Shown piece after piece: positions 1-64,000 of a DNA stretch of 64,000 bases. Location: positions 1,860,001-1,924,000 of the forward strand of contig NZ_CP072827.1 of assembly GCF_017916255.1 (NCBI RefSeq), written 5' to 3'. Position 1 is the first letter of the stretch. Each line of letters starts with the position of its first letter. This DNA is from Streptomyces mobaraensis NBRC 13819 = DSM 40847 (GTDB lineage: Bacteria > Actinomycetota > Actinomycetes > Streptomycetales > Streptomycetaceae). Both the position numbers and the translations under genes were made by a program. The notes below the pieces were generated by a model. That model saw only the letters and a list, made by a program, of their open reading frames with translations. It did no database searches and was not told the origin of the DNA.

Positions 1-79
1 ACACCTCCGCCTTCCGGCAGCAGGTCCGGGTGACGGGGAGCCGGGAGATCTCGTCCTTCACCGCTGCCGTCATCGCCAT
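1..79 (-). CDS. whiA: WhiA, sporulation regulator, N-terminal fragment (runs off window)
   Basis: Only the first 26 codons lie in the window. The reverse strand reads [20 protein letters not shown] and then CRKAEV, which I recognise as the start of actinobacterial WhiA, the DNA-binding regulator needed for sporulation septation together with WhiB. The ATG at 79 overlaps the end of yvcK, whose stop is at 70-72, by 10 nt, so translation is probably coupled. The order rapZ-yvcK-whiA is a long-conserved arrangement in Gram-positive bacteria. The LAGLIDADG-like and HTH domains are outside the window, so the assignment rests on the N-terminus and the context. Confidence 0.88.
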
Positions 80-1119
80 GGGCCGATCCTTCCATGCATC
101 CGAAAAATACGGTCGTACGCGGCGGCCAGCAGTTCCGGATCGTGCGTTGCGGAACTTCCCTGGGCGGCGACCGGCGCCAGCTCGACCGTGCCGCCGAGCC
201 GCTTGGCGGCGTCCCGGAGGCTGTCCCGGTCGGGCACGGCGGCCTCGTCGGCCAGCACCACGTCCAGGGCGAGTTTAGGGGCGTGTCGGGCCAAAACCTC
301 CAAATGACGCTGCGGGGAGAAGCCCTCGGTTTCGCCGGGCTGGGGGGCGAGGTTCAGCGAGAGCACCCGGCGGGCCTTGGTCTCCTGCAGGGCGGTCAGC
401 AGCTCGGGGACCAGCAGGTGCGGGATCACCGAGGAGAACCAGGAGCCGGGGCCGAGGACCACCCAGTCGGCGTCCAGGACCGCCTCGACGGCCTCGGGCA
501 CGGCCGGCGGGTCCTCCGGGACCACGTGCACGGAGTGCACCTCGCCGGGGGTGAGGGCGACGGTGGCCTGGCCGCGGACGGTGGTGACGGCGTCCGGCTC
601 GCGGGGGTCGTGCCCGCGGACCAGCGCCTGGAGCTCCAGCGGAACGGCGGACATGGGCAGCACCCGGCCGTGCGCGCCGAGCAGCTTGCCGACCAGGTCC
701 AGCGCCTTGACGTGGTCGCCGAGCTGTTCCCAGAGGGCGACGATCAGCAGGTTGCCGACGGCGTGGCCGTGCAGGTCGCCCTCGCTGGCGAAGCGGTGCT
801 GGACGACGCGCGACCAGGTGCGCCCCCAGTCGTCGTCGCCGCAGAGCGCGGCGAGGGCCTTGCGCAGGTCGCCCGGGGGGAGCACGCCGAGCTCGTCGCG
901 CAGCCGGCCGCTGGAGCCGCCGTCGTCGGCGACGGTGACCACGGCCGTCAGGTCGCCGGTGATCCGGCGCAGCGCGGCGAGCGAGGCGGACAGCCCGCGG
1001 CCGCCGCCGAGGGCGACGACCTTGGGCTGGGTGCGGCGCTGGAGGCGCCGCTCGGCGCCGCGGGGCCCGCCGGGGACGACCCGGCGGGCGCGGCGCATCC
1101 GGAAACCGCGGCCGGTCAC
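70..1119 (-). CDS. yvcK: YvcK/GlmR family protein (gluconeogenesis factor)
   Basis: 349 residues. The YvcK/CofD-like family binds UDP-sugars and helps route carbon into cell-wall precursors on gluconeogenic carbon sources. Visible are a glycine-rich nucleotide-binding loop GGGRG at about 38-42, [10 protein letters not shown] at 65-74 and PPGDLRK at 81-87, all typical of the family. I chose the GTG at 1119 because it overlaps the rapZ stop in a GTGA arrangement (rapZ ends at 1116) and directly precedes the conserved domain. A longer frame upstream is only a shadow of rapZ. The first 30 residues are Arg-rich and poorly conserved, so an internal start is possible. It is the third gene of the uvrC-rapZ-yvcK-whiA block and overlaps whiA. 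Confidence 0.9.
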
Positions 1120-2060
1120 TCGCGCCCCATGTCCCGGTGGACGACGACGGTCTCGACACCCTCCGAGACGAGGCGGTGGGCGAGCTTCTCGGACATGGCG
1201 ACCGAGCGGTGCTTGCCGCCCGTGCAGCCCACGGCGATCGTCACGTAGCGCTTGCCCTCGCGGCGGTAGCCGGCCGCGATGAGCTGGAGCAGCTCGGTGT
1301 AGCGGTCGAGGAACTCCTTGGCGCCGGGCTGGTTGAAGACGTAGCCCGAGACCTCCTCGTTGAGGCCGGTGAAGGGGCGCAGCTCGGGGACCCAGTGCGG
1401 GTTGGGCAGGAAGCGGCAGTCCACCACCAGGTCGGCGTCGACGGGCAGGCCGTACTTGTAGCCGAAGGACATGACGGTGGCGCGGAGCTCCGGCTCCTCC
1501 TCGCCGGCGAACTGGGCGTCCATCTTGGCGCGCAGCTCGTGGACGTTGAGGCTGGAGGTGTCGATGACGAGGTCGGCGTCGCCGCGCAGCTCGCGGAGCA
1601 GGTCGCGCTCGGCGGCGATGCCGTCGACGATGCGGCCGGAGCCCTGGAGGGGGTGCGGGCGGCGGACCGACTCGAAGCGGCGCACGAGGGCGTCGTCGGA
1701 CGCCTCCAGGAAGATCACTCGGCGCTTGACCTTCTTGGCGGCGAGGTCCGCGAGGGACTCGCGGAGGTTGTCGAAGAACCGCCGGCCGCGGACGTCGACG
1801 ACCACCGCGATCCGGGCCACGTTGCCCTGGGAGCGGGCGCCGAGGTCGACCATGGTGGGGATGAGCGCGGGCGGCAGGTTGTCGACGACGAACCAGCCGA
1901 GGTCCTCCAGGCACTTGGCGGCGGTGCTGCGGCCCGCCCCCGACATGCCGGAGATGATGACCAGCTCGGGGATGCCCGCCGCCTCGCCGGTCGTGTCCGC
2001 CGTCGTACCCGTACTCACCGTTGCTCCGTCCCGATCGTGTGCGTTCATGCCGTCCTGCAT
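1116..2060 (-). CDS. rapZ: RapZ/YvcJ family nucleotide-binding protein
   Basis: 314 residues. The family binds ATP/GTP. In enterobacteria RapZ is an adaptor for small-RNA decay linked to amino-sugar synthesis, while the role of the actinobacterial protein is less clear. The P-loop GMSGAGRST is at 38-46, and the C-terminal RapZ signature GCTGGKHRSV is at about 278-287. About 30 low-complexity residues precede the conserved domain. The ATG at 2060 has a GGGGGA ribosome site 7 nt upstream; a second in-frame ATG at 2048 is the alternative. Its stop overlaps the yvcK start by 4 nt. It lies 151 bp downstream of uvrC on the same strand and is probably partly co-transcribed with it. Confidence 0.92.
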   Translation of the reverse strand: MQDGMNAHDRDGATVSTGTTADTTGEAAGIPELVIISGMSGAGRSTAAKCLEDLGWFVVDNLPPALIPTMVDLGARSQGNVARIAVVVDVRGRRFFDNLRESLADLAAKKVKRRVIFLEASDDALVRRFESVRRPHPLQGSGRIVDGIAAERDLLRELRGDADLVIDTSSLNVHELRAKMDAQFAGEEEPELRATVMSFGYKYGLPVDADLVVDCRFLPNPHWVPELRPFTGLNEEVSGYVFNQPGAKEFLDRYTELLQLIAAGYRREGKRYVTIAVGCTGGKHRSVAMSEKLAHRLVSEGVETVVVHRDMGRE

Positions 2061-2211
2061 GTGGTGTCCCCCGTTCTGCCGGCGGGGCCGTGGTCGCGGC
2101 CCCGTCCGTCCGGCTCTCCCTGTGCTCTTTCCCTGATCCTCGCAGGGTGCGGCGGCCGGACCGGGGTCACGCGCCCGCCGGCCGCTCCCGCGCTTCTCGC
2201 CGTCGTCTCCA

Positions 2212-4236
2212 TCATCCCTCGGACTCGTCCAGGATCTCGCCCGTCGCCATGTTGACGGCCGGGGCGGGCGGGGCGCTTTCGGCCAGGGCGGCGGCGACGG
2301 CCAGGGCGGTCTTCCGGCCGACGCCCGGCACCTCGCAGATCTGCTCGACCGTGGCCGCCCGCAGCTTCTTCACCGACCCGAAATGCTTGAGCAGCGCCTG
2401 CTTGCGGCTGTCGCCCAGGCCCGGGACGGCGTCCAGCGGGGACGCCTTCATCGTCCTGGTCCGCTTCCCGCGCTGATAGGCGATGGCGAAGCGGTGCGCC
2501 TCGTCGCGGACGCGCTGGAGCAGGTAGAGGCCCTCGCTGGTGCGCGGCAGGACGACCGGATCCTCCTCGTCCGGCAGCCAGACCTCCTCCAGGCGCTTGG
2601 CGAGGCCGCAGACGGCGACGTCGGCGATGCCCAGCTCGTCCAGGGCCCGGCGGGCGGCCTGCACCTGGGGCCGGCCGCCGTCGACCACGACGAGCTGCGG
2701 CGGGTAGGCGAAGCGCTTGGGGCGTCCGTTGTCGTCGCGGGGACCGGCGGTGTCCTCCTCGGGCTCTCCCGTCTCCGCCGCCTCTTCAACGGTCCACTCC
2801 CCCGTCTTCTGGCTCTCCCGCAGGTAGCGGCGGAAGCGGCGGGAGACGACCTCGTGCATGGACCGGACGTCGTCCTGACCCTCGCCGTGCCAGATTTGCG
2901 TGTCTCCGACACGACCCTTGATCTGGAAGCGGCGGTACTCGCTCTTCCGCGCGAGCCCGTCCTCGAAGACGACCATGGACGCCACCACGTCCTGGCCCTG
3001 GAGGTGGGAGATGTCGAAGCACTCGACGCGCAGCGGCGCCGAGTCCAGGCCGAGGGCTTCGGCGATCTCCTCCAGGGCGCGGGAGCGGGTGGTCAGGTCG
3101 GAGGCGCGCTTGGTCTTGTGCAGGGCCAGCGCCTGCTGGGCGTTCCGCTGGACCGTCGCCATCAGGTCCTTCTTGTCGCCGCGCTGCGGGATGCGCAGGT
3201 CGACGCGGGAGCCGCGGCGGGCGGTCAGCCACTCGGCGACCGGCTCCACGGGGTCCGGCAGGGCGGGGACGAGCACCTCCTTGGGCACCGCGTCGCCCTG
3301 CTCCTCGCCGTAGAGCTGCTGGAGGGCGTGCTCGACCAGGCCCGCGGTGTCCACCGCCTCGACCTTGTCGGTGACCCAGCCGCGCTGGCCGCGCACCCGG
3401 CCGCCGCGGACGTGGAAGATCTGCACGGCCGCCTCCAGCTCGTCCTCGGCCACGGCGATCAGGTCGGCGTCGGTGGCGTCGGCGAGGACGACGGCGTTCT
3501 TCTCCATGGCGCGGCGGAGCGCCCCTATGTCGTCGCGGAGGCGGGCGGCCTTCTCGTACTCCATCTCCTCGGCCGCCTCCTGCATCCGCCGCTCCAGCCG
3601 GCGGAGGTAGGCGCCGGTGCGGCCGGCCATGAAGTCGCAGAACTCCTCGGCCAGTTCGCGGTGCTCCTCGGGGGTGACGCGGCCGACGCAGGGGGCGGAG
3701 CACTTGCCGATGTAGCCGAGCAGGCAAGGGCGGCCGATCTGGGCGGAGCGCTTGAACACCCCGGCGGAGCAGGTGCGGACGGGGAAGACGCGGAGCATCA
3801 GGTCGACGGTCTCGCGGATCGCCCAGGCGTGCGCGTAGGGCCCGAAGTAGCGGACGCCCTTCTTCTTGGCGCCGCGCATGACCTGGACGCGCGGGAACTC
3901 CTCGTTCAGGGTGACGGCCAGGTACGGATAGCTCTTGTCGTCCCGGTACTTCACGTTGAAGCGCGGGTCGTACTCCTTGATCCAGGAGTACTCCAGCTGC
4001 AGCGCCTCGACCTCGGTGGCGACCACGGTCCACTCGACGGAGGCGGCGGTGGTCACCATCGTGCGGGTGCGCGGGTGCAGACCGGCGAGGTCCTGGAAGT
4101 ACGAGGAGAGCCGCTGGCGCAGGCTCTTCGCCTTCCCGACGTAGATCACCCGGCCGTGCTCGTCACGGAACCGGTACACCCCGGGCGAGTCGGGGATCTG
4201 TCCCGGCTTGGGTCGGTAGCTGCTGGGGTCGGCCAT
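2212..4236 (-). CDS. uvrC: Excinuclease ABC subunit C
   Basis: 674 residues, full length for UvrC, which makes both incisions beside a lesion once UvrAB has loaded on the DNA. In order: an N-terminal GIY-YIG nuclease domain (SPGVYRF near residue 18, [14 protein letters not shown] just after), a Cys-rich stretch, a UVR motif at about 205-240 that binds UvrB, a central RNase H-like nuclease containing [10 protein letters not shown], and a C-terminal helix-hairpin-helix pair ([24 protein letters not shown]). An acidic low-complexity insert (GEPEEDTAG) sits inside the second nuclease region. The ATG at 4236 is only 7 nt after a -10 hexamer and has no Shine-Dalgarno, so the mRNA is probably leaderless. 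See the promoter at 4244-4266. Confidence 0.97.
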
Positions 4237-4243
4237 GTCTCAC

Positions 4244-4266
4244 ACCCTACTTGCGGGCACTGACAA
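4244..4266 (-). promoter_or_regulatory. RecA-NDp/PafBC-type DNA-damage promoter of uvrC
   Basis: On the minus strand this reads TTGTCAGTGCC (4266-4256), six spacer bases, then TAGGGT (4249-4244). It matches the RecA-independent damage-promoter consensus of actinobacteria at the TTGTCAGTG block, the 6-nt spacer and the -10. The uvrC ATG starts 7 nt after the hexamer. Seen directly; the regulator assignment is by analogy, and no pafBC genes lie in this window. Confidence 0.85.
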
Positions 4267-4304
4267 GGCCGGTGTCGCGGCGGCCGGGAGGCTCGGCGGA
4301 CGGT

Positions 4305-4343
4305 GCTCCGGCCCCGGCGCGTGGAGGGCGCCGGGGCCGGAGC
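4305..4343 (-). terminator. Strong GC hairpin after the 4368-5222 gene
   Basis: Perfect 16-bp inverted repeat, gctccggccccggcgc at 4305-4320 and its complement at 4328-4343, with a 7-nt loop. It lies 25 bp past the stop of the minus-strand gene ending at 4368. There is no T-tract, which is usual in Streptomyces. It also insulates the uvrC promoter from read-through. Confidence 0.75.
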
Positions 4344-4367
4344 GTGTGGGGGGTTCCCGGCGTCGCG

Positions 4368-5222
4368 TCAGCGGCGCCGGAGCCTGCGGACGGCGACGGT
4401 GCCCAGGCCGAGGGCCAGGGCCGCGCCGCCGGCCGAGGCGGCCAGGGTGGTGGTGCCGGAACCGGAGTCCGACGCCGAGCCGGCGGGTTCGGCGGCGAGC
4501 GGCGCCGGGGCGTCGGCCGCCTGGGCCTCGGCTCCGGCTTCGTAGCCGCCCGCCAGGCCCTTCTTCGCGTAGGCCGAGCCGGGCAGCTTGTCGCCGTACG
4601 CCTTGTGGACGCGGTCCCGGTAGGCGTCCACGGTGGTGCCCCCGGCGCCGACGGCCCGGACGGCCTCGGGGTTCAGGGGCAGGATCCGGTCGGCGCGCTG
4701 CACGTACCAGGCGTTGACCTGGGGCTCGCGGAAGACGGTGCCGCCGCTGAGCTTCTTCGCCCCCTCGGCCGCGTAGCGCGTCTCGTCGTCACCGGTGGCG
4801 ATGTTGACGACCTTCCAGTCGGTGCCGCCGCCCGCGGTCCACACCGACGCCTTCTGGCCGTCGGCCGAGACGGCCTTGCTGGCGAGGTACTCCAGCGTGG
4901 CGACGGGCGCGTTCCGCTTGCCGGCCACGAAGTCGGGCGAGAGCGCGTAGACGGGCACGGCCGCGCCCTCGATCCGCGGCTTGGCGGCCGTCCTGGCGAT
5001 GGCGCCGTCCCGGGCGAAGAACCGGGACAGGGTGTCCAGTGTCGCGGGGGACGCCGCCGTGTCGCGGGCCGCCGCCAGCCCGGCGGCGGGCGGGGCGGGG
5101 GCCGCGGGCGGCGGTGCGGCGTGGGCGAGCGGGGTGAGGGCGAGGACGCCGGCGGTCAGGGCGCCGGTGGCCGCGACACGGGCGAACGTCCGGCCGGGAC
5201 GGTGGGTTTCACGCGTGGTCAT
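4368..5222 (-). CDS. Secreted protein with C-terminal membrane anchor, partner of the papain-like protease
   Basis: 284 residues; I do not recognise a named family. The N-terminus is a Sec signal peptide (hydrophobic from about residue 16, likely cut after AHAA near 36). The middle, about 50-215, is a globular extracytoplasmic domain with repeated Tyr/Trp and acidic residues. A Pro/Ala/Ser-rich stalk leads to a hydrophobic segment at about 258-276 and an Arg tail (RRLRRR). This layout resembles surface proteins anchored at the C-terminus, but there is no LPXTG-type motif, so it looks membrane-anchored rather than sortase-linked. The ATG at 5222 is 4 nt after the stop of the upstream protease gene, so the two are translationally coupled. 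It may present, inhibit or be processed by that protease; this is inference. Confidence 0.7.
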   Translation of the reverse strand: MTTRETHRPGRTFARVAATGALTAGVLALTPLAHAAPPPAAPAPPAAGLAAARDTAASPATLDTLSRFFARDGAIARTAAKPRIEGAAVPVYALSPDFVAGKRNAPVATLEYLASKAVSADGQKASVWTAGGGTDWKVVNIATGDDETRYAAEGAKKLSGGTVFREPQVNAWYVQRADRILPLNPEAVRAVGAGGTTVDAYRDRVHKAYGDKLPGSAYAKKGLAGGYEAGAEAQAADAPAPLAAEPAGSASDSGSGTTTLAASAGGAALALGLGTVAVRRLRRR

Positions 5223-5226
5223 GACC

Positions 5227-5889
5227 TCACCCGCCGATCCGGTAGAGCGAATGCGTCCAGGCGAACTGGTTGTTGTTGACGTACCAGCTGTGCGACGCCC
5301 AGTTGTAGCGGTTGCTGCTCGGCCACGGGTCGCCCCAGTAGACCATGCTGTTGGAGTCGTCGTAGCCGTAGACGACGTGCATGTGGCCGCCGCCGGACTT
5401 CCAGCCGATGCGCGTCTCGATGGGCCGGTTGGCGTTGATCTCGCTCTGCACGGTCGAGTAGCGCAGCCAGCCGTCCACGTACGAGCCGCTGTTGATGCCG
5501 GCCCAGCGCAGGGCGTTCTGGACGTTGCCCAGGTTGGCCTGGTTGTTGGGGCAGTCGGTGCCCTGCTGCCGGTTGAAGGCGGCGTTGCAGAACTGGTTCT
5601 GGCTGTACTTGCGGCCGAACCAGGTGGCGATGGTGTTGCCGGAGGCGGCCCAGCACCAGTTGTTCTTCTGCTGGGCCTGCATGGAGATGTTCAGCTTGTC
5701 GGCGCCGCGCAGTTCGTGGCCGGTGGGGGCGGCCGTGGCGGTGGCGGCGGGCAGCGCGATCAGCGCGGCGGCGGTGAGGGCGGCGACGGACAGTCGTCTG
5801 CCGCGTGGGCGGGGGGTGGGGGATATTCGGGGTCTGCGGTGGGCGGGGGGTATGGAGGTTCTTTCGAGCTGTGCCGAGGCACGGGACAT
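5227..5889 (-). CDS. Secreted papain-like cysteine protease (C39_2 / AvrRpt2-like fold)
   Basis: 220 residues. A long basic N-terminus and a hydrophobic stretch at about 35-54 give a signal peptide cut near ATAA. The mature part has the papain-like signature: Gln74 (oxyanion), Cys79 in NNWCWA, His169 or His171 in GGGHMHVVYGYD, and Asp187 in YWGDPW. This order Q-C-H-D, together with the VVYGYDD strand, matches the papain-like C39_2 group of secreted bacterial proteases. Several further cysteines (FCNAAF, TDCPNN) may form a disulphide. The start is secure: GGGAGGAACGTCC lies immediately before the ATG at 5889. It heads a two-gene operon with the anchored protein at 4368-5222 and is divergent from an HTH regulator. 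The substrate is unknown. Confidence 0.82.
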   Translation of the reverse strand: MSRASAQLERTSIPPAHRRPRISPTPRPRGRRLSVAALTAAALIALPAATATAAPTGHELRGADKLNISMQAQQKNNWCWAASGNTIATWFGRKYSQNQFCNAAFNRQQGTDCPNNQANLGNVQNALRWAGINSGSYVDGWLRYSTVQSEINANRPIETRIGWKSGGGHMHVVYGYDDSNSMVYWGDPWPSSNRYNWASHSWYVNNNQFAWTHSLYRIGG

Positions 5890-6073
5890 GGACGTTCCTC
5901 CCGTGGTGGGGTGGTTCGGTGGAGGAGCGCGTCCGGACGCTGGTGAGGAGCATCGGATGTTGTCGGGTGTCGGTCAACCGGCTTGAATGCGGAAGGGAAC
6001 ACCCAAGTGAACGGATCACGACGGTTGTGAACGCCCTGTGCCCGTCAGGAGGAACGCTGTCCTCCACGCGGCC

Positions 6074-6104
6074 GTGACCCCGGTCACCCCGAGTGAATAT
6101 TCAC
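6074..6104 (+). promoter_or_regulatory. Two adjacent operator-like palindromes before the HTH gene
   Basis: GTGACC-CC-GGTCAC (6074-6087, 6-bp arms) is followed 5 bp later by the perfect 12-bp palindrome GTGAATATTCAC (6093-6104). An AGGAGG ribosome site (6105-6110) abuts the second one. They lie in the intergenic region between the divergent protease operon and the HTH gene, so autoregulation or shared control is plausible (inference). Confidence 0.55.
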
Positions 6105-6120
6105 AGGAGGCAGCGAGCAG

Positions 6121-7059
6121 ATGGTACGGACCAGCACCCGGGACGCCGAGGCCGAACTGGCCCAGGCACTGCGCACCGGACCCTTCCACCTGGCACTGCG
6201 CACCGCGCTGACGGCGCGCGGCCTGGCCCTGCACCGGGTGCAGCGCAGGCTCGCCCAACGCGGCGTCACGGTCGGTGTCACCAGCCTCAGTTACTGGCAG
6301 CAGGGGGCCCGAAGACCGCGTCGCCCCGAGTCGCTGCGCGCGGTGCGCCTGCTGGAGGAGATCCTGGAGTTGCCGGCGCAGGCCCTCACCCGGTTACTCG
6401 AGCCGGTGGCCCGGCCCGCGTCCGAGCGCCCCGCCGCGCGCTCGCTGCGCGCCCTCATGGACGAGGCCCGCGCGGTGGAACGGCTCCTCGCCGAGCTGGA
6501 GACCCCCGCCGACGGCGGGCTGCACACGGTCTGCCACCTGGAGCACGTCCGCATCGGGGCGCGGCGCGAACTCCGCGGCCGCGAGTCCCACCACGTCGTC
6601 CGGGCGCACCGGGACGGTGTGGACCGCTATGTCGCCATCCACTACGGGGACGCCGGCTGCGACCCGGCCCGAATCGGCGTCCGCGCCACCGAGAACTGCC
6701 GCGTGGGACGCGTCCGGTGGCACGCTGGGGCGGGCGTCCTGGTCGCGGAGCTGCTGTTCGACACCCGGCTGCGGTGCGGTGAAACGTATCTGCTCGGCTA
6801 CGCGTTCGACGACGGGACGGGCGGCCAGAGCAGCGAGTACGTGCGCGGTTTCAGCTTCGCGGGCGGGCAGTACGTCCTCCAGGTCCGCTTCGACGCCACC
6901 GCGCTGCCCGTGCGCTGCCTCCGCTTCAGCCAGGCCACGGCGAACGCGCCGCGCGGCGGCCAGGAGGAACTGACGCTGGCGGGGCGGCATCCGGGGGTGC
7001 ACCTGGTGGAATCGGCGGTGCGGCCGGGGATCGTGGGGATCGGGTGGGACTGGTCGTGA
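6121..7059 (+). CDS. HTH (XRE-like) regulator with C-terminal sensory-type domain; carries a TTA codon
   Basis: 312 residues. Residues about 20-90 look like a lambda-repressor-type helix-turn-helix (LTARGLALHRVQRRLAQRGV followed by TSLSYWQQGARRP), with the conserved tryptophan/arginine end seen in XRE proteins that choose targets by coupling to other proteins. Residues 130-312 are a beta-rich domain without a motif I can name. AGGAGG lies 10 nt before the ATG at 6121, so the start is firm. Codon 92 (6394-6396) is TTA, the rare leucine codon read only by the bldA tRNA in Streptomyces, so translation should depend on development stage. Two palindromes lie just upstream, and the gene is divergent from the protease operon, which it may control. 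Confidence 0.78.
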   Translation: MVRTSTRDAEAELAQALRTGPFHLALRTALTARGLALHRVQRRLAQRGVTVGVTSLSYWQQGARRPRRPESLRAVRLLEEILELPAQALTRLLEPVARPASERPAARSLRALMDEARAVERLLAELETPADGGLHTVCHLEHVRIGARRELRGRESHHVVRAHRDGVDRYVAIHYGDAGCDPARIGVRATENCRVGRVRWHAGAGVLVAELLFDTRLRCGETYLLGYAFDDGTGGQSSEYVRGFSFAGGQYVLQVRFDATALPVRCLRFSQATANAPRGGQEELTLAGRHPGVHLVESAVRPGIVGIGWDWS

Positions 7060-7076
7060 ACGGCGGGCCTACGGCT

Positions 7077-7181
7077 CGTGCGGCAGGGGCGGGCCCCGGG
7101 GCGGAGGAGTCCCGACGCGGGCGGGCGGCGTTGCGGCGGGTCCATGGGCCGTGCGGCAGGGGCGGGCCCCGGGGCGGAGGA
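7077..7181. repeat. 32-bp perfect direct repeat in intergenic DNA
   Basis: A 32-bp stretch at 7077-7108 recurs exactly at 7150-7181, 73 bp downstream. It starts cgtgcggcagg and has the palindromic core gggccccggggcgg. A weaker similarity (cccgacgcg) continues after each copy. It lies between the HTH gene and the convergent Rieske gene and is non-coding. It could be a duplicated terminator or a protein-binding site. Confidence 0.7.
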
Positions 7182-7257
7182 CGAGCCCCGACGCGCGCCG
7201 TGGGCGGCCTGGCGGATCCGGCCTGAGGGATCGCCTCCCCCGAGGGCCGGATGCCGG

Positions 7258-7695
7258 TCAGCCCTTCGGGCCCGCCACCAGCCGGTCGCCGGTCACCCGC
7301 ACCGGCACCTCGGGCAGCGGCACCGAGGCCGGGCCGTGCAGCACCTTGCCGGTGTTCGCGTCGAACTTGCTGCCGTGGCAGTGGCAGACGGCCACACTGT
7401 CCTCGATCTTCGAGACGACGCAGCCGGCGTGCGTGCAGACGGCGCTGAACGCCCGGTACTCGTCCTTCTTCGGCCGGGTGACCAGGACCCGCTCCTCCCG
7501 GTAGAGCCGCGCCCCGCCGACCGGGACCTCGCCCGCCGCGCCCAGCTCGACGGGGGCGGTGGGCGTCGCGGAGGCCGCGTCGCCCTCCTTGCCGCCGCAG
7601 GCGGTGACGCCCAGCCCGGCCGCGCCCGCGAGCGCGGCCCCGCGCAGGACGGTACGGCGGGAGGCGCAGCAGGGCGCCGGCTGCGGGCTGGTCAT
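7258..7695 (-). CDS. Rieske [2Fe-2S] protein, Tat-exported lipoprotein
   Basis: 145 residues. The first residues hold a twin-arginine motif (SRRTVLRG, 12-19), a hydrophobic region and a lipobox-like VTAC with Cys33, so it is probably a Tat-exported lipoprotein on the outer face of the membrane. The Rieske cluster ligands are complete: Cys87-Thr-His89 and Cys104-x-x-His107 (in CHCHGS). This size and layout match small stand-alone actinobacterial Rieske proteins of unknown electron partner, not the large QcrA of the bc1 complex. I chose the ATG at 7695 because it starts the Tat signal and has GGGAGCC just before it; a longer frame from 7833 has no such support. It is monocistronic and convergent with the HTH gene. 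Confidence 0.88.
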   Translation of the reverse strand: MTSPQPAPCCASRRTVLRGAALAGAAGLGVTACGGKEGDAASATPTAPVELGAAGEVPVGGARLYREERVLVTRPKKDEYRAFSAVCTHAGCVVSKIEDSVAVCHCHGSKFDANTGKVLHGPASVPLPEVPVRVTGDRLVAGPKG

Positions 7696-7878
7696 GGTGG
7701 CTCCCACGGGGGTACGCCGACGGGCGGTGCCGCCGGGGCTGCTGTGACGATCGGTCCCGACGATACCGGCCACCGGCCGGGCGCCTCCGCGCGGTGCCGT
7801 ACGAGCGCGGCGGCCCGTACGGCAGTACGCCACCGGGTACGGCGTGCCCGAGCGGCGGCGGAAGGCCCCCGGGTACGC

Positions 7879-7916
7879 GTTCGGGTCCGTGCCCCCGCGG
7901 GGGTACGGACCCGAAC
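7879..7916 (-). terminator. Long perfect hairpin after uvrA
   Basis: gttcgggtccgt at 7879-7890 pairs with acggacccgaac at 7905-7916, and the inner ccccc pairs with ggggg. This makes a near-continuous stem of about 17 bp just past the uvrA stop at 7930. It is the likely uvrA terminator. Confidence 0.8.
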
Positions 7917-7929
7917 GTCGGCCCGGCTG

Positions 7930-10900
7930 TCAGGCCCGGCGCCCAGCCGCCTTCTTGGCCGGCGCCTTCTTGGCGGCCGTCTTCTTCGCCGCCGTCTTCT
8001 TCACCGCCGCCGGCTTGCCGGCCGCCGCCTTCGCGGCGGTCTTCTTCGCGGGCGCCTTCCGGCCCCCGGCACCCCGCTTGGGAGCGTCCTCCGGGTCAGG
8101 GTCGCCCACCCGCTCGCCGAGCATCTCCCGCAGGAACCGGCCGGTGTGGCTGTCCTCGACGGCCGCGACCTCCTCCGGCGTGCCCTCGGCGATGACCAGT
8201 CCGCCGTTCTTGCCGCCCTCCGGGCCCATGTCGACGATCCAGTCGGCCGTCTTGATCACATCGAGGTTGTGCTCGATGACGATCACACTGTTGCCCTTGT
8301 CGACCAGACCCGACAGCACCGAGATCAGCTTGTTGATGTCCTCGAAGTGCAGACCGGTCGTCGGCTCGTCGAGGACGTACACCGTGCGGCCCGTCGAGCG
8401 CTTCTGCAGCTCGCTCGCGAGCTTCACGCGCTGCGCCTCGCCGCCGGACAGCGTCGGGGCGGGCTGCCCGAGGCGCACGTACCCGAGGCCGACCTCGTGG
8501 AGGGTCCGCAGGTGGCGCGCGATCGTCGGGACCGCCTCGAAGAAGTCGAGCGCCTCCTCGATCGGCATGTCCAGCACCTCGGCGATGGACTTGCCCTTGT
8601 AGTGCACCTCCAGCGTCTCGCGGTTGTACCGCGCCCCGTGGCAGACCTCGCACGGCACGTAGACGTCCGGCAGGAAGTTCATCTCGATCTTGATGGTGCC
8701 GTCGCCGGAGCAGTTCTCGCAGCGGCCGCCCTTGACGTTGAAGGAGAAGCGGCCGGGCAGGTAGCCGCGGACCTTCGCCTCCATCGTCTCCGCGAAGAGC
8801 TTGCGGATGTTGTCGAACACACCCGTGTACGTGGCCGGGTTGGAGCGCGGCGTCCGGCCGATCGGCGACTGGTCGACGTGGACGACCTTGTCGACCAGGT
8901 CGTCGCCGTCCACCCGGGTGTGCCGGCCGGGGACCGTGCGGGCGCCGTGCAGCTCACGGGCCAGGTGCGTGTACAGGATGTCGTTGACCAGCGTCGACTT
9001 GCCGGAACCGGAGACACCGGTGACGGCCGTGAGCACCCCGAGGGGGAACGCCACGTCGATGTCGCGCAGGTTGTTCTCCCGGGCGCCGCGCACGGTGAGC
9101 ATGCGCTTCCGGTCGATCGGGCGCCGCAGCTCCGGAGTGGTGATGGCGCGCCGCCCGGAGAGGTACTGCCCGGTCATCGAGGCGTCGTTGGCCAGCAGCT
9201 CGGCCAGCGGGCCGCTGTGCACGACCTTGCCGCCGTGCTCGCCGGCCCCCGGGCCGATGTCCACCACCCAGTCGGCGACCTTGATGGTGTCCTCGTCGTG
9301 CTCGACGACGATCAGGGTGTTGCCCATGTCCCGTAGCCGCACCAGCGTCTCGATGAGCCGGTGGTTGTCGCGCTGGTGAAGACCGATGGACGGCTCGTCC
9401 AGCACGTACAGCACGCCGACCAGGCCGGAGCCGATCTGCGTGGCGAGCCGGATGCGCTGCGCCTCGCCGCCGGAGAGGGTGCCCGCCGCGCGGTTGAGCG
9501 AGAGGTAGTCCAGGCCGACGTCGACGAGGAAGCGGAGCCGCTCGTTGACCTCCTTGAGGACGCGCTCGGCGATCTTCTTCTCGCGGCCGGTGAGCGTCAT
9601 GTCCCGCAGGAAGTCGGCGCACTCGCTGATGGACATCGCGGAGACCTCCGCGATGGAGCGGCCCTGGATGGTGACCGCCAGCACGACCGGCTTGAGGCGG
9701 GTGCCCTCACAGGTCGGGCACGGCACCTCGCGCATATAGCCCTCGAAGCGCTCGCGGCTGGAGTCGCTCTCCGCCTCGGAGTGCCGCCGCTTGACGAACG
9801 GGATGACGCCCTCGAACGAGGTGGTGTACGCGCGCTCGCGGCCGTACCGGTTGCGGTAGCGCACCTCGACCTGCGTGCGGTGGCCGTTCAGCAGGGCCTT
9901 CTTGGCACGCTGCGGCAGTCCCGCCCAGGGGATGTCGGTGCGGAAGCCCAGCTCGTCGGCGAGGGCGGAGACCAGGCGGTGGAAGTAGTCCTTGCTCTGG
10001 CCGTGCGCCCAGGGGCTGATCGCCCCCTCGTCCAGGCTCTTGTCCTCGTCCGGGACGATCAGCTCCGGGTCGACCTCCATGCGGGTGCCGATGCCGGTGC
10101 AGTCCGGGCAGGCGCCGAAGGGCGAGTTGAAGGAGAAGGAGCGCGGCTCCATCTCCTCGAAGGAGAGGTCGTCGTACGGGCAGTAGAGGTGCTCGGAGTA
10201 CATCCGCTCACGCTCGGGGTCGTCCTCGGGGAGGTCGACGAAGTCCAGGATGACCATGCCGCCGGACAGGCCCAGCGCGGTCTCGACCGAGTCGGTCAGC
10301 CGGCGCTTCGCGCTGCTCTTGACGGTGAGGCGGTCGACGACCACCTCGATGGTGTGCTTCTCCTGCTTCTTCAGCTTGGGCGGCTCGGACAGCTGGATGG
10401 TCTGGCCGTCCACCCGGGCGCGGCTGTAGCCCTTGGTCTGAAGGTCGGAGAAGAGGTCGACGTACTCGCCCTTGCGCTCGCGCACCAGCGGCGACAGCAC
10501 CTGGAAGCGGCTGCCCTCGGGCAGCTCCAGCACCCGGTCGACGATGGCCTGCGGCGACTGCCGGGAGATCGGCCGCCGGCACTCGGGGCAGTGCGGCTTG
10601 CCGATCCGGGCGAACAGCAGGCGGAGGTAGTCGTAGACCTCCGTGATCGTGCCGACCGTGGAGCGCGGGTTGCGCGAGGTCGACTTCTGGTCGATGGACA
10701 CGGCCGGGGACAGGCCCTCGATGAAGTCCACGTCGGGCTTGTCCATCTGGCCCAGGAACTGCCGTGCGTACGAGGAGAGCGACTCGACGTAGCGGCGCTG
10801 CCCCTCGGCGAAGATCGTGTCGAAGGCGAGGGACGACTTGCCCGACCCGGAAAGACCCGTGAAGACGATGAGGGAGTCACGGGGGAGGTCGAGCGAGACG

Positions 10901-10950
10901 TTCTTGAGGTTGTGCTCGCGCGCGCCACGGACGATGAGACGGTCTGCCAC
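7930..10950 (-). CDS. uvrA: Excinuclease ABC subunit A
   Basis: About 1006 residues. UvrA is the damage-sensing ATPase dimer of nucleotide excision repair. Both ABC modules are visible: Walker [10 protein letters not shown] near the N-terminus and GVSGSGKST in the second half, each with an LSGGEAQR signature, plus Cys pairs of the zinc modules (CPDC, CPTC, CENC, CEVC). I placed the start at GTG 10950, with AAAGGTG upstream, directly before the conserved [16 protein letters not shown]; the frame from 11004 adds an unconserved leader. The last ~50 residues are a Lys/Ala-rich tail of repeated [12 protein letters not shown] units beyond the family core, resembling histone-like DNA-binding tails. 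Upstream is a degenerate LexA-like box rather than the TTGTCAGTG promoter of uvrB and uvrC. Confidence 0.97.
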
Positions 10951-11128
10951 GCCGGTCGGCACCTTTCTTGAGAAGACGAGGGGGTGCGCCGGCCCCGCCG
11001 CCACGCGACGCCGGCCCGTGATGCGGGCCCGTCGCGGCGGCAGGGGTCAGTGCGGAGCGATGCTCCCGACCCAGCCAGGGTACGAGAGCGCTGCGGCCAT
11101 CTCTCCAGGATGCCGCACATCGAGCGTA

Positions 11129-11144
11129 TAGCACGCGCGTTCGA
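11129..11144 (-). promoter_or_regulatory. Possible degenerate LexA (SOS) box upstream of uvrA
   Basis: On the minus strand this reads TCGAAC-GCGC-GTGCTA. The left half matches the actinobacterial SOS box TCGAAC-N4-GTTCGA exactly, and the right half matches in 4 of 6 bases. It lies about 180 bp before the uvrA start and 60 bp before the divergent gene at 11202. The second half-site is weak, so this is only a candidate. Confidence 0.35.
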
Positions 11145-11166
11145 TTCACGGCCGGAGTCCGACTCC

Positions 11167-11195
11167 TTCACCCGAAAGAGTGGCGGCGCTATCGT
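11167..11195 (+). promoter_or_regulatory. Candidate promoter giving a leaderless transcript for 11202-11888
   Basis: TTCACC (11167-11172), a 17-nt spacer, then TATCGT (11190-11195). The ATG at 11202 starts 6 nt after the -10, and there is no Shine-Dalgarno, so transcription and translation probably begin at the same base. Confidence 0.5.
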
Positions 11196-11201
11196 CGGGC
11201 C

Positions 11202-11888
11202 ATGGCTGATCACGAGCACGACCTCGCCCTGGTCGGCGAGGCCACCGACCGGCTGCTGACCGCCGTGGCCAAGCTCCCGGAGCCCGCCCTCGCCGAAGCC
11301 TCCCGGCTCCCCGGCTGGACCCGCGGCCACGTCCTGGCCCATCTCTCGCGCAACGCCGACGCCCTGGTCAACGTGCTCGCCGGACGGCCGATGTACGCCG
11401 ACGCGGCGGTCCGGGACGCCGACATCGAACGGGACGCCCCGCGCCCCCTCGCCGTCCACCTCGCCGACCTGCGGGACAGCTCACGGCGCTTCCTGGAGGC
11501 GGCCGCCGCCCCCGGCGACCTCTCCCGCACGGTCACCCTCCGCAACGGCGTCACGGACCGCGCCTCCCGGGTCCCCTTCCGGCGGCTGATCGAGGTCGAG
11601 CTGCACCACGTGGACCTCGGCATCGGCTACGGGCTCGCGGACCTGCCCGCCGAGTTCACCGACCGGGAGATCGGCTTCCTGGCCCGGCGGTTCTCGGGCC
11701 ACCCCGGGGTGCCGCCCCTGCTGCTCGCCGCGGAGGACGGGCGGGAGTGGCGGACGGGCGGGACGGACGGCCCCCGGCTGCGCGTCTCCGGCCCCGCGCC
11801 CGCGCTGCTGGGCTGGCTCGCGGGCCGGAACGACGCCGCCGCCCTGGACACCGGCGGGAGCCCCGTCCCGGCCCTGCCTCCGCTGTGA
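11202..11888 (+). CDS. Maleylpyruvate isomerase / mycothiol-dependent enzyme family protein (DinB-like fold)
   Basis: 228 residues. The N-terminal half has the pattern of the mycothiol-dependent DinB/YfiT-like superfamily: an opening helix, then LPGWTRGHVLAHLSRNADAL with a candidate metal His, and EVELHHVDLGIGY carrying the other histidines. The C-terminal part is the small MDMPI C domain. The family includes mycothiol-dependent maleylpyruvate isomerase and many uncharacterised mycothiol S-conjugating enzymes; the substrate here cannot be told. It is divergent from uvrA and 67 bp upstream of an MBL-fold hydrolase. The ATG at 11202 follows a -10 by 6 nt, suggesting a leaderless mRNA. Confidence 0.85.
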   Translation: MADHEHDLALVGEATDRLLTAVAKLPEPALAEASRLPGWTRGHVLAHLSRNADALVNVLAGRPMYADAAVRDADIERDAPRPLAVHLADLRDSSRRFLEAAAAPGDLSRTVTLRNGVTDRASRVPFRRLIEVELHHVDLGIGYGLADLPAEFTDREIGFLARRFSGHPGVPPLLLAAEDGREWRTGGTDGPRLRVSGPAPALLGWLAGRNDAAALDTGGSPVPALPPL

Positions 11889-11955
11889 CGCCGGGTACGG
11901 CCGCGGGGCCGGCCGCCCACGGCCCGTTGCCGTACCGAGGAACTAGGCTGATCCC

Positions 11956-12612
11956 ATGGCATACACGGGAGCGGTGAAGGTCGGCGGGCCCGCCGACGTA
12001 CACGAGCTGACCGATCTGATCATCTCCAAGGTCGCGGTCGGTCCGATGCACAACAACGCCTATCTGCTGCGCTGTCGCGCGACGGACGAGCAGCTGCTGA
12101 TCGACGCCGCCGCCGAGCCGCACACGCTGCTCGGCCTGATCGGCGACGGCGGGATCGCCTCGGTCGTCACCACCCACCGGCACGGCGACCACTGGGGCGC
12201 GCTGCGCGAGGTCGTGGACGCCACCGGTGCCCGCACCTACGCGGGGCGGTACGACGCCGAGGGCATCCCGGTGCCCACGGACATGCCCGTCGAAGACGGC
12301 GACGAGATCCGGGTGGGCCGGGTGCCCCTCACCGCCGTCCACCTGGTCGGCCACACGCCGGGCAGCATCGCGCTGGTCTACGACGACCCGCACGGCCACC
12401 CGCACGTCTTCACCGGCGACTGCCTGTTCCCGGGCGGCGTCGGCAACACGCACGACGACCCCACCGCGTTCGCCAGCCTGATCGGCGATGTGGAGACCAA
12501 GCTCTTCGGGCGGCTTCCGGACGAGACCTGGGTCTATCCCGGACACGGCGCGGACACCACCCTCGGCGCCGAGCGGCCGCACCTCGCGGAGTGGCGCGAG
12601 CGCGGCTGGTGA
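11956..12612 (+). CDS. MBL-fold metallo-hydrolase (glyoxalase II-like)
   Basis: 218 residues, full length for small metallo-beta-lactamase-fold hydrolases. The dinuclear metal site is complete: His74-x-His76-x-Asp78-His79 in TTHRHGDHWG, His133 in LVGHTPGS, the bridging Asp in TGDCLFPG, and a late His in VYPGHG. The closest textbook relatives are hydroxyacylglutathione hydrolases, but a mycothiol or other thioester substrate is likelier in an actinomycete (inference). No Shine-Dalgarno is visible; TAGGCT (11944-11949) ends 6 nt before the ATG, so the message may be leaderless. It follows the mycothiol-type enzyme by 67 bp on the same strand, hinting at a linked thiol-detoxification role. Confidence 0.87.
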   Translation: MAYTGAVKVGGPADVHELTDLIISKVAVGPMHNNAYLLRCRATDEQLLIDAAAEPHTLLGLIGDGGIASVVTTHRHGDHWGALREVVDATGARTYAGRYDAEGIPVPTDMPVEDGDEIRVGRVPLTAVHLVGHTPGSIALVYDDPHGHPHVFTGDCLFPGGVGNTHDDPTAFASLIGDVETKLFGRLPDETWVYPGHGADTTLGAERPHLAEWRERGW

Positions 12613-12792
12613 GACGGATGTGACGGCGGCGCCGGGCTCTCCGGCGTTCCGCCGGGGGGGCGCACGTCCGCCGTGAGGCGCCGGGGGGCGCGCGTCCATC
12701 GCAGGACAACCGGAAGCGGAGGTTCCTTCGCGCCCCCGGAAACGCGTCCGCGCGCCCCGTGTCCCGTACCGGCACGGGAAGTTGGACGGTAC

Positions 12793-14616
12793 ATGCACCG
12801 TGACGGCTCCCCCACCGGTTCTGCCGGCCCCACCGGTCCTGCCGGCCCCACCGGTCTCCCCGCCATGCTCCGCCTGGCAACGGCCTCCCTCGTCGGGACG
12901 GCCATCGAGTTCTACGACTTCTTCGCCTACGGCACCGCGGCCGCGCTGGTGCTCGGGCCGCTCTTCTTCCCCACCGCCTCGCCCCTGATGGGCACCCTGG
13001 CGGCGTTCGGCACCTTCGGAGTGGGCTTCATCGCCCGCCCGCTGGGGTCCGTGCTCTTCGGGCACGTGGGCGACCGGTACGGCAGGCGTCCCGTCCTCGT
13101 CGTCTCCCTGCTGCTGACCGGCGTCGCCACCGTCGCCGTCGGGCTGGTGCCCCCGTACGCCGCGATCGGCGCCGCCGCCCCGCTGCTCCTCCTCGTCCTG
13201 CGCTTCCTCCAGGGGCTGGGCCTCGGCGGCGAGTGGGGCGGTGCCGTACTGCTCACCACCGAACACGCCCCCGCGCACCGCCGCGCGCTGTGGTCGTGCT
13301 TCCCCCAACTCGGCCCTCCCCTGGGCTTCCTGCTCGCCAACGGCATCACCCTCGGCCTCTCCGTCGGCCTCACCGACGCGCAGTTCCGCTCCTGGGGCTG
13401 GCGGGTGCCGTTCTGGGTGGCGGGCGTGCTCGCGGTCGGCGGCATGCTGCTCCGCAACCGGATCAGCGAGTCCCCCGAGTTCCACGCGCTCGCTCCCGGG
13501 CAGCGGGCCCCACTGCCGATCGCCGAGGTGGCACGCGACCACTGGCGGCTCGTCCTGCTCTCCGCCGGCGGGCTGGCCATGGGCTACGCGGTCTACTACA
13601 CGGTCACCACCTGGGCCCTCGCCTACGGCACCGAACAGCTCGGCGTCGACCGCACCGTCATGCTGGTCTGCGTCATGGTGGCGGTCGTCGCCTCGGGCGT
13701 CGTCACCCCGCCGCTCGCCCTCCTCGGCGACCGCGTCGGACGCCGCCCGCTGTGCCTGGCCGGCTGCGTGGCCGTCGTCCTGTGGATGTTCCCGATGGTC
13801 GCCCTGCTGCACACCGGGAACCCCGTGCTGATGACGGTGGGCTTCGTGGTGGCGATGCTGGCCTTCATGATCGCGTTCGCCGTGGTCGGCGCGTACCTGC
13901 TGGAACTCTACGCGCCCCGGGTGCGCTGCACGGGCGCCACCGTCGGCTACAACCTCGCGGGCATCCTGGGCGGCGCCGTCACCCCGCTGGTCGCCACGGC
14001 GGTCACCCGGGGGGACCGGCCGCCCTGGGGAGTGGCCGTCTACCTGGTCGCCGTCGCGCTGCTCAGCCTGGTCTGCTTCGCCCTGCTGCCGGAGACCCGG
14101 CCCGCGTCCACGGAGGAGACCCGGCCCGCGGCCCCGGAGGTGCCGGACGCCCCGCCGGGGGTCACGCCGAGCGCCGCGCCCGAGGCGACACCGGTCACCG
14201 CCCCGCGGATCGGGCTCCCGGGCCCGCGGAACGGCGCGAGCACCTGGGAACGCGTCGGCTCAGACGTCCGCGTGGACGTCAGCGCCCTCCCGGCTCCCCT
14301 CGGCGCCGGCCCGCTCGGCCTTGGCCGAGGCACGCAGGCTGGTGACCGTGGTGACGGCGAGCACCGCGCAGATGACGCCCAGCGAGACCGGAATGCTGAT
14401 CTCCGGCACCGGCACCCCACTCTCGTGGAGGGCGTGCAGCACCAGCTTGACGCCGATGAAGCCGAGGATCACCGACAGCCCGTACGAGAGGTGGACCAGC
14501 TTCCGCAGCAGGCCGCCTATCAGGAAGTACAGCTGGCGCAGACCCATGAGGGCGAAGGCGTTGGCCGTGAAGACGATGTACGCGTCCTGGGTGAGGCCGA
14601 AGATCGCCGGGATTGA
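12793..14616 (+). CDS. MFS transporter, metabolite:H+ symporter type, with an antisense-overlapping tail
   Basis: Up to 607 residues from the ATG at 12793. The transporter core has about 12 membrane segments from residue 30 to 435, opening with ASLVGTAIEFYDFFAYGTAA and carrying GHVGDRYGRRP in the first cytoplasmic loop, typical of the MHS group (shikimate, proline/betaine, alpha-ketoglutarate permeases). The first 24 residues are a collagen-like repeat (GPTGPAGPTG) from 18-bp DNA repeats; the next ATG, at 12865, starts the conserved core and is a good alternative start. After residue ~435 the frame stays open for another ~170 residues; the last ~119 are antisense to terC and look like shadow sequence. 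Usual length is about 440, so either the real protein has this tail or a frameshift near 14100-14260 hides the stop. The substrate is unknown. Confidence 0.8.
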   Translation: MHRDGSPTGSAGPTGPAGPTGLPAMLRLATASLVGTAIEFYDFFAYGTAAALVLGPLFFPTASPLMGTLAAFGTFGVGFIARPLGSVLFGHVGDRYGRRPVLVVSLLLTGVATVAVGLVPPYAAIGAAAPLLLLVLRFLQGLGLGGEWGGAVLLTTEHAPAHRRALWSCFPQLGPPLGFLLANGITLGLSVGLTDAQFRSWGWRVPFWVAGVLAVGGMLLRNRISESPEFHALAPGQRAPLPIAEVARDHWRLVLLSAGGLAMGYAVYYTVTTWALAYGTEQLGVDRTVMLVCVMVAVVASGVVTPPLALLGDRVGRRPLCLAGCVAVVLWMFPMVALLHTGNPVLMTVGFVVAMLAFMIAFAVVGAYLLELYAPRVRCTGATVGYNLAGILGGAVTPLVATAVTRGDRPPWGVAVYLVAVALLSLVCFALLPETRPASTEETRPAAPEVPDAPPGVTPSAAPEATPVTAPRIGLPGPRNGASTWERVGSDVRVDVSALPAPLGAGPLGLGRGTQAGDRGDGEHRADDAQRDRNADLRHRHPTLVEGVQHQLDADEAEDHRQPVREVDQLPQQAAYQEVQLAQTHEGEGVGREDDVRVLGEAEDRRD

Positions 14617-15258
14617 GTCCAGGGCGAAGAGGACGTCGGTGGTGCCGATCGCCAGCATGACGATCAGCATCGGCGTCATCAGGCGCCGTCCCCCCTCCAC
14701 GACGAAGAGCTTGGTGCCGTGGTACCGGTCCGTGGAGGGGAAGCGGCGTTCGACCGCCTTCAGGAAGCGGTTCTCCTCGAACTCTTCCTCCTCCTCGTCC
14801 CCGCGGGCCTCCTGGATGAGCTTCCAGGCGGTCCAGACGAGGAACGCCCCGAAGATGTAGAAGACCCAGGAGAAGTTGGCGATGATCGCCGCGCCGGCGC
14901 CGATGAACACGGCCCGCAGGACGAGGGCTATGAGCACGCCCACCATCAGCACCCGTTGCTGGTAGGCGGCGGGCACCGCGAACTTGCCCATGATCAGGAC
15001 GAAGACGAAGAGGTTGTCGACGCTCAGCGACTTCTCGGTGATGTAGCCGGCGAAGAACTCGCCCGCCGGCTGTCCGCCGCCGAGGAACAGCAGGCCCAGA
15101 CCGAACAGTCCCGCGAGGACCACCCAGACGACCGTCCAGGTACCGGCCTCTCTGAGGGTGACCTCGTGCGGCTTCCGGCCGCCGATGAAGAAGTCGGCGG
15201 CGATCAGGGCGCAGAGACCGGCGACGGTCACCAGCCACAGCGTCAGGGAGACGTCCAC
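14260..15258 (-). CDS. TerC family integral membrane protein
   Basis: 332 residues with about 8-9 hydrophobic segments. The TerC signature is clear: GYITEKSLSVDNLFVFVLIM in the first half and GTTDVLFALDSIPAIFGLT in the second, each with the acidic residues thought to handle metal ions. A cytoplasmic acidic loop (EEEEEFEENRF) lies between the halves. Family members take part in tellurite resistance and in Mn2+ export or metal loading of exported proteins. The ATG at 15258 precedes MDVSLTLWLVTVAGL. It is the first of three Ter-type genes here, followed by the TerD-fusion and terD, and its 3' end overlaps the convergent MFS frame by 357 nt. I looked for a Mn riboswitch in the leader and found none. 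Confidence 0.92.
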   Translation of the reverse strand: MDVSLTLWLVTVAGLCALIAADFFIGGRKPHEVTLREAGTWTVVWVVLAGLFGLGLLFLGGGQPAGEFFAGYITEKSLSVDNLFVFVLIMGKFAVPAAYQQRVLMVGVLIALVLRAVFIGAGAAIIANFSWVFYIFGAFLVWTAWKLIQEARGDEEEEEFEENRFLKAVERRFPSTDRYHGTKLFVVEGGRRLMTPMLIVMLAIGTTDVLFALDSIPAIFGLTQDAYIVFTANAFALMGLRQLYFLIGGLLRKLVHLSYGLSVILGFIGVKLVLHALHESGVPVPEISIPVSLGVICAVLAVTTVTSLRASAKAERAGAEGSREGADVHADV

Positions 15259-15443
15259 GGGACCTCCGGCATCTCGTACGGCAACTTCCAGCGTCGTCGC
15301 TGCCGGAGGCTCCTTCCACTCGCCGGTTCACCCGGCACCCCGGGTGCCGGCCGACGCCCGGGGTCGCCTCCGCATCACCAACGGTACAGGAAGCACCAAG
15401 AAAGAGTAAAGAGAATCCCAAGTGGCCGCCAAGGCGGGACCGG

Positions 15444-17384
15444 TCAGAGTCCGTAGGCCCGCCTCGCCTGCCCCACCTGCCACAGCACTTGCCGCACCAC
15501 ATCACTGCCGGCCGGAGCCAGCGACGGCTCGTACGTCCAGGCGTGCCGCACCCACGGATCGGCCAGGTGGTCGTCGGGCACCGGGGTGATCCGCAGCAGC
15601 GAGCGCCACAGCGGATCGAGGACGGGGCCGAAGCCGCGGGAGTCCTCCCGGTCGGCCACCATCATCAGGTGCACGCCCACGGCGGGACCCTCGTCCGCGA
15701 GGTAGCGGAGCTGGGTGACCGCGCGGTCGTCGAAGCCGTGCGGGAAGTCGTTGACGATCAGCAGCTGCTCGGCGGTGTCCAGGTCGGGCGGCAGCGCGTC
15801 GGCGGCTCCGCTGCGGACCGCCATCTGCACCAGGTCGACGCGCCGGGTGAGCTCGGTCAGGACGGCGGCGACCCCTTGGGCCCCGGCCACCGGGGGCCGC
15901 ACCAGCACCCCGTGCTCGACGAGCGGCGCCAGGGCGGCCGAGGCCGATCCGGCCGGGTCGAGGACGTGCACGGCGAACTCGCCGACGGGATGCACCGCCA
16001 GCAGCCGCGCGGCGTGCGCCACGGCGCAGTCCATGGCCAGTCGGCGCAGCTCGGCGGGGTCGGCCATGTCCGTGCCGGAGCCGGTGGCGCGGCCGCAGTC
16101 GACCCACAGGCCGCGCTGGAGCGGCAGCCGGACCAGCATGGGGATGCGCAGGCCCCGCCGCTCCGGCAGGTGCAGATCGCCCAGTCGCAGCGCCATCGGC
16201 GTCTCCAGGGGCGCCTGGTAGGCGTGCCAGACGGGGCTGTCCCAGCGGGCGAGGGCGGGCGGCAGCGCGTGCTCGACGACCTCGGCCTCGGCGGTGAGCT
16301 GGGCGAGATCGCGGTCGAGCACGGCACGGGCCTGCTCGACGAGCCCGCCGTGCTTGGCGCGTGCCGCCTCACGGGCCGCGTCGGCGGCCGGACCGACCCG
16401 GGTGGCCGGGTCGGAGAGCACCCGGTCGAGCTCCTTCTCCAGCCGTGACTCGGCGAAGCCGACCGCGCTGCGGTACGCGGCGGTGCTCCGGGCCAGATCC
16501 TCGAACATCCCCCACACCTGGTTGTACAGGCGCTCCTCCATCGTCCAGCCGGCGGCGTCCCCGGCCACGGGCTCCGGTGGCGTCCCCGGCCGGGCGGCCG
16601 GGGTGGCGGGGGCGGGCTGCGGGGGCTCGGTGGCCCGGCGGCGCGGGTGCCGGTAGTCGACCGGACCGGCCGGGGACGGGGTCTCGGGCGCGGGGACGGC
16701 CTGCGGGGCGGCGGCCGGCGCCGCCTCCGGGACGGCCGGCTGGGCGGGCCAGTCCACCGCCGTCCCGGCGTGCCGGCAGCCGCTCCCGGCGTGCCGCGCC
16801 GAGGGCTGCGACGCGGAGAGCACCGTGGCGCTCCCGGCCGCCTCCGCCTCGACGCCCGCGGCGAGTTCGGCGGCACGGTCCACCCCGAGGTCGCGGAAGA
16901 GCTCGGCGAGACCGCCCGCGTAGCCCTGGCCGACGGCCCGGACGCGCCAGGCACCCTGCCGGCGGTAGAGCTCCAGGGCCACCAGGGCGGTCTCGGCGTC
17001 CAGTTCGGTGACGGTGAAGCTGGCGATGTCGTCGCCGCCGGCTTCGGCCAGGGCGACGAACGGCGCGGCCGTCGCCCCGAACCGTGCCGGGCCCCGGCCG
17101 CCGGGCGGCAGGGCGAGGAGTACGTGCACGCGGTGCACCGAGTCGGGCAGGGCGTCCAGTTCGACGGAGAGCCGCTGCGCCGCGGCGACACCGGCCGGCA
17201 CCTCCACACCCGGCAGCCGCGGGGAGCCGGGTGTGGAGGTGCCGACCCGTCCGGCGTCCGGAACCCTGCCGTCCGCGCCGCCGAGCGCGGCCCCCACCAC
17301 CACCGGATCCCCCGCCGAGACCCGGATCTCCAACCGGCTCCCGGTCAGCGGGTGGTTCTGCCCCCGTACCAGCTCGGCCGTCAT
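15444..17384 (-). CDS. TerD-domain protein fused to a degenerate FtsK/EccC-like domain
   Basis: 646 residues. Residues about 1-155 look like a TerD/CABP domain (LVRGQNHPLTGSRLEI opening; VALELYRRQGAWRVRAVGQGY ending). A Pro/Ala-rich linker spans about 160-265. Residues 270-400 are helical, and 410-646 follow the layout of FtsK/EccC-type P-loop ATPases: a strand then GRATGSG at 431-437 where Walker A should be, LLIVND at 541-546 at the Walker B position, and GPAVGVHLMMVAD at 570, like the GRSxGIHLILATQ strand of that family. The Walker A lacks the GK[ST], so ATP hydrolysis is unlikely. AGGAGG lies about 10 nt before the ATG at 17384. It sits between terC and terD and is probably a scaffold in a Ter-type stress complex (inference). 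Confidence 0.78.
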   Translation of the reverse strand: MTAELVRGQNHPLTGSRLEIRVSAGDPVVVGAALGGADGRVPDAGRVGTSTPGSPRLPGVEVPAGVAAAQRLSVELDALPDSVHRVHVLLALPPGGRGPARFGATAAPFVALAEAGGDDIASFTVTELDAETALVALELYRRQGAWRVRAVGQGYAGGLAELFRDLGVDRAAELAAGVEAEAAGSATVLSASQPSARHAGSGCRHAGTAVDWPAQPAVPEAAPAAAPQAVPAPETPSPAGPVDYRHPRRRATEPPQPAPATPAARPGTPPEPVAGDAAGWTMEERLYNQVWGMFEDLARSTAAYRSAVGFAESRLEKELDRVLSDPATRVGPAADAAREAARAKHGGLVEQARAVLDRDLAQLTAEAEVVEHALPPALARWDSPVWHAYQAPLETPMALRLGDLHLPERRGLRIPMLVRLPLQRGLWVDCGRATGSGTDMADPAELRRLAMDCAVAHAARLLAVHPVGEFAVHVLDPAGSASAALAPLVEHGVLVRPPVAGAQGVAAVLTELTRRVDLVQMAVRSGAADALPPDLDTAEQLLIVNDFPHGFDDRAVTQLRYLADEGPAVGVHLMMVADREDSRGFGPVLDPLWRSLLRITPVPDDHLADPWVRHAWTYEPSLAPAGSDVVRQVLWQVGQARRAYGL

Positions 17385-17506
17385 CGCCCTGCTCCCCCTC
17401 CTCTGGTGTGCTGTGCGCCGCCGCGGCCCGGTGGCACCACGCCACCGGGCCGTTCCGTACTGTCCGTGCTCCGTGTCCGCCCCGTCGGACCCGCCCCCGG
17501 CGGGGG

Positions 17507-18085
17507 CTACAGGATGGTCGCGATCACCGGGTAGAGGTCGTGGATCGTGCGGCCGTTGGACGGGGTGCCGATGGCCGTCATCTGCCAGCCGCCGCCCACG
17601 CGGTGGACCTTCGCCATGATCTGCGCGGTGTACGGGCCGCCGCCGTCGAGCGTGTAGCGGGCCAGCTCCTGGCCGGTGTTGTCGTCGACCAGCCGGCAGT
17701 GGGCGCTGGTGATCTCGGAGAAGGTCTGCCCGCTGAAGGAGTTCACCGCGAAGACGATCTGGTCGACGTGGACGGGCACCCGGTCGAGGTCGACCAGGAT
17801 CGTCTCGTCGTCGCCGCCGGTGCCGGCGCCGCCGACCAGGTTGTCACCGGTGTGCCGCACCGAACCGTCGTGGCTCACCAGGTGGTTGAACCAGACGTCG
17901 TCGATGTGCTGGCCGTCGGCGAACATGCTCGCGGAGGCGTCGAGGTCGATCTCCTTGGTGCGCGACCTGAACAGTCCCCGGCGCGGGGCCGACTTCCAGC
18001 CCAGCCCCATCCGCACCGCGGTCAGGCTTCCCCCGCCGGCCTTCTGCAGGCTGATGCCCTGACCCTTGGACAAGTTGACTGTCAC
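17507..18085 (-). CDS. terD: TerD family calcium-binding stress protein
   Basis: 192 residues, the standard TerD length. It opens with VNLSKGQGISLQKAGG, then DLDASASMFADGQHIDDVWFNHLVS, and later GGDDETILVDLDRVPVHVDQIVF, the acidic clusters that bind two Ca2+ in this family. It ends with the usual HRVGGGWQMTAIGTPSNGRTIHDLYPVI. TerD proteins are cytoplasmic, linked to tellurite and oxidative stress resistance and, in Streptomyces, to calcium-related differentiation. The GTG at 18085 has GAAGGGA upstream; the longer frame from 18298 is not supported. It is the first Ter gene of the minus-strand run terD, TerD-fusion, terC, with 122 bp to the next. Confidence 0.93.
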   Translation of the reverse strand: MTVNLSKGQGISLQKAGGGSLTAVRMGLGWKSAPRRGLFRSRTKEIDLDASASMFADGQHIDDVWFNHLVSHDGSVRHTGDNLVGGAGTGGDDETILVDLDRVPVHVDQIVFAVNSFSGQTFSEITSAHCRLVDDNTGQELARYTLDGGGPYTAQIMAKVHRVGGGWQMTAIGTPSNGRTIHDLYPVIATIL

Positions 18086-18303
18086 GCGCGGTCCCTTCTC
18101 ATTCGTCGTTCGGTCACCGTCGTACGGCGTCGTACGGTGTTTCCCCCCGGAACGCCGCGCGCGTGCGCGGCGCATGGGAACGACCCTATGCACTCCCGCT
18201 CTCGCCTGCTTCACCCAGGGCGGTTTGTGGCGGTCTTGCAACATCTCCGCCGGGCCCATTCCGGAACAAAGGGATAAAGGGCCGGACAGCGGAACCATGG
18301 CTT

Positions 18304-18347
18304 CCGCCCGACGGCCCGGCGGTGCGCTCCGCCGGGCCGTCGGGCGG
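18304..18347 (-). terminator. Perfect 19-bp stem terminator of uvrB
   Basis: ccgcccgacggcccggcgg (18304-18322) pairs perfectly with 18329-18347 across a 6-nt loop, starting 9 bp past the uvrB stop. It separates uvrB from terD. Confidence 0.85.
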
Positions 18348-18355
18348 ACGCGCCG

Positions 18356-20488
18356 TCAGGCGACCCCCGCCTCCTTCATCTGCCGCAGCTCCTTCTTCAG
18401 CTCGCCCACCTCGTCGCGCAGCCGCGCGGCGACCTCGAACTGGAGCTCCGCCGCGGCGGCCCGCATGCGGTCCGTCATGTCCTCGATCAGCTGGGCGAGT
18501 TCCGCCGCCGGCCGATCGGTCGCGACGGCCGCCTTCGCCTTGCCCTTCTTGCCGCCGCCCGCGGCCGTCGGGACGGGAGCCTTCCCCTTCTTCTCGCCGC
18601 CCTTGCCCTCCGCCGGCTTCCGGTAGCCCGTGCCCAGCAGCTCCTGGGTGTCGATCTCCTCGCGGACGATGGTGGCGACGATGTCACCGATCTTCTTCCG
18701 CAGCGGCTGCGGGTCGATGCCCCGCTCCTTGTTGTACGCGATCTGCTTGGCGCGGCGCCGGTTGGTCTCCTCGATGGCCTTCTCCATCGCCGGCGTGATC
18801 TTGTCGGCGTACATATGGACCTGGCCGGAGACGTTGCGCGCCGCGCGGCCGATGGTCTGGATCAGCGAGGTGCCGGAGCGCAGGAAGCCCTCCTTGTCGG
18901 CGTCGAGGATCGCCACCAGCGACACCTCGGGCAGGTCGAGGCCCTCGCGCAGCAGGTTGATGCCCACCAGGACGTCGTACTCGCCGGCCCGCAACTCGCG
19001 CAGCAGCTCGACACGGCGCAGGGTGTCGACGTCGCTGTGCAGGTAGCGCACCTGGATACCGAGCTCCAGGAAGTAGTCCGTCAGGTCCTCGGCCATCTTC
19101 TTGGTGAGCGTCGTGACCAGGACCCGCTCGTCCTTCTCGGTGCGCTTGCGGATCTCGTGCACCAAGTCGTCGATCTGGCCCTCGGTCGGCTTGACGACGA
19201 CCTCCGGGTCGACCAGGCCCGTGGGCCGGATGATCTGCTCGACGTAGCCGTCGGATTTCGCCAGCTCGTACTTCCCCGGCGTCGCCGACAGATAGACGGT
19301 CTGCCCGATGCGCTCGGTGAACTCCTCCCACTTCAGCGGGCGGTTGTCCATGGCGGACGGCAGCCGGAAGCCGTGCTCGACCAGGGTGCGCTTGCGGGAG
19401 GCGTCACCCTCGTACATGGCGCCGATCTGCGGCACGGTGACGTGCGACTCGTCGATGACGAGGAGGAAGTCGTCCGGGAAGAAGTCCAGCAGGGTGTTGG
19501 GCGGGGAGCCGGGCTCGCGGTCGTCCATGTGCAGCGAGTAGTTCTCGATGCCGGAGCAGGAGCCGATCTGCCGCATCATCTCGATGTCGTACGTGGTGCG
19601 CATGCGCAGCCGCTGGGCCTCCAGCAGCTTGCCCTGCTTCTCCATGCGCGCCAGGGTCTCCTCCAGCTCCGCCTCGATCCCGGCGATGGCCTTCTCCATC
19701 CGCTCGGGGCCGGCGACGTAGTGGCTGGCGGGGAAGACGTACAGCTCCTGATCGTCCGAGATGACCTCGCCGGTCAGCGGGTGCAGCGTGGACAGCGCCT
19801 CGATCTCGTCGCCGAACATCTCGATGCGGACGGCCAGTTCCTCGTAGACCGGGAAGATCTCGATGGTGTCCCCGCGCACCCGGAAGGTGCCCCGGGTGAA
19901 GGCCAGGTCGTTCCGCGTGTACTGGATCTCCACGAAACGGCGGAGCAGCTCGTCCCGGTCGATCTCCTCGCCCACCTTGAGCGGAACCATGCGGTCCACG
20001 TACTCCTGGGGCGTGCCCAGGCCGTAGATGCAGGACACGGAGGCCACCACGACCACGTCCCGCCGGGTCAGCAGCGAGTTGGTCGCCGAGTGGCGCAGCC
20101 GCTCCACCTCCTCGTTGATCGAGGAGTCCTTCTCGATGTAGGTGTCCGACTGCGGGACGTACGCCTCGGGCTGGTAGTAGTCGTAGTACGAGACGAAGTA
20201 CTCGACCGCGTTGTTGGGCAGGAGCTCGCGGAACTCGTTGGCGAGCTGGGCCGCGAGCGTCTTGTTGGGCGCCATGACGAGCGTCGGCCGCTGAAGCTTC
20301 TCGATCATCCACGCCGTGGTCGCCGACTTGCCGGTACCGGTCGCGCCGAGCAGGACGACGTCCTTCTCACCCGCGCGGATGCGCTTCTCCAGCTCGGCGA
20401 TGGCAGCCGGCTGGTCACCGCTGGGCTGGTAGGGGCTGACGACCTCGAAAGGCGCCACTTTGCGTTCGATCTGGGAAACGGGCCGCAT
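18356..20488 (-). CDS. uvrB: Excinuclease ABC subunit B
   Basis: 710 residues. UvrB is the helicase-like damage verifier that UvrA loads and UvrC cuts beside. Visible are Walker [14 protein letters not shown], the beta-hairpin region with [12 protein letters not shown] and [13 protein letters not shown], Walker [11 protein letters not shown], helicase motifs [15 protein letters not shown] and QTIGRAARN, and a C-terminal UVR motif ([18 protein letters not shown]) for UvrC. A ~45-residue Lys/Ala-rich insert ([16 protein letters not shown]) precedes the UVR motif. The ATG at 20488 is right for the conserved [15 protein letters not shown] and begins 6 nt after a -10 hexamer with no Shine-Dalgarno, so the mRNA should be leaderless. 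The frame continuing upstream is a shadow. Transcription should be damage-inducible through the 20495-20517 promoter. Confidence 0.98.
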
Positions 20489-20494
20489 GGAACC

Positions 20495-20517
20495 ACCGTA
20501 CGACCTGCCACTGACAA
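20495..20517 (-). promoter_or_regulatory. RecA-NDp/PafBC-type DNA-damage promoter of uvrB
   Basis: On the minus strand: TTGTCAGTGGC (20517-20507), six spacer bases, TACGGT (20500-20495), then six bases to the uvrB ATG. The 11-base block equals the actinobacterial RecA-independent damage-promoter consensus. A 15-bp stretch including it (20506-20520) recurs inverted at 21718-21732 as the promoter of the WGR gene. Confidence 0.9.
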
Positions 20518-20717
20518 CGGCCGGTGCGACGGCCCTCACCTGCGGTTTTCCCAGATGGACCGGAGGTGAGGATCCGGTGGACGATCCACTGCCCGGCCGC
20601 CCTTCCTGCTGCGCGGGGGCCGGGGTTTCCGGTACGACTGTCTTCGTACGCCCGTCTCCGTACGCCATGGACCGGTCGCCGGCGCGCCCGGCACCCCGGA
20701 CGCCTCGAGGAGTCCCG

Positions 20718-21680
20718 ATGCGCATCCGCCCCGCCTCCCCCGTGACCCGCACCCTCCTGGGCCTGGCCGTGACCGCCCCGGTCGCGCTGGGCCTCGTCGC
20801 ACCGGCCGCCGAGGCCGCGCCGGACACCGCTGCCACGGCACGCGCCCGGGTTCCGCTCACGATCGGGCACCGCGGGGTGCCGGTCCAGGCCCCCGAGAAC
20901 ACCCTGGCCTCCATCGACAGAGCCGCCCGGCTGGGCGTCCGCTGGGTCGAGAACGACGTCCAGCGCACCAAGGACGGCAAGCTGGTCGTCATCCACGACA
21001 CCACCCTCACCCGGACCACCGACGTCAAGAAGCGCTTCCCGGACCGGGCGCCCTGGAAGGTCGGCGACTTCACCCTGGCCGAGATCCGCAAGCTGGACGC
21101 GGGCAGCTGGTTCGACCGCCGCTTCGCCGGCGAGCGCGTCCCCACCCTGGACAGCTACCTCCGGCGCGTCGACCACAACCGCCAGAAGCTGCTCCTGGAG
21201 GTCAAGGCGCCCGAGCTGTACCCCGGCATCGAGCGCCAGCTCGTGGCGGAGCTCCGCAGGACCGGCTGGCTCGACCGGCGGCACGTCGGCGGCCGACTGG
21301 TCGTCCAGAGCTTCAACGCCGCCTCGCTCCGCGCCTTCCACGGCCTCCGCCCCGAAGTGAAGACCGGCTTCCTCGGCGCGCCGAAGCCCGCCGAACTCCG
21401 CGACTACGCCAAGTTCGCCGACCAGATCAACCCCGACCACACCAAGGTCGACGCGGCCTGGGTGCGGTCGGTGCACGGCGTCAAGGGTCCGCACGGCCGG
21501 CGGCTGGAGATCTCCGCCTGGACCGTGGACGACCCGGACCGCGCGGTCGCCCTGGCCCGCCTCGGCGTGGACGCGATCATCACCAACGCCCCGCACGTCA
21601 TCGCGGACGCGCTGGAGGAGGCCGACGAGGACACGGCCGGCCGCCCGCTCACCCTCGCCGACCTTCCCGACGCGGCCTGA
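20718..21680 (+). CDS. Secreted glycerophosphodiester phosphodiesterase
   Basis: 320 residues. A Sec signal peptide (hydrophobic 12-28, cleavage near AEAA) directs export. The TIM-barrel GDPD signature follows: [14 protein letters not shown] (catalytic His and substrate Arg, Glu of the metal site), [18 protein letters not shown] (Glu, Asp and second His), then LLLEVK and SAWTVDD near the end. It should hydrolyse glycerophosphodiesters from phospholipids or teichoic acids to glycerol-3-phosphate, helping phosphate scavenging. I chose ATG 20718 because the signal peptide begins there and CGAGGAG lies just before; the frame from 20460 is unsupported. It lies between two damage-type promoters pointing away from it, on the left to uvrB and on the right to the WGR gene, but has neither itself. 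Confidence 0.92.
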
Positions 21681-21721
21681 CCGTTCGCTCCGCACCCCCG
21701 CCGACCTGCGGAAACGGCCCG

Positions 21722-21744
21722 TTGTCAGTGGCACCCCCTAACGT
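21722..21744 (+). promoter_or_regulatory. RecA-NDp/PafBC-type DNA-damage promoter of the WGR gene
   Basis: TTGTCAGTGGC (21722-21732), six spacer bases, TAACGT (21739-21744). The ATG at 21796 is 51 nt further on and has GGAAGGGGG before it, so unlike uvrB, uvrC and polA this transcript has a short leader. Confidence 0.85.
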
Positions 21745-21795
21745 GCCGGGCAGTGAAGGGCGGCCTGCCGAGGCCGCCGGGGAAGGGGGCCTGCC

Positions 21796-23250
21796 ATGTC
21801 CGTCACACCGTCCGCGTCCGCCGCGTCCGAGCGCACCTACCTGGAGCTGTCGCAAGAGGGCGCCGGCGCGCACAAGTTCTACGGGGTGACGGTGGACGGC
21901 ACGACCGTCACCGTCCGCTACGGCCGGATCGGAGCGGCGGGCCAGGTGCAGACCTCGTCCTTCGCCACCGAGGACAAGGCCCGGGCCGCCGCCGCGAAGA
22001 AGGTCGGGGAGAAGGTCCGCAAGGGCTACGCGCCGGCCGTCCCGGGCGGCCGGGCCGCCCGCCCGGTGACGCGCCGCCAGGTGTCGTCGGCGCCCTCGAC
22101 CGCCCGCGCGGTCGCCCCGGTGCTGTGGCGCTTCCGCACGGGCGCCGCGGCCTTCGGCATCCACGTCGACGAGGAGCGCTGCTGGGTCGGCAACCAGGCC
22201 GGCGACGTCTTCACCCTCGGTCACGGCGGCGAGGTCCTCGCCCGCTACAAGCTGCCGGACGGCGTCAAGTGCCTGGTGGCGGACGACTTCTGGATCTACG
22301 CCGGGTGCGACGACGGCACCGTCTACGACCTGTCGTCCAAGCTGCCCTTCGCGGCCTACGAGGTCACCCCCTCCGTCGACATCTTCTGGCTGGACATCCA
22401 CGAGGGCGTGCTCAACGTGGCCGACCGGGACGGCGGTCTGACCGTCATCGACCACGAGGACGAGCACCAGTGGTCGCGCCGCAGCGACGGCACCTACGCG
22501 TGGATGGTCCGCCGGGACGCGCACGCCGTCTACCACGGCCACTCCGCGGGCGTGACCGCCTACGCCCCCGACGGCGGCGGCCGGCTCTGGCACAGCCCGA
22601 CCGACGGCCCGGTCCTCTTCGGCTGGCAGGAGGACCGCTCCGTCTACGCGGGCACCGCCCGGCGCAGCGTGCAGCGGCTGTCGAAGGCGACGGGCCGCGT
22701 GGAGGCGACCTACCGGTGCGACGCGGTCGTCTACTCCTGCGCCACCGCCCCCGGCGGCCGCTACGTCTTCGCGGGCGACAACTCCTCGTCCGTCTACTGC
22801 TTCGACGCCGACGGCACCCGGCTGTGGAAGCTCGGCACCGGCAGCGGCTCGGCGCTGTCCATGCAGTACCTGGACGAGCGGCTGTACATGGTCACCACCG
22901 ACGGCTCCCTGGTGTGCGTGGACGCCTCGGACACCGCGGTCGCCGCGGCCCGCTCCGGCACCGTCCCGGTGCCGCGCGACATCAAGTCGGCCGCCGCCCT
23001 GCCCACCTACACCCCGGCGACCACGGTGGCCACGGTCGACGCCGTCCCCGCGTCGGGCGTCGTGGTCGAGTGCGTCCAGGAGGGCGGACGGCTCCGCGTG
23101 CACGTGGTCTCCGAGGGCTACGAGCCGGCCTGGAACGTCCAGTTCCCGCGCCACATCCGCCGGGCGGGCGCCCGCTACGTCGTCGACGCGCTGGCACCGG
23201 CCTCCGGAGGCTTCTACCGCGTCCGCGGCGAGATACGGCAGCTCGTCTGA
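21796..23250 (+). CDS. WGR-domain protein with a beta-propeller (PQQ-like) body
   Basis: 484 residues. Residues about 12-80 form a WGR domain (YLELSQEGAGAHKFYGVTV, then VTVRYGRIGAAGQVQ and a Lys/Ala helix), the module of PARP and MolR-type proteins that contacts nucleic acid ends. Residues about 105-480 look like a six- or seven-bladed propeller with short repeats (VYDLSSKLPFAAYEV, RLWHSPTDGPVLFGW, VYCFDADGTRLWKLGTG). There is no signal peptide, so it is cytoplasmic, and I see no catalytic motif. The start has GGAAGGGGG 7 nt upstream. The promoter at 21722-21744 is the damage type, and a DNA-break role for the WGR domain would fit; the exact function is unknown. Confidence 0.82.
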   Translation: MSVTPSASAASERTYLELSQEGAGAHKFYGVTVDGTTVTVRYGRIGAAGQVQTSSFATEDKARAAAAKKVGEKVRKGYAPAVPGGRAARPVTRRQVSSAPSTARAVAPVLWRFRTGAAAFGIHVDEERCWVGNQAGDVFTLGHGGEVLARYKLPDGVKCLVADDFWIYAGCDDGTVYDLSSKLPFAAYEVTPSVDIFWLDIHEGVLNVADRDGGLTVIDHEDEHQWSRRSDGTYAWMVRRDAHAVYHGHSAGVTAYAPDGGGRLWHSPTDGPVLFGWQEDRSVYAGTARRSVQRLSKATGRVEATYRCDAVVYSCATAPGGRYVFAGDNSSSVYCFDADGTRLWKLGTGSGSALSMQYLDERLYMVTTDGSLVCVDASDTAVAAARSGTVPVPRDIKSAAALPTYTPATTVATVDAVPASGVVVECVQEGGRLRVHVVSEGYEPAWNVQFPRHIRRAGARYVVDALAPASGGFYRVRGEIRQLV

Positions 23251-23337
23251 CCCGGGAGCGGTCGCGCGACGCGGCCACCGGTCCGGGTTCTCCCCGTCCC
23301 GGTGGCGGGTGGATGCTGGGAGGAGGAGGTGGCGCCC

Positions 23338-23622
23338 ATGCGTACGGGAAACGAGCCCCTCACGGCCCGCAGCCCGCTGCGGCTGCGCTGCGGGCTGGCC
23401 GTTCTCGGCCTGGTGTTCTCCGGCGCGGGAGCCGCGCTGTTCGCCCTCACCCGGCATCCCGGCTGGGCGGCTGCCTTCGCGGCCCTGGCGCTGGTGACCA
23501 TCGCCGACCTGTCGGTGGTGATCCACCACATCCGCCAGGGCGCGCACTACCAGCCCGGCCGCGACGTGCCGCCCTACGAGCCGCTCGAGGACGACAGACC
23601 GCCGCCGGGTCCACGACCCTGA
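23338..23622 (+). CDS. Small membrane protein, DUF6343 family
   Basis: 94 residues. An N-terminal cytoplasmic stretch (TGNEPLTARSPLRLR) is followed by two membrane segments, about 19-38 and 43-60, and a Pro-rich cytoplasmic tail (YQPGRDVPPYEPLED). The opening pattern is what I know from the Streptomyces DUF6343 family, whose function is not established. AGGAGGAGG lies about 9 nt before the ATG at 23338, so I prefer it over an upstream start at 23302. It stands alone, convergent with the TPR gene. Confidence 0.75.
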   Translation: MRTGNEPLTARSPLRLRCGLAVLGLVFSGAGAALFALTRHPGWAAAFAALALVTIADLSVVIHHIRQGAHYQPGRDVPPYEPLEDDRPPPGPRP

Positions 23623-23637
23623 CCGCGCCGGGCGGCC

Positions 23638-24006
23638 TCAGCCCTTCTCGTCGAAGCGGGCCGCCGCCACGAAGTCCGGCCGGGGGTCGAGCGCCGCGGC
23701 GAGCCGGAAGTGCCGTACGGCTTCCTCGGGCCGCCCCGAGCGTACGAGCGTCCGCCCGAGGGCGAAGTGGGCGAAGGCGTTGTCCGGTTCGCGCTCCAGC
23801 ACGTGCTGGAACTCGCGCTCGGCCGGCCGGAGCCGGGCGGCGGCGAAGTAGGCGCGGGCCCGCAGCAGGCGGGCCGCGGTGTTCTCCGGATGGGAGGCGA
23901 TGACCGAGTCCAGCAGCTTGACCGCGCCGCGCGGATCGCGGGCGTCCAGCAGCCGCTCGGCGGAGCGGAAGTCGATGACGTGGGTCTCGGGTGTCGGCTC
24001 GGCCAC
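23638..24006 (-). CDS. Tetratricopeptide-repeat protein
   Basis: 122 residues. Three TPR-like helix pairs fill most of it: FRSAERLLDARDPRGAVKLL, NTAARLLRARAYFAAARLRP, and NAFAHFALGRTLVRSGRPEE with the classic A-x-x-x-L-G and P-E-E-A pattern. It is cytoplasmic, with no signal or membrane segment, and is likely a small protein-interaction scaffold. Of two close GTG codons (24012 and 24006) the second has AAGGGA at a proper 8-nt distance. The partners are unknown; the next genes on the strand, coaE and a PAC2 protein, lie upstream. Confidence 0.78.
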   Translation of the reverse strand: MAEPTPETHVIDFRSAERLLDARDPRGAVKLLDSVIASHPENTAARLLRARAYFAAARLRPAEREFQHVLEREPDNAFAHFALGRTLVRSGRPEEAVRHFRLAAALDPRPDFVAAARFDEKG

Positions 24007-24103
24007 GGGCACGGTCCCTTCCCTCTCGATAACCCCGAAGGATGCGGCCCGCACAACACCGGGGCGTCAAGCCCTATTCCCGGCCGCGCCCCGCAGGGCG
24101 CCC

Positions 24104-24718
24104 TCAGGTCTCCCGCCGCCCCTCCGCCGCACGCGCGCACAGCCCCGCCCACACCTCGTCCACCCGGGCCTCCAGCTCGGCCACCGGACCGTCGTTGGGG
24201 ATCACGATGTCGGCCGCCGCGAGCCGCTGTTCCCGGGTGGCCTGGGCGGCCATCCGGGCGCGCGCCTCCTCCGGCGCCATGCCCCGCAGCCGCACCAGCC
24301 GGTCCAGCCGTGTCTCCTCCCGGGCGTCGACCACGACGACCAGGTCGTACAGCGGGGCCAGGCCGTTCTCGACCAGGAGCGGCACATCGTGCACGACGAC
24401 CGCGTCCGGCGCCGCCGCGGCCTCCAGCTCGGCCGACCGGGCCCGGACCAGCGGATGGACGATGGCGTTCAGCGCGGCCAGCCGCCCGGCGTCGGCGAAG
24501 ACGACGGAGCCGAGGCGGGGGCGGTCCAGGGAGCCGTCCGGAGCCAGCACCTCCGGCCCGAACTCCGCGACGACCGCGGCCAGTCCGGCCGTCCCCGGCT
24601 CCACCACCTCCCGCGCGATCCGGTCCGAGTCGACGATCACCGCTCCGTGCGCGGCCAGCCGCCGCGACACCTCGCTCTTGCCCGCGCCGATACCGCCCGT
24701 GAGACCCACCTTCAGCAT
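24104..24718 (-). CDS. coaE: Dephospho-CoA kinase
   Basis: 204 residues, the usual length. CoaE phosphorylates dephospho-CoA at the ribose 3'-OH in the last step of coenzyme A synthesis, in the cytoplasm. Visible are the P-loop [11 protein letters not shown] at 5-15, [19 protein letters not shown] with the catalytic Asp, HPLVRARS, and [18 protein letters not shown], all in the family order. The ATG at 24718 directly precedes LKVGLTGG. It lies 25 bp after the PAC2 gene, probably in one transcript, and near rpsA, an arrangement I recall from other Streptomyces genomes. Confidence 0.96.
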
Positions 24719-24743
24719 GGGCCCCACGCTATCGGCCGCCGGT

Positions 24744-25688
24744 TCACCGGCCGCCCTCGCCCTCCCGGTCGGCGAGGAACCGCTCGAACTCCGCCCCGAG
24801 TTCGTCCGCGGAGGGCAGTTCCAGCGGCTCGGCGACGAGGTTCCCGCGGGTCTCGGCACCCGCCATCGCGTCGTACTGGTGCTCCAGCCCGCGGACGAGC
24901 GCCACCAGCTCCTCGTCCCCCTCGGCCACCTGCCGCTCGATCTCCTCCTGGGTGCGCAGCGCCTGACTGCGCAGCGCGTGCGCGGCGTTGGGCAGCACCA
25001 GGCCGGTGGCCGAGGTGATCGCCTCCAGCGTGACCAGCGCGGCGTCCGGGTAGGGCGAGCGGGCGACGTAGTGCGGGACGTGCGCGGCGATGCCCAGGAC
25101 GTCGTGGCCCGCCTCCGTCAGCCGGTACTCGATCAGCGCCTCGGCGCTGCCGGGCACCTGTGCCTCGTCGAAGTGGCCGCGGTGGCCCGGGACCAGCTCC
25201 GCGCGGTTGCCGTGCGGGGTGATGCCGACGGGGCGGGTGTGCGGCACGCCCATCGGGATGCCGTGGAAGTTGACCGAAAGGCGTACGTTCAGCCGCTCGA
25301 CCAACTGCCGTACGGCGGCGGCGAACCGCTCCCACTCGACGTCCGGCTCCGGCCCGGACAGCAGGAGGAACGGCGCGCCGGTGGCGTCCTGGACCAGCCG
25401 CAGCTCGATCTTCGGCGTCTCGTAGGCGCTCCAGCGGTCCCGCTGGAAGGTCAGCAGTGGCCGGCGCGCCCGGTAGTCGACGAGCCTGTCGTGGTCGAAG
25501 CGGGCCACGACCTGGTTCGGCAGTTGGTCGAGCAGCCGCTCGACGATCTGCTCACCGGTCGCTCCGGCGTCGATGTAGCCCTCGAAGTGGTAGAGCATGA
25601 CCAGGCCGGCGGTTTCCTGAGCCAGGGCCAGGTCGGCCACGGCGAGCCCCTTGGGCTCCCATTCGTACAAACCCTGCGGATCCAACAC
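24744..25688 (-). CDS. PAC2 family protein
   Basis: 314 residues. The family is named after a proteasome assembly chaperone; bacterial members are cytoplasmic and common in actinobacteria, but their role is not settled. Seen here are [23 protein letters not shown] near the start, a Rossmann-like core with [17 protein letters not shown], a glycine/His-rich loop ([14 protein letters not shown]), and a helical C-terminus rich in Glu. The GTG at 25688 has AGGAGGAACGG before it, a firm start. It is upstream of coaE by 25 bp on the same strand and downstream of rpsA and its terminator. Confidence 0.86.
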
Positions 25689-25778
25689 GGTGACCGTTCC
25701 TCCTCATGTTCCTTGGGAGGGAACGCCCTTGACCGCCGCCGCCATTCCCGGGGGCGGCGCGCACGCCCCGGAACGCGC

Positions 25779-25814
25779 GTGAGGCCCGCTCCCCCGAAGG
25801 GGGACGGGCCTCAC
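25779..25814 (-). terminator. Terminator after rpsA
   Basis: A hairpin of gtgaggcccg plus tccccc on the left and ggggga plus cgggcctcac on the right, with loop gaa and one bulged C. It lies 35 bp past the rpsA stop. Confidence 0.8.
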
Positions 25815-25848
25815 GTCAGCCTGCGGTCACCCGCGGCCGGTCAGAGCC

Positions 25849-27354
25849 TCAGCTCTGGCCGCCGGCGAGCTTCTCGCGGAGGGCGGCCAGCGCCTCGTCC
25901 GACGCCAGGGCGCCGGAGCTGTCGGCCGACTCCGAGGAGTACGAACCGCCGGAGACGTTGCCGGCACCGGAGGCGGCGGCCGGAGCGGCAGCACCCTCGG
26001 CAGCGGCCTGCTCGTCGGCCTCGCGGGACTTGATGACCTGCGCCTGGTGCTGCTCGAAGCGCTGCTGCGCCTCGGCGTACTGGCGCTCCCACTCCTCGCG
26101 CTGCTTCTCGTAGCCCGGCAGCCAGTCGTTGGCCTCGGGGTCGAAGCCCTCGGGGTAGATGTAGTTGCCCTGGTCGTCGTAGGACGCGGCCATGCCGTAC
26201 AGGGTCGGGTCGAACTCGACCACGGACGGGTCGGCACCGAAGGACTCGTTCGCCTGCTTCAGCGAGAGGCTGATGCGGCGGCGCTCGAGGTCGATGTCGA
26301 TGACCTTGACGAAGATCTCGTCGTTGACCTGGACGACCTGCTCCGGGATCTCCACGTGGCGCTCGGCCAGCTCGGAGATGTGGACCAGGCCCTCGATGCC
26401 CTCGTCGACGCGGACGAACGCACCGAACGGAACGAGCTTGGTGACCTTACCCGGGACGACCTGACCGATCTGGTGGGTCCGGGCGAACTGCTGCCACGGG
26501 TCTTCCTGGGTGGCCTTGAGCGACAGGGAGACGCGCTCGCGGTCCATGTCGACGTCCAGGACCTCGACCGTGACCTCCTGGCCGACCTCGACGACCTCGG
26601 ACGGGTGGTCGATGTGCTTCCAGGACAGCTCGGAGACGTGGACGAGACCGTCGACGCCGCCCAGGTCCACGAAGGCACCGAAGTTGACGATGGAGGAGAC
26701 GACGCCGGAGCGCACCTGACCCTTCTGGAGGGTGGTGAGGAAGGTCTGGCGGACCTCGCTCTGGGTCTGCTCCAGCCAGGCGCGGCGGGACAGGACCACG
26801 TTGTTGCGGTTCTTGTCCAGCTCGATGATCTTCGCCTCGAGCTCCTTGCCCACGTAGGGCTGGAGGTCGCGGACGCGACGCATCTCGACCAGGGAGGCCG
26901 GGAGGAAGCCGCGGAGGCCGATGTCGAGGATGAGACCACCCTTGACGACCTCGATGACGGTACCGGTGACGATCCCGTCCTCTTCCTTGATCTTCTCGAT
27001 GGTGCCCCAGGCACGCTCGTACTGGGCGCGCTTCTTCGAGAGGATCAGGCGGCCTTCCTTGTCCTCCTTCTGGAGAACGAGGGCCTCGACCTGGTCACCG
27101 ACGCTGACGACCTCATTGGGGTCGACGTCGTGCTTGATCGAGAGCTCGCGGGAAGGGATGACGCCTTCGGTCTTGTAACCGATGTCGAGCAGGACCTCGT
27201 CCCGGTCGACCTTCACGATGACGCCGTCGACGATGTCGCCGTCGTTGAAGTACTTGATCGTCTCGTCGATCGCGGCGAGGAAGGCTTCCTCGTTACCGAT
27301 GTCGTTGACCGCAACCTGCGGGGTGGTGGCGGTGGTCTCGGTGCTGCTCGTCAT
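25849..27354 (-). CDS. rpsA: 30S ribosomal protein S1
   Basis: 501 residues, the four-domain actinobacterial form (shorter than the six-domain 557-residue form of enterobacteria). S1 recruits mRNA to the small subunit. The four S1/OB repeats start near residues 38, 125, 207 and 292, each ending in a PxGAFV- or RGFLP-like turn (KGGLILDIGLRGFLPASL, VNFGAFVDLGGVDGLVHVSEL, LVPFGAFVRVDEGIEGLVHISEL). The C-terminal 120 residues are an acidic, Ala/Ser-rich tail. The ATG at 27354 precedes TSSTETTATTPQVAVNDIG. It is monocistronic, with a long leader upstream and a hairpin downstream. Confidence 0.97.
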   Translation of the reverse strand: MTSSTETTATTPQVAVNDIGNEEAFLAAIDETIKYFNDGDIVDGVIVKVDRDEVLLDIGYKTEGVIPSRELSIKHDVDPNEVVSVGDQVEALVLQKEDKEGRLILSKKRAQYERAWGTIEKIKEEDGIVTGTVIEVVKGGLILDIGLRGFLPASLVEMRRVRDLQPYVGKELEAKIIELDKNRNNVVLSRRAWLEQTQSEVRQTFLTTLQKGQVRSGVVSSIVNFGAFVDLGGVDGLVHVSELSWKHIDHPSEVVEVGQEVTVEVLDVDMDRERVSLSLKATQEDPWQQFARTHQIGQVVPGKVTKLVPFGAFVRVDEGIEGLVHISELAERHVEIPEQVVQVNDEIFVKVIDIDLERRRISLSLKQANESFGADPSVVEFDPTLYGMAASYDDQGNYIYPEGFDPEANDWLPGYEKQREEWERQYAEAQQRFEQHQAQVIKSREADEQAAAEGAAAPAAASGAGNVSGGSYSSESADSSGALASDEALAALREKLAGGQS

Positions 27355-27726
27355 GTGGGAAAGGGCTCCGGTACGGACATTGAGTCGTAGGTACTGCTAC
27401 GCCATGAGCCCGTGTATCGCACCGCCGAAGCCGGACAGCTTAGAAGCGCACTATCCGGATGACTCCGGAAGCGCCTCGACAACCGAGGGGACATACAACA
27501 AGTACGAAAGCGGCCTGCTCGGTCCGAGGCGCGCAGGCTCGCAGCGCAACTTGTAGCATACGGGGGCAGCCGGACACGGTCAATGCGCGAAGGCGCACAC
27601 CAGGGACAAAATGCCCCGAATCCGGCACAACTCACCTTGCGGGAGCCGTTCGAGACCTCCCGGCGGCCGAATACCTTACCCGCAAGCTTCCCTCACCCCC
27701 ATCACCCCGGGATCGCGACCACCCAG
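27355..27726. other. rpsA leader and shared promoter region, no gene seen
   Basis: 372 bp between rpsA and the divergent methyltransferase gene. Base composition is lower in GC than the surroundings from about 27440 to 27560, as expected of a strong rpsA promoter and long 5' leader. I could not fix a -35/-10 pair with confidence, and I see no RNA gene or repeat here. Confidence 0.5.
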
Positions 27727-28578
27727 ATGACGCCAGACACGTACGAGCCGCGGCAGGACCTCCAGGACGACCGGCAACCCGAGGCGGGCGAACCGGAGGC
27801 GACCAGGCGAAACGCCGGCGAGACCGAGAGCAGCCGGGCCAGCCGTGGCTGGTGGGACGGCAACGCGGACGAGTACCAGCGGGAGCACGGGGAATTCCTC
27901 GGCGACGACCGTTTCGTCTGGGGCCCGGAAGGGCTCGACGAGGCGGACGCCGGCCTGCTCGGCCCGGCCGCCGCTCTGGCCGGACGGGACGTCCTGGAGA
28001 TCGGCGCCGGGGCCGCCCAGTGCTCGCGCTGGCTCGCCGCCCAGGGGGCCCGGCCGGTGGCGCTGGACCTCTCGCACCGGCAGCTCCAGCACGCGCTGCG
28101 GATCGGCGGAGGCGTCCCGCTGGTGGAGGCGGACGCCGGCGCGCTGCCGTTCGCGGACGGCTCCTTCGACCTGGCGTGCTCGGCCTACGGCGCGGTGCCG
28201 TTCGTGGCCGACCCGGTGCGGGTGATGCGTGAGGTGCGCCGGGTGCTGCGGCCCGGCGGCCGGTGGGTCTTCTCCGTCACCCACCCGATCCGCTGGGCCT
28301 TCCCGGACGAGCCGGGCCCCGAGGGCCTGTCCGTCGCCGCCTCCTACTTCGACCGCACCCCTTATGTGGAGCAGGACGAGACGGGACGTGCCGTCTACGT
28401 TGAGCACCACCGGACCCTCGGCGACCGGGTGCGGGACGTGGTGACGGCCGGGTTCCGGCTGGTCGACCTCGTCGAGCCGGAGTGGCCGGAATGGAACACC
28501 CAGGAGTGGGGCGGCTGGTCCCCGCTGCGCGGACATCTGATCCCTGGGACGGCGATCTTCGTCTGCGAACGGGACTGA
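27727..28578 (+). CDS. Class I SAM-dependent methyltransferase
   Basis: 283 residues. After a hydrophilic N-terminus (to about 40) comes RGWWDGNADEYQREHGEFLG, then the SAM-binding motif I DVLEIGAGAAQCSRWLAAQG at about 94-113, PVALDLSHRQL (motif II), PFADGSFDLACSAYGAVPFV (motif III) and VLRPGGRWVFSVTHPIRW (post-motif). This matches the Methyltransf_11 group found beside rpsA in many Streptomyces. The substrate is unknown. There is no Shine-Dalgarno before the ATG at 27727, so the start is uncertain; an upstream in-frame codon at 27583 is possible but adds unconserved sequence. Confidence 0.88.
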   Translation: MTPDTYEPRQDLQDDRQPEAGEPEATRRNAGETESSRASRGWWDGNADEYQREHGEFLGDDRFVWGPEGLDEADAGLLGPAAALAGRDVLEIGAGAAQCSRWLAAQGARPVALDLSHRQLQHALRIGGGVPLVEADAGALPFADGSFDLACSAYGAVPFVADPVRVMREVRRVLRPGGRWVFSVTHPIRWAFPDEPGPEGLSVAASYFDRTPYVEQDETGRAVYVEHHRTLGDRVRDVVTAGFRLVDLVEPEWPEWNTQEWGGWSPLRGHLIPGTAIFVCERD

Positions 28579-28630
28579 GCCCGGGAACGCGCGCCGGGCC
28601 GCACCGCCGCACGCGGGTCCGTGCGGCGGC

Positions 28631-30166
28631 TCAGCCCCACAGGACGCCGATCACCCCGGTCGTCAGGAACACCAGCGCGTGCACGCCCAGGACCGTGCGC
28701 AGCACCCAGCGGGTGTCCACCGGTGTGTCGGCGGGCGCCTGCACGACCGCCGGGGCCGCGGTCAGCTCCCGTGTGGCGGTCCCGCCGGCCCCCGGCGCGC
28801 CCGCCGGAACGGGCTCGGCCCCGGGGCGTACGGAAGCGGGACCCGGCGCGTTCTCCGCCAGCTGCGCCGCCAGGGCGACGCGCGCCGCGGCGGCGCCGGA
28901 GGCCAGCGCGGCGCTGACGTTCTGCACCGCGACGAGGTGTGCCGCGGAGTGGCCGAGCGCCCGGGCGGTCTCGGCCTGGCCGGCGGCGAACATCGCGTTC
29001 GCCCCGGTGTTGGAGCCGGCCAGGAACCCGCCGACCGCGCCGATCCAGGGCGCGAGGAAGAGGTACGAGGAGCCGAGCGAGGCGCAGGCCCCGGCGATCT
29101 CCCGGCTCATGCCGGTCACGGTCAGCAGGGTGCCCAGGGCGAGGAAGACGACGGTCGTCAGGGCCACCTGCCACCAGCGGCCGAACGCGGCGCGGGCGGC
29201 CCCCGCCAGTACCGGCTCGCCGGCGCCCAGCAGGCGCGGGGCCAGGACGGCGGTCAGCGGCAGCCAGCCGGCGGGACCGGCGGCGACCGTCCACCAGCCC
29301 TCGGTGATCCCGGCCGCCGCCGGCGCCGCACGGCTCAGCAGCAGGCCGGCGACCAGGAACCCGTAGGGCGACAGGGCGCGGCCGACGGGCTCGCCGCCCC
29401 CGCCGCTCCGCTCCCGCAGCCGGGAGACGAGCAGCAGGACGGCCATCGTGACGAGCCCGCCCAGCACCCCGGCCGGCGGCACGCCGACGTAGGCGTCGAC
29501 GGCCCAGACGGTGGCCCAGAGCGCGGTCACGGCGATGGCGAGGTCGCCCGCGGCGGCCAGGGCGCGGCGGACGCCGAGGCCGACGGCCAGGGCGGCGGCG
29601 CCGCAGATGAGGAAGACGGGCGCGGACAGCAGGGCGGAGTCGACGCCGAGCCGCCGGAAGCCGACGTCGCCCAGTTCGGCCGCGACCAGGCTGCCCGGCG
29701 CCAGCGAACCCCAGGGCACCGTCACCAGCCCGAGCAGGCCCGCCGCCGCGGCGCGCGCCGGGGGCAGGCCCAGCCGGCGCAGCAGCGGGATGGCGACGAT
29801 CACGCCGATGCCGAAGCCGGTCAGCGACTCGGCGAACGGAGTGACTCCCAGCGTCACCAGGAGCACCGCGCGCCCCGGTGAGCTGCAAGCGCCGCCGAGC
29901 CACTCCCCCATGCGCGCCTGGGCGCCGGTGCGGGCCATCAGTTCGCTGAGCAGGATGCCGCCGAAGAGGATCGCCGCGAGTTCCACGACGGTGGGCAGCA
30001 TGCGCAGGTGGGCGTCGCCGAGTTCCCCCAGCGGGGTGCGGAAGGCCGTGGCGGTGAGGACCGCGGCGGTCGTCAGGGCCGCCAGGGCGGCGTACAGCGC
30101 GCGCACGCCCAGGGCGAGGAGCACCAGGGTGACGAGGACGGGCAGGGTGGCGAGAGCGGCGTTCAC
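28631..30166 (-). CDS. L-lactate permease family (LctP-like) transporter
   Basis: 511 residues with about 12-13 hydrophobic segments. The family signatures are visible: FGGILLSELMARTGAQARMGEWL, then TPFAESLTGFGIGVIVAIPLL, and GAVGGFLAGSNTGANAMFAAGQAETA. These match LctP/LldP symporters for lactate or glycolate with H+, although this is a divergent member. The C-terminal 90 residues include a Pro/Ala-rich loop before the last membrane segment. I chose GTG 30166 (AGAGGT upstream, directly before NAALATLPVLVTLVLL) over the frame from 30280. It is isolated, with no lactate dehydrogenase nearby. Confidence 0.85.
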   Translation of the reverse strand: MNAALATLPVLVTLVLLALGVRALYAALAALTTAAVLTATAFRTPLGELGDAHLRMLPTVVELAAILFGGILLSELMARTGAQARMGEWLGGACSSPGRAVLLVTLGVTPFAESLTGFGIGVIVAIPLLRRLGLPPARAAAAGLLGLVTVPWGSLAPGSLVAAELGDVGFRRLGVDSALLSAPVFLICGAAALAVGLGVRRALAAAGDLAIAVTALWATVWAVDAYVGVPPAGVLGGLVTMAVLLLVSRLRERSGGGGEPVGRALSPYGFLVAGLLLSRAAPAAAGITEGWWTVAAGPAGWLPLTAVLAPRLLGAGEPVLAGAARAAFGRWWQVALTTVVFLALGTLLTVTGMSREIAGACASLGSSYLFLAPWIGAVGGFLAGSNTGANAMFAAGQAETARALGHSAAHLVAVQNVSAALASGAAAARVALAAQLAENAPGPASVRPGAEPVPAGAPGAGGTATRELTAAPAVVQAPADTPVDTRWVLRTVLGVHALVFLTTGVIGVLWG

Positions 30167-30388
30167 ACGTGACCTCTGCGGTCCGGTTGCCACCGGACCG
30201 GTACTGAGCTGCGGAGACGCGGTGGCGGCCGGCCGTCCTCGCTGTTCCGCGCGGGCAGGGGTGAGCAGCATGCGCCGCACCCGGCGGAACGCTCAACGGC
30301 GGTCCGGATAGTCGGTCACCTCGTGGCCGGAACGGCGCGGCCGGGGTGCGGAACCGTCCGTTTCCGCGGGTCGGCGACACTGGTGCGC

Positions 30389-32917
30389 GTGATCCGTACC
30401 GACGTCCTCGACCGGCTTCCCGTCCGCGGTGCGCTGCCCGCGCTCGTCTCCGCCCTCGACGGGCACGGCACCGCCGTGCTCTGCGCGCCGCCCGGCACGG
30501 GCAAGACGACGCTGGTGCCGCTGGTCCTGGCCGGTCTGGTGGGGGCGCCGGGTCCGGTCCGGCGGGTCCTGGTGGCCGAGCCGCGGCGGATCGCCGCCCG
30601 CGCGGCGGCGCGGCGCATGGCGTGGCTGCTGGGCGAGGAGACCGGGGGCCGGGTGGGTTTCACGGTGCGCGGCGAGCGCAGGGTGGGGCCCGGGACCGTC
30701 GTCGAGGTGGTGACGACGGGTGTGCTGCTGCAGCGGCTCCAGCGCGACCAGGAGCTCTCCGGGGTCGACGTGGTGGTGCTCGACGAGTGCCACGAGCGGC
30801 ATCTGGACGCCGACACGGCGGCGGCGTTCCTGCTGGACGTGCGGGCCGCGCTGCGGCCGGAGCTGCGGCTGGTCGCCGCGTCGGCGACGACCGACGCCGA
30901 GGGGTGGGCGCGGCTGCTCGGCGACGCGCCGGTGGTCGCCGCCGAGGGCGTGTCGCACCCGGTGGAGACGGTGTGGGCGCCGCCGGAGCGGCCGGTGCGC
31001 CCGCCGCACGGGACGCGCGTGGACCCGGTGCTGCTGGAGCACGTGGCCGGCGTGGTGCGGCGGGCGCTGCGGGAGCGGGCGGGGGACGTGCTGTGCTTCC
31101 TGCCCGGTGTCGGCGAGATCGCCCGGGTCGCGGGGCTGCTGGGCGGCCCCGCCGAACTGGGGGCGGAGGTCCTCCAGGTGCACGGCCGGGCTCCGGCGGC
31201 CGTGCAGGAGGCGGTGCTGGCGGGCGGGTCGGGGACGCGGCGGGTGGTGCTGGCCACGGCGGTGGCCGAGTCGAGCCTGACCGTGCCGGGCGTCCGCGTG
31301 GTGGTGGATTCCGGGCTGGCCCGGGAGCCGCGTACGGACCACGCGCGCGGGCTGAGCGCGCTGGCCACCGTCCGGGCGTCGCGGGCCGCCGGCCGGCAGC
31401 GGGCGGGCCGCGCGGGGCGTGAGGCGCCGGGGACCGTCTACCGCTGCTGGGCGGAGGCCGACGAGGCGCGGCTGCCCGCCTTCCCCGCGCCGGAGATCCT
31501 GGTCGCCGATCTGGCGGGGTTCGCACTGCAAGCGGCCTGCTGGGGCGATCCGGACGCGAGCGGGCTGGCGCTGCTGGACCCGCCGCCGGCCGGCGCGCTG
31601 GCCGCCGCGCGCGCCGTGCTGACGGCCACGGGCGCCGTGGACGCGGACGGGCGCCCCACCGCGCGCGGCCACCGGATGGCCCGGCTGGGCGTGCATCCGC
31701 GGCTGGCCCGGGCCCTGCTCGACGGCGCCGCCGAGGTGGGGGCGCGGCGCACGGCGGAGATCGTGGCGCTGCTGAGCGAGGAACCGCCGCGCGAGTACGG
31801 CGACGATCTGGCCGCCGCCTGGCGGGCCGCGCGCCGGGGTGGTGACGCGTATGCCGCGCGCTGGCGGGCGGAGGCCCGGCGGCTGGAGTCGGCGCTGCGC
31901 GGCGTCTCCGAGAGAACGTCCGGGGACGCGCTCACCGATGACGCCGCCGCGGGCCTGGTCGCCGCGCTGGCGTTCCCCGAGCGGGTGGCGCGGGCGCGCG
32001 GTGAGGGCGCGTTCCTGATGGTGTCGGGGACGGGTGCCGTCCTGGGCGACGGTTCACGGCTGCGCAGCGCGCCGTGGCTGGCGGTGGCCGTGGCGGACCG
32101 TCCTGTCGCCTCGGCGTCGGCCCGGGTGCGGCTGGGCGCGGTGATCGACGAGGACACGGCCCGGGCGACCGCCGGGGCGCTGTTCGCCGAGGCGGAGGAG
32201 GTGTGCTGGTCGGCGGAGCGCGGTGACGTGGTGGCCCGGCGCGTGGCCCGCCTGGGCGCCGTCGAGCTGTCCTCGCGGCCGCTCGCCTCCCCCGACCGCG
32301 TCCTGCTCCGCGCGGCCCTGGTGGAGGGGTTGCGGGCCGAGGGGCCGGGGCTGCTGCGCTGGACTCCGGAGGCGACCGGGCTGCGGGAGCGGCTCGCGTT
32401 CCTGCACCGGGAGCTGGGCGCGCCCTGGCCGGACGTCTCCGACGAGGCACTGCTGGCGGACCCCGAGGCGTGGCTCGGTCCGGAACTGGACGCGGCGCGG
32501 CGCCGCGCCGATCTGGAGCGGGTGGACGCCCGGGCCGCCCTGGAGCGGCTGCTGCCGTGGGCGGGCGGGGAGGCGGCCCGGCTGGCCGAGCTGGCCCCGG
32601 AGCGGATCGAGGTGCCCAGCGGGTCGCGGATCCGGGTGGACTACGGGAGCGGACGGCCGGTACTGGCCGTCAAGTTGCAGGAGTTGTTCGGTCTGGAGCG
32701 GACCCCGACCGTGGCCGGCGGGCGGGTGCCCGTCCTCGTCCACCTGCTGTCACCGGCCGGGCGGCCGGCGGCGGTGACGGCGGACCTGGCCTCGTTCTGG
32801 CGCGACGGCTACCGGGCGGTCCGGGCCGAGCTGCGGGGCCGCTATCCGCGGCACCCCTGGCCGGAGGACCCGTCGACGGCGGAGCCCACGCGGCGGGCGA
32901 ACGCCCGGCGCCGGTGA
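30389..32917 (+). CDS. hrpB: ATP-dependent helicase HrpB
   Basis: About 842 residues. HrpB is a DEAH-box (SF2) helicase of unclear RNA or DNA role. Motifs in order: Walker A CAPPGTGKTTLVPL near residue 32-45, EPRRIAARAAARRMAWLLGEE (Ia), VVVLDECHERHLD (DExH, here DECH), ASATT (III), VVLATAVAESSLTVPGVRVVVDSGLAREPR (V) and RAGRAGREAPG (VI), then a winged-helix/ratchet region and the HrpB C-terminal domain. The GTG at 30389 starts IRTDVLDRLPVRGAL; 30383 (another GTG) is equally possible, and no Shine-Dalgarno is seen. It ends in a hairpin shared with the gene at 32937. Confidence 0.92.
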   Translation: MIRTDVLDRLPVRGALPALVSALDGHGTAVLCAPPGTGKTTLVPLVLAGLVGAPGPVRRVLVAEPRRIAARAAARRMAWLLGEETGGRVGFTVRGERRVGPGTVVEVVTTGVLLQRLQRDQELSGVDVVVLDECHERHLDADTAAAFLLDVRAALRPELRLVAASATTDAEGWARLLGDAPVVAAEGVSHPVETVWAPPERPVRPPHGTRVDPVLLEHVAGVVRRALRERAGDVLCFLPGVGEIARVAGLLGGPAELGAEVLQVHGRAPAAVQEAVLAGGSGTRRVVLATAVAESSLTVPGVRVVVDSGLAREPRTDHARGLSALATVRASRAAGRQRAGRAGREAPGTVYRCWAEADEARLPAFPAPEILVADLAGFALQAACWGDPDASGLALLDPPPAGALAAARAVLTATGAVDADGRPTARGHRMARLGVHPRLARALLDGAAEVGARRTAEIVALLSEEPPREYGDDLAAAWRAARRGGDAYAARWRAEARRLESALRGVSERTSGDALTDDAAAGLVAALAFPERVARARGEGAFLMVSGTGAVLGDGSRLRSAPWLAVAVADRPVASASARVRLGAVIDEDTARATAGALFAEAEEVCWSAERGDVVARRVARLGAVELSSRPLASPDRVLLRAALVEGLRAEGPGLLRWTPEATGLRERLAFLHRELGAPWPDVSDEALLADPEAWLGPELDAARRRADLERVDARAALERLLPWAGGEAARLAELAPERIEVPSGSRIRVDYGSGRPVLAVKLQELFGLERTPTVAGGRVPVLVHLLSPAGRPAAVTADLASFWRDGYRAVRAELRGRYPRHPWPEDPSTAEPTRRANARRR

Positions 32918-32928
32918 GGGCGCCGGGC
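32903..32928. terminator. Bidirectional hairpin holding the hrpB stop codon
   Basis: gcccggcgcc (32903-32912) pairs with ggcgccgggc (32919-32928). The 6-nt loop ggtgag contains the hrpB TGA (32915-32917). It lies between convergent hrpB and the small gene ending at 32937, so it can serve both. Confidence 0.75.
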
Positions 32929-32936
32929 GGGGCCGG

Positions 32937-33128
32937 TCAGGGCAGATAGCGTTCCAGCGCCGCCGCGCCCTTCTCCTCGATGTGCCGCCGGGCGGCCTCC
33001 ACCCGTTCCGGAGTGACGTCGTGCCCCGAGGCCATGACCAGGTCCTCGGGGTCGAAGGGTCGCTCACTCCCGGTGTAGAGCCGCTGCGGCGCTGATGCCG
33101 TGGACGCGTCCTCGGGACTCTCCTTCAC
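32937..33128 (-). CDS. Small conserved-type protein of 63 residues, unknown function
   Basis: 63 residues, acidic to neutral, with no membrane segment: an N-terminal Ser/Thr-rich part (ESPEDASTASAPQRLYTGSE), RPFDPEDLVMASGHDVTPERV, and a C-terminal helix EAARRHIEEKGAAALERYLP. GAGGAGG lies just before the GTG at 33128, a perfect ribosome site, and the codons show the expected GC bias, so I think it is real. Much longer open frames across this DNA are shadows of polA. I do not recognise a function. It lies between hrpB (convergent) and polA (same strand, upstream), separated from polA by a large hairpin. Confidence 0.72.
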   Translation of the reverse strand: MKESPEDASTASAPQRLYTGSERPFDPEDLVMASGHDVTPERVEAARRHIEEKGAAALERYLP

Positions 33129-33285
33129 GGCGAGCCTCCTCTGCTCCGCGGTCCCCCTCCCCGGGGGACCGGCCGTTCGGGTTTCCCTCCATCGTGTGAC
33201 ACGGATCGGGCGTGCGCACACCGATCTCCCCGGAAAAACTTCCGTCTCCCCCGAAACACCGGCCCGGTGCGCCTCCGGAAACGCG

Positions 33286-33334
33286 CGCACCCGCCGACGG
33301 CCGGTACGTGGTCGGTACCGGGTCGGCGGGTGCG
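33286..33334 (-). terminator. polA terminator hairpin
   Basis: cgcacccgccgac (33286-33298) pairs with gtcggcgggtgcg (33322-33334). An inner ccggtac/gtaccgg stem completes a two-stage hairpin 22 bp past the polA stop. Confidence 0.8.
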
Positions 33335-33355
33335 GCTCGGGCGGCCTCAGTGGGC

Positions 33356-36208
33356 TCAGTGAGCGGCGGACTCCCAGTCGCCGCCGACGCCGACCGACAC
33401 GTCGAGCGGGGCCCGCAGGCTCACGGCCCCGGCCATCTCCCGGCGCACCAGCTCCTCGACCTTCTCCCGCTCGCCGGGGGCCACCTCCAGCACGATTTCG
33501 TCGTGCACCTGGAGCAGCATCCGGGTGGCCAGCTTCTCCTTCTCCAGCGCCTCGGCCACCCGCAGCATGGCGACCTTGACGATGTCGGCGGCGGTGCCCT
33601 GGATGGGCGCGTTGAGCGCCATGCGCTCCGCCATCTCCCGCCGCTGGCGGTTGTCGCTGTTGAGGTCGGGCAGGTAGCGGCGGCGGCCGAGCATCGTCTC
33701 GGTGTAGCCGGTGGCGCGGGCCTCCTCGACCACCCGGCGCAGGTAGTCGCGCACTCCGCCGAACCGCTCGAAGTAGGTGTCCATCAGGCCGCCCGCCTCG
33801 CCCGGGGAGATCCCGAGCTGCTGCGAGAGACCGAACGCGGACAGCCCGTAGGCGAGCCCGTACGACATGGCCTTGATCTTGCGCCGCATCTCCGGGTCGA
33901 CCTCGGTCTTGGCCACGCCGAAGACCTGGGAGGCGACCGTGGTGTGCAGGTCCTCGCCGGAGGTGAACGCCTCGATGAGGCCCTCGTCCTCCGACAGGTG
34001 GGCCATGACGCGCAGTTCGATCTGGCTGTAGTCGGCCGTCATCAGCGACTCGAAGCCCTCGCCGACCACGAAGCAGCGGCGGATGCGGCTGCCGTCGCCG
34101 GTGCGCACCGGAATGTTCTGCAGGTTGGGGTCGGTGGAGGACAGCCGGCCGGTGGCGGCCACCATCTGGTTGAAGGTGGTGTGGATCCGGCCGTCCGCCG
34201 CCAGGTTGTTGATCAGGCCGTCGACGGTCGTCTTGAGCTTGGCGCGGTCGCGGTGGCGCAGCAGGACGACCGGCAGCTCGTTCTCCGTCTGGGCGGCGAG
34301 CCAGGCCAGCGCGTCGGCGTCGGTGGTGTAACCGGTCTTGATCTTCTTGGTCTTGGGCAGGCCGAGCTCCTCGAAGAGGATCTCCTGGAGCTGCTTGGGC
34401 GAGGAGAGGTTGAACTCGCGGCCGGCGGCGCGGTGCGCCTCGGCGACGGCCTGCTCGATCTCGCCCAGGTACTCCTCGGACAGCCGCTCCAGGCGGGCCC
34501 GGTCGACGGCGATGCCCTCGCGCTCCATGGCGACGAGCAGGTCGCCGACCGGGAGCTCCAGGTCGCGCATCAGCTCCAGCGCGCCCGTGCCGGCGAGCTT
34601 CCGCTCGTAGAAGACGCCCAGGTCGAGGACCGCGCGGGCCTCGATCATCAGCTTCTCGGCGGCTTCCTTGTCGGCCGTGCCGTCGAAGTCGAACGCCTGC
34701 TGGCCGGCCTCGGCCTTGTCGGGGTCGACGCGCGGGAGGGACCGGCCGAGCTTGTCCTCGACCAGCACCTCCAGCTCGGTGAGCTGGCGCTTGCCCTTGT
34801 TGATACGGACCTTGCCGGCCCGCTTCTGCCGGTGGCGGTTGAGCGGGTCCGTCTCGAACGGCCGGGAGCCCGGCTCGTCCAGGTAGGCGGCGACGGCGGT
34901 GTCCATGGTGACGCCCTCGACCCGCCAGCCGCGCTCGGCGAAGACGCGGACCACGCGCTTGCCCATGTGCAGCACCTTGGGGCGGTCCGCGTCGGCCAGC
35001 CAGGCGGCGAACGCCCGGTCGTCGTCCTCGGACAGCTCCTGCGGGACGAACCAGCAGGCCCGGTCGTCCGGCAGGGCCAGCGCCACCTCGTGGACGTCGC
35101 CCGAGCCGAGCTTCCAGTCGTAACCGGCGACCACGGCGGCCGGCACGTCCGCCGGGATGTCGGCCAGCCAGCCGGCCAGCTCGCCCTGGCCCAGCATCCG
35201 GCCGTCCAGTTCGATCTCCAGCTCCTCGGCCGCCTCCTCGACGACCGCGGCCGGGTCCGTGCCCCACAGCCGGTCGCGCAGGCTCCGGTTGCGGATCTCC
35301 AGGCGGTCCAGCAGCCCGCCGAGCGCGGTGAGGTCGTACGCCTCCCGGACCAGCCCCTCCGGGCCCGTCGACAGCTCGACGTCCCGCACCATCTCGGTGA
35401 GGCGGCGGTTGAGCTTGACCGCCTCCAAGTGCTCCCGCAGGTTCTGCCCGGCCTTGCCCTTGACCTCGTCGGCCCGCTCCACCAGCTCCGCGAACGAACC
35501 GAACTGGTTGATCCACTTCGCGGCGGTCTTCTCGCCGACGCCCGGGATGCCCGGCAGGTTGTCCGACGGGTCGCCGCGCAGCGCCGCGAAGTCCGGGTAC
35601 TGGGCGGGCGAGAGGCCGTACTTCTCCTGGACCTTCTCCGGCGTGAAGCGGGTCAGCTCCGAGACGCCCTTCGTCGGGTAGAGCACCGTGACTGCGTCGC
35701 TGACGAGCTGGAACGAATCCCGGTCGCCGGTGACGATCGACACCTCGAAGCCCTGGGCCTCGGCCTGGACCGCCAGGGTGGCGATCACGTCGTCCGCCTC
35801 GTACCCGTCGACGGCGAAGCGCGGCACCCGCATGTGGTCCAGCAGCTCGCCGATCAGCTCCACCTGCCCCTTGAACTCGTCGGGGGTCTTGGACCGGGTC
35901 GCCTTGTACTCCGCGTACTCCTCGGAACGCCACGTCTTGCGCGACACGTCGAACGCCACCGCGAAGTGCGTGGGGCTCTCGTCACGCAGGGTGTTCGCGA
36001 GCATCGACGCGAAGCCGTACACCGCGTTCGTCGGCTGGCCGCCGGAGGTCGTGAAGTTCTCCGCGGGCAGCGCGAAGAAGGCCCGGTAGGCCATGGAATG
36101 CCCGTCCATCAGGAGCAGGCGGGGACGGCCTCCCGTACCTCCCCCCGCGGCCTCGGGGCCGGTCGGCTCGGTCGCGTCGGACGGTGATTTCGATGCCTTT
36201 GCTGCCAC
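33356..36208 (-). CDS. polA: DNA polymerase I
   Basis: About 950 residues. Pol I fills gaps in excision repair and removes Okazaki primers. The N-terminal 5'-3' exonuclease (LLLMDGHSMAYRAFFALP, YEADDVIATLA, TGDRDSFQLV, PGVGEKTAAKW) is intact. The middle domain (about 335-530) lacks the DxE motif of proofreading exonucleases: where it should be stands VVAGYDWKLGSGDVHEVAL, so 3'-5' proofreading is probably absent, as in several actinobacterial and Taq-type enzymes. The polymerase domain is complete: motif A TADYSQIELR with Asp726, motif B RRKIKAMSYGLAYG, motif C QVHDE with His902-Asp903. The GTG at 36208 lies 7 nt after a -10 hexamer with no Shine-Dalgarno, so a leaderless, damage-type transcript is likely. 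It is divergent from the molybdoenzyme gene. Confidence 0.97.
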   Translation of the reverse strand: MAAKASKSPSDATEPTGPEAAGGGTGGRPRLLLMDGHSMAYRAFFALPAENFTTSGGQPTNAVYGFASMLANTLRDESPTHFAVAFDVSRKTWRSEEYAEYKATRSKTPDEFKGQVELIGELLDHMRVPRFAVDGYEADDVIATLAVQAEAQGFEVSIVTGDRDSFQLVSDAVTVLYPTKGVSELTRFTPEKVQEKYGLSPAQYPDFAALRGDPSDNLPGIPGVGEKTAAKWINQFGSFAELVERADEVKGKAGQNLREHLEAVKLNRRLTEMVRDVELSTGPEGLVREAYDLTALGGLLDRLEIRNRSLRDRLWGTDPAAVVEEAAEELEIELDGRMLGQGELAGWLADIPADVPAAVVAGYDWKLGSGDVHEVALALPDDRACWFVPQELSEDDDRAFAAWLADADRPKVLHMGKRVVRVFAERGWRVEGVTMDTAVAAYLDEPGSRPFETDPLNRHRQKRAGKVRINKGKRQLTELEVLVEDKLGRSLPRVDPDKAEAGQQAFDFDGTADKEAAEKLMIEARAVLDLGVFYERKLAGTGALELMRDLELPVGDLLVAMEREGIAVDRARLERLSEEYLGEIEQAVAEAHRAAGREFNLSSPKQLQEILFEELGLPKTKKIKTGYTTDADALAWLAAQTENELPVVLLRHRDRAKLKTTVDGLINNLAADGRIHTTFNQMVAATGRLSSTDPNLQNIPVRTGDGSRIRRCFVVGEGFESLMTADYSQIELRVMAHLSEDEGLIEAFTSGEDLHTTVASQVFGVAKTEVDPEMRRKIKAMSYGLAYGLSAFGLSQQLGISPGEAGGLMDTYFERFGGVRDYLRRVVEEARATGYTETMLGRRRYLPDLNSDNRQRREMAERMALNAPIQGTAADIVKVAMLRVAEALEKEKLATRMLLQVHDEIVLEVAPGEREKVEELVRREMAGAVSLRAPLDVSVGVGGDWESAAH

Positions 36209-36215
36209 GCCCCCG

Positions 36216-36238
36216 ATCCTGCCACGACCCACTGACAA
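36216..36238 (-). promoter_or_regulatory. RecA-NDp/PafBC-like promoter of polA
   Basis: On the minus strand: TTGTCAGTGGG (36238-36228), six spacer bases, CAGGAT (36221-36216), then 7 nt to the GTG at 36208. The upstream block is nearly perfect; the -10 begins with C rather than T, so it may be weaker than those of uvrB and uvrC. Confidence 0.75.
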
Positions 36239-36338
36239 TCCCCGCCACACCGCCGCCGCCCCGACTGTCCGACCCCCGTGACAGGATCGTCACCGGCAGC
36301 ACTTCCACGCGACCGCCTCACCGGCCAGGGGGAACGAC

Positions 36339-38633
<2,295 letters not shown>

Positions 38634-38726
38634 TAACAAACGTCTACGCATTGACTTCGGATGCTTCGCGCACCTGAAGTAACGCGCACCTCACGTACGC
38701 CACGAGCACCAGGGGAGCCGAGAAGC

Positions 38727-39194
38727 ATGGGCGAACAGAGCCGGACCGTCTTTCCGCAGGAGATCCTCGACGCCTGGGCCGGCAGCGGCCTGGACCTGCC
38801 CGCCCTCTTCTCCGCGGGCCACCTCGGCGAGCGCATGGGCGTCCGCGTCGTCGAGGCGTCCCCCGACCGCGTCGTCGGCACCATGCCGGTCGAGGGCAAC
38901 ACCCAGCCGTACGGGCTGCTCCACGGCGGCGCCTCCGCCGTGCTCGCCGAGACGCTCGGATCCGTCGGCGCCATGCTGCACGGCGGACCCACGCGGATCG
39001 CCGTCGGCGTCGACCTCAACTGCACCCACCACCGCGGGCTCCGCTCCGGCCTCGTCACCGGCGTCGCCACCCCCGTGCACCGCGGGCGCACCAGCGCCAC
39101 GTACGAGATCGCCGTCACCGACGAGCAGGGCAAGCGCGTCTGCTCCGCCCGCCTCACCTGCGTCATCCGCGACAACCCGCAGGCATCCGCCTGA
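38727..39194 (+). CDS. PaaI-type hotdog thioesterase
   Basis: 155 residues, one hotdog domain. Seen are HLGERMGVRVVEASPDRVVGTMPV, then QPYGLLHGGASAVLAETLGSVGA with the HGG core and the Glu on the central helix, and VGVDLNCTHHRGLRSGLVTGVATPVHRGR. Such proteins hydrolyse acyl-CoA thioesters, for example hydroxyphenylacetyl-CoA or 1,4-dihydroxy-2-naphthoyl-CoA; the substrate cannot be fixed here. GGGGAGCC lies before the ATG at 38727, chosen over an upstream start at 38661. It follows the molybdoenzyme gene by 93 bp, which contain a short inverted repeat (acttc...gaagt). Confidence 0.87.
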   Translation: MGEQSRTVFPQEILDAWAGSGLDLPALFSAGHLGERMGVRVVEASPDRVVGTMPVEGNTQPYGLLHGGASAVLAETLGSVGAMLHGGPTRIAVGVDLNCTHHRGLRSGLVTGVATPVHRGRTSATYEIAVTDEQGKRVCSARLTCVIRDNPQASA

Positions 39195-39478
39195 CAACTC
39201 CCCGGCCGTGGAGGGCGGTTGCCACATCCACGGCCACCGGGTGAATCTCCCGGCGGCGGGGCGGGATCCACCGATGCGGAATGTGATCTGCGTCATAACA
39301 AGACAGTCACATCCTGGACGGCACCTCTGCCCCGCGCCGTCACCCTGCCCTTACAGTCACGGCCATCCGCCACCCCGCCGGGCGGCCCCGCACCCGTTCC
39401 CTCCTCCGTCCTTGCCCCCGGCGAGCGACACGGCACCCGCACCACAGCGAAGCCGCCGCGCCAGGGAAAGGACTCACC
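39195..39478 (+). promoter_or_regulatory. Leader and promoter region of the liv operon
   Basis: 284 bp with no gene. The only lower-GC stretch, around 39280-39310 (gtgatctgcgtcataacaag), is the best candidate for the operon promoter. I found no clear operator or riboswitch. AGGGAAAGGA lies just before the livK GTG. Confidence 0.45.
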
Positions 39479-40717
39479 GTGCGACACCGTCCCTTGCTCC
39501 TGCTCACCACCGCACTCACCGCCGGGGCCCTCACCCTGAGCGCCTGCGGCTCCCGCGACGACGACAAAGGGGGCGACAACGGCGACAAGGGTGGCAGGAA
39601 GACCACCGTGGTGATCGGCCTCGACGCCCCCTTGACCGGCGACCTCTCCGCCCTGGGCCAGGGCATCAAGAACTCCGCCCACCTCGCCGTCACCAACGCC
39701 AACAAGAGCAACGAAGTCCCCGGCGTCACCTTCGAACTGTCCGCGCTGGACGACCAGGCCCAGCCCACCTCCGGACAGCAGAACGCCACCAAACTCGCCG
39801 GCGACAAGAAGGTCGTCGGCATCGTCGGCCCGCTGAACTCCAGCGTCGCCCAGTCCATGCAACAGGTGGCCCAGTCCAACACGGTCGCCCTCATCTCCCC
39901 GGCCAACACCACCCCCGACCTCACCCAGGGCAAGGACTGGAAACAGGACCGGCGGAAGCGGCAGTTCAGCACCTATTTCCGTACCGCCACCACCGACGAG
40001 GTCCAGGGCGCCTTCGGCGGAAAATACGCCCACGATCAGATCAAGGCCAAGACCGCCTACGTCATCGACGATCAGAAGACCTACGGCGTCGGCCTCGCGG
40101 CCGCCTTCTCCACCCAGTTCACCGCACTCGGCGGAAAGATCGCCGGTACCGAGCACGTCAACCCCGAGGACCGCGACTTCAAGGCCATCGTCTCCAAGGC
40201 CAAGAGCTCCGGAGCCGACCTCGTCTTCTACGGCGGCGAATACCCGGCCGCCGCACCCCTGAGCCAGCAGCTCAAGGAGAGCGGCGTCAAGGCTCCCCTC
40301 ATGGGCGGCGACGGCATGTACAGCGCCGACTACATCAAACTCAACAAGAAATCCGCCGGCGACTACGCCACCTCCGTCGGCAAACCCGTCGAACAACTCG
40401 ACTCCGCCAAGAAGTTCATCGAGGACTACAAGGCCGCGGGCTACAAGGACCGCTACGAGGCGTACGGCGGCTCCACCTACGACGCCACCTGGGCCATCAT
40501 CCAGGCCGTCAAAGCCGTCGTCGCCGACAACGGCGGCAAACTGCCCGACGGCGCCCGCGCCAAGGTCGTCGAGGCCCTCAACAAGGTCAAGTTCGACGGG
40601 GTCACCGGAACCGTCTCCTTCGACAAGTACGGCGACACCACCAACACCATGATCACCGCTTACCAGGTCGAGGGGGACACCTGGAAGGCCCGCCACAGCG
40701 CCGAGTTCAAACGCTGA
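39479..40717 (+). CDS. livK: Branched-chain amino-acid ABC transporter substrate-binding lipoprotein
   Basis: 412 residues. A signal peptide ends in the lipobox LSAC (Cys near residue 22), followed by a charged linker rich in Asp/Lys (RDDDKGGDNGDKG). The mature part is a two-lobed periplasmic-binding protein of the Leu/Ile/Val type: VVIGLDAPLTGDLSALGQGIKNSA, VVGIVGPLNSSVAQSMQQVA, and GADLVFYGGEYPAAAPL. It captures leucine, isoleucine or valine at the cell surface and delivers it to LivHM. The GTG at 39479 has AGGGAAAGGA upstream. It is the first gene of a five-gene operon, with 163 bp before livH, longer than the other gaps, which often allows more of the binding protein to be made. Confidence 0.93.
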   Translation: MRHRPLLLLTTALTAGALTLSACGSRDDDKGGDNGDKGGRKTTVVIGLDAPLTGDLSALGQGIKNSAHLAVTNANKSNEVPGVTFELSALDDQAQPTSGQQNATKLAGDKKVVGIVGPLNSSVAQSMQQVAQSNTVALISPANTTPDLTQGKDWKQDRRKRQFSTYFRTATTDEVQGAFGGKYAHDQIKAKTAYVIDDQKTYGVGLAAAFSTQFTALGGKIAGTEHVNPEDRDFKAIVSKAKSSGADLVFYGGEYPAAAPLSQQLKESGVKAPLMGGDGMYSADYIKLNKKSAGDYATSVGKPVEQLDSAKKFIEDYKAAGYKDRYEAYGGSTYDATWAIIQAVKAVVADNGGKLPDGARAKVVEALNKVKFDGVTGTVSFDKYGDTTNTMITAYQVEGDTWKARHSAEFKR

Positions 40718-40880
40718 CCCGGCCCGGCCGGCCGAACGGACAGCGGCGGCCCCGGGCACGCCGAAACGATTCCTCCCACTCCACTCCCGCCGTGCGCCAA
40801 CCACCCGGCGCGGACCCGCCCGGCCCGCGCCGACCGCCGCGGCCTTGTCCCACGACGTCTCATCCCACGGAGGCCCGGCG

Positions 40881-41810
40881 GTGCACGAACTGCCGCAACA
40901 GCTGGCCAACGGACTCATCCTCGGCGCGATGTACGGCCTCATCGCGATCGGCTACACGATGGTCTACGGCATCGTCCAGCTCATCAACTTCGCCCACGGC
41001 GAGATCTTCATGGTCGGCGGCTTCGGCGCCCTCACCGTCCACCTCGCCCTCCCCGACGGCACCGCGCTGCTCCTAGCCCTCCCCCTCATGATCCTCGGCG
41101 GCATCGCCGCCGCCGTCGCCATCGCCGTAGCCGCCGAACGCTTCGCCTACCGGCCGCTGCGCAACGCCCCACGACTCGCGCCGCTCATCACCGCCATCGG
41201 CCTCTCCATCGCCCTCCAGCAGGCCGTCTGGAAGTGGTACCCCGACGCCAAGAAGGCGCGGGTCTTCCCTCAGTTCAAAGGCGAGTCGTTCCACGTCCTC
41301 GGCGCCACGGTCCAGCGCGGCGAGGTCTTCCTGCTGATCGCCGCACCGCTGTGCATGCTCGCCCTCGGCCTCTTCGTCGCCAGGACCCGCACCGGCCGCG
41401 GCATGCAGGCCACCGCCCAGGACCCCGACACCGCCAAGCTCATGGGCATCAACACCGACCGCATCATCGTCATCGCCTTCGCCATCGGCGCCACCTTCGC
41501 CGCCGTCGCCGCCGTCGCCCACGGCCTCAAATACGGACAGGTGGACTTCCGCATGGGCTTCATCACCGGCCTCAAAGCCTTCACCGCGGCCGTCCTCGGC
41601 GGCATCGGCAACATCTACGGCGCCATGCTGGGCGGCGTCGTCCTCGGCGTCGCCGAAGCCCTCGCCACCGGCTACATCGAGGAGATCCCCGGCATGTCCC
41701 AGTTCGGCGGCGGCTCCTGGAAGGACGTCTGGGCCTTCGTCCTCCTCATCCTCGTCCTGCTGCTCAGGCCGCAGGGCCTGCTCGGCGAACGCGTCGCGGA
41801 TCGGGCGTGA
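40881..41810 (+). CDS. livH: Branched-chain amino-acid ABC permease LivH
   Basis: 309 residues with about 8 membrane segments. Family signatures: QQLANGLILGAMYGLIAIGYTMVYGIVQLINFAHGEIFMVGGF near the start, RTRTGRGMQATAQDPDTAKLMGIN in the coupling loop that touches the ATPases, and AAVLGGIGNIYGAMLGG near the end. It forms the inner-membrane channel with LivM. The GTG at 40881 has CGGAGG upstream and is preferred over 40845. The stop overlaps the livM start (TGATG). Confidence 0.93.
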   Translation: MHELPQQLANGLILGAMYGLIAIGYTMVYGIVQLINFAHGEIFMVGGFGALTVHLALPDGTALLLALPLMILGGIAAAVAIAVAAERFAYRPLRNAPRLAPLITAIGLSIALQQAVWKWYPDAKKARVFPQFKGESFHVLGATVQRGEVFLLIAAPLCMLALGLFVARTRTGRGMQATAQDPDTAKLMGINTDRIIVIAFAIGATFAAVAAVAHGLKYGQVDFRMGFITGLKAFTAAVLGGIGNIYGAMLGGVVLGVAEALATGYIEEIPGMSQFGGGSWKDVWAFVLLILVLLLRPQGLLGERVADRA

Positions 41811-43855
41811 TGACCATGCCCGCAGAACGCCACCCCGCCGGAGGACGACCGTCCGCCGCCCCTTCGGCCGTCACGACGCCGGTACCCGCCACGATCCCGC
41901 TGCGCCCGGCGGCCGCCCGCCTGCTCACGGGCGCGGGAGCGCTCCTCGCGATCGTCTCCACCTTCCTCGCCTGGACCTGGACCACCTCGTTCCCCGGCAA
42001 CCTCACCGTCACCGGCTATCCCGGCGGGCTCCAGAACATCACCCTCGCCGGCGCCGCCCTCACCCTGCTGTACGTCCTGTCCGGCCACGGCGTCCGCGGA
42101 CTCCGCTGGCTCGCTCCCGCGGGCGCCACGGCCCCCACCCTGCTGCTGGCCCTCGGCACCTTCGCCGCCACCTGGTACACGCTCGGCGCGATCACGACCG
42201 ACCTCGGCGGCCTCGTCAACCTCGAACCCGGCGGCTTCCTCGCCGGCGGCGCGACCCTCGCCACCGTCCTCGGAGCTCTGGCCTTGCCGCCGGCGCTGCC
42301 TTATCCGAACGATGCGGGGGACCAGGGGGACGCAGAAGGTACAGCAGGCGCGGCAGGCGCGGCAGGCGCGGCAGGCGCGGCAGGCGCGGACGGTACTGGA
42401 GGCACGGACGGTACGAGGGGCACGGACGGTAGGGAGGTCGCAGACGGCGCGAGGGTCGCAGGCGGTACGGGGGCCACGGCCAGCACTGGGGTCACAGTTG
42501 CCAAGGACAACGCGGACAACAAAGCCGCCACGCACCACCGAAAGCCCCCTGCCCCCGCCAACCCCTGGCGCCGCTTCCGCCACACCCTCACCCCCGGCCG
42601 CACCCCAGCCCCCACCCCGCTCCCCGCCTGGGCGGAAATCCTCCTCATCGCCGCCGCGTTCGCCCTCGGCCTCGCCCTCTTCACCTACGGCATCGAAGCC
42701 GAGTACGGCGAACTCTTCGTCGGCTACCTCCTGCTCGCCGGCGCCGGGCTCGCCGCCCTCGGCCGCTCCGGCCTCACCACCCGCCTCAGCACCCTCACCG
42801 CCCGGCACCGCACCATCACCCTCACCGCCGCCTTCGTCGCCGCCGCGGCGTTCCCCCTCACTCTCACCAGCGACACCTACACCAACCTGGCCACCAGCAT
42901 CCTCATCTTCGCCACCGTCGCCCTGGGCCTCAACGTCGTCGTCGGCCTCGCCGGCCTCCTCGACCTCGGATACGTCGCCTTCCTCGGCGTCGGCGCCTAC
43001 ACCGCGGCCCTCGTCTCCGGTTCCCCGGAATCCGCCGCCGGCGTCCACTTCCCGTTCTGGGCGGCCGTCCTCACCGGCATCGGCACCTCCCTCGTCTTCG
43101 GCGTCCTCATCGGCGCCCCCACCCTCCGCCTCCGCGGCGACTACCTCGCCATCGTCACCCTCGGCTTCGGCGAAATCTTCCGCATCACCATGCTCAACCT
43201 CAACGGAAAGACCGGCCCCGACGTCACCAACGGCGCCATGGGCATCCCCAACATCCCCGATCTCGCCATCGGCGGCTTCGACTTCGGCGACACGCACGAC
43301 CTCCTGGGCACCCCCATCGGCCGCTTCGGCAACTACTACCTCCTGATGCTCCTCGCCACCATCGCCGTAGTCCTCGTCTTCCGCCGCGCCGCCGCCTCAC
43401 GCATCGGCCGCGCCTGGATCGCCATCCGCGAGGACGAGACCGCCGCCACCGCCATGGGCATCAACGCCTTCCGCCTCAAGCTCCTCGCCTTCGCCCTCGG
43501 CGCCGCGCTCGCCGGTCTCGCCGGCACCGTCCAGGCCCACGTCATCACCACCGCCACGCCGGACCAGTACCAGTTCGCCGGCACCGTCCCGCCCAACTCC
43601 GCGTTCCTCCTCGCCGCCGTCATCCTCGGCGGCATGGGCACCATCACCGGCCCCCTCGTCGGCGCCGCCCTGCTCTACCTCATCCCGAACAAAATGGACT
43701 TCATGCAGGACTACCAACTCCTGCTCTTCGGCGTAGCCCTCATCCTCCTGATGCGCTTCCGCCCCGAGGGCCTCGTCGCCGACCGCCGGAAGCAGCTCGA
43801 ATTCCACGACGACGCCGCTCCCGACACCGCGACCCTCACCCGAGCGGAGGCGTGA
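41810..43855 (+). CDS. livM: Branched-chain amino-acid ABC permease LivM with an N-terminal membrane extension
   Basis: 681 residues, far above the usual 320-420. The core, about residues 265-665, is standard: SILIFATVALGLNVVVGLAGLLDLGYVAFLGVGAYTAAL, LRLRGDYLAIVTLGFGEIFRI, SRIGRAWIAIREDETAATAMGIN, AAVILGGMGTITGPLVGAALLY. Ahead of it lie about three extra membrane segments (35-160) and a hydrophilic, Gly/Ala/Thr-rich linker (165-245) with collagen-like repeats encoded by five tandem 9-bp units (42344-42388). The ATG at 41810 overlaps the livH stop, so the start is firm. The linker may have arisen by repeat expansion. It pairs with LivH as the membrane channel. Confidence 0.9.
   Translation: MTMPAERHPAGGRPSAAPSAVTTPVPATIPLRPAAARLLTGAGALLAIVSTFLAWTWTTSFPGNLTVTGYPGGLQNITLAGAALTLLYVLSGHGVRGLRWLAPAGATAPTLLLALGTFAATWYTLGAITTDLGGLVNLEPGGFLAGGATLATVLGALALPPALPYPNDAGDQGDAEGTAGAAGAAGAAGAAGADGTGGTDGTRGTDGREVADGARVAGGTGATASTGVTVAKDNADNKAATHHRKPPAPANPWRRFRHTLTPGRTPAPTPLPAWAEILLIAAAFALGLALFTYGIEAEYGELFVGYLLLAGAGLAALGRSGLTTRLSTLTARHRTITLTAAFVAAAAFPLTLTSDTYTNLATSILIFATVALGLNVVVGLAGLLDLGYVAFLGVGAYTAALVSGSPESAAGVHFPFWAAVLTGIGTSLVFGVLIGAPTLRLRGDYLAIVTLGFGEIFRITMLNLNGKTGPDVTNGAMGIPNIPDLAIGGFDFGDTHDLLGTPIGRFGNYYLLMLLATIAVVLVFRRAAASRIGRAWIAIREDETAATAMGINAFRLKLLAFALGAALAGLAGTVQAHVITTATPDQYQFAGTVPPNSAFLLAAVILGGMGTITGPLVGAALLYLIPNKMDFMQDYQLLLFGVALILLMRFRPEGLVADRRKQLEFHDDAAPDTATLTRAEA
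42344..42388 (+). repeat. Five tandem 9-bp units (gcaggcgcg) in livM
   Basis: Five exact copies of gcaggcgcg give the alternating Gly/Ala stretch of the LivM linker. A looser ggcacggacggta repeat follows. It is coding, in frame, and likely variable in length between strains. Confidence 0.85.
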
Positions 43856-44870
43856 CCACCGTGACCGCCATGGCCCCCGACGCCACCGCTGCCGCCGGCA
43901 CCACCCCCGTCCTCACCGCCACCGGTGTCACCATGCGCTTCGGCGGCCTCACCGCCGTACGCTCCGTCGACCTCACCGTGCACGACCGGCAGATCGTCGG
44001 ACTCATCGGCCCCAACGGCGCGGGAAAAACCACCTTTTTCAACTGCCTCACGGGTCTCTACACCCCAACCGAAGGCACCGTCATCTACCGCGACATTCTC
44101 CTCCCCGCCAAACCCCACCTCGTCACCCAGGCGGGCATCGCCCGCACCTTCCAGAACATCCGCCTCTTTCCCAGCATGACCGTCCTGGAGAACGTCCTCG
44201 TCGGCCGCCACACCCGCACCCACGAGGGCCTCCTCTCCGCACTCCTCCGCAGCCCCGGCTTCCACCGCGCCGAACGGGCCTCCCATCAACGCGCCCGCGA
44301 ACTCCTCGAATTCACCGGCCTCGCCGACAAAGCGGACCACCTCGCCCGCAACCTCCCCTACGGCGAACAACGCAGGCTCGAAATCGCCCGCGCCCTCGCC
44401 AGCGACCCCGGTCTGCTCCTCCTCGACGAACCCACCGCCGGCATGAACCCCCAGGAGACCCGCGCCGCCGAACACCTCGTCCTCGCCATCCGCGACCAGG
44501 GCATCGCCGTCCTCGTCATCGAGCACGACATGCGCTTCATCTTCAACCTCTGCGACCACGTCGCCGTCCTCGTCCAGGGCCGGAAACTCGTCGAGGGCAC
44601 CCCGCGCACGGTCCAGGGCGACGAACGCGTCATCGCCGCCTACCTCGGCACCCCCTTCGAAGGCGCACCCGGACAGGACGAGGCCGCCGAGGTCGAGGCG
44701 GCGGAAGCGGCCCGAGCGGCGGAAGCGGCGACCACCTCGGCGGCCCTGGCGGCACGCGCTCAGGCGGAGGCGGCCACCCGGGCGGAAGCGGTCACCAGGG
44801 CGGAAGCGGACCCACCGACAGCCACGGACGGCACCCCACCCCGCCCCCACCACGAGGAGAACGACCCCCG

Positions 44871-44874
<4 letters not shown>
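43852..44874 (+). CDS. livG: Branched-chain amino-acid ABC ATPase LivG, with an Ala/Glu-rich tail
   Basis: 340 residues. ATPase domain about 20-275: Walker A GPNGAGKTT, LivG-type ARTFQNIRLFPSMTVLENV, signature YGEQRRLEIARALA (a LPYGEQ variant of LSGGQ, normal in LivG), Walker B LLLLDEPTAGMN, and the H-loop VIEHDMRF. The last ~65 residues are an Ala/Glu/Arg-rich low-complexity tail (EAAEAARAAEAATTSAALAA) beyond the family core. The GTG at 43852 overlaps the livM stop by 4 nt. It powers import by LivHM with LivF. Confidence 0.93.
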
Positions 44875-45587
<713 letters not shown>

Positions 45588-45594
45588 CAGTGAG

Positions 45595-45812
45595 GATGTG
45601 ACGTGGCTTCTCCGACGGGTCTGACTCACGGACTGACCGACGTCTCGACTGTCTTGTTTGGGATTTGTCGATCCGCTCGGAGGAGCCGCCTCGCACGCGA
45701 CCGGACGGGCGACCGTGACCTTATAGGAGCTTGGTCAAGAAGCCCCGCCACTGTCTTGTCCGCCCGCCCGGCCGGCGCGTGCCGCCCTACCGGGATCAGC
45801 GAGAGGACGGCA
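45595..45812 (+). ncRNA. Candidate bridge RNA locus in the IS110 left end
   Basis: About 218 bp of non-coding DNA upstream of the transposase. In the IS110 group the left end encodes a structured bridge RNA that pairs with target and donor DNA and guides the recombinase. Position and length fit, and the stretch contains short complementary blocks, but I could not assign the two loops or match them to flanking DNA. This is inference from family and position. Confidence 0.4.
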
Positions 45813-46913
45813 GTGACCAGCATGACGGACCAGGCCCTGGAAGTCACAGGCGGCATCGACACCCACGGCGAGACCCACCACGCCGCCGTGGTCGACCGCC
45901 TCGGCCGCCACCTGGCCGACCAGGAGTTCGAGGCCACCGGCCCCGGATATCGCAAGCTCCTGGCCTGGCTGCTCGCCCAGGGCACCGTGACGGCCGTCGG
46001 CGTGGAAGGCACCGGCGCCTACGGCGCCGAACTCGCCCGCGTTCTGCGCGAAGCGGGACTGAAGGTCGTCGAGGTCGACCGGCCGGACCGCAAAACCCGC
46101 AGGCTGAAGGGCAAGTCCGACCCGATCGACGCCTACGCCGCCGCCGTGGCGGTGGCCTCCGGCAGGGCGAGCGGGACCCCCAAGACCCGCACCGGTGTCG
46201 TGGAAGCCGTGCGGGCTCTGCGGGTGCCGCGCCGTTCGGCGGTCAAGTCCCGTACCCAGGCAGTCAACCAGGCACGGCAACTGCTGGTCACCGCGCCCGA
46301 GAGCCTGCGCGCCCCGCTGCGCGGGCTGACCGCCGCCCGGCTGGCGAAGGCGTGCGCGCGGCTGCGGCCGGGTGACGATCTCGCCGACCCGCTGCACGCG
46401 GCCAAGGCGGCCCTGCGCCGGCTGGGCCGGCGGATCCTGGCCCTGACCGAGGAGATCGACGAGCTGGAGGCGGAGCTGAAGACGCTCACCGCCCAGGCCG
46501 CCCCCGAGCTCCTGGCCCTGCAAGGAGTCGGCGCGGACGTGGCCGGGCAGCTGCTGGCCACCGCCGGTGACAACCCCGACCGGCTGCACTCCGAAGCAGC
46601 CTTCGCCCACCTGTGCGGCGTCGCTCCCATACCGGCCTCCTCGGGCCGCCGGGACCGCCACCGGCTCAACCGCGGCGGAGACCGGGCCGCCAACCACGCC
46701 CTGCACACCATCGTGCTCTGCCGCCTGCGCTGGGACGAACGCACCCGCATCTACATGGAACGGCGCACCCAGCAGGGCCTGTCGAAGAAGGACATCATGC
46801 GCTGCCTCAAACGCCACGTCGCACGCGAGGTCTACCGCGTCCTCATGCGATCCCTCGACCACCGATCCACCAGCCGACAAACGACTCAAGGCGACCTCAC
46901 TGAAGCCGCTTGA
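45813..46913 (+). CDS. IS110-family transposase (DEDD recombinase)
   Basis: 366 residues. The N-terminal RuvC-like domain has the acidic residues in family positions: Asp16 in GGIDTHGE, Glu65 in GVEGTGAYG, Asp103 and Asp106 in SDPIDAYAA. A coiled middle (LGRRILALTEEIDELEAELKTL) leads to the Transposase_20 domain, LLALQGVGADVAGQLLA and CGVAPIPASSGRRDRHRLNRGGDRAANHALH, with the likely catalytic serine among Ser276-277. It ends LSKKDIMRCLKRHVAREVYR. The GTG at 45813 (AGGACGGCA before it) or the ATG at 45822 is the start; a frame open from 45603 covers the non-coding end and is spurious. No frameshift is seen. Confidence 0.92.
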   Translation: MTSMTDQALEVTGGIDTHGETHHAAVVDRLGRHLADQEFEATGPGYRKLLAWLLAQGTVTAVGVEGTGAYGAELARVLREAGLKVVEVDRPDRKTRRLKGKSDPIDAYAAAVAVASGRASGTPKTRTGVVEAVRALRVPRRSAVKSRTQAVNQARQLLVTAPESLRAPLRGLTAARLAKACARLRPGDDLADPLHAAKAALRRLGRRILALTEEIDELEAELKTLTAQAAPELLALQGVGADVAGQLLATAGDNPDRLHSEAAFAHLCGVAPIPASSGRRDRHRLNRGGDRAANHALHTIVLCRLRWDERTRIYMERRTQQGLSKKDIMRCLKRHVAREVYRVLMRSLDHRSTSRQTTQGDLTEAA

Positions 46914-46958
46914 CATCCATAGGAGCATCCGGAAGCCCGAGCCCCCGAGCAGCACGAA

Positions 46959-46987
46959 GGGCCCGCACCCACCCCGGACACGGGCCC
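46959..46987 (-). terminator. Hairpin after the ANTAR regulator gene
   Basis: gggcccg (46959-46965) pairs with cgggccc (46981-46987) across a 15-nt loop, 20 bp past the stop of the minus-strand gene ending at 47008. Confidence 0.6.
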
Positions 46988-47007
46988 CACGACCGACTCG
47001 CCGGCCA

Positions 47008-47670
47008 CTACTGCGACTGCTGCTGCTCCTTCGCCGCCTTCTTCTCCCGGGCGTCCTCGATCACGGCCTCCGCCACCTGCTGCATCGACATCCGGCGGTC
47101 CATCGACGTCTTCTGGATCCACCGGAACGCCGCCGGCTCCGTCAGCCCGTACTGCGTCTGCAGCACGCTCTTCGCGCGGTCCACCAGCTTGCGCGTCTCC
47201 AGCCGCTGGGCGAGGTCCGCGACCTCCTTCTCCAGCGCCTTCAGCTCCGTGAACCGCGACACGGCCATCTCGATCGCCGGCACGACGTCGCTCTTGCTGA
47301 ACGGCTTCACCAGGTACGCCATGGCCCCGGCGTCCCGGGCCCGCTCCACGAGCTCGCGCTGCGAGAACGCGGTGAGCATCAGGACGGGCGCGATCGACTC
47401 GGCCGCGATCCGCTCGGCCGCGGAGATCCCGTCGAGCACCGGCATCTTCACGTCCAGGATCACCAGATCCGGCCGATGCTCCCGCGCCAGCGCGACCGCC
47501 GTCTCCCCGTCACCCGCCTCACCCACGACGGAGTAGCCCTCTTCCTCGAGCATCTCCTTGAGATCGAGGCGGATGAGGGCCTCGTCCTCGGCGATCACGA
47601 CACGGGTGATGTGCGGAGGGGTGTGCTGCGGCTCGTCGTCGACGGGCGGCTGGGGCTCGGCGGCGCTCAC
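47008..47670 (-). CDS. ANTAR-domain response regulator (PdtaR-like)
   Basis: 220 residues. Receiver domain about 22-140 with the acidic pair at Glu28-Asp29, phospho-acceptor Asp73 in LVILDVKMPVLDG, Thr/Ser in MLTAFS and Lys in YLVKPF. A short coiled linker (LKALEKEVADLAQRLETRK) joins it to an ANTAR RNA-binding domain (about 150-205: RAKSVLQTQYGLTEPAAFRWIQKTSMDRRMSMQQVAEAVI). ANTAR regulators antiterminate transcription by binding paired RNA hairpins; the mycobacterial orthologue PdtaR pairs with the kinase PdtaS. No kinase is adjacent. GAGGAGA lies before the GTG at 47670; frames extending further run through the tRNA gene and are spurious. Confidence 0.94.
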   Translation of the reverse strand: MSAAEPQPPVDDEPQHTPPHITRVVIAEDEALIRLDLKEMLEEEGYSVVGEAGDGETAVALAREHRPDLVILDVKMPVLDGISAAERIAAESIAPVLMLTAFSQRELVERARDAGAMAYLVKPFSKSDVVPAIEMAVSRFTELKALEKEVADLAQRLETRKLVDRAKSVLQTQYGLTEPAAFRWIQKTSMDRRMSMQQVAEAVIEDAREKKAAKEQQQSQ

Positions 47671-47766
47671 GGGTCTCCTCAGTCCAGGACAGGCGGTGCT
47701 CCACGAGCGTACCGAGTGCTGTAGTTTTGAGTACCGGAGGGGTATACACTCTCCTTGCATTACAAG

Positions 47767-47841
47767 GCCCCGGTAGCCCAACTGGCAGCAGGCAATGGAT
47801 TCAAAACCCATACAGTGTCGGTTCGAATCCGACCCGGGGCA
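47767..47841 (+). tRNA. tRNA, anticodon CAA (Leu by codon), class I shape
   Basis: 75 nt. Acceptor stem GCCCCGG/CCGGGGC is perfect (7 bp), the D arm has GCC/GGC with GG in the loop, and the T arm GTCGG-TTCGAAT-CCGAC is perfect. The anticodon loop TTCAAAA gives CAA, which reads the leucine codon UUG. The anticodon stem ATGGA/CCCAT has an A-C mismatch at the closing pair. The variable region is only 5 nt, whereas tRNA-Leu normally has a long variable arm. The 3' CCA is not encoded. It lies between the ANTAR gene and the LAGLIDADG gene. Class-I form with a Leu anticodon is odd, so the real amino-acid identity or function is open. Confidence 0.75.
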
Positions 47842-47959
47842 CTTTACCTTCATTTCGAAGGTCGCACTTTGAGTGCCGACGTTGGGGATCTTCACTCCTC
47901 ACGGTGAACGTCACCGCAAATCCCGGCACAGCGACGCTTCTCACGTCACGCTCGCTCTC

Positions 47960-48733
47960 GTGTACGACCTCGCCACCCGCCGCCGGACCGTCGCCCTCGT
48001 CGATCAAGGTCTCAGCCTCAACACGGTCAGCAAGCGGACCGGAATATCCCGGCACGCGATCCGTCAATGGCTCACTCGGCTCGAACCCGGCCATTCCAGC
48101 CGCTCACAGTGCTCCCTGTGCCGCGCTGACCCCGAGCCACCCTCCGACTCCCGCGCCTACGCCTACCTCCTCGGGCTCTACCTCGGCGACGGCTGCGTCA
48201 GCGGCCATCCGAGCGGCGGTTACACCCTCCGCATCGCCTGTGCGGACGCGTGGCCGGGCCTCATCGACGCCTGCCGGTCCGCGATGGAACGGGTGCGCCC
48301 CGAGAACAAGGTCTGCGTCGTCCAGCGGCAGGGCTGCGTCGCGGTGACCAGTTGCAGCAAGCACTGGCCATGCCTCTTCCCCCAGCACGGCCCCGGCAAG
48401 AAGCACGAGCGGACCATCGCGTTGACGCCATGGCAGCAGCGGATCGTCGATACGCACCCTTGGGGCTTCCTCCGCGGCCTCGTCCACTCCGACGGTTGCC
48501 GGATGACGAACTGGACCACGCGCCTCATCGGCGGTGAACGCAAGCGGTACGAATACCCCCGCTACTTCTTCACCAACGGGTCCGATGACATCCGGCGGCT
48601 GTACTGCGACACCCTCGGCAAGGTCGGCGTCGAGTGGACGATCACCCACCGCGACGGCACGCCGTACAACGTCTCGGTCGCCCGCCGCGCCTCCGTCGCC
48701 CTCATGGACGCCCACATCGGCCCGAAGTGCTGA
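47960..48733 (+). CDS. Stand-alone LAGLIDADG-type protein with N-terminal HTH
   Basis: 257 residues from GTG 47960 (an upstream GTG at 47873 would add 29). An N-terminal helix-turn-helix (DQGLSLNTVSKRTGISRHAIRQW, about 17-38), a Cys pair (QCSLC, 51-54), then two LAGLIDADG-like motifs: YLLGLYLGDG at about 69-78 and FLRGLVHSDG at about 170-179, each ending in the acidic residue that binds metal in homing endonucleases. Spacing of ~100 residues fits a monomeric two-domain nuclease. The HTH could give extra DNA-target binding. It is not inside a host gene or intron; it begins about 120 bp after the odd tRNA and converges on pyk. It could be an active homing endonuclease or one turned regulator (as WhiA is). 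Confidence 0.8.
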   Translation: MYDLATRRRTVALVDQGLSLNTVSKRTGISRHAIRQWLTRLEPGHSSRSQCSLCRADPEPPSDSRAYAYLLGLYLGDGCVSGHPSGGYTLRIACADAWPGLIDACRSAMERVRPENKVCVVQRQGCVAVTSCSKHWPCLFPQHGPGKKHERTIALTPWQQRIVDTHPWGFLRGLVHSDGCRMTNWTTRLIGGERKRYEYPRYFFTNGSDDIRRLYCDTLGKVGVEWTITHRDGTPYNVSVARRASVALMDAHIGPKC

Positions 48734-48747
48734 CCCCCGGGCCCCGC

Positions 48748-50184
48748 CTACCGCCTCGGCCCGTCGTCCTCCCCGATGTGGTGCACCCGTACGAGGTTGG
48801 TCGTGCCGGGAGTGCCGGGCGGGGAGCCGGCCGTGATGATGACCATGTCGCCCTTGCGGCAGCGGCCGATGCGGAGCAGGTATTCGTCGACCTGGCTGAC
48901 CATTTCGTCGGTGGTCTGCACCATCGGCCCGAGGAAGGTCTCGACGCCCCAGGTGAGGTTGAGTTGGGAGCGGGTGGCGGGTTCGGGGGTGAAGGCGAGG
49001 AGGGGGATGGGTGAGCGGTAGCGGGAGAGGCGGCGGACGGTGTCGCCGGACTGGGTGAAGGCGACGAGGAACTTGGCGCCGAGGAAGTCGCCCATCTCGG
49101 CGGCGGCGCGGGCGACGGCGCCGCCCTGGGTGCGGGGCTTGCTGCGTTCGGTGAGCGGGGGGAGGCCCTGGGCGAGGATGTCCTCTTCGGCCGCCTGAAG
49201 GATGCGGCTCATGGTGCGGACGGTTTCGATGGGGTATTTGCCGACGCTGGTCTCGCCGGAGAGCATCACGGCGTCGGTGCCGTCGATGACGGCGTTGGCG
49301 ACATCGGACGCCTCGGCGCGGGTGGGGCGGGACGCGTCGATCATGGAGTCGAGCATCTGGGTGGCGACGATGACGGGTTTGGCATTGCGCTTGGCCAGTT
49401 TGATGGCGCGCTTCTGAACGATCGGGACCGTTTCGAGCGGCATTTCGACGCCGAGGTCGCCGCGCGCGACCATGATGCCGTCGAAGGCGGCCACGATGCC
49501 GTCGAGGTTCTCGACCGCCTGCGGCTTCTCGATCTTGGCGAGGACGGGGAGGCGGCGGCCCTCCTCGTCCATGACGCGGTGGACGTCGTCGATGTCCCGC
49601 GCGCTGCGGACGAAGGAGAGGGCGACGATGTCGGCGCCGGTGGTGATGGCCCAGCGGAGGTCTTCGACGTCCTTCTCGGAGAGGGCGGGGACGGAGACGG
49701 CGACGCCGGGGAGGTTGAGGCCCTTGTGGTCGGAGACCATGCCGCCCTCAAGGACGACGGTGTGGACGCGCGGCCCGTTGACTTCGGTGACCTCAAGGGT
49801 GACGCGGCCGTCGTCGACGAGGATGCGTTCACCGCGGGTGACGTCGGCGGCGAGGCCGTCGTAGGTGGTGCCGCAGCGGTGGCGGTCGCCGGGGACGTCC
49901 TCGACGGTGATGGTGAAGGTGTCGCCGCGTTCAAGGAGTACGGGGCCTTCGAGGAACCGGCCGAGGCGGATCTTCGGGCCTTGAAGGTCGGCGAGGACGC
50001 CGACATTGCGGCCGGTCTCCTCGGCGGCCTTGCGCACCCGTTCGTACCGCGCCTCGTGGTCGGCGTGGGTGCCATGGCTCAGGTTGAAGCGGGCGACGTC
50101 CATGCCGGCTTCGACGAGGGCCTTGATCTGCTCGTACGAGTCGGTGGCGGGCCCCAGGGTGCAGACGATTTTCGCTCGGCGCAT
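48748..50184 (-). CDS. pyk: Pyruvate kinase
   Basis: 478 residues, full length. Converts phosphoenolpyruvate and ADP to pyruvate and ATP. MRRAKIVCTLGPATDS at the start, ARFNLSHG, the catalytic region VVARGDLGVEMPLE with metal ligands, PVIVATQMLDSMIDASRPTRAEASDVANAVIDGTDAVMLSGETSVGKYP, and an allosteric C-terminal domain (LVAFTQSGDTVRRLSRYRSPIPLLAFT). The ATG at 50184 begins the conserved RRAKI. It converges on the LAGLIDADG gene with 14 bp between stops. It is transcribed away from the SIMPL gene's stop, 155 bp upstream. Confidence 0.98.
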   Translation of the reverse strand: MRRAKIVCTLGPATDSYEQIKALVEAGMDVARFNLSHGTHADHEARYERVRKAAEETGRNVGVLADLQGPKIRLGRFLEGPVLLERGDTFTITVEDVPGDRHRCGTTYDGLAADVTRGERILVDDGRVTLEVTEVNGPRVHTVVLEGGMVSDHKGLNLPGVAVSVPALSEKDVEDLRWAITTGADIVALSFVRSARDIDDVHRVMDEEGRRLPVLAKIEKPQAVENLDGIVAAFDGIMVARGDLGVEMPLETVPIVQKRAIKLAKRNAKPVIVATQMLDSMIDASRPTRAEASDVANAVIDGTDAVMLSGETSVGKYPIETVRTMSRILQAAEEDILAQGLPPLTERSKPRTQGGAVARAAAEMGDFLGAKFLVAFTQSGDTVRRLSRYRSPIPLLAFTPEPATRSQLNLTWGVETFLGPMVQTTDEMVSQVDEYLLRIGRCRKGDMVIITAGSPPGTPGTTNLVRVHHIGEDDGPRR

Positions 50185-50339
50185 GGCACGACCTTATGAC
50201 CTACCGGCGGGTAGAGAATCCGCCGGACACGACCGCCCAACGTCCGTTGGGTAAAGGTCTGTTGACAACTTGTGAAACGTGCGCGGGGGTGCTCCGATGA
50301 GCGGCGAGAGACCTTGTCGGCACCCCCACGCGCACGGGT

Positions 50340-51032
50340 TCACAGGATCGGCGGGGTCATGGTCAACCGTGCGTTGACATGGGCGTAGACGCTCTGGCGC
50401 TGGGGTTCGAGGTCGAGGGCGGGCGGGGCGGAGCCCGCGTAGCCGGCGCTGCGGAGTATGGCGGGGCGGGCGGGCGGTGTGGCGGGAGCGGGGTGTTCGG
50501 TTCCGGTGTCGGCGAGTTCGACGAGGGCGACGAGGTGGGAGCCGAGTGCTTCGGCGTATTCGCGGGCGCGTTGGACGGCGTCGTGGACGGCTTGGCGGCG
50601 GGCTTCGCGGTGGGCGGGCGAGTTGGCGCGGAGGGCCCACCAGGGGCCGTCGATGCGGGTGAGTTCGAGGTCGGAGAGGCGGGTGGTGAGTTCACCGAGG
50701 ATGGTGAAGTCACTGAGGGTGGCGGTGAGGTGAATGTGGCCACGGTAGGCGCGGATGCGTTCGTGGCGGCCTTTGTCGTTGAGTTGGGGGGTGATGGTGA
50801 CGGCGCCGGTTTCGATTTTCTCCACGGCGTCGCCGTGGGTTTTGAGGAGTTCGATGATGTGGTTGTTGCGGCGGGTGAGGTCGTCGAGGGCTTTGTGACG
50901 GTCGGTACCGCGGGCGCTGATGGTGATTCCGAGACGGGCGATTTCGGGATCGACCTCAAGGTGGGCCTCGCCGCGGACGGCGACGCGCGGGGTGTCGGGG
51001 GTTCCGTAGGGCAACGGCTCGGTTGCGGTCAT
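50340..51032 (-). CDS. SIMPL-domain (DUF541) protein
   Basis: 230 residues. The SIMPL/DUF541 pattern is visible: TPRVAVRGEAHLEVDPEIARLGITISARGTDRHKALDDLTRRNN, VTITPQLNDKGRHERIRAYRGHIHLTATLSDF, DGPWWALRANSPAHREARRQAVHDAVQRAREYAEALG. No signal peptide, unlike many SIMPL proteins, so it is cytoplasmic. The role of the family is poorly known (linked to oxidative stress and, in animals, to kinase signalling). It lies between pyk (same strand, 155 bp downstream) and the divergent 5'-nucleotidase gene. Confidence 0.85.
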   Translation of the reverse strand: MTATEPLPYGTPDTPRVAVRGEAHLEVDPEIARLGITISARGTDRHKALDDLTRRNNHIIELLKTHGDAVEKIETGAVTITPQLNDKGRHERIRAYRGHIHLTATLSDFTILGELTTRLSDLELTRIDGPWWALRANSPAHREARRQAVHDAVQRAREYAEALGSHLVALVELADTGTEHPAPATPPARPAILRSAGYAGSAPPALDLEPQRQSVYAHVNARLTMTPPIL

Positions 51033-51255
51033 GGGGCTAGCGTCCCAGTCCGTGTTCGTCGGCGGGACTGTCCGGAGTCATCGGATCGCAACCTTGCAAG
51101 GGTGTTGCCACGGTGGCTGTGGGGGCCAGAATCTACGCGCGTTGTACCGGGGGGTTCGTGGTGTTGCGGCCGCCCGGTGCCGCTGTCGGACGCGGCCGGC
51201 TCTCGGCCGGCCGCGGTGAGATCGTCAGGTGACGGGTAAAGGGATGGGGAATTCG

Positions 51256-53088
51256 ATGCCGCTCAACCGCAGGCGCTTCCTGGGGCGTACGGCCGCTACG
51301 GGGGCGGGGGTGGCCCTGACCGGGGCGGTGGGCGCCGCGTCGGCGACGGCCGCCGAGCAGCCGCTCGTGGGGCAGGGGGCGCACGGGGACCACGGGCACG
51401 GCAGGACGAAGCGGTACGCGTTCACCGTCATGGGCACCACGGACCTGCACGGGAACGTCTTCAACTGGGACTATTTCACCGATGCCGAGTTCGACGACAA
51501 GGCGCACAACGATGTGGGCCTGGCGAAGATCTCGACGCTGGTTAAGCAGGTCCGCAAGGAGAAGGGGCGGCGGAACACGCTGCTCATCGACGCGGGTGAC
51601 ACGATCCAGGGGACGCAGCTCGCGTACTACTACGCGCGGGTGGAGCCGATCACCGGGGCGCGCGGGCCGGTGCATCCGATGGCGCTGGCGATGAACTCCA
51701 TGGGGTACGACGCGGCGGCGCTGGGGAACCACGAGTTCAATTACGGCATTCCGGTGCTGCGGAAGTTCGAGCAGCAGTGCCATTTCCCCCTGTTGGGCGC
51801 GAACGCGTTGGACGCGAAGACGATGCGGCCGGCGTTCCGGCCGTATGTCATCAAGCGGATGCGGACGCCGCACGGGCGCGATGTGCGGGTGGCGATCCTG
51901 GGTCTGACGAATCCGGGGATCGCGATCTGGGACAAGGCGAATGTGCAGGGGAAGATGGTGTTCCCCGGTCTGGAGGAGCAGGCGGCGAAGTGGGTGCCGC
52001 GGCTGCGGTCGATGGGTGCGGACGTGGTGATCGTGTCGGCGCATTCGGGGATGAGCGGTACGTCGTCCTACGGTGACGCGTTGCCTTATGTGGAGAACGC
52101 GGCGGCGCTGGTGGCGGAGCGGGTGCCGGGGATCGACGCGATTCTGGTGGGGCACGCGCATGTGGAGGTGCCGGAGTACCGGGTGGTGAACAAGGAGACG
52201 GGTCGGTCGGTGGTGCTGTCCGAGCCGTTGAAGTGGGGGCAGCGGTTGACGCTGTTCGACTTCGAGCTGGCGTGGGAGCGGGGCCGCTGGCAGGTCGCGT
52301 CGGTGTCGTCGAAGGTGCTGAACTCGAACACGGCCGAGGAGGACGCCACGATCACCGGTCTGGTGCGGGGGCAGCACCGGAAGGTGGTGGCCTATGTGAA
52401 CCAGCGGATCGGCACGTCGACGGCGGCGATGGACGCGGCGGAGGCGCCGTACCGGGACACGCCGATCATCGATTTCATCAATCATGTGCAGGCGGAGACG
52501 GTGCGTGCGGCGTTGCGGGGCACGGCGTACTCGCCGTTGCCGGTGCTGTCGCAGGCGTCGTGTTTCTCGCGGACGGCGGCGGTTCCGGCGGGGCCGGTGT
52601 CGGTCCGCCAGGTGGCGGGACTGTATCCGTTCGAGAACACGCTGGAGGCGCGGGTGCTGACCGGCGCGCAGCTGCGGGAGTACCTGGAGTTCTCGGCGCG
52701 GTATTACGTGCGGACGCCTGCGGGGGCGCCGGTGGATCCGGCGAAGCTCACGAACGCCGAGAGCATTCCGGACTACAACTACGACGTGGTGAGTGGCCTC
52801 TCCTACGAGATCGACATCGCGAAGGCGCCGGGTGCGCGGATCGGGAAGCTGCTGTTCGACGGGAAGCCGCTGGACGATTCCGCGCAGTTCGTGCTGGCGG
52901 TGAACAACTACCGGGCGAGTGGTGGCGGGAATTTCCCGCATGTGGCGCGGGCGAAGCAGGTGTGGGCGAATTCGGAGGAGATCCGTAACACGATCATCGG
53001 TTGGGTGAAGGCCCGGCAGGTGATCGATGTGGCGAAGTTCGCGTCAGTGGACTGGAAGCTGACGCGGGATGGTGTGCCGCTTTTCTGA
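51256..53088 (+). CDS. Tat-exported 5'-nucleotidase / bifunctional UDP-sugar hydrolase family
   Basis: 610 residues. A Tat signal (NRRRFLGRTAATGAG, hydrophobic to ~32) exports it. The metallophosphatase domain has the full metal set: TTDLHGN, DAGDTIQGTQ, GNHEFNYG, VSAHSG and GHAHVE. The C-terminal domain binds the nucleotide (FENTLEARVLTGAQLREYLEFSARYY, VNNYRASGGGNFP). It probably releases phosphate and nucleosides from extracellular nucleotides. I preferred ATG 51256 with GGGGAA upstream; 51244 and 51229 are alternatives. The 3' end overlaps the convergent hydroxylase gene by 45 bp. Confidence 0.92.
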   Translation: MPLNRRRFLGRTAATGAGVALTGAVGAASATAAEQPLVGQGAHGDHGHGRTKRYAFTVMGTTDLHGNVFNWDYFTDAEFDDKAHNDVGLAKISTLVKQVRKEKGRRNTLLIDAGDTIQGTQLAYYYARVEPITGARGPVHPMALAMNSMGYDAAALGNHEFNYGIPVLRKFEQQCHFPLLGANALDAKTMRPAFRPYVIKRMRTPHGRDVRVAILGLTNPGIAIWDKANVQGKMVFPGLEEQAAKWVPRLRSMGADVVIVSAHSGMSGTSSYGDALPYVENAAALVAERVPGIDAILVGHAHVEVPEYRVVNKETGRSVVLSEPLKWGQRLTLFDFELAWERGRWQVASVSSKVLNSNTAEEDATITGLVRGQHRKVVAYVNQRIGTSTAAMDAAEAPYRDTPIIDFINHVQAETVRAALRGTAYSPLPVLSQASCFSRTAAVPAGPVSVRQVAGLYPFENTLEARVLTGAQLREYLEFSARYYVRTPAGAPVDPAKLTNAESIPDYNYDVVSGLSYEIDIAKAPGARIGKLLFDGKPLDDSAQFVLAVNNYRASGGGNFPHVARAKQVWANSEEIRNTIIGWVKARQVIDVAKFASVDWKLTRDGVPLF

Positions 53089-54474
53089 GGTGGACGCGGT
53101 GTGGGGCCGTGGCGTGGGTCGCGGCTCCAGGCCGAAGGTGGTGAAGGCGGTGCGGTGGGGCAGCGGGTAGTGGGTGGTACCGGTGATGGCGTTGAGGATG
53201 GTGGCGCTGCGCCAGGCGGCGAGTCCGAGGTCGGAGCTGCCGATGCCGTGGGTGTGGGTCTCGGCGTTCTGGACGTGGACGGCGCCCTTGACCAGGGGGT
53301 CGAGGACGAGGCGGTGCTGGGCGTCGATGCGGGGCCGGCCGCCGGAGTCGCGGCGGATGTAGGGGTCGAGGGCGGCGAGGAGGCGGTCGACGCGGCGTTC
53401 GCGGTAGCCGGTGGCGAGGACGACGGCGTCGGTGGTGAGGCGTGAGCGGGTGCCTTGCTGGTGGTGCTCGAGGTGGAGTTCGACGCGGGTGGTGCCGACG
53501 CGTCCGGCGGTGCGGACGAAGACGCCCGGGGTGAGGGTGGTGTCGGGCCAGCCGCCGTGGAGGCTGCGGCGGTAGAGCTCGTCGTGGATGGCCGTGATGG
53601 TGGCGGGGTCGATGCCCTGCTGGAGCTGCCACTGCTGGGGCAGGGCCTGGTCGCGGACGGGTTCGGGCAGGGCGTGGAAGTACTGGCCGTAGTCGGGGGT
53701 GAAGTGTTCGCGGCCGAGCCGGCTGGTCTCGGTGGGGGCGAAGGCGGGGGTGCGGGCGAGCCAGTGGAGCTTCTCGCGGCCGACGGGGCGGTGGCGGAGC
53801 AGGTCGAGGAAGATCTCGGCGCCCGACTGCCCGGAGCCGATGACGGTGACGTGGTCGGCGGCGAGGAGGTCGGCGCGGTGGTCGAGGTAGTCGGCGGAGT
53901 GGTGGACGGGGACGCCGTGGGCCTCGACGAGGGGGCGGAGGGGTTCGGGGATGTCGGGGGTGGTGCCGATGCCGAGGACGACGTTGCGGGCGTAGGTGCG
54001 GCCGAGGGCCTCGGCCTCGCCGTCGCGGTCGAGCTGGGTGTAGTCGATCTCGAAGAGGACGCGTTCGGGGTTCCAGCGGACGGCGTCGATGTGGTGGCCG
54101 AAGTGGAGGCCGGTGAGGTTCTCGCTGACCCAGCGGCAGTAGGCGTCGTATTCGGCGCGCGTGATGTGGAAGCGCTCGGCGAAGTAGAAGGGGTAGAGGC
54201 GTTCGCGCGTCTTGAGGTAGTTGAGGAACGTCCAGGGGCTGGCGGGGTCGGCGAGCGTCACGAGGTCGGCGAGGAAGGGGACCTGGATGCGGGTGCCGTC
54301 GATGAGCAGCCCGGGGTGCCAGCGGAAGGTGTGATTCTCGTCATAGAAGGCCGCGTGGAGGTCGGAGAGCGGGTGGGCGAGGGCGGCCAGGGAGAGGTTG
54401 AAGGGGCCGATGCCGATGCCCGCGAAGTCGAGAGGTGTGTCGGGAGTGTGGTCGGAGTTCGGGGGGTTGCTCAT
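53044..54474 (-). CDS. L-lysine/L-ornithine N-monooxygenase (siderophore-type)
   Basis: 476 residues. FAD motif GIGIGPFNLSL at 19-29, substrate region FRWHPGLLIDGTRIQVPFLADLVTLADPASPWTFLNYLK, NADPH motif VTVIGSGQSGAE at about 210, and VLATGYRERRVDRLL near the end. These match the N-hydroxylating monooxygenases that make N6-hydroxylysine (as in desferrioxamine DesB) or N5-hydroxyornithine. Unusually, no NIS synthetase, decarboxylase, NRPS or transporter gene lies nearby, so the pathway partner must be elsewhere. I saw no IdeR/DmdR box upstream. The last 15 codons overlap the convergent nucleotidase gene. Confidence 0.9.
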   Translation of the reverse strand: MSNPPNSDHTPDTPLDFAGIGIGPFNLSLAALAHPLSDLHAAFYDENHTFRWHPGLLIDGTRIQVPFLADLVTLADPASPWTFLNYLKTRERLYPFYFAERFHITRAEYDAYCRWVSENLTGLHFGHHIDAVRWNPERVLFEIDYTQLDRDGEAEALGRTYARNVVLGIGTTPDIPEPLRPLVEAHGVPVHHSADYLDHRADLLAADHVTVIGSGQSGAEIFLDLLRHRPVGREKLHWLARTPAFAPTETSRLGREHFTPDYGQYFHALPEPVRDQALPQQWQLQQGIDPATITAIHDELYRRSLHGGWPDTTLTPGVFVRTAGRVGTTRVELHLEHHQQGTRSRLTTDAVVLATGYRERRVDRLLAALDPYIRRDSGGRPRIDAQHRLVLDPLVKGAVHVQNAETHTHGIGSSDLGLAAWRSATILNAITGTTHYPLPHRTAFTTFGLEPRPTPRPHTASTSEKRHTIPRQLPVH

Positions 54475-54713
54475 GCGCGGGTGCGGCCTTCCCGTGGGCA
54501 GCGGCGAACACAGCCGGACAAGTCGTTTATGCCCTTTTTGTTCGATACATCAGGACCGCTTCAAGCTACCGGCTGTACCTGCGGCGTGACGCCCTTGTGG
54601 GGGATGTTTCCCCCGATGGTGGTACCGGCCGCGCGCGAGCGGGGAGTTGGGGGTCGCGCGCGACAAAGGGGCGCGGGACGGGGTGCGGGGCGCGCCCCGG
54701 GGGCGGCTTCGAC

Positions 54714-54719
54714 TACCCT
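54714..54719 (+). promoter_or_regulatory. -10 element giving a leaderless orphan atpF transcript
   Basis: TACCCT at 54714-54719 lies 7 nt before the ATG at 54727, which has no ribosome-binding site. No clear -35 is seen. Confidence 0.4.
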
Positions 54720-54726
54720 GCACCTC

Positions 54727-55281
54727 ATGGCCATGATGAACCTCGCTCTCGACATCGGACCGCTGAAGCCGGACGTTGCCCCGCTCGTCCTCGGTCTGGT
54801 GCTGTTTTTCCTCGTCTTCGCGGTGATCGCGAAGGGGATCCTGCCCCGGATCAACAAGGTCCTCACCGAGCGTGAGAAGGCCACGGAGGGGCGTTTCGGC
54901 GAGGCGGAGGAGACGCGCGCCGAGGCGGAGCGGGTCCACGCCGAGTACCAGGCGCTGCTGGCCGAGGCCCGGCACGAGGCCGCGCGGCTGCGCCAGGAGT
55001 CGGTCGAGCAGGGCAACGCGATCATCGCCGAGCTGCGGGCCGAGGGCCAGCGTCAGCGCGACGAGATCATCTCCGCCGGTCACGCGATGATCGACGCGGA
55101 GCGCACGATGGCCGAGGCGCAGCTGCGCGAGCAGGTCGGCGCGCTGGCCACCGAGCTGGCGGGCCGCATCGTCGGCGAGTCGGTCGAGACGTACGCGCGG
55201 GAGAGCGGCATCGTGGACCGCTTCCTGGAGGAGCTCCGCACGGCCGAGCCGGCGGACGCGATCGAGGACAAGCGCGGCTGA
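54727..55281 (+). CDS. Orphan ATP synthase subunit b (AtpF)-like protein
   Basis: 184 residues. One N-terminal membrane segment (LVLGLVLFFLVFAVIAKGILP, about 21-41) then a long charged coiled coil: LTEREKATEGRFGEAEETRAEAERV, ARHEAARLRQESVEQGNAIIAELRAEGQRQRDEIISAG, ending AGRIVGESVETYARESGIVDRFLEEL. This is the architecture and wording of actinobacterial F-ATPase subunit b, the peripheral stalk. No other atp genes are nearby, so it is a second, unlinked copy. It starts right after a -10 with no Shine-Dalgarno and ends in a perfect terminator, so it is its own transcription unit. It might swap into the F1Fo stalk or have been recruited as a membrane coiled-coil scaffold. Confidence 0.82.
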   Translation: MAMMNLALDIGPLKPDVAPLVLGLVLFFLVFAVIAKGILPRINKVLTEREKATEGRFGEAEETRAEAERVHAEYQALLAEARHEAARLRQESVEQGNAIIAELRAEGQRQRDEIISAGHAMIDAERTMAEAQLREQVGALATELAGRIVGESVETYARESGIVDRFLEELRTAEPADAIEDKRG

Positions 55282-55304
55282 CGTAGGCAGCGTTTTTCGG
55301 GCCT

Positions 55305-55337
55305 GGCGCCCGCACCCCCGACCGGGGTGCGGGCGCC
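55305..55337. terminator. Intrinsic terminator between the atpF-like gene and pepN
   Basis: Perfect 14-bp stem, ggcgcccgcacccc (55305-55318) and its complement (55324-55337), a 5-nt loop, then ttt. It lies between convergent genes and could stop transcription from both sides. Confidence 0.88.
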
Positions 55338-55370
55338 TTTGTCATGCGGTGACGGGTCCGGCGAGGGTCA

Positions 55371-55393
55371 TTGTCAGTGGGGTGGTGTTCACT
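55371..55393 (+). promoter_or_regulatory. Fifth TTGTCAGTGG motif, pointing antisense into pepN
   Basis: TTGTCAGTGGG (55371-55381), six spacer bases, then ttcact at the -10 position. The upstream block equals those of uvrB and polA, but the -10 is poor, and the only DNA downstream on this strand is antisense to the 3' end of pepN. It may be a relic, a promoter for an antisense RNA, or chance. Confidence 0.35.
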
Positions 55394-57896
55394 GTGTGTA
55401 GCGAACGGCGAGGGCTCGGCGGAGGTCGTCGAGCCGGTCGCGGAGCTGCCGCCTGAACGCGGGGGTCGGTTCCGTGCCGCTCAGGCATTCCTCGCCGAGG
55501 CGCAGCGTGTCGTGGTCGATGTGGGGACGGGGGAATCCATGGTTGCCGGCGGCTTTGGCGAGGGCGGTGCCGCGGCGGGCGGCGAGCGCCGTCGCGTCGG
55601 GGTGGTAGCGGTCGCGGTAGGGGCGGGTGAGGTCGAGCTGTTCGGCCTGCCAGAAGCCCTGGGCGGTGGCGGTCCACAGGTAGGCGGAGAGGCTGTCGTC
55701 CGCGTAGAGGGAGTGCCAGGCCGCTTGTTTGGCGGCGGGGTCGGGGAGGGCGGCTCGGCAGCGGGCGGCGCCTTCCCGGCCGGTGGCGCTGGGGTCGGCG
55801 GCGAGTTCGGCGGCGATGGCGTCGGGGGTGACGGCGCCGAGGACGGCGAGTCGGGTGAGGACGCGCCAGCGGAGCTCGGGGTCGAGGGCGGGCCCGCCGG
55901 GGACGGTGCCGGCGCGGAGCCAGTCGTGGAGCGCGGCGTCCGTGGTGGCGCTGTCGATGAGGGTGCGGACGGCGGCGAGGCGGGGGCCGGGGGCGGTGCC
56001 CTGCCCGGTGCGGCGCAGGAGGTCGTGGCAGGTGTCGCGGAGGATGGCGAGGGCGTCGTCGCGGTGGTCGGCGGGGAGGTAGACGTCGGCGATCTGGTCG
56101 CGGGCGAAGGTGAGGACGCCCTCGACGACGGCGTTGTCGGTCTCGTGCGGCAGGTGGTCGCGGGTGGCCCGCAGGTAGGCGTCAGAGGGCAGCAGGCCGT
56201 CGCGGACCTGGTCGCGGAGGGAGTTCCAGAGGACCGCGCGGGTGAGGGGGTCGGGCAGGCCGGAGAGGGCGCCGAGGGCGGTGTCGTGGGAGTCGGGGTC
56301 GAGGCGGATCTTGGCGTAGGCGAGGTCGCCGTCGTTGAGGAGGACGAGGGCGGGCCGGGGGCCGGTGCCGGTGAGGGCGGGGCCGGTGGGACCGGGCAGG
56401 TCGATCTCCTCGCGGGTGCGGGCGGTGAGGCGCCCGGGGTCGTCGGGGTCGTGGTCGTAGAGGCCGACGGCGATGCGGTGGGGGCGGGTGCCCTCGTGGT
56501 CGACGGTGAGTTCCCAGCCGCTGTCGGTGGTGGTGATCCGGGGCGTGAGGGTGTCGACGCCGGTGGTGCGGAGCCAGCGGTCGGCCCAGGCGTGGACGTC
56601 GCGTTCGGTGGCGCCGGCGAGGGAGTCGAGGAAGTCGGCGAGGGTGGCGTTGCCGAAGCGGTGCCGGGCGAAGTGGGTGTTGATGCCGGCGAGAAAGTCC
56701 TTCTCGCCGAGCCAGGCGACGAGTTGGCGGAGCGCGGAGGCGCCCTTGGCGTAGGAGATGCCGTCGAAGTTGAGGAGGGCGGCGGCGGTGTCGTGGACGG
56801 CGCCGGGTTCGGGGGCGACGGGATGGGTGGTCTCGCGCTGGTCGGCGGCGTAGCCCCATGCCTTGCGGCTGACGCCGAACTCGGTCCAGGGGCCCGTGAC
56901 GTGGGTGGCGTCGGTGAGCACCTGGTAGCCCATGTACTCGGCGAAGGACTCGTTGAGCCAGATGTCGTCCCACCACCGCAGGGTGACGAGGTCGCCGAAC
57001 CACATGTGGGCCATCTCGTGGGCGATGGTGACGGCGCGGGTCTGCCGCTCGGTGTCGGTGGCGGCGGAGCGGAAGACGTATTCGTCGCGGAGGACGACGA
57101 GACCGGGGTTCTCCATGGCGCCGAAGTTGTACTCGGGGACGAACGCCTGGTCGTAGGAGTCGAAGGGGTAGGGCTCGTCGAAGATCTGGTGGAAGCGGTC
57201 GAAGCAGCGGCGGGTGAGGCCGAGGAGTTCGTCGGCGTCGGCGTCCAGGTGCGGGGCGAGGGACCGGCGGCAGTGCAGGGCGAAGGGGAGCCCGGCGTGT
57301 TCGGTGCGGACGGTGTGCCAGGGGCCGGCGGCGAAGGCGACGAAGTACGTGCTGAGGGGGCGGCCGGGGGGCAGCTTCCAGCGGCCTTCGGCGGGCGGTC
57401 CGACGCGGGTGGCGACGGTGTTGCCGAGGACCGTCCAGGCCGGTGGCGCGGTGACGGTGGCGGAGAAGACGGCCTTGAGGTCGGGCTGGTCGAAGGCGGC
57501 GAAGACGCGCTGGACGTCGTCGAGGAACAGCTGGGTGTAGAGGTAGGTCTCGCCGTCGACGGGGTCGGTGAAGCGGTGCATGCCCTCGCCGGTGCGGGAG
57601 TAGCGCATGTCCGCCTCGACGCGGAGTTCGTGGTCGCCGGGGGTGAGCGCGGCGAGGGGGAGCCGGTTGTCGTCGAGGCTGGTGATGTCGAGGGGGCGGC
57701 CGTCGAGGGTGGCACTCAGCAGGGCGGCGGGGCGGACTTCGACGAAGGTGTCACCTGGGGTGCGGGCGTGGAAGCGGATGACCGTGGTGGAGCGGAACTG
57801 CTCTTCGCCGCGGGTGAGATCGAGGTCGATGTCATAGCTGTGGACGTCCAGGAGCCGGGCCCTGGCCTGCGCTTCGTCGCGTGTCAGTACGGTCAT
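55389..57896 (-). CDS. pepN: Aminopeptidase N (M1 family)
   Basis: 835 residues, the usual actinobacterial length. A zinc aminopeptidase that removes N-terminal residues from peptides in the cytoplasm. The M1 set is complete: GAMEN at about 259-263, HEMAHMWFGDL with the two zinc His and catalytic Glu at 293-297, and the third zinc ligand in NESFAEY (Glu316), plus the ERAP1-like helical C-terminal domain. The ATG at 57896 starts TVLTRDEAQARARLL; the next in-frame codon, at 57905, is 3 residues longer and just as possible. No Shine-Dalgarno is evident. Single gene; its stop lies at a convergent boundary with the atpF-like gene. Confidence 0.95.
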   Translation of the reverse strand: MTVLTRDEAQARARLLDVHSYDIDLDLTRGEEQFRSTTVIRFHARTPGDTFVEVRPAALLSATLDGRPLDITSLDDNRLPLAALTPGDHELRVEADMRYSRTGEGMHRFTDPVDGETYLYTQLFLDDVQRVFAAFDQPDLKAVFSATVTAPPAWTVLGNTVATRVGPPAEGRWKLPPGRPLSTYFVAFAAGPWHTVRTEHAGLPFALHCRRSLAPHLDADADELLGLTRRCFDRFHQIFDEPYPFDSYDQAFVPEYNFGAMENPGLVVLRDEYVFRSAATDTERQTRAVTIAHEMAHMWFGDLVTLRWWDDIWLNESFAEYMGYQVLTDATHVTGPWTEFGVSRKAWGYAADQRETTHPVAPEPGAVHDTAAALLNFDGISYAKGASALRQLVAWLGEKDFLAGINTHFARHRFGNATLADFLDSLAGATERDVHAWADRWLRTTGVDTLTPRITTTDSGWELTVDHEGTRPHRIAVGLYDHDPDDPGRLTARTREEIDLPGPTGPALTGTGPRPALVLLNDGDLAYAKIRLDPDSHDTALGALSGLPDPLTRAVLWNSLRDQVRDGLLPSDAYLRATRDHLPHETDNAVVEGVLTFARDQIADVYLPADHRDDALAILRDTCHDLLRRTGQGTAPGPRLAAVRTLIDSATTDAALHDWLRAGTVPGGPALDPELRWRVLTRLAVLGAVTPDAIAAELAADPSATGREGAARCRAALPDPAAKQAAWHSLYADDSLSAYLWTATAQGFWQAEQLDLTRPYRDRYHPDATALAARRGTALAKAAGNHGFPRPHIDHDTLRLGEECLSGTEPTPAFRRQLRDRLDDLRRALAVRYTQ

Positions 57897-58070
57897 GGGG
57901 GCCATGCTGCCGCAGCGCCCCGGCGGCGGACGAGGCGGTTTCGCCCGCGGTCTTCCGCCGCTCGGTGGAGGGGGGCGTGCGGCTGCCCGTCGGCTGCGTG
58001 GTCCCGCTCGGCCCGCCGTCCGAGGCGTTCGCGCCGCTGTGCTCGCGGGACGGGCGCGGCTGGGCTCGGC

Positions 58071-59000
58071 TCAGTTTCTGTGGTCGATCCTCTTCTCCCG
58101 CATCAGGTCCTCCAACTCCGTGTCCGACAGGGGGTGCAGCGTGTCCAGGAGGCGGCGCAGCCCGGGTTCGTCGAGAGTCTGGCTGGTGACGACGGCCTCC
58201 GCGCTCCGGTGGCGGCGGGTCAGGGTGATGGCGTGAGTGCCGCCGGGGAATGCGCGGACCGTGCGCACCAGCCCGTGCGCGTCCACGGTGCAGGTCTCGC
58301 CCGTCCCCAGGAGCTCGGGGCAGCGGAGCGTCGGGGTGAGCGCCGGGCGCATCGTGAGGGACACGTACCCGGACCAGTCCTGGTCCTGCCGGATGGGGTG
58401 GTAGTCCACGCCGAAGTAGGCGGGGCCGACCTCGGCGTGGGACACCCGCATGCCCGGCGGCGCGGCACTCAGGTACAGCAGTTCCGGATGCTCGCGGTAC
58501 CGCGCGACCTTCGCCTCGTGCTCGCGCTCCCGCGCCTGCGCCGGGCCGACGAAGCCTCCATAGGCCACTCCGGTCCCCAGGACGGCGAGCGCCCCCAGCC
58601 GCACCCACCGGTTCGGCACGAAGAACGCGGCAACCACGGCGTACGGCGCCCCCGTCAGCGCGATCCGGGTACCGGCGCTCCCCAGGTCGACGTGCCCGCC
58701 GTAGGCGGCCAGACCGGCCAGGACACCGAGTGTGCCGAGGGCGAAGACCAGGACCGCCCAGCCCAGGCGTCGCGGCACGGAGCCGCACAGCGGCACTACG
58801 GTCCGCACCGGTGTACCCGCCATGGCCAGGAGGCCCACCATCAGCACCGCGCCCAGTGCGAAGACCGGCACCGCCGCACCGACCCCGCCGCTCCAGGCCG
58901 TTGCCACCAGCCCGAAGCCGAGTGTCGGCAGCAGGGCCGCCGCCGTCGCCCAGACCAGGAGGAGGTGCAGGGCTGTGAGCGCCCCTCTGCCTTTTTGCAT
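58071..59000 (-). CDS. Membrane protein with C-terminal extracytoplasmic domain, unknown function
   Basis: 309 residues; family not recognised. Five hydrophobic segments between about 7 and 150 are followed by a basic/acidic stretch (REREHEAKVARYREHPEL) and a soluble domain (about 175-309) with three Cys and a repeated hydrophobic/aromatic pattern (FGVDYHPIRQDQDWSGYVSLTMRP). Its tail is acidic and basic (DTELEDLMREKRIDHRN). The ATG at 59000 follows the last membrane-free leader; the frame from 59279 overlaps the chorismate mutase gene and is not supported. A perfect 16-bp palindrome lies 37 bp upstream. It could be a sensor or transport accessory. Confidence 0.65.
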   Translation of the reverse strand: MQKGRGALTALHLLLVWATAAALLPTLGFGLVATAWSGGVGAAVPVFALGAVLMVGLLAMAGTPVRTVVPLCGSVPRRLGWAVLVFALGTLGVLAGLAAYGGHVDLGSAGTRIALTGAPYAVVAAFFVPNRWVRLGALAVLGTGVAYGGFVGPAQAREREHEAKVARYREHPELLYLSAAPPGMRVSHAEVGPAYFGVDYHPIRQDQDWSGYVSLTMRPALTPTLRCPELLGTGETCTVDAHGLVRTVRAFPGGTHAITLTRRHRSAEAVVTSQTLDEPGLRRLLDTLHPLSDTELEDLMREKRIDHRN

Positions 59001-59036
59001 ACCGCGGAGCCTGTCAGCCGGCGGTCCCCGCGCACA

Positions 59037-59052
59037 TGAGTACGCGTACTCA
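59037..59052 (-). promoter_or_regulatory. 16-bp palindrome TGAGTACGCGTACTCA
   Basis: Perfect dyad (8-bp arms) lying between the chorismate mutase stop and the membrane protein start, 37 bp before the latter ATG. The size and symmetry are typical of a dimeric repressor operator; the gene downstream is the membrane protein, not the mutase, whose own promoter is at the other end. Confidence 0.6.
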
Positions 59053-59083
59053 GCGCGGAACCCCGGCGCGGCCGCGGGCGTGC

Positions 59084-59482
59084 CTACGTGCGGGCGATGG
59101 TCTCGTGGTGCCGGATGACCTCCGCGACGATGAAGTTGAGGAACTTCTCGGCGAAGGCCGGATCGAGCTTCGCGTTCTCGGCGAGGAGGCGGAGCCGGGC
59201 GATCTGGCGGGCCTCGCGGGCCGGGTCGGCGGGCGGCATCTTGTGCGCGGCCTTGAGGTGGCCGACCTGCTGGGTGCACTTGAAGCGCTCGGCGAGCATA
59301 TGGATCACCGCGGCGTCGATGTTGTCGATGCTGTCCCGCAGCCGGGACAGCTCGGCCCGCACGGCGTCGTCGGGCGCGCCCGCTCCGGCCGCGGCGGCGG
59401 GGGCGGCCGGGCCCGCATCACCGGACGGGACGGGGCCGGGGCGGTCGGCGCCGGGGCGGTCGGAATTGGTGCTGTCGTTCAT
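59084..59482 (-). CDS. Chorismate mutase (AroQ type)
   Basis: 132 residues. A Ser/Pro/Ala-rich N-terminus of ~40 residues precedes the all-helical AroQ domain: LSRLRDSIDNIDAAVIHMLAERFKCTQQVGHLKAAHKMPPADP, then AREARQIARLRLLAENAKLDPAFAEKFLNFIVAEVIRHHETIA. It converts chorismate to prephenate for phenylalanine and tyrosine synthesis in the cytoplasm. The Arg/Lys of the active site (R48, K76 region) are present. No signal peptide, unlike secreted mycobacterial *MtCM. The ATG at 59482 is clear. Single gene, 272 bp from the divergent beta-galactosidase gene. Confidence 0.92.
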   Translation of the reverse strand: MNDSTNSDRPGADRPGPVPSGDAGPAAPAAAAGAGAPDDAVRAELSRLRDSIDNIDAAVIHMLAERFKCTQQVGHLKAAHKMPPADPAREARQIARLRLLAENAKLDPAFAEKFLNFIVAEVIRHHETIART

Positions 59483-59754
59483 ATCGACCGACCTTATGCG
59501 GAACGGGCGGGCCGTGCCGAGTCAATGATCCGGCCGGGGCCGGTTCGACGGCCGCGGGAGCGGAGGGGGCGGTGGTGGCCGGCGGGGCGGGCGGTGGGTG
59601 GCACGAAGGGCGGCCGGTGTCGCGGCCCGTGCTCCGGCGGGCCGGCGGTACGCCCCCGGCGCGCCCCTCGCCCCGGTGACGGCGGCCCCCGACGTGGGCC
59701 AGGATGGGCGCGGCCCGGGCCGCTCGGGCGGGCCGACAGGGCTGGGGGGCTGCT

Positions 59755-61509
59755 GTGCCGGACTTCACCGTGGCGGAGGACGGGTTCCGGATCGACGGGC
59801 GCGAGGTGCGGCTGCTGTCGGGGGCGCTGCACTACTTCCGGGTGCACGAGGGGCACTGGCCGCACCGGCTGGCGATGCTGCGGGCGATGGGCCTCAACTG
59901 CGTGGAGACCTACGTCCCGTGGAACCGGCACGAGCCCGTCGAGGGGCGGCTCCACGACGTGGGCGAGCTGGGCCGGTTCCTGGACGCGGCGGGTGCGGCG
60001 GGCCTGTACGCGATCGTGCGCCCCGGGCCGTATGTCTGTGCGGAGTGGGAGAACGGGGGGTTGCCGCACTGGCTCACGGGGAGGCTGGGGCGCCGGGTGC
60101 GGACGAGCGATCCGGAGTTCCTGCGCGCGGTGGACGGCTGGCTGGAGGCGGTGGGCGCCGAGCTCACCGGGCGGCAGTTCGGCCGGGGCGGGCCGGTCGT
60201 GCTGGTGCAGGTGGAGAACGAGTACGGCTCGTACGGCAGCGATCAGCCCTACCTCGAACACCTCGTGGGCCGACTGCGGGACTCGGGTGTGGTGGTGCCG
60301 CTGGTGACGTCGGACGGGCCGGAGGACCACATGCTCACCGGCGGGACGGTCCCCGGCGCCACGGCGACGGTGAACTTCGGCTCGGGAGCGCGGGAGGCGT
60401 TCCGCGTACTGCGCCGGCACCGGCCGGCCGGGCCGTTGATGTGCATGGAGTTCTGGTGCGGCTGGTTCGCCCACTGGGGCGGCGCGCCGGCCGCCCGGGA
60501 CGCCGGGGAGGCGGCGGAGGCACTGCGGGAGGTCCTGGAGTGCGGGGCGTCCGTGAACGTCTACATGGCGCACGGCGGCACGAACTTCGGCGGCTGGGCG
60601 GGGGCGAACCGGGCCGGGGCGGAGCACCGGGGCGCGCTCCGCCCGACGACGACGTCGTACGACTACGACGCGCCCGTCGACGAGTACGGCCGGCCGACGG
60701 CCAAGTTCCACGCCTTCCGCGAGGTGCTGGCCGCCTACGGGGACGGCCCGCCGCCGGAGCCGCCGCCCGCTCCCCCGGCGCTGCGGGAGCCGGTGCGCGC
60801 GGAGCTCACACGGTGGGCGCCGCCCGCCGAGGTGATGGACGCGCTCGGCGGGGCCGCGCGGGAGGCCGTCCTGCCGCCGTCGTTCGAGGAGCTGGGGGTG
60901 GATCGGGGGATCGTCCGCTACCGGTTCACCGTCCCGGGGCCGCGCCGGGCGCTGCCCCTCCGGGTGGCCGGGCTCCGGGACCTGGCGGTCGTGTCGGTGG
61001 ACGGCGTGCGGACGGCTGTGCTGCGCGACGAGGACGGGCTGATCGGGGACGTGCCGGGGCCGGCCTCGGTCGAGTTGTGGGTGGAGTCGCTGGGGAGGGT
61101 CAACTACGGTCCGCGGCTGGGCGAACGGAAGGGGCTGACGGGTGGGCTGCTGCACGGGGGACAGTACGTCCACGGGGTGCGGGCGCGGGGGCTCCGGCTC
61201 GCGGCGTTCGAGGAGGAGGGTGCGCTCGCGGTGGTGCGGTGGCGGTCGGCCGGCGGGCGGGAGCCGGGGCTCTACCGAGGAGCCTTCCGGGTGCCGGAGG
61301 CCGGTGACGCGGTCCTCCGACTTCCGGGCTGGGAACGGGGGTTCGTCTGGGTGAACGGATTCTGCCTGGGCCGGTACTGGTCCGCCGGACCACAGCAGGC
61401 TCTCTGGGTGCCAGGACCCGTGTTACGGGCGGGACGGAATGAGCTGCTGGTGCTGGAGATGGAGCGCGCGGGCACGATGCGGCCGTTGCTGGGGCCGGTT
61501 CCGGGGTAG
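59755..61509 (+). CDS. GH35 beta-galactosidase; carries a TTA codon
   Basis: 584 residues. The GH35 catalytic barrel is clear: NRHEP at about 57-61, proton donor Glu156 in VQVENEYGSYG, nucleophile Glu232 in MCMEFWCGWFAHWGG, and CGASVNVYMAHGGTNFGGWAGAN. Two beta-sandwich domains follow. No signal peptide, so it is probably cytoplasmic and acts on imported galactosides. Codon 557 (61423-61425, in VLRAGRNE) is TTA, so full translation should need the bldA tRNA. The GTG at 59755 has a GGGGGG tract just before it. It is divergent from chorismate mutase and 368 bp before the VOC gene. Confidence 0.9.
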   Translation: MPDFTVAEDGFRIDGREVRLLSGALHYFRVHEGHWPHRLAMLRAMGLNCVETYVPWNRHEPVEGRLHDVGELGRFLDAAGAAGLYAIVRPGPYVCAEWENGGLPHWLTGRLGRRVRTSDPEFLRAVDGWLEAVGAELTGRQFGRGGPVVLVQVENEYGSYGSDQPYLEHLVGRLRDSGVVVPLVTSDGPEDHMLTGGTVPGATATVNFGSGAREAFRVLRRHRPAGPLMCMEFWCGWFAHWGGAPAARDAGEAAEALREVLECGASVNVYMAHGGTNFGGWAGANRAGAEHRGALRPTTTSYDYDAPVDEYGRPTAKFHAFREVLAAYGDGPPPEPPPAPPALREPVRAELTRWAPPAEVMDALGGAAREAVLPPSFEELGVDRGIVRYRFTVPGPRRALPLRVAGLRDLAVVSVDGVRTAVLRDEDGLIGDVPGPASVELWVESLGRVNYGPRLGERKGLTGGLLHGGQYVHGVRARGLRLAAFEEEGALAVVRWRSAGGREPGLYRGAFRVPEAGDAVLRLPGWERGFVWVNGFCLGRYWSAGPQQALWVPGPVLRAGRNELLVLEMERAGTMRPLLGPVPG

Positions 61510-61877
61510 GCGGGACGCCGCCGGGTGGTCGCCGACCTGGCCGCCGGGCCGACCGCCGCGTCGGCCGGCCGGGCGGGCGGGCGGGCGGGCGACCAAGTGG
61601 GCGGCCGGCCGTGCGGGCTTGCGGCCGCGCGCCCGGTGGGTCGGATCCGTACATACCTCCGTCCCGCTGATCACCGGCCGATGACGGTGACCAGCGGGAC
61701 GGGCCCTGTGGAGGTGTTGTTCCCAGATGGTGCGGCGTGAAGCCGTCCGGACCGAACCAACTGGTCGGATGTTCGCCTCAACATTTCCCTCACGCCACAG
61801 GAGTAACCCCCACCCCACAGCACACGGTCTGTTCTTGCCCGGTGGACAACCCACTGGAGGTGAAGGAGCATCGCAAC
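61510..61877. other. Intergenic region with tandem cgggcggg tract and a strong hairpin
   Basis: 368 bp with no gene. A tandem cgggcggg tract at about 61575-61590 is followed by a 16-bp stem with one G-T wobble, gtcccgctgatcaccg (61661-61676) pairing with 61685-61700 across an 8-nt loop. This is a likely terminator of the GH35 gene or an attenuator ahead of the VOC gene. The rest is the VOC leader. Confidence 0.6.
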
Positions 61878-62252
61878 ATGATCGCGAAACTGGACTGCAC
61901 CGTCATCGACTGTCCGGACCCCGCGGCACTCGCGGCCTTCTACGGGGCGATCCTGGGCTGGAAGGTCGACGCGAGCGACCCGTCCTGGGTGTGGCTGAAC
62001 GACCCCGAGAGCAGCACCCGGATCGCCTTCCAGAAGGCGGAGGACCACCGTCCGCCGCGCTGGCCGGATCCGCGGCACCCGCAGCAGTTCCACCTGGACT
62101 TCTCCGTCGGCACCCGGGACGACCTGGAGCGCGCCCAGCGGGAGGTGACCGGCCTCGGCGCCCGGTTCCTGCACGACAGCGGCGGGACGACGTCGGGGTT
62201 CCGGGTCTTCGCGGACCCGGCGGGGCACCCGTTCTGCCTCTGCTACGGATAA
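61878..62252 (+). CDS. VOC-superfamily (glyoxalase/bleomycin-resistance-like) protein
   Basis: 124 residues, one VOC module of two beta-alpha-beta-beta-beta units: KLDCTVIDCPDPAALAAFYGAILGWKVD, then FHLDFSVGTRDDLERAQREVTGLGAR and FRVFADPAGHPFCLCYG. The usual metal His/Glu are partly changed (His94 in FHLDF stays), so the enzymatic activity is uncertain; binding of a small molecule or antibiotic is also possible. AAGGAG lies before the ATG at 61878. Single gene, convergent with the LysR gene. Confidence 0.85.
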   Translation: MIAKLDCTVIDCPDPAALAAFYGAILGWKVDASDPSWVWLNDPESSTRIAFQKAEDHRPPRWPDPRHPQQFHLDFSVGTRDDLERAQREVTGLGARFLHDSGGTTSGFRVFADPAGHPFCLCYG

Positions 62253-62259
62253 CCCGCCG

Positions 62260-63333
62260 TCACGGCCGACCGCCCCCGGGGACCGCCTCCCCGGAGGCCG
62301 CGCTCCCGGGCACCGCGCCCTCAGCGGCCGTACCCCCGTACGCCGCCAACCCGGCCCGGTCCGGTTCCGGCAACCAGACCGTGTCCGAACGGACCTCGCC
62401 GCCGGCCGCCGCCGTCGAACCGGACCACCCCCCGCCGGGCCCCTCCGGGTGCGGCAGAGCGCGCAGCAAGGCGGCCAGCTGGGCGTCGTGGTTGGAGCGG
62501 TGCCAGGTGACGGACCACAGGTGCAGGGGCACCGGGTCCACGATCGGGACGCGGCGCAGACGCCCGTCGTACGGCAGGTCCATCCCCGCCTCCCCCACCG
62601 TCACCGCACGCCCCTCGCGCAGCATGTGCTCGCTGTAGTCGCGGGCGCCCACCGCCGGGGCGGTGAAGCGCAGCGGAATGCCGAACTCCGTGCAGAACCG
62701 CGTCAGATAGCCGCGCCACTCCTCCGCCCCGCCGGGGTCGGGCATGGCGATCCCGGCCTCCCGCAGGTCGGCCGGGCGGAGGACCGTCCGGTCGGCGAGG
62801 GGGTGCCCGGCGAACACGTAGGCGTGCAGCGGTTCGAGGTGGACGGGCCGGTGGCGGAGGTCGGCGGGCCAGGGCCGGCCGAGGTCGTGGACGCGGCCGA
62901 ACGCGGCGTCCAGCTCCCGGCCCAGCACGGCCGGCAGGGCGAGCGCCAACCCCTGCCGCATGCTGGGATCGACCCGGACCCCGGGCGTCCGGGCGACCGT
63001 CTCGCGCAGCACCCGCACCGGCGTGAACCGCTCGGCGAACACCTCGACGCGCAGCGCCCGCACCGTGCCGCGGGCGGCGTGGACGGCCTGGACCGCCGTG
63101 TCGAAGGCGGCGATGGCGTCCACGGCGAGCGGCAGCAACCGCCGTCCGGCGGCGGTGAGTTCCACGCTGCGGGTGGTGCGTTCGAGGAGCGGCGCGCCGA
63201 GGGCGTCCTCCAGGCGGCGTACGCGCTTGGACAGCGCCTGCTGGGTGAGGAAGAGGCGGGCGGCGGCCCGGCCGAAGTGCAGTTCCTCGGCGACGGCGAC
63301 GAAGGCGCGCATGCCCGGGAGATCGGGTTCCAT
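62260..63333 (-). CDS. LysR-family transcriptional regulator
   Basis: 357 residues. N-terminal winged HTH ([53 protein letters not shown], about 1-58), a linker helix and a LysR substrate-binding domain (about 90-290: [40 protein letters not shown]). The last ~60 residues are a Gly/Pro/Ala-rich tail. The ATG at 63333 matches the HTH start; an upstream GTG at 63396 would place the operator inside the gene. A 7-5-7 inverted repeat lies 16 bp upstream, consistent with autoregulation and control of the divergent clpP gene. The inducer is unknown. Confidence 0.87.
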
Positions 63334-63348
63334 GGCGTCAGCCTCAAC

Positions 63349-63367
63349 TGACAACCCGAGGTTGTCA
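63349..63367. promoter_or_regulatory. Operator-like inverted repeat between LysR and clpP
   Basis: TGACAAC-CCGAG-GTTGTCA, perfect 7-bp arms around 5 bp. It lies in the short space between the divergent LysR gene (ATG 63333) and clpP (ATG 63423). The T-N11-A core needed by LysR proteins is present in this dyad. Confidence 0.6.
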
Positions 63368-63422
63368 AAGCGCCCGCAGAAGTTGTTGGACACCATCCCT
63401 GAGCTGCGGTTTTCCTGACATC

Positions 63423-64000
63423 ATGAGCGCATATCCGCCGTCAGCCGGCCTCTCCCCCGTCACGTCCCTCACCTCCCTCACCTCCCCCGGCTCCGCCGCC
63501 TCCCTCGGGTCCGTCACCTCCCTCGCCTCCCCCGTCTCCGCCACCTCCCTCGGGTCCATCACCTCCCTCACCTCGCCTTCCCCCACCCCGGCCACCACCC
63601 CCGCCGCGGAGCCCGTCTTCCAGCGGCTGCTCCGGAACCGGATCATCGTCCTCGGGCAGCAGGTCGACGACGAGATCGCCAACCGGATCTGCGCCGAGAT
63701 GCTGCTCCTCTCCGCCGAGGACCGGCACCGCGACATCCACCTCTACATCAACTCCCCCGGCGGCTCGATCACGGCCGGACTCGCCATCTACGACATCATG
63801 CAGTTCATCCCGAACGACGTCGCCACCCTCTCCCTGGGCTTCACGGCGTCCATGGGGCAGTTCCTCCTCTGCGCGGGGGCGCCCGGGAAGCGGTACGCGC
63901 TGCCGCACGCGAGCATCCTCATGCACCAGCCGTCGGCGGGACTCGCGGGTTCCGCGTCCGACATAAAGATCCAGATCGACCAGATGCGGGCGGTCAAGCG
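63423..64000 (+). CDS. ClpP-family protease with a repetitive leader, C-terminus beyond the window
   Basis: 192 residues seen before the window ends. Residues 65-192 are Clp[45 protein letters not shown], catalytic Ser143 in [15 protein letters not shown] and His168 in ILMHQPSAG. The first ~60 residues are a Ser/Thr/Leu-rich leader built of 15-residue repeats ([15 protein letters not shown] at 17-31, [15 protein letters not shown] at 32-46, then a partial copy). Normal ClpP has a short or no leader. It may be cleaved off, or the true start may be later. No strong Shine-Dalgarno precedes the ATG at 63423. It is divergent from the LysR gene and probably one of several clpP copies usual in Streptomyces. 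Confidence 0.8.

Follow-up and report, generated by a model that had tools for sequence, protein, structure and literature searches.

A WGR-beta-propeller gene is a conserved but optional carrier of a RecA-NDp-type promoter in Streptomyces

Upstream of uvrC, uvrB, polA and a gene for a WGR-beta-propeller protein in Streptomyces mobaraensis NBRC 13819 lie four sites which are very likely RecA-NDp promoters of the PafBC class, with many transcripts predicted to be leaderless and with the WGR-propeller gene as a conserved optional member of the set. The sequence of the sites, their spacing, their conservation and the presence of pafB and pafC in the host were observed directly. All four sites are located on one stretch of 64,000 nucleotides of contig NZ_CP072827.1, referred to here as the window.

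We scanned the window and the whole genome with the pattern TTGTCAGTG-N8-TAnnnT; the mycobacterial RecA-NDp consensus is TTGTCRGTG-N8-TAnnnT. The sequence-only reading had placed sites upstream of these four genes with a spacing of two bases plus six, and the scan agreed on both points: the sites of uvrC, uvrB and the WGR gene fit the pattern with its fixed 8-base spacer, and the polA site keeps this spacing with a weaker -10 element, CAGGAT, replacing TAnnnT (Table 1). The -26 element TTGTCRGTG is present at all four sites, and the claimed 15-bp block common to the uvrB and WGR copies was recovered when both were compared by eye (15 identical bases, CCGTTGTCAGTGGCA). Shuffling the window 100 times gave 0 matches to the pattern. 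The 9-mer alone, with one mismatch allowed, occurs at chance level in the window (7 matches against an expectation of 5.2), therefore specificity lies in the combination of 9-mer, fixed spacing and -10 element. A fifth copy of TTGTCAGTG was rejected as a promoter since its -10 does not fit, and is probably not functional. A LexA box over the uvrB -10 (TCGTACGGTGGTTC) was rejected as well: the tested box form is found in 1 of 17 relatives. An alternative longer polA ORF, reaching to 36250, would cross the polA promoter.

Table 1. Positions of promoters, genes and related elements within the window
Feature	Position	Strand	Description
uvrC	2212..4236	-	NF001824, 1122 bits
RecA-NDp promoter of uvrC	4244..4266	-	TTGTCAGTGCCCGCAAGTAGGGT; -10 TAGGGT; ATG 7 nt downstream
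uvrA, outside the RecA-NDp set	7930..10950	-	Pfam UvrA domains
LexA-box-like element upstream of uvrA	11131..11144	-	TCGAACGCGCGTGC
uvrB	18356..20488	-	NF003673, 1079 bits
RecA-NDp promoter of uvrB	20495..20517	-	TTGTCAGTGGCAGGTCGTACGGT; -10 TACGGT; ATG 6 nt downstream
Glycerophosphodiester phosphodiesterase gene between uvrB and WGR gene	20718..21680	+	PF03009; no RecA-NDp site of its own
RecA-NDp promoter of WGR gene	21722..21744	+	TTGTCAGTGGCACCCCCTAACGT; -10 TAACGT; start codon 51 nt downstream
WGR-beta-propeller protein, 484 aa	21796..23250	+	WGR ~13-81; propeller ~105-380; small C-terminal beta domain
polA	33356..36208	-	NF004397, 1022 bits
RecA-NDp promoter of polA	36216..36238	-	TTGTCAGTG-GGTCGTGG-CAGGAT; TGn extended -10; GTG 7 nt downstream
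Fifth TTGTCAGTG	55371..55379	+	No fitting -10; at 3' end of minus-strand ORF

The host genome holds 29 exact sites, all with a spacer of 8 when spacers of 6–10 were allowed; 0.02 sites were expected from the first-order composition of the window, and the reversed pattern gave no match in the host genome. The genome scan which the sequence-only reading had proposed thus puts the motif far above chance. The target gene behind each site was picked by a reading-frame heuristic. Family matches assign 12 of the 29 targets, recA included, to repair, recombination or replication, and 13 have no evident repair link, eight of them belonging to a family (e.g. penicillin-binding protein, ABC permease, protein kinase) and five with no or a weak family match. 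The host set comprises recA, uvrC, uvrB, polA, ruvC, dnaX, a radA-like gene and the genes of uracil-DNA glycosylase and two UvrD helicases; further members are an AlkZ-like glycosylase, a macrodomain protein, a SWIM/MoxR module, a type I-E cas operon and the WGR-propeller gene. Host site L002 is followed by a relative of SCO6735 which matches macrodomain structure 5e3b (E 1.3e-75), presumably the structure of SCO6735 itself. At 18 of the 29 sites, a count that takes in at least one wrong-frame start (WGR), an ORF starts 5–8 nt past the motif, compared to 408 of 5800 random positions. Over half of the targets seemingly start at this distance, so that a leaderless transcript is expected for many of them. 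Two sub-classes of -10 elements can be distinguished, TAnnnT and TGn-(C/G)AnnnT: TG lies upstream of the -10 in 14 of 30 non-TAnnnT sites, drawn from the 100 listed out of 114 places, versus 0 of 29 (p 1.7e-5, post hoc, as the pattern was noticed first).

These two sub-classes would suit a motif recognised by an alternative sigma factor instead of PafBC together with the housekeeping one, and the available text of the 2008 SIGffRid paper indeed presents the motif as a putative sigma-factor site. We nevertheless consider this very unlikely: TTGTCA is separated from the -10 by 11 bases, a distance that suits a -26 element but is too small for a -35 box, and the -10 elements resemble the housekeeping type. 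Within the class the motif is present in 9/9 Streptomyces and 11/17 other genomes, as opposed to 50/270 outside the class, where the reversed pattern is found in 27/270 and single sites therefore mean little. The assignment to PafBC, made already from the sequence alone, is in line with the gene content of the host, which encodes PafB and PafC in the same stretch as pafA (downstream of pafA, at a distance of a few genes, lie the genes of a WYL/WCX protein and an HTH_PafC protein). According to the accessible parts of the literature, PafBC dependence has been shown only in mycobacteria (PMC8223512, PMC11804915), where PafB binds the -26 motif and ssDNA activates (PMC11804915). By analogy, PafBC may act at the host promoters in the way described for M. 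smegmatis: PafBC would bind, through its WYL domains, ssDNA exposed by damage or by invading DNA, and would then connect the -26 element, used in place of a -35 box, with the housekeeping sigma factor. In the host TTGTCAGTG would be the -26 element, with the -10 eight bases further. We infer that the host set is induced by damage; for SCO6735 of S. coelicolor, which has a RecA-NDp promoter, a 5-fold UV induction is given in the text available (PMC5087735). The existence of a RecA/LexA-independent damage response in Streptomyces, a question left in the literature, can now be tested directly with a named motif, promoters and genes.

Conservation was assessed in other genomes. The motif is present in 101 of 101 Streptomyces (3–40 sites each), with 5 matches in total for the reversed pattern. 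The polA promoter is kept in 18 of 20 relatives (20 of 40 polA-bearing genomes, picked for long contigs) and the uvrB promoter in 15 of 17. The promoter proposed to be common to uvrC, uvrB, polA and the WGR gene is present at all four, with uvrC as the weakest site (relaxed motif in 4 of 13 relatives). For the WGR gene the promoter was found at 80/80 named loci (80 of 296 relatives kept), at 30/30 further Streptomyces loci, which may overlap in species with the 80, and at 7/7 loci from two genera of a Nocardia-type family. The Streptomyces check covered 31 of 54 WGR-bearing genomes, our own included, and the counts include two loci cut by contig ends (L139 and L153). The use of the promoter by the WGR gene, suggested by the sequence-only reading, is thus conserved; it was not found in the literature searched. 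In rows carrying the pattern, to which all identity values refer, identity reaches 98% in the motif columns but 38% (WGR, n=80) and 30% (cas3) in the flanks, with ~30% expected at this G+C. Since relatives share ancestry the sites are not independent, and they might be due to chance or kept together with neighbouring sequence by descent. The diverged flanks, reversed-pattern controls near zero, the retention of the WGR site at different loci and the lack of the motif in 14 uvrA and 20 other cas3 upstream regions refute this reading, the probability of which we regard as negligible.

Two parts of the sequence-only reading had to be given up. One was the inclusion of uvrA in the regulon: in the window uvrA has no RecA-NDp motif nearby, also when one mismatch is allowed, and none is present upstream of uvrA in any of 14 relatives. 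Instead, a conserved LexA-box-like element is found upstream, which in comparison to a tCGAAC-N4-GNNCGa-like box reads TCGAACGCGCGTGC here and mostly TCGAATGYGCGTGCTATA or TCGAATGYGCGTGC in aligned relatives; in S. venezuelae LexA binds uvrA, as stated in the accessible part of PMC9380542. The other was the 36-kb repair cluster as a unit, which turned out to be incidental. uvrB lies near the WGR gene in 12 of 85 WGR loci (1.5–3 kb flanks), and among 20 regions of ~60 kb the WGR gene is located inside the polA-uvr region in 2 of 9 WGR-bearing genomes. As the location of the WGR gene varies, the four genes were rejected as a physical regulon unit. The WGR gene keeps its RecA-NDp promoter wherever it is located. 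It is found in just 54 of 150 Streptomyces and is therefore not essential to the damage response; judged from sequence, it is a conserved but optional member.

The WGR protein matches PF05406 with 64.7 bits (gathering score 22) and structure 2ra8 (phmmer). Its AF2 model has a mean pLDDT of 76.5, and the region after the WGR domain has a propeller fold. The core reads RYGRIG and not W-G-R, and is invariant in 16 aligned rows; among 238 proteins a narrow pattern identified RYGRIG in 167 and RFGRIG in 10, with 61 unmatched by that pattern. No role for the family was assigned in the literature searched. The protein is most likely made on damage, its WGR domain most likely holding DNA ends or nicks and the propeller providing a docking surface. 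It might also be damage-induced without acting on DNA, in which case the name 'molybdenum metabolism regulator', found among the database names, or another role would be correct; the deviating core and the targets of the set without a repair role agree with this. We consider it rather unlikely, as the promoter is kept in two distant families, the closest WGR domains with a known role, those of PARPs, bind DNA breaks, and the molybdenum name was probably transferred from E. coli MolR on the basis of the domain alone. The conserved promoter points to a strong link of the family to DNA damage. As far as our literature searches reach, the WGR-propeller gene is new as a conserved RecA-NDp member; a table in PMC2375139 may already list WGR.

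The promoter is also found at two further systems. A divergent SWIM-DUF5691 / MoxR-DUF5682-VWA module carries it on both sides (30/30 and 29/30; 30 of 56 SWIM-bearing genomes examined). One group of type I-E cas3 operons carries it as well: among the 30 cas3 loci examined of 49 matches, a branch of the tree divides 13 loci, ten of them with the motif, from 17 loci, none of which has it. The ten genes with the site are our own and nine with 52–71% identity to it; nine sites are exact TTGTCAGTG-N8-TAnnnT and one is CTGTCAGTG, and at locus L163 a run of N lies between motif and match. In the stretch examined, locus L114 is of subtype I-E, with cas3, cse1, cse2, cas7, cas5, cas6 and a regular array with a period of 61 bp. 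Upstream of less similar cas3 the motif was found at 0 of 20 loci examined, and control of all Streptomyces cas3 by the promoter was rejected. The cas3 sites may have hitchhiked with a mobile cas locus without damage control of CRISPR immunity, which the three motif-free rows on the same branch side would allow; we regard this as unlikely, since the ten cas3 genes keep the site despite diverged flanks. That immunity of this one Streptomyces I-E group forms part of the RecA-independent damage response via PafBC, with the WGR-propeller protein and the SWIM/MoxR module belonging to this regulon as machines which are induced by damage and handle DNA ends or serve in defence, has in our view an even chance of being right. 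PafBC would sense ssDNA that arises when phage replicates, when DNA enters the cell or when Cas3 itself digests DNA, and would then switch on the cas3-led operon together with the repair genes, a feed-forward loop that, if true, would offer a simple route from DNA damage to higher CRISPR-Cas levels. As far as literature searches reach, the SWIM/MoxR module and the I-E cas3 group under a RecA-NDp-type promoter are new (a table in PMC2375139 may list SWIM/MoxR).

Several known systems are close to the set described here; the papers cited for them were available in part. The S. venezuelae LexA regulon (PMC9380542) is alike in its control by DNA damage and includes recA, ruvC and uvrA, but uses a different operator; an initial motif search in that 2022 paper did not find the M. 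smegmatis PafBC motif in S. venezuelae, the opposite of what our host motif predicts. The SCO6735 macrodomain gene (PMC5087735, PMC9411070) shares the RecA-NDp promoter, and the UV induction mentioned above is its own; unlike the WGR-propeller protein, SCO6735 is a DNA ADP-ribose hydrolase without a WGR domain. The RecA-NDp promoter was first described in Streptomyces. The recA promoter of S. rimosus (Ahel 2002, quoted in PMC2375139) and the 67-gene S. coelicolor set of 2008 (PMC2375139) are alike in their consensus, TTGTCAGTGGC-N6-TAGggT; the 2008 set already included uvrB and polymerase I genes as predicted members. The mycobacterial PafBC regulon (PMC8223512, PMC11804915) is alike in the -26 motif read by PafB, in its repair targets and in the position of pafBC near pafA. 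In contrast to it, most Streptomyces sites read TTGTCAGTG, leaderless transcripts are expected from many of them, and the members found in the present analysis include WGR, SWIM/MoxR and cas3. The WGR protein shares its WGR domain with PARPs and the MolR/YehI type of E. coli, but the domain is fused to a beta-propeller; a catalytic domain was not found, and no ADP-ribosyltransferase (PARP catalytic) domain was matched by Pfam in its 484 aa at E 0.001.

The four promoter sites that the sequence-only reading placed upstream of uvrC, uvrB, the WGR gene and polA were all found where it had put them, and it had named the promoter class correctly: these are RecA-NDp promoters. The uvrC, uvrB and WGR sites fit TTGTCAGTG-N8-TAnnnT (an exact site), while the polA site has the -26 element and the same spacing but the hexamer CAGGAT. 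In PMC2375139, the S. rimosus recA promoter is quoted from Ahel 2002 as TTGTCAGTGGC-N6-TAGggT, and 67 genes with related motifs are counted in S. coelicolor, uvrB and polymerase I genes included. Membership of uvrB and polA is thus known already. Further papers describe a close resemblance of the M. smegmatis PafBC motif to RecA-NDp (PMC8223512) and an activation of PafBC by ssDNA, PafB contacting the -26 motif and PafC sigma domain 4 (PMC11804915). The genome studied here encodes PafB (WYL/WCX) and PafC (HTH_PafC) a few genes downstream of PafA.

The window is part of a 7.57-Mb Streptomyces chromosome, and across the genome the scan that had been proposed gave 29 exact sites against 0.02 expected from composition, far above chance. 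Every one has a spacer of 8 although 6–10 were permitted; the reversed control pattern had no match in the genome. A relaxed pattern matched 114 times, its reversed version 7 times. In the window, a minus-strand ORF also carries at its 3' end an orphan TTGTCAGTGGGGTGGTG, whose 17 bases are identical to the MoxR-side promoter described below but which lacks a fitting -10.

Coordinates of promoters, genes and loci (window positions unless a locus is named)
Feature	Position	Strand	Description
uvrC promoter	4244-4266	-	exact site
uvrB promoter	20495-20517	-	exact site
WGR promoter	21722-21744	+	exact site
polA promoter	36216-36238	-	hexamer CAGGAT
WGR gene	21796..23250	+	484 aa
uvrA	7930..10950	-	
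Element upstream of uvrA	11131-11144		
Orphan TTGTCAGTGGGGTGGTG	55371-55387		
SWIM/MoxR module	L113 8262-16321 (own genome C1 about 4557261-4565320)		back-to-back RecA-NDp promoters
cas locus	L114 7007-10070 (own genome C1 about 6085006-6088069); also L155-L163		type I-E

The motif was present in 101/101 Streptomyces genomes searched, with 3–40 sites apiece and five control matches in total. Among 296 genomes of the phylum it occurred in 9/9 Streptomyces, 11/17 others of the class and 50/270 outside the class, there mostly as a single match; the reversed pattern matched in 27/270 of the latter (counted by hand). According to PMC9380542, conservation of the PafBC motif does not extend to S. venezuelae. 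Our 101 genomes argue against that statement as a general one.

In 20 Streptomyces regions the promoter was kept at polA in 18/20, at uvrB in 15 of the 17 uvrB found and at uvrC in 4 of 13, with TGTC at the same place in 12/13 uvrC regions by eye. The sites that missed the pattern, two at polA and two at uvrB, come close to it, for example with a spacer of 7 at one uvrB (region G005). The motif was absent upstream of all 14 uvrA found, so that uvrA, proposed as a member, does not belong to the regulon. Another conserved element, mostly TCGAATGYGCGTGCTATA, precedes uvrA in 14 relatives. This element, in the longer form mostly TCGAATGYGCGTGCTATAnGCTCG, may be a LexA box of variant form or a different promoter; LexA binding to the SOS box of uvrA in S. 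venezuelae is described in PMC9380542.

The WGR protein consists of a WGR domain, a BamB/PQQ-like propeller and a small beta domain and shares 96% identity with its S. huiliensis counterpart. No second WGR gene was found in this genome; the gene is present in 54/150 Streptomyces, and named relatives occur in Nocardia, Nonomuraea, Streptosporangium, Micromonospora, Actinoplanes and Kitasatospora. A relaxed motif, nTGTC[AG]GT-N10-A-N3-T, lies upstream in 80/80 named loci (71 with TTGTC[AG]GTG) and in 30/30 further Streptomyces loci, which may overlap with the former in species. A different family, classed as Nocardia-type from protein matches, likewise has it in front of the gene in 7/7 loci of two genera; three of these loci have ATGTCGGTG, and the rest show changes in the first and last base or an A in place of G. 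Use of this promoter by a WGR gene, which the sequence-only reading did not know to be described, is thus conserved. Motif columns of the 80 loci are 98% identical against 38% in the flanks and uvrB was found at 12/85 WGR loci, so the promoter goes with the gene rather than with its neighborhood; the 36-kb cluster is not a repair regulon in itself. PARP WGR domains have a role at DNA ends, and by analogy we infer that the WGR-propeller protein may act there.

According to Pfam or NCBIfam, repair, recombination or replication genes stand behind 12/29 exact sites: recA, uvrC, uvrB, uracil-DNA glycosylase, ruvC, a RecD2-type helicase-domain protein, an exonuclease with BRCT, an AlkZ-like protein, dnaX, a radA-like ATPase and two UvrD helicases. 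Four more precede the WGR gene, cas3 and the genes for a SWIM protein and for a macrodomain protein that matches 5e3b. Eight targets fall into families with no obvious repair connection (HAD hydrolase, penicillin-binding protein, ABC permease, protein kinase, DUF7691, GNAT/CoA-ligase protein, lactonase, DUF6412), and family matches are absent or weak for the remaining five. An ATG/GTG frame of at least 60 codons begins 5–8 nt past the motif at 18/29 sites, a count including at least one wrong frame (in the WGR gene the start codon is 51 nt past the motif), compared with 408/5800 random positions. Many messages of the set should therefore be leaderless.

In a second form, TGTCAGTG-N5-TG-N-(C/G)AnnnT, the -10 is weak and preceded by an extended TG. 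The TG occurs in 14/30 listed TGTCAGTG sites with a non-TAnnnT hexamer versus 0/29 canonical sites (Fisher p 1.7e-5, calculated only after the list had been seen). The polA promoter is of this form, its CGTGGCAGGAT being retained in 18/20 relatives by eye. For the other 13, eight downstream frames were scanned and six gave a family: NADAR, ferrochelatase, mycothiol-S-transferase, ABC ATPase, AAA ATPase and a second DUF7691 protein. DUF7691, of unknown function, hence stands behind both -10 forms (loci L020 and L304), which supports a single regulon. Predicted ADP-ribose-related proteins also follow RecA-NDp-type sites, the macrodomain protein (L002) and the NADAR protein (L315), and may connect the set with DNA ADP-ribosylation.

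In the cas locus, an exact site sits between a regular array (five copies spaced 61 bp apart and, by eye, one degenerate repeat) and downstream cas3 with cse1, cse2, cas7, cas5 and cas6. Among 30 cas3 loci the motif is found in the 10 most similar, own included (nine exact, one CTGTCAGTG), and is absent from the other 20. In an unrooted cas3 tree a branch with support 100 separates 13 rows, which include the ten, from 17 that all lack the motif; two changes are enough to explain this distribution, and 0/500 shuffles were as low. Motif columns of the ten are 98% identical, flanks 30%.

The gap between a SWIM-DUF5691 operon and the divergent MoxR-DUF5682-VWA operon contains a RecA-NDp site for each of them. 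The site is present on the SWIM side in 30/30 and on the MoxR side in 29/30 Streptomyces loci, on both in 29/30. As far as the open-licence literature searched reaches, the links of WGR, SWIM/MoxR and cas3 to this promoter are new; damage induction and PafBC dependence of these genes in Streptomyces are predictions. In E. coli, MoxR, VWA, SWIM and WGR genes lie side by side in the yeh region, an arrangement that would tie the WGR gene to the SWIM/MoxR module.
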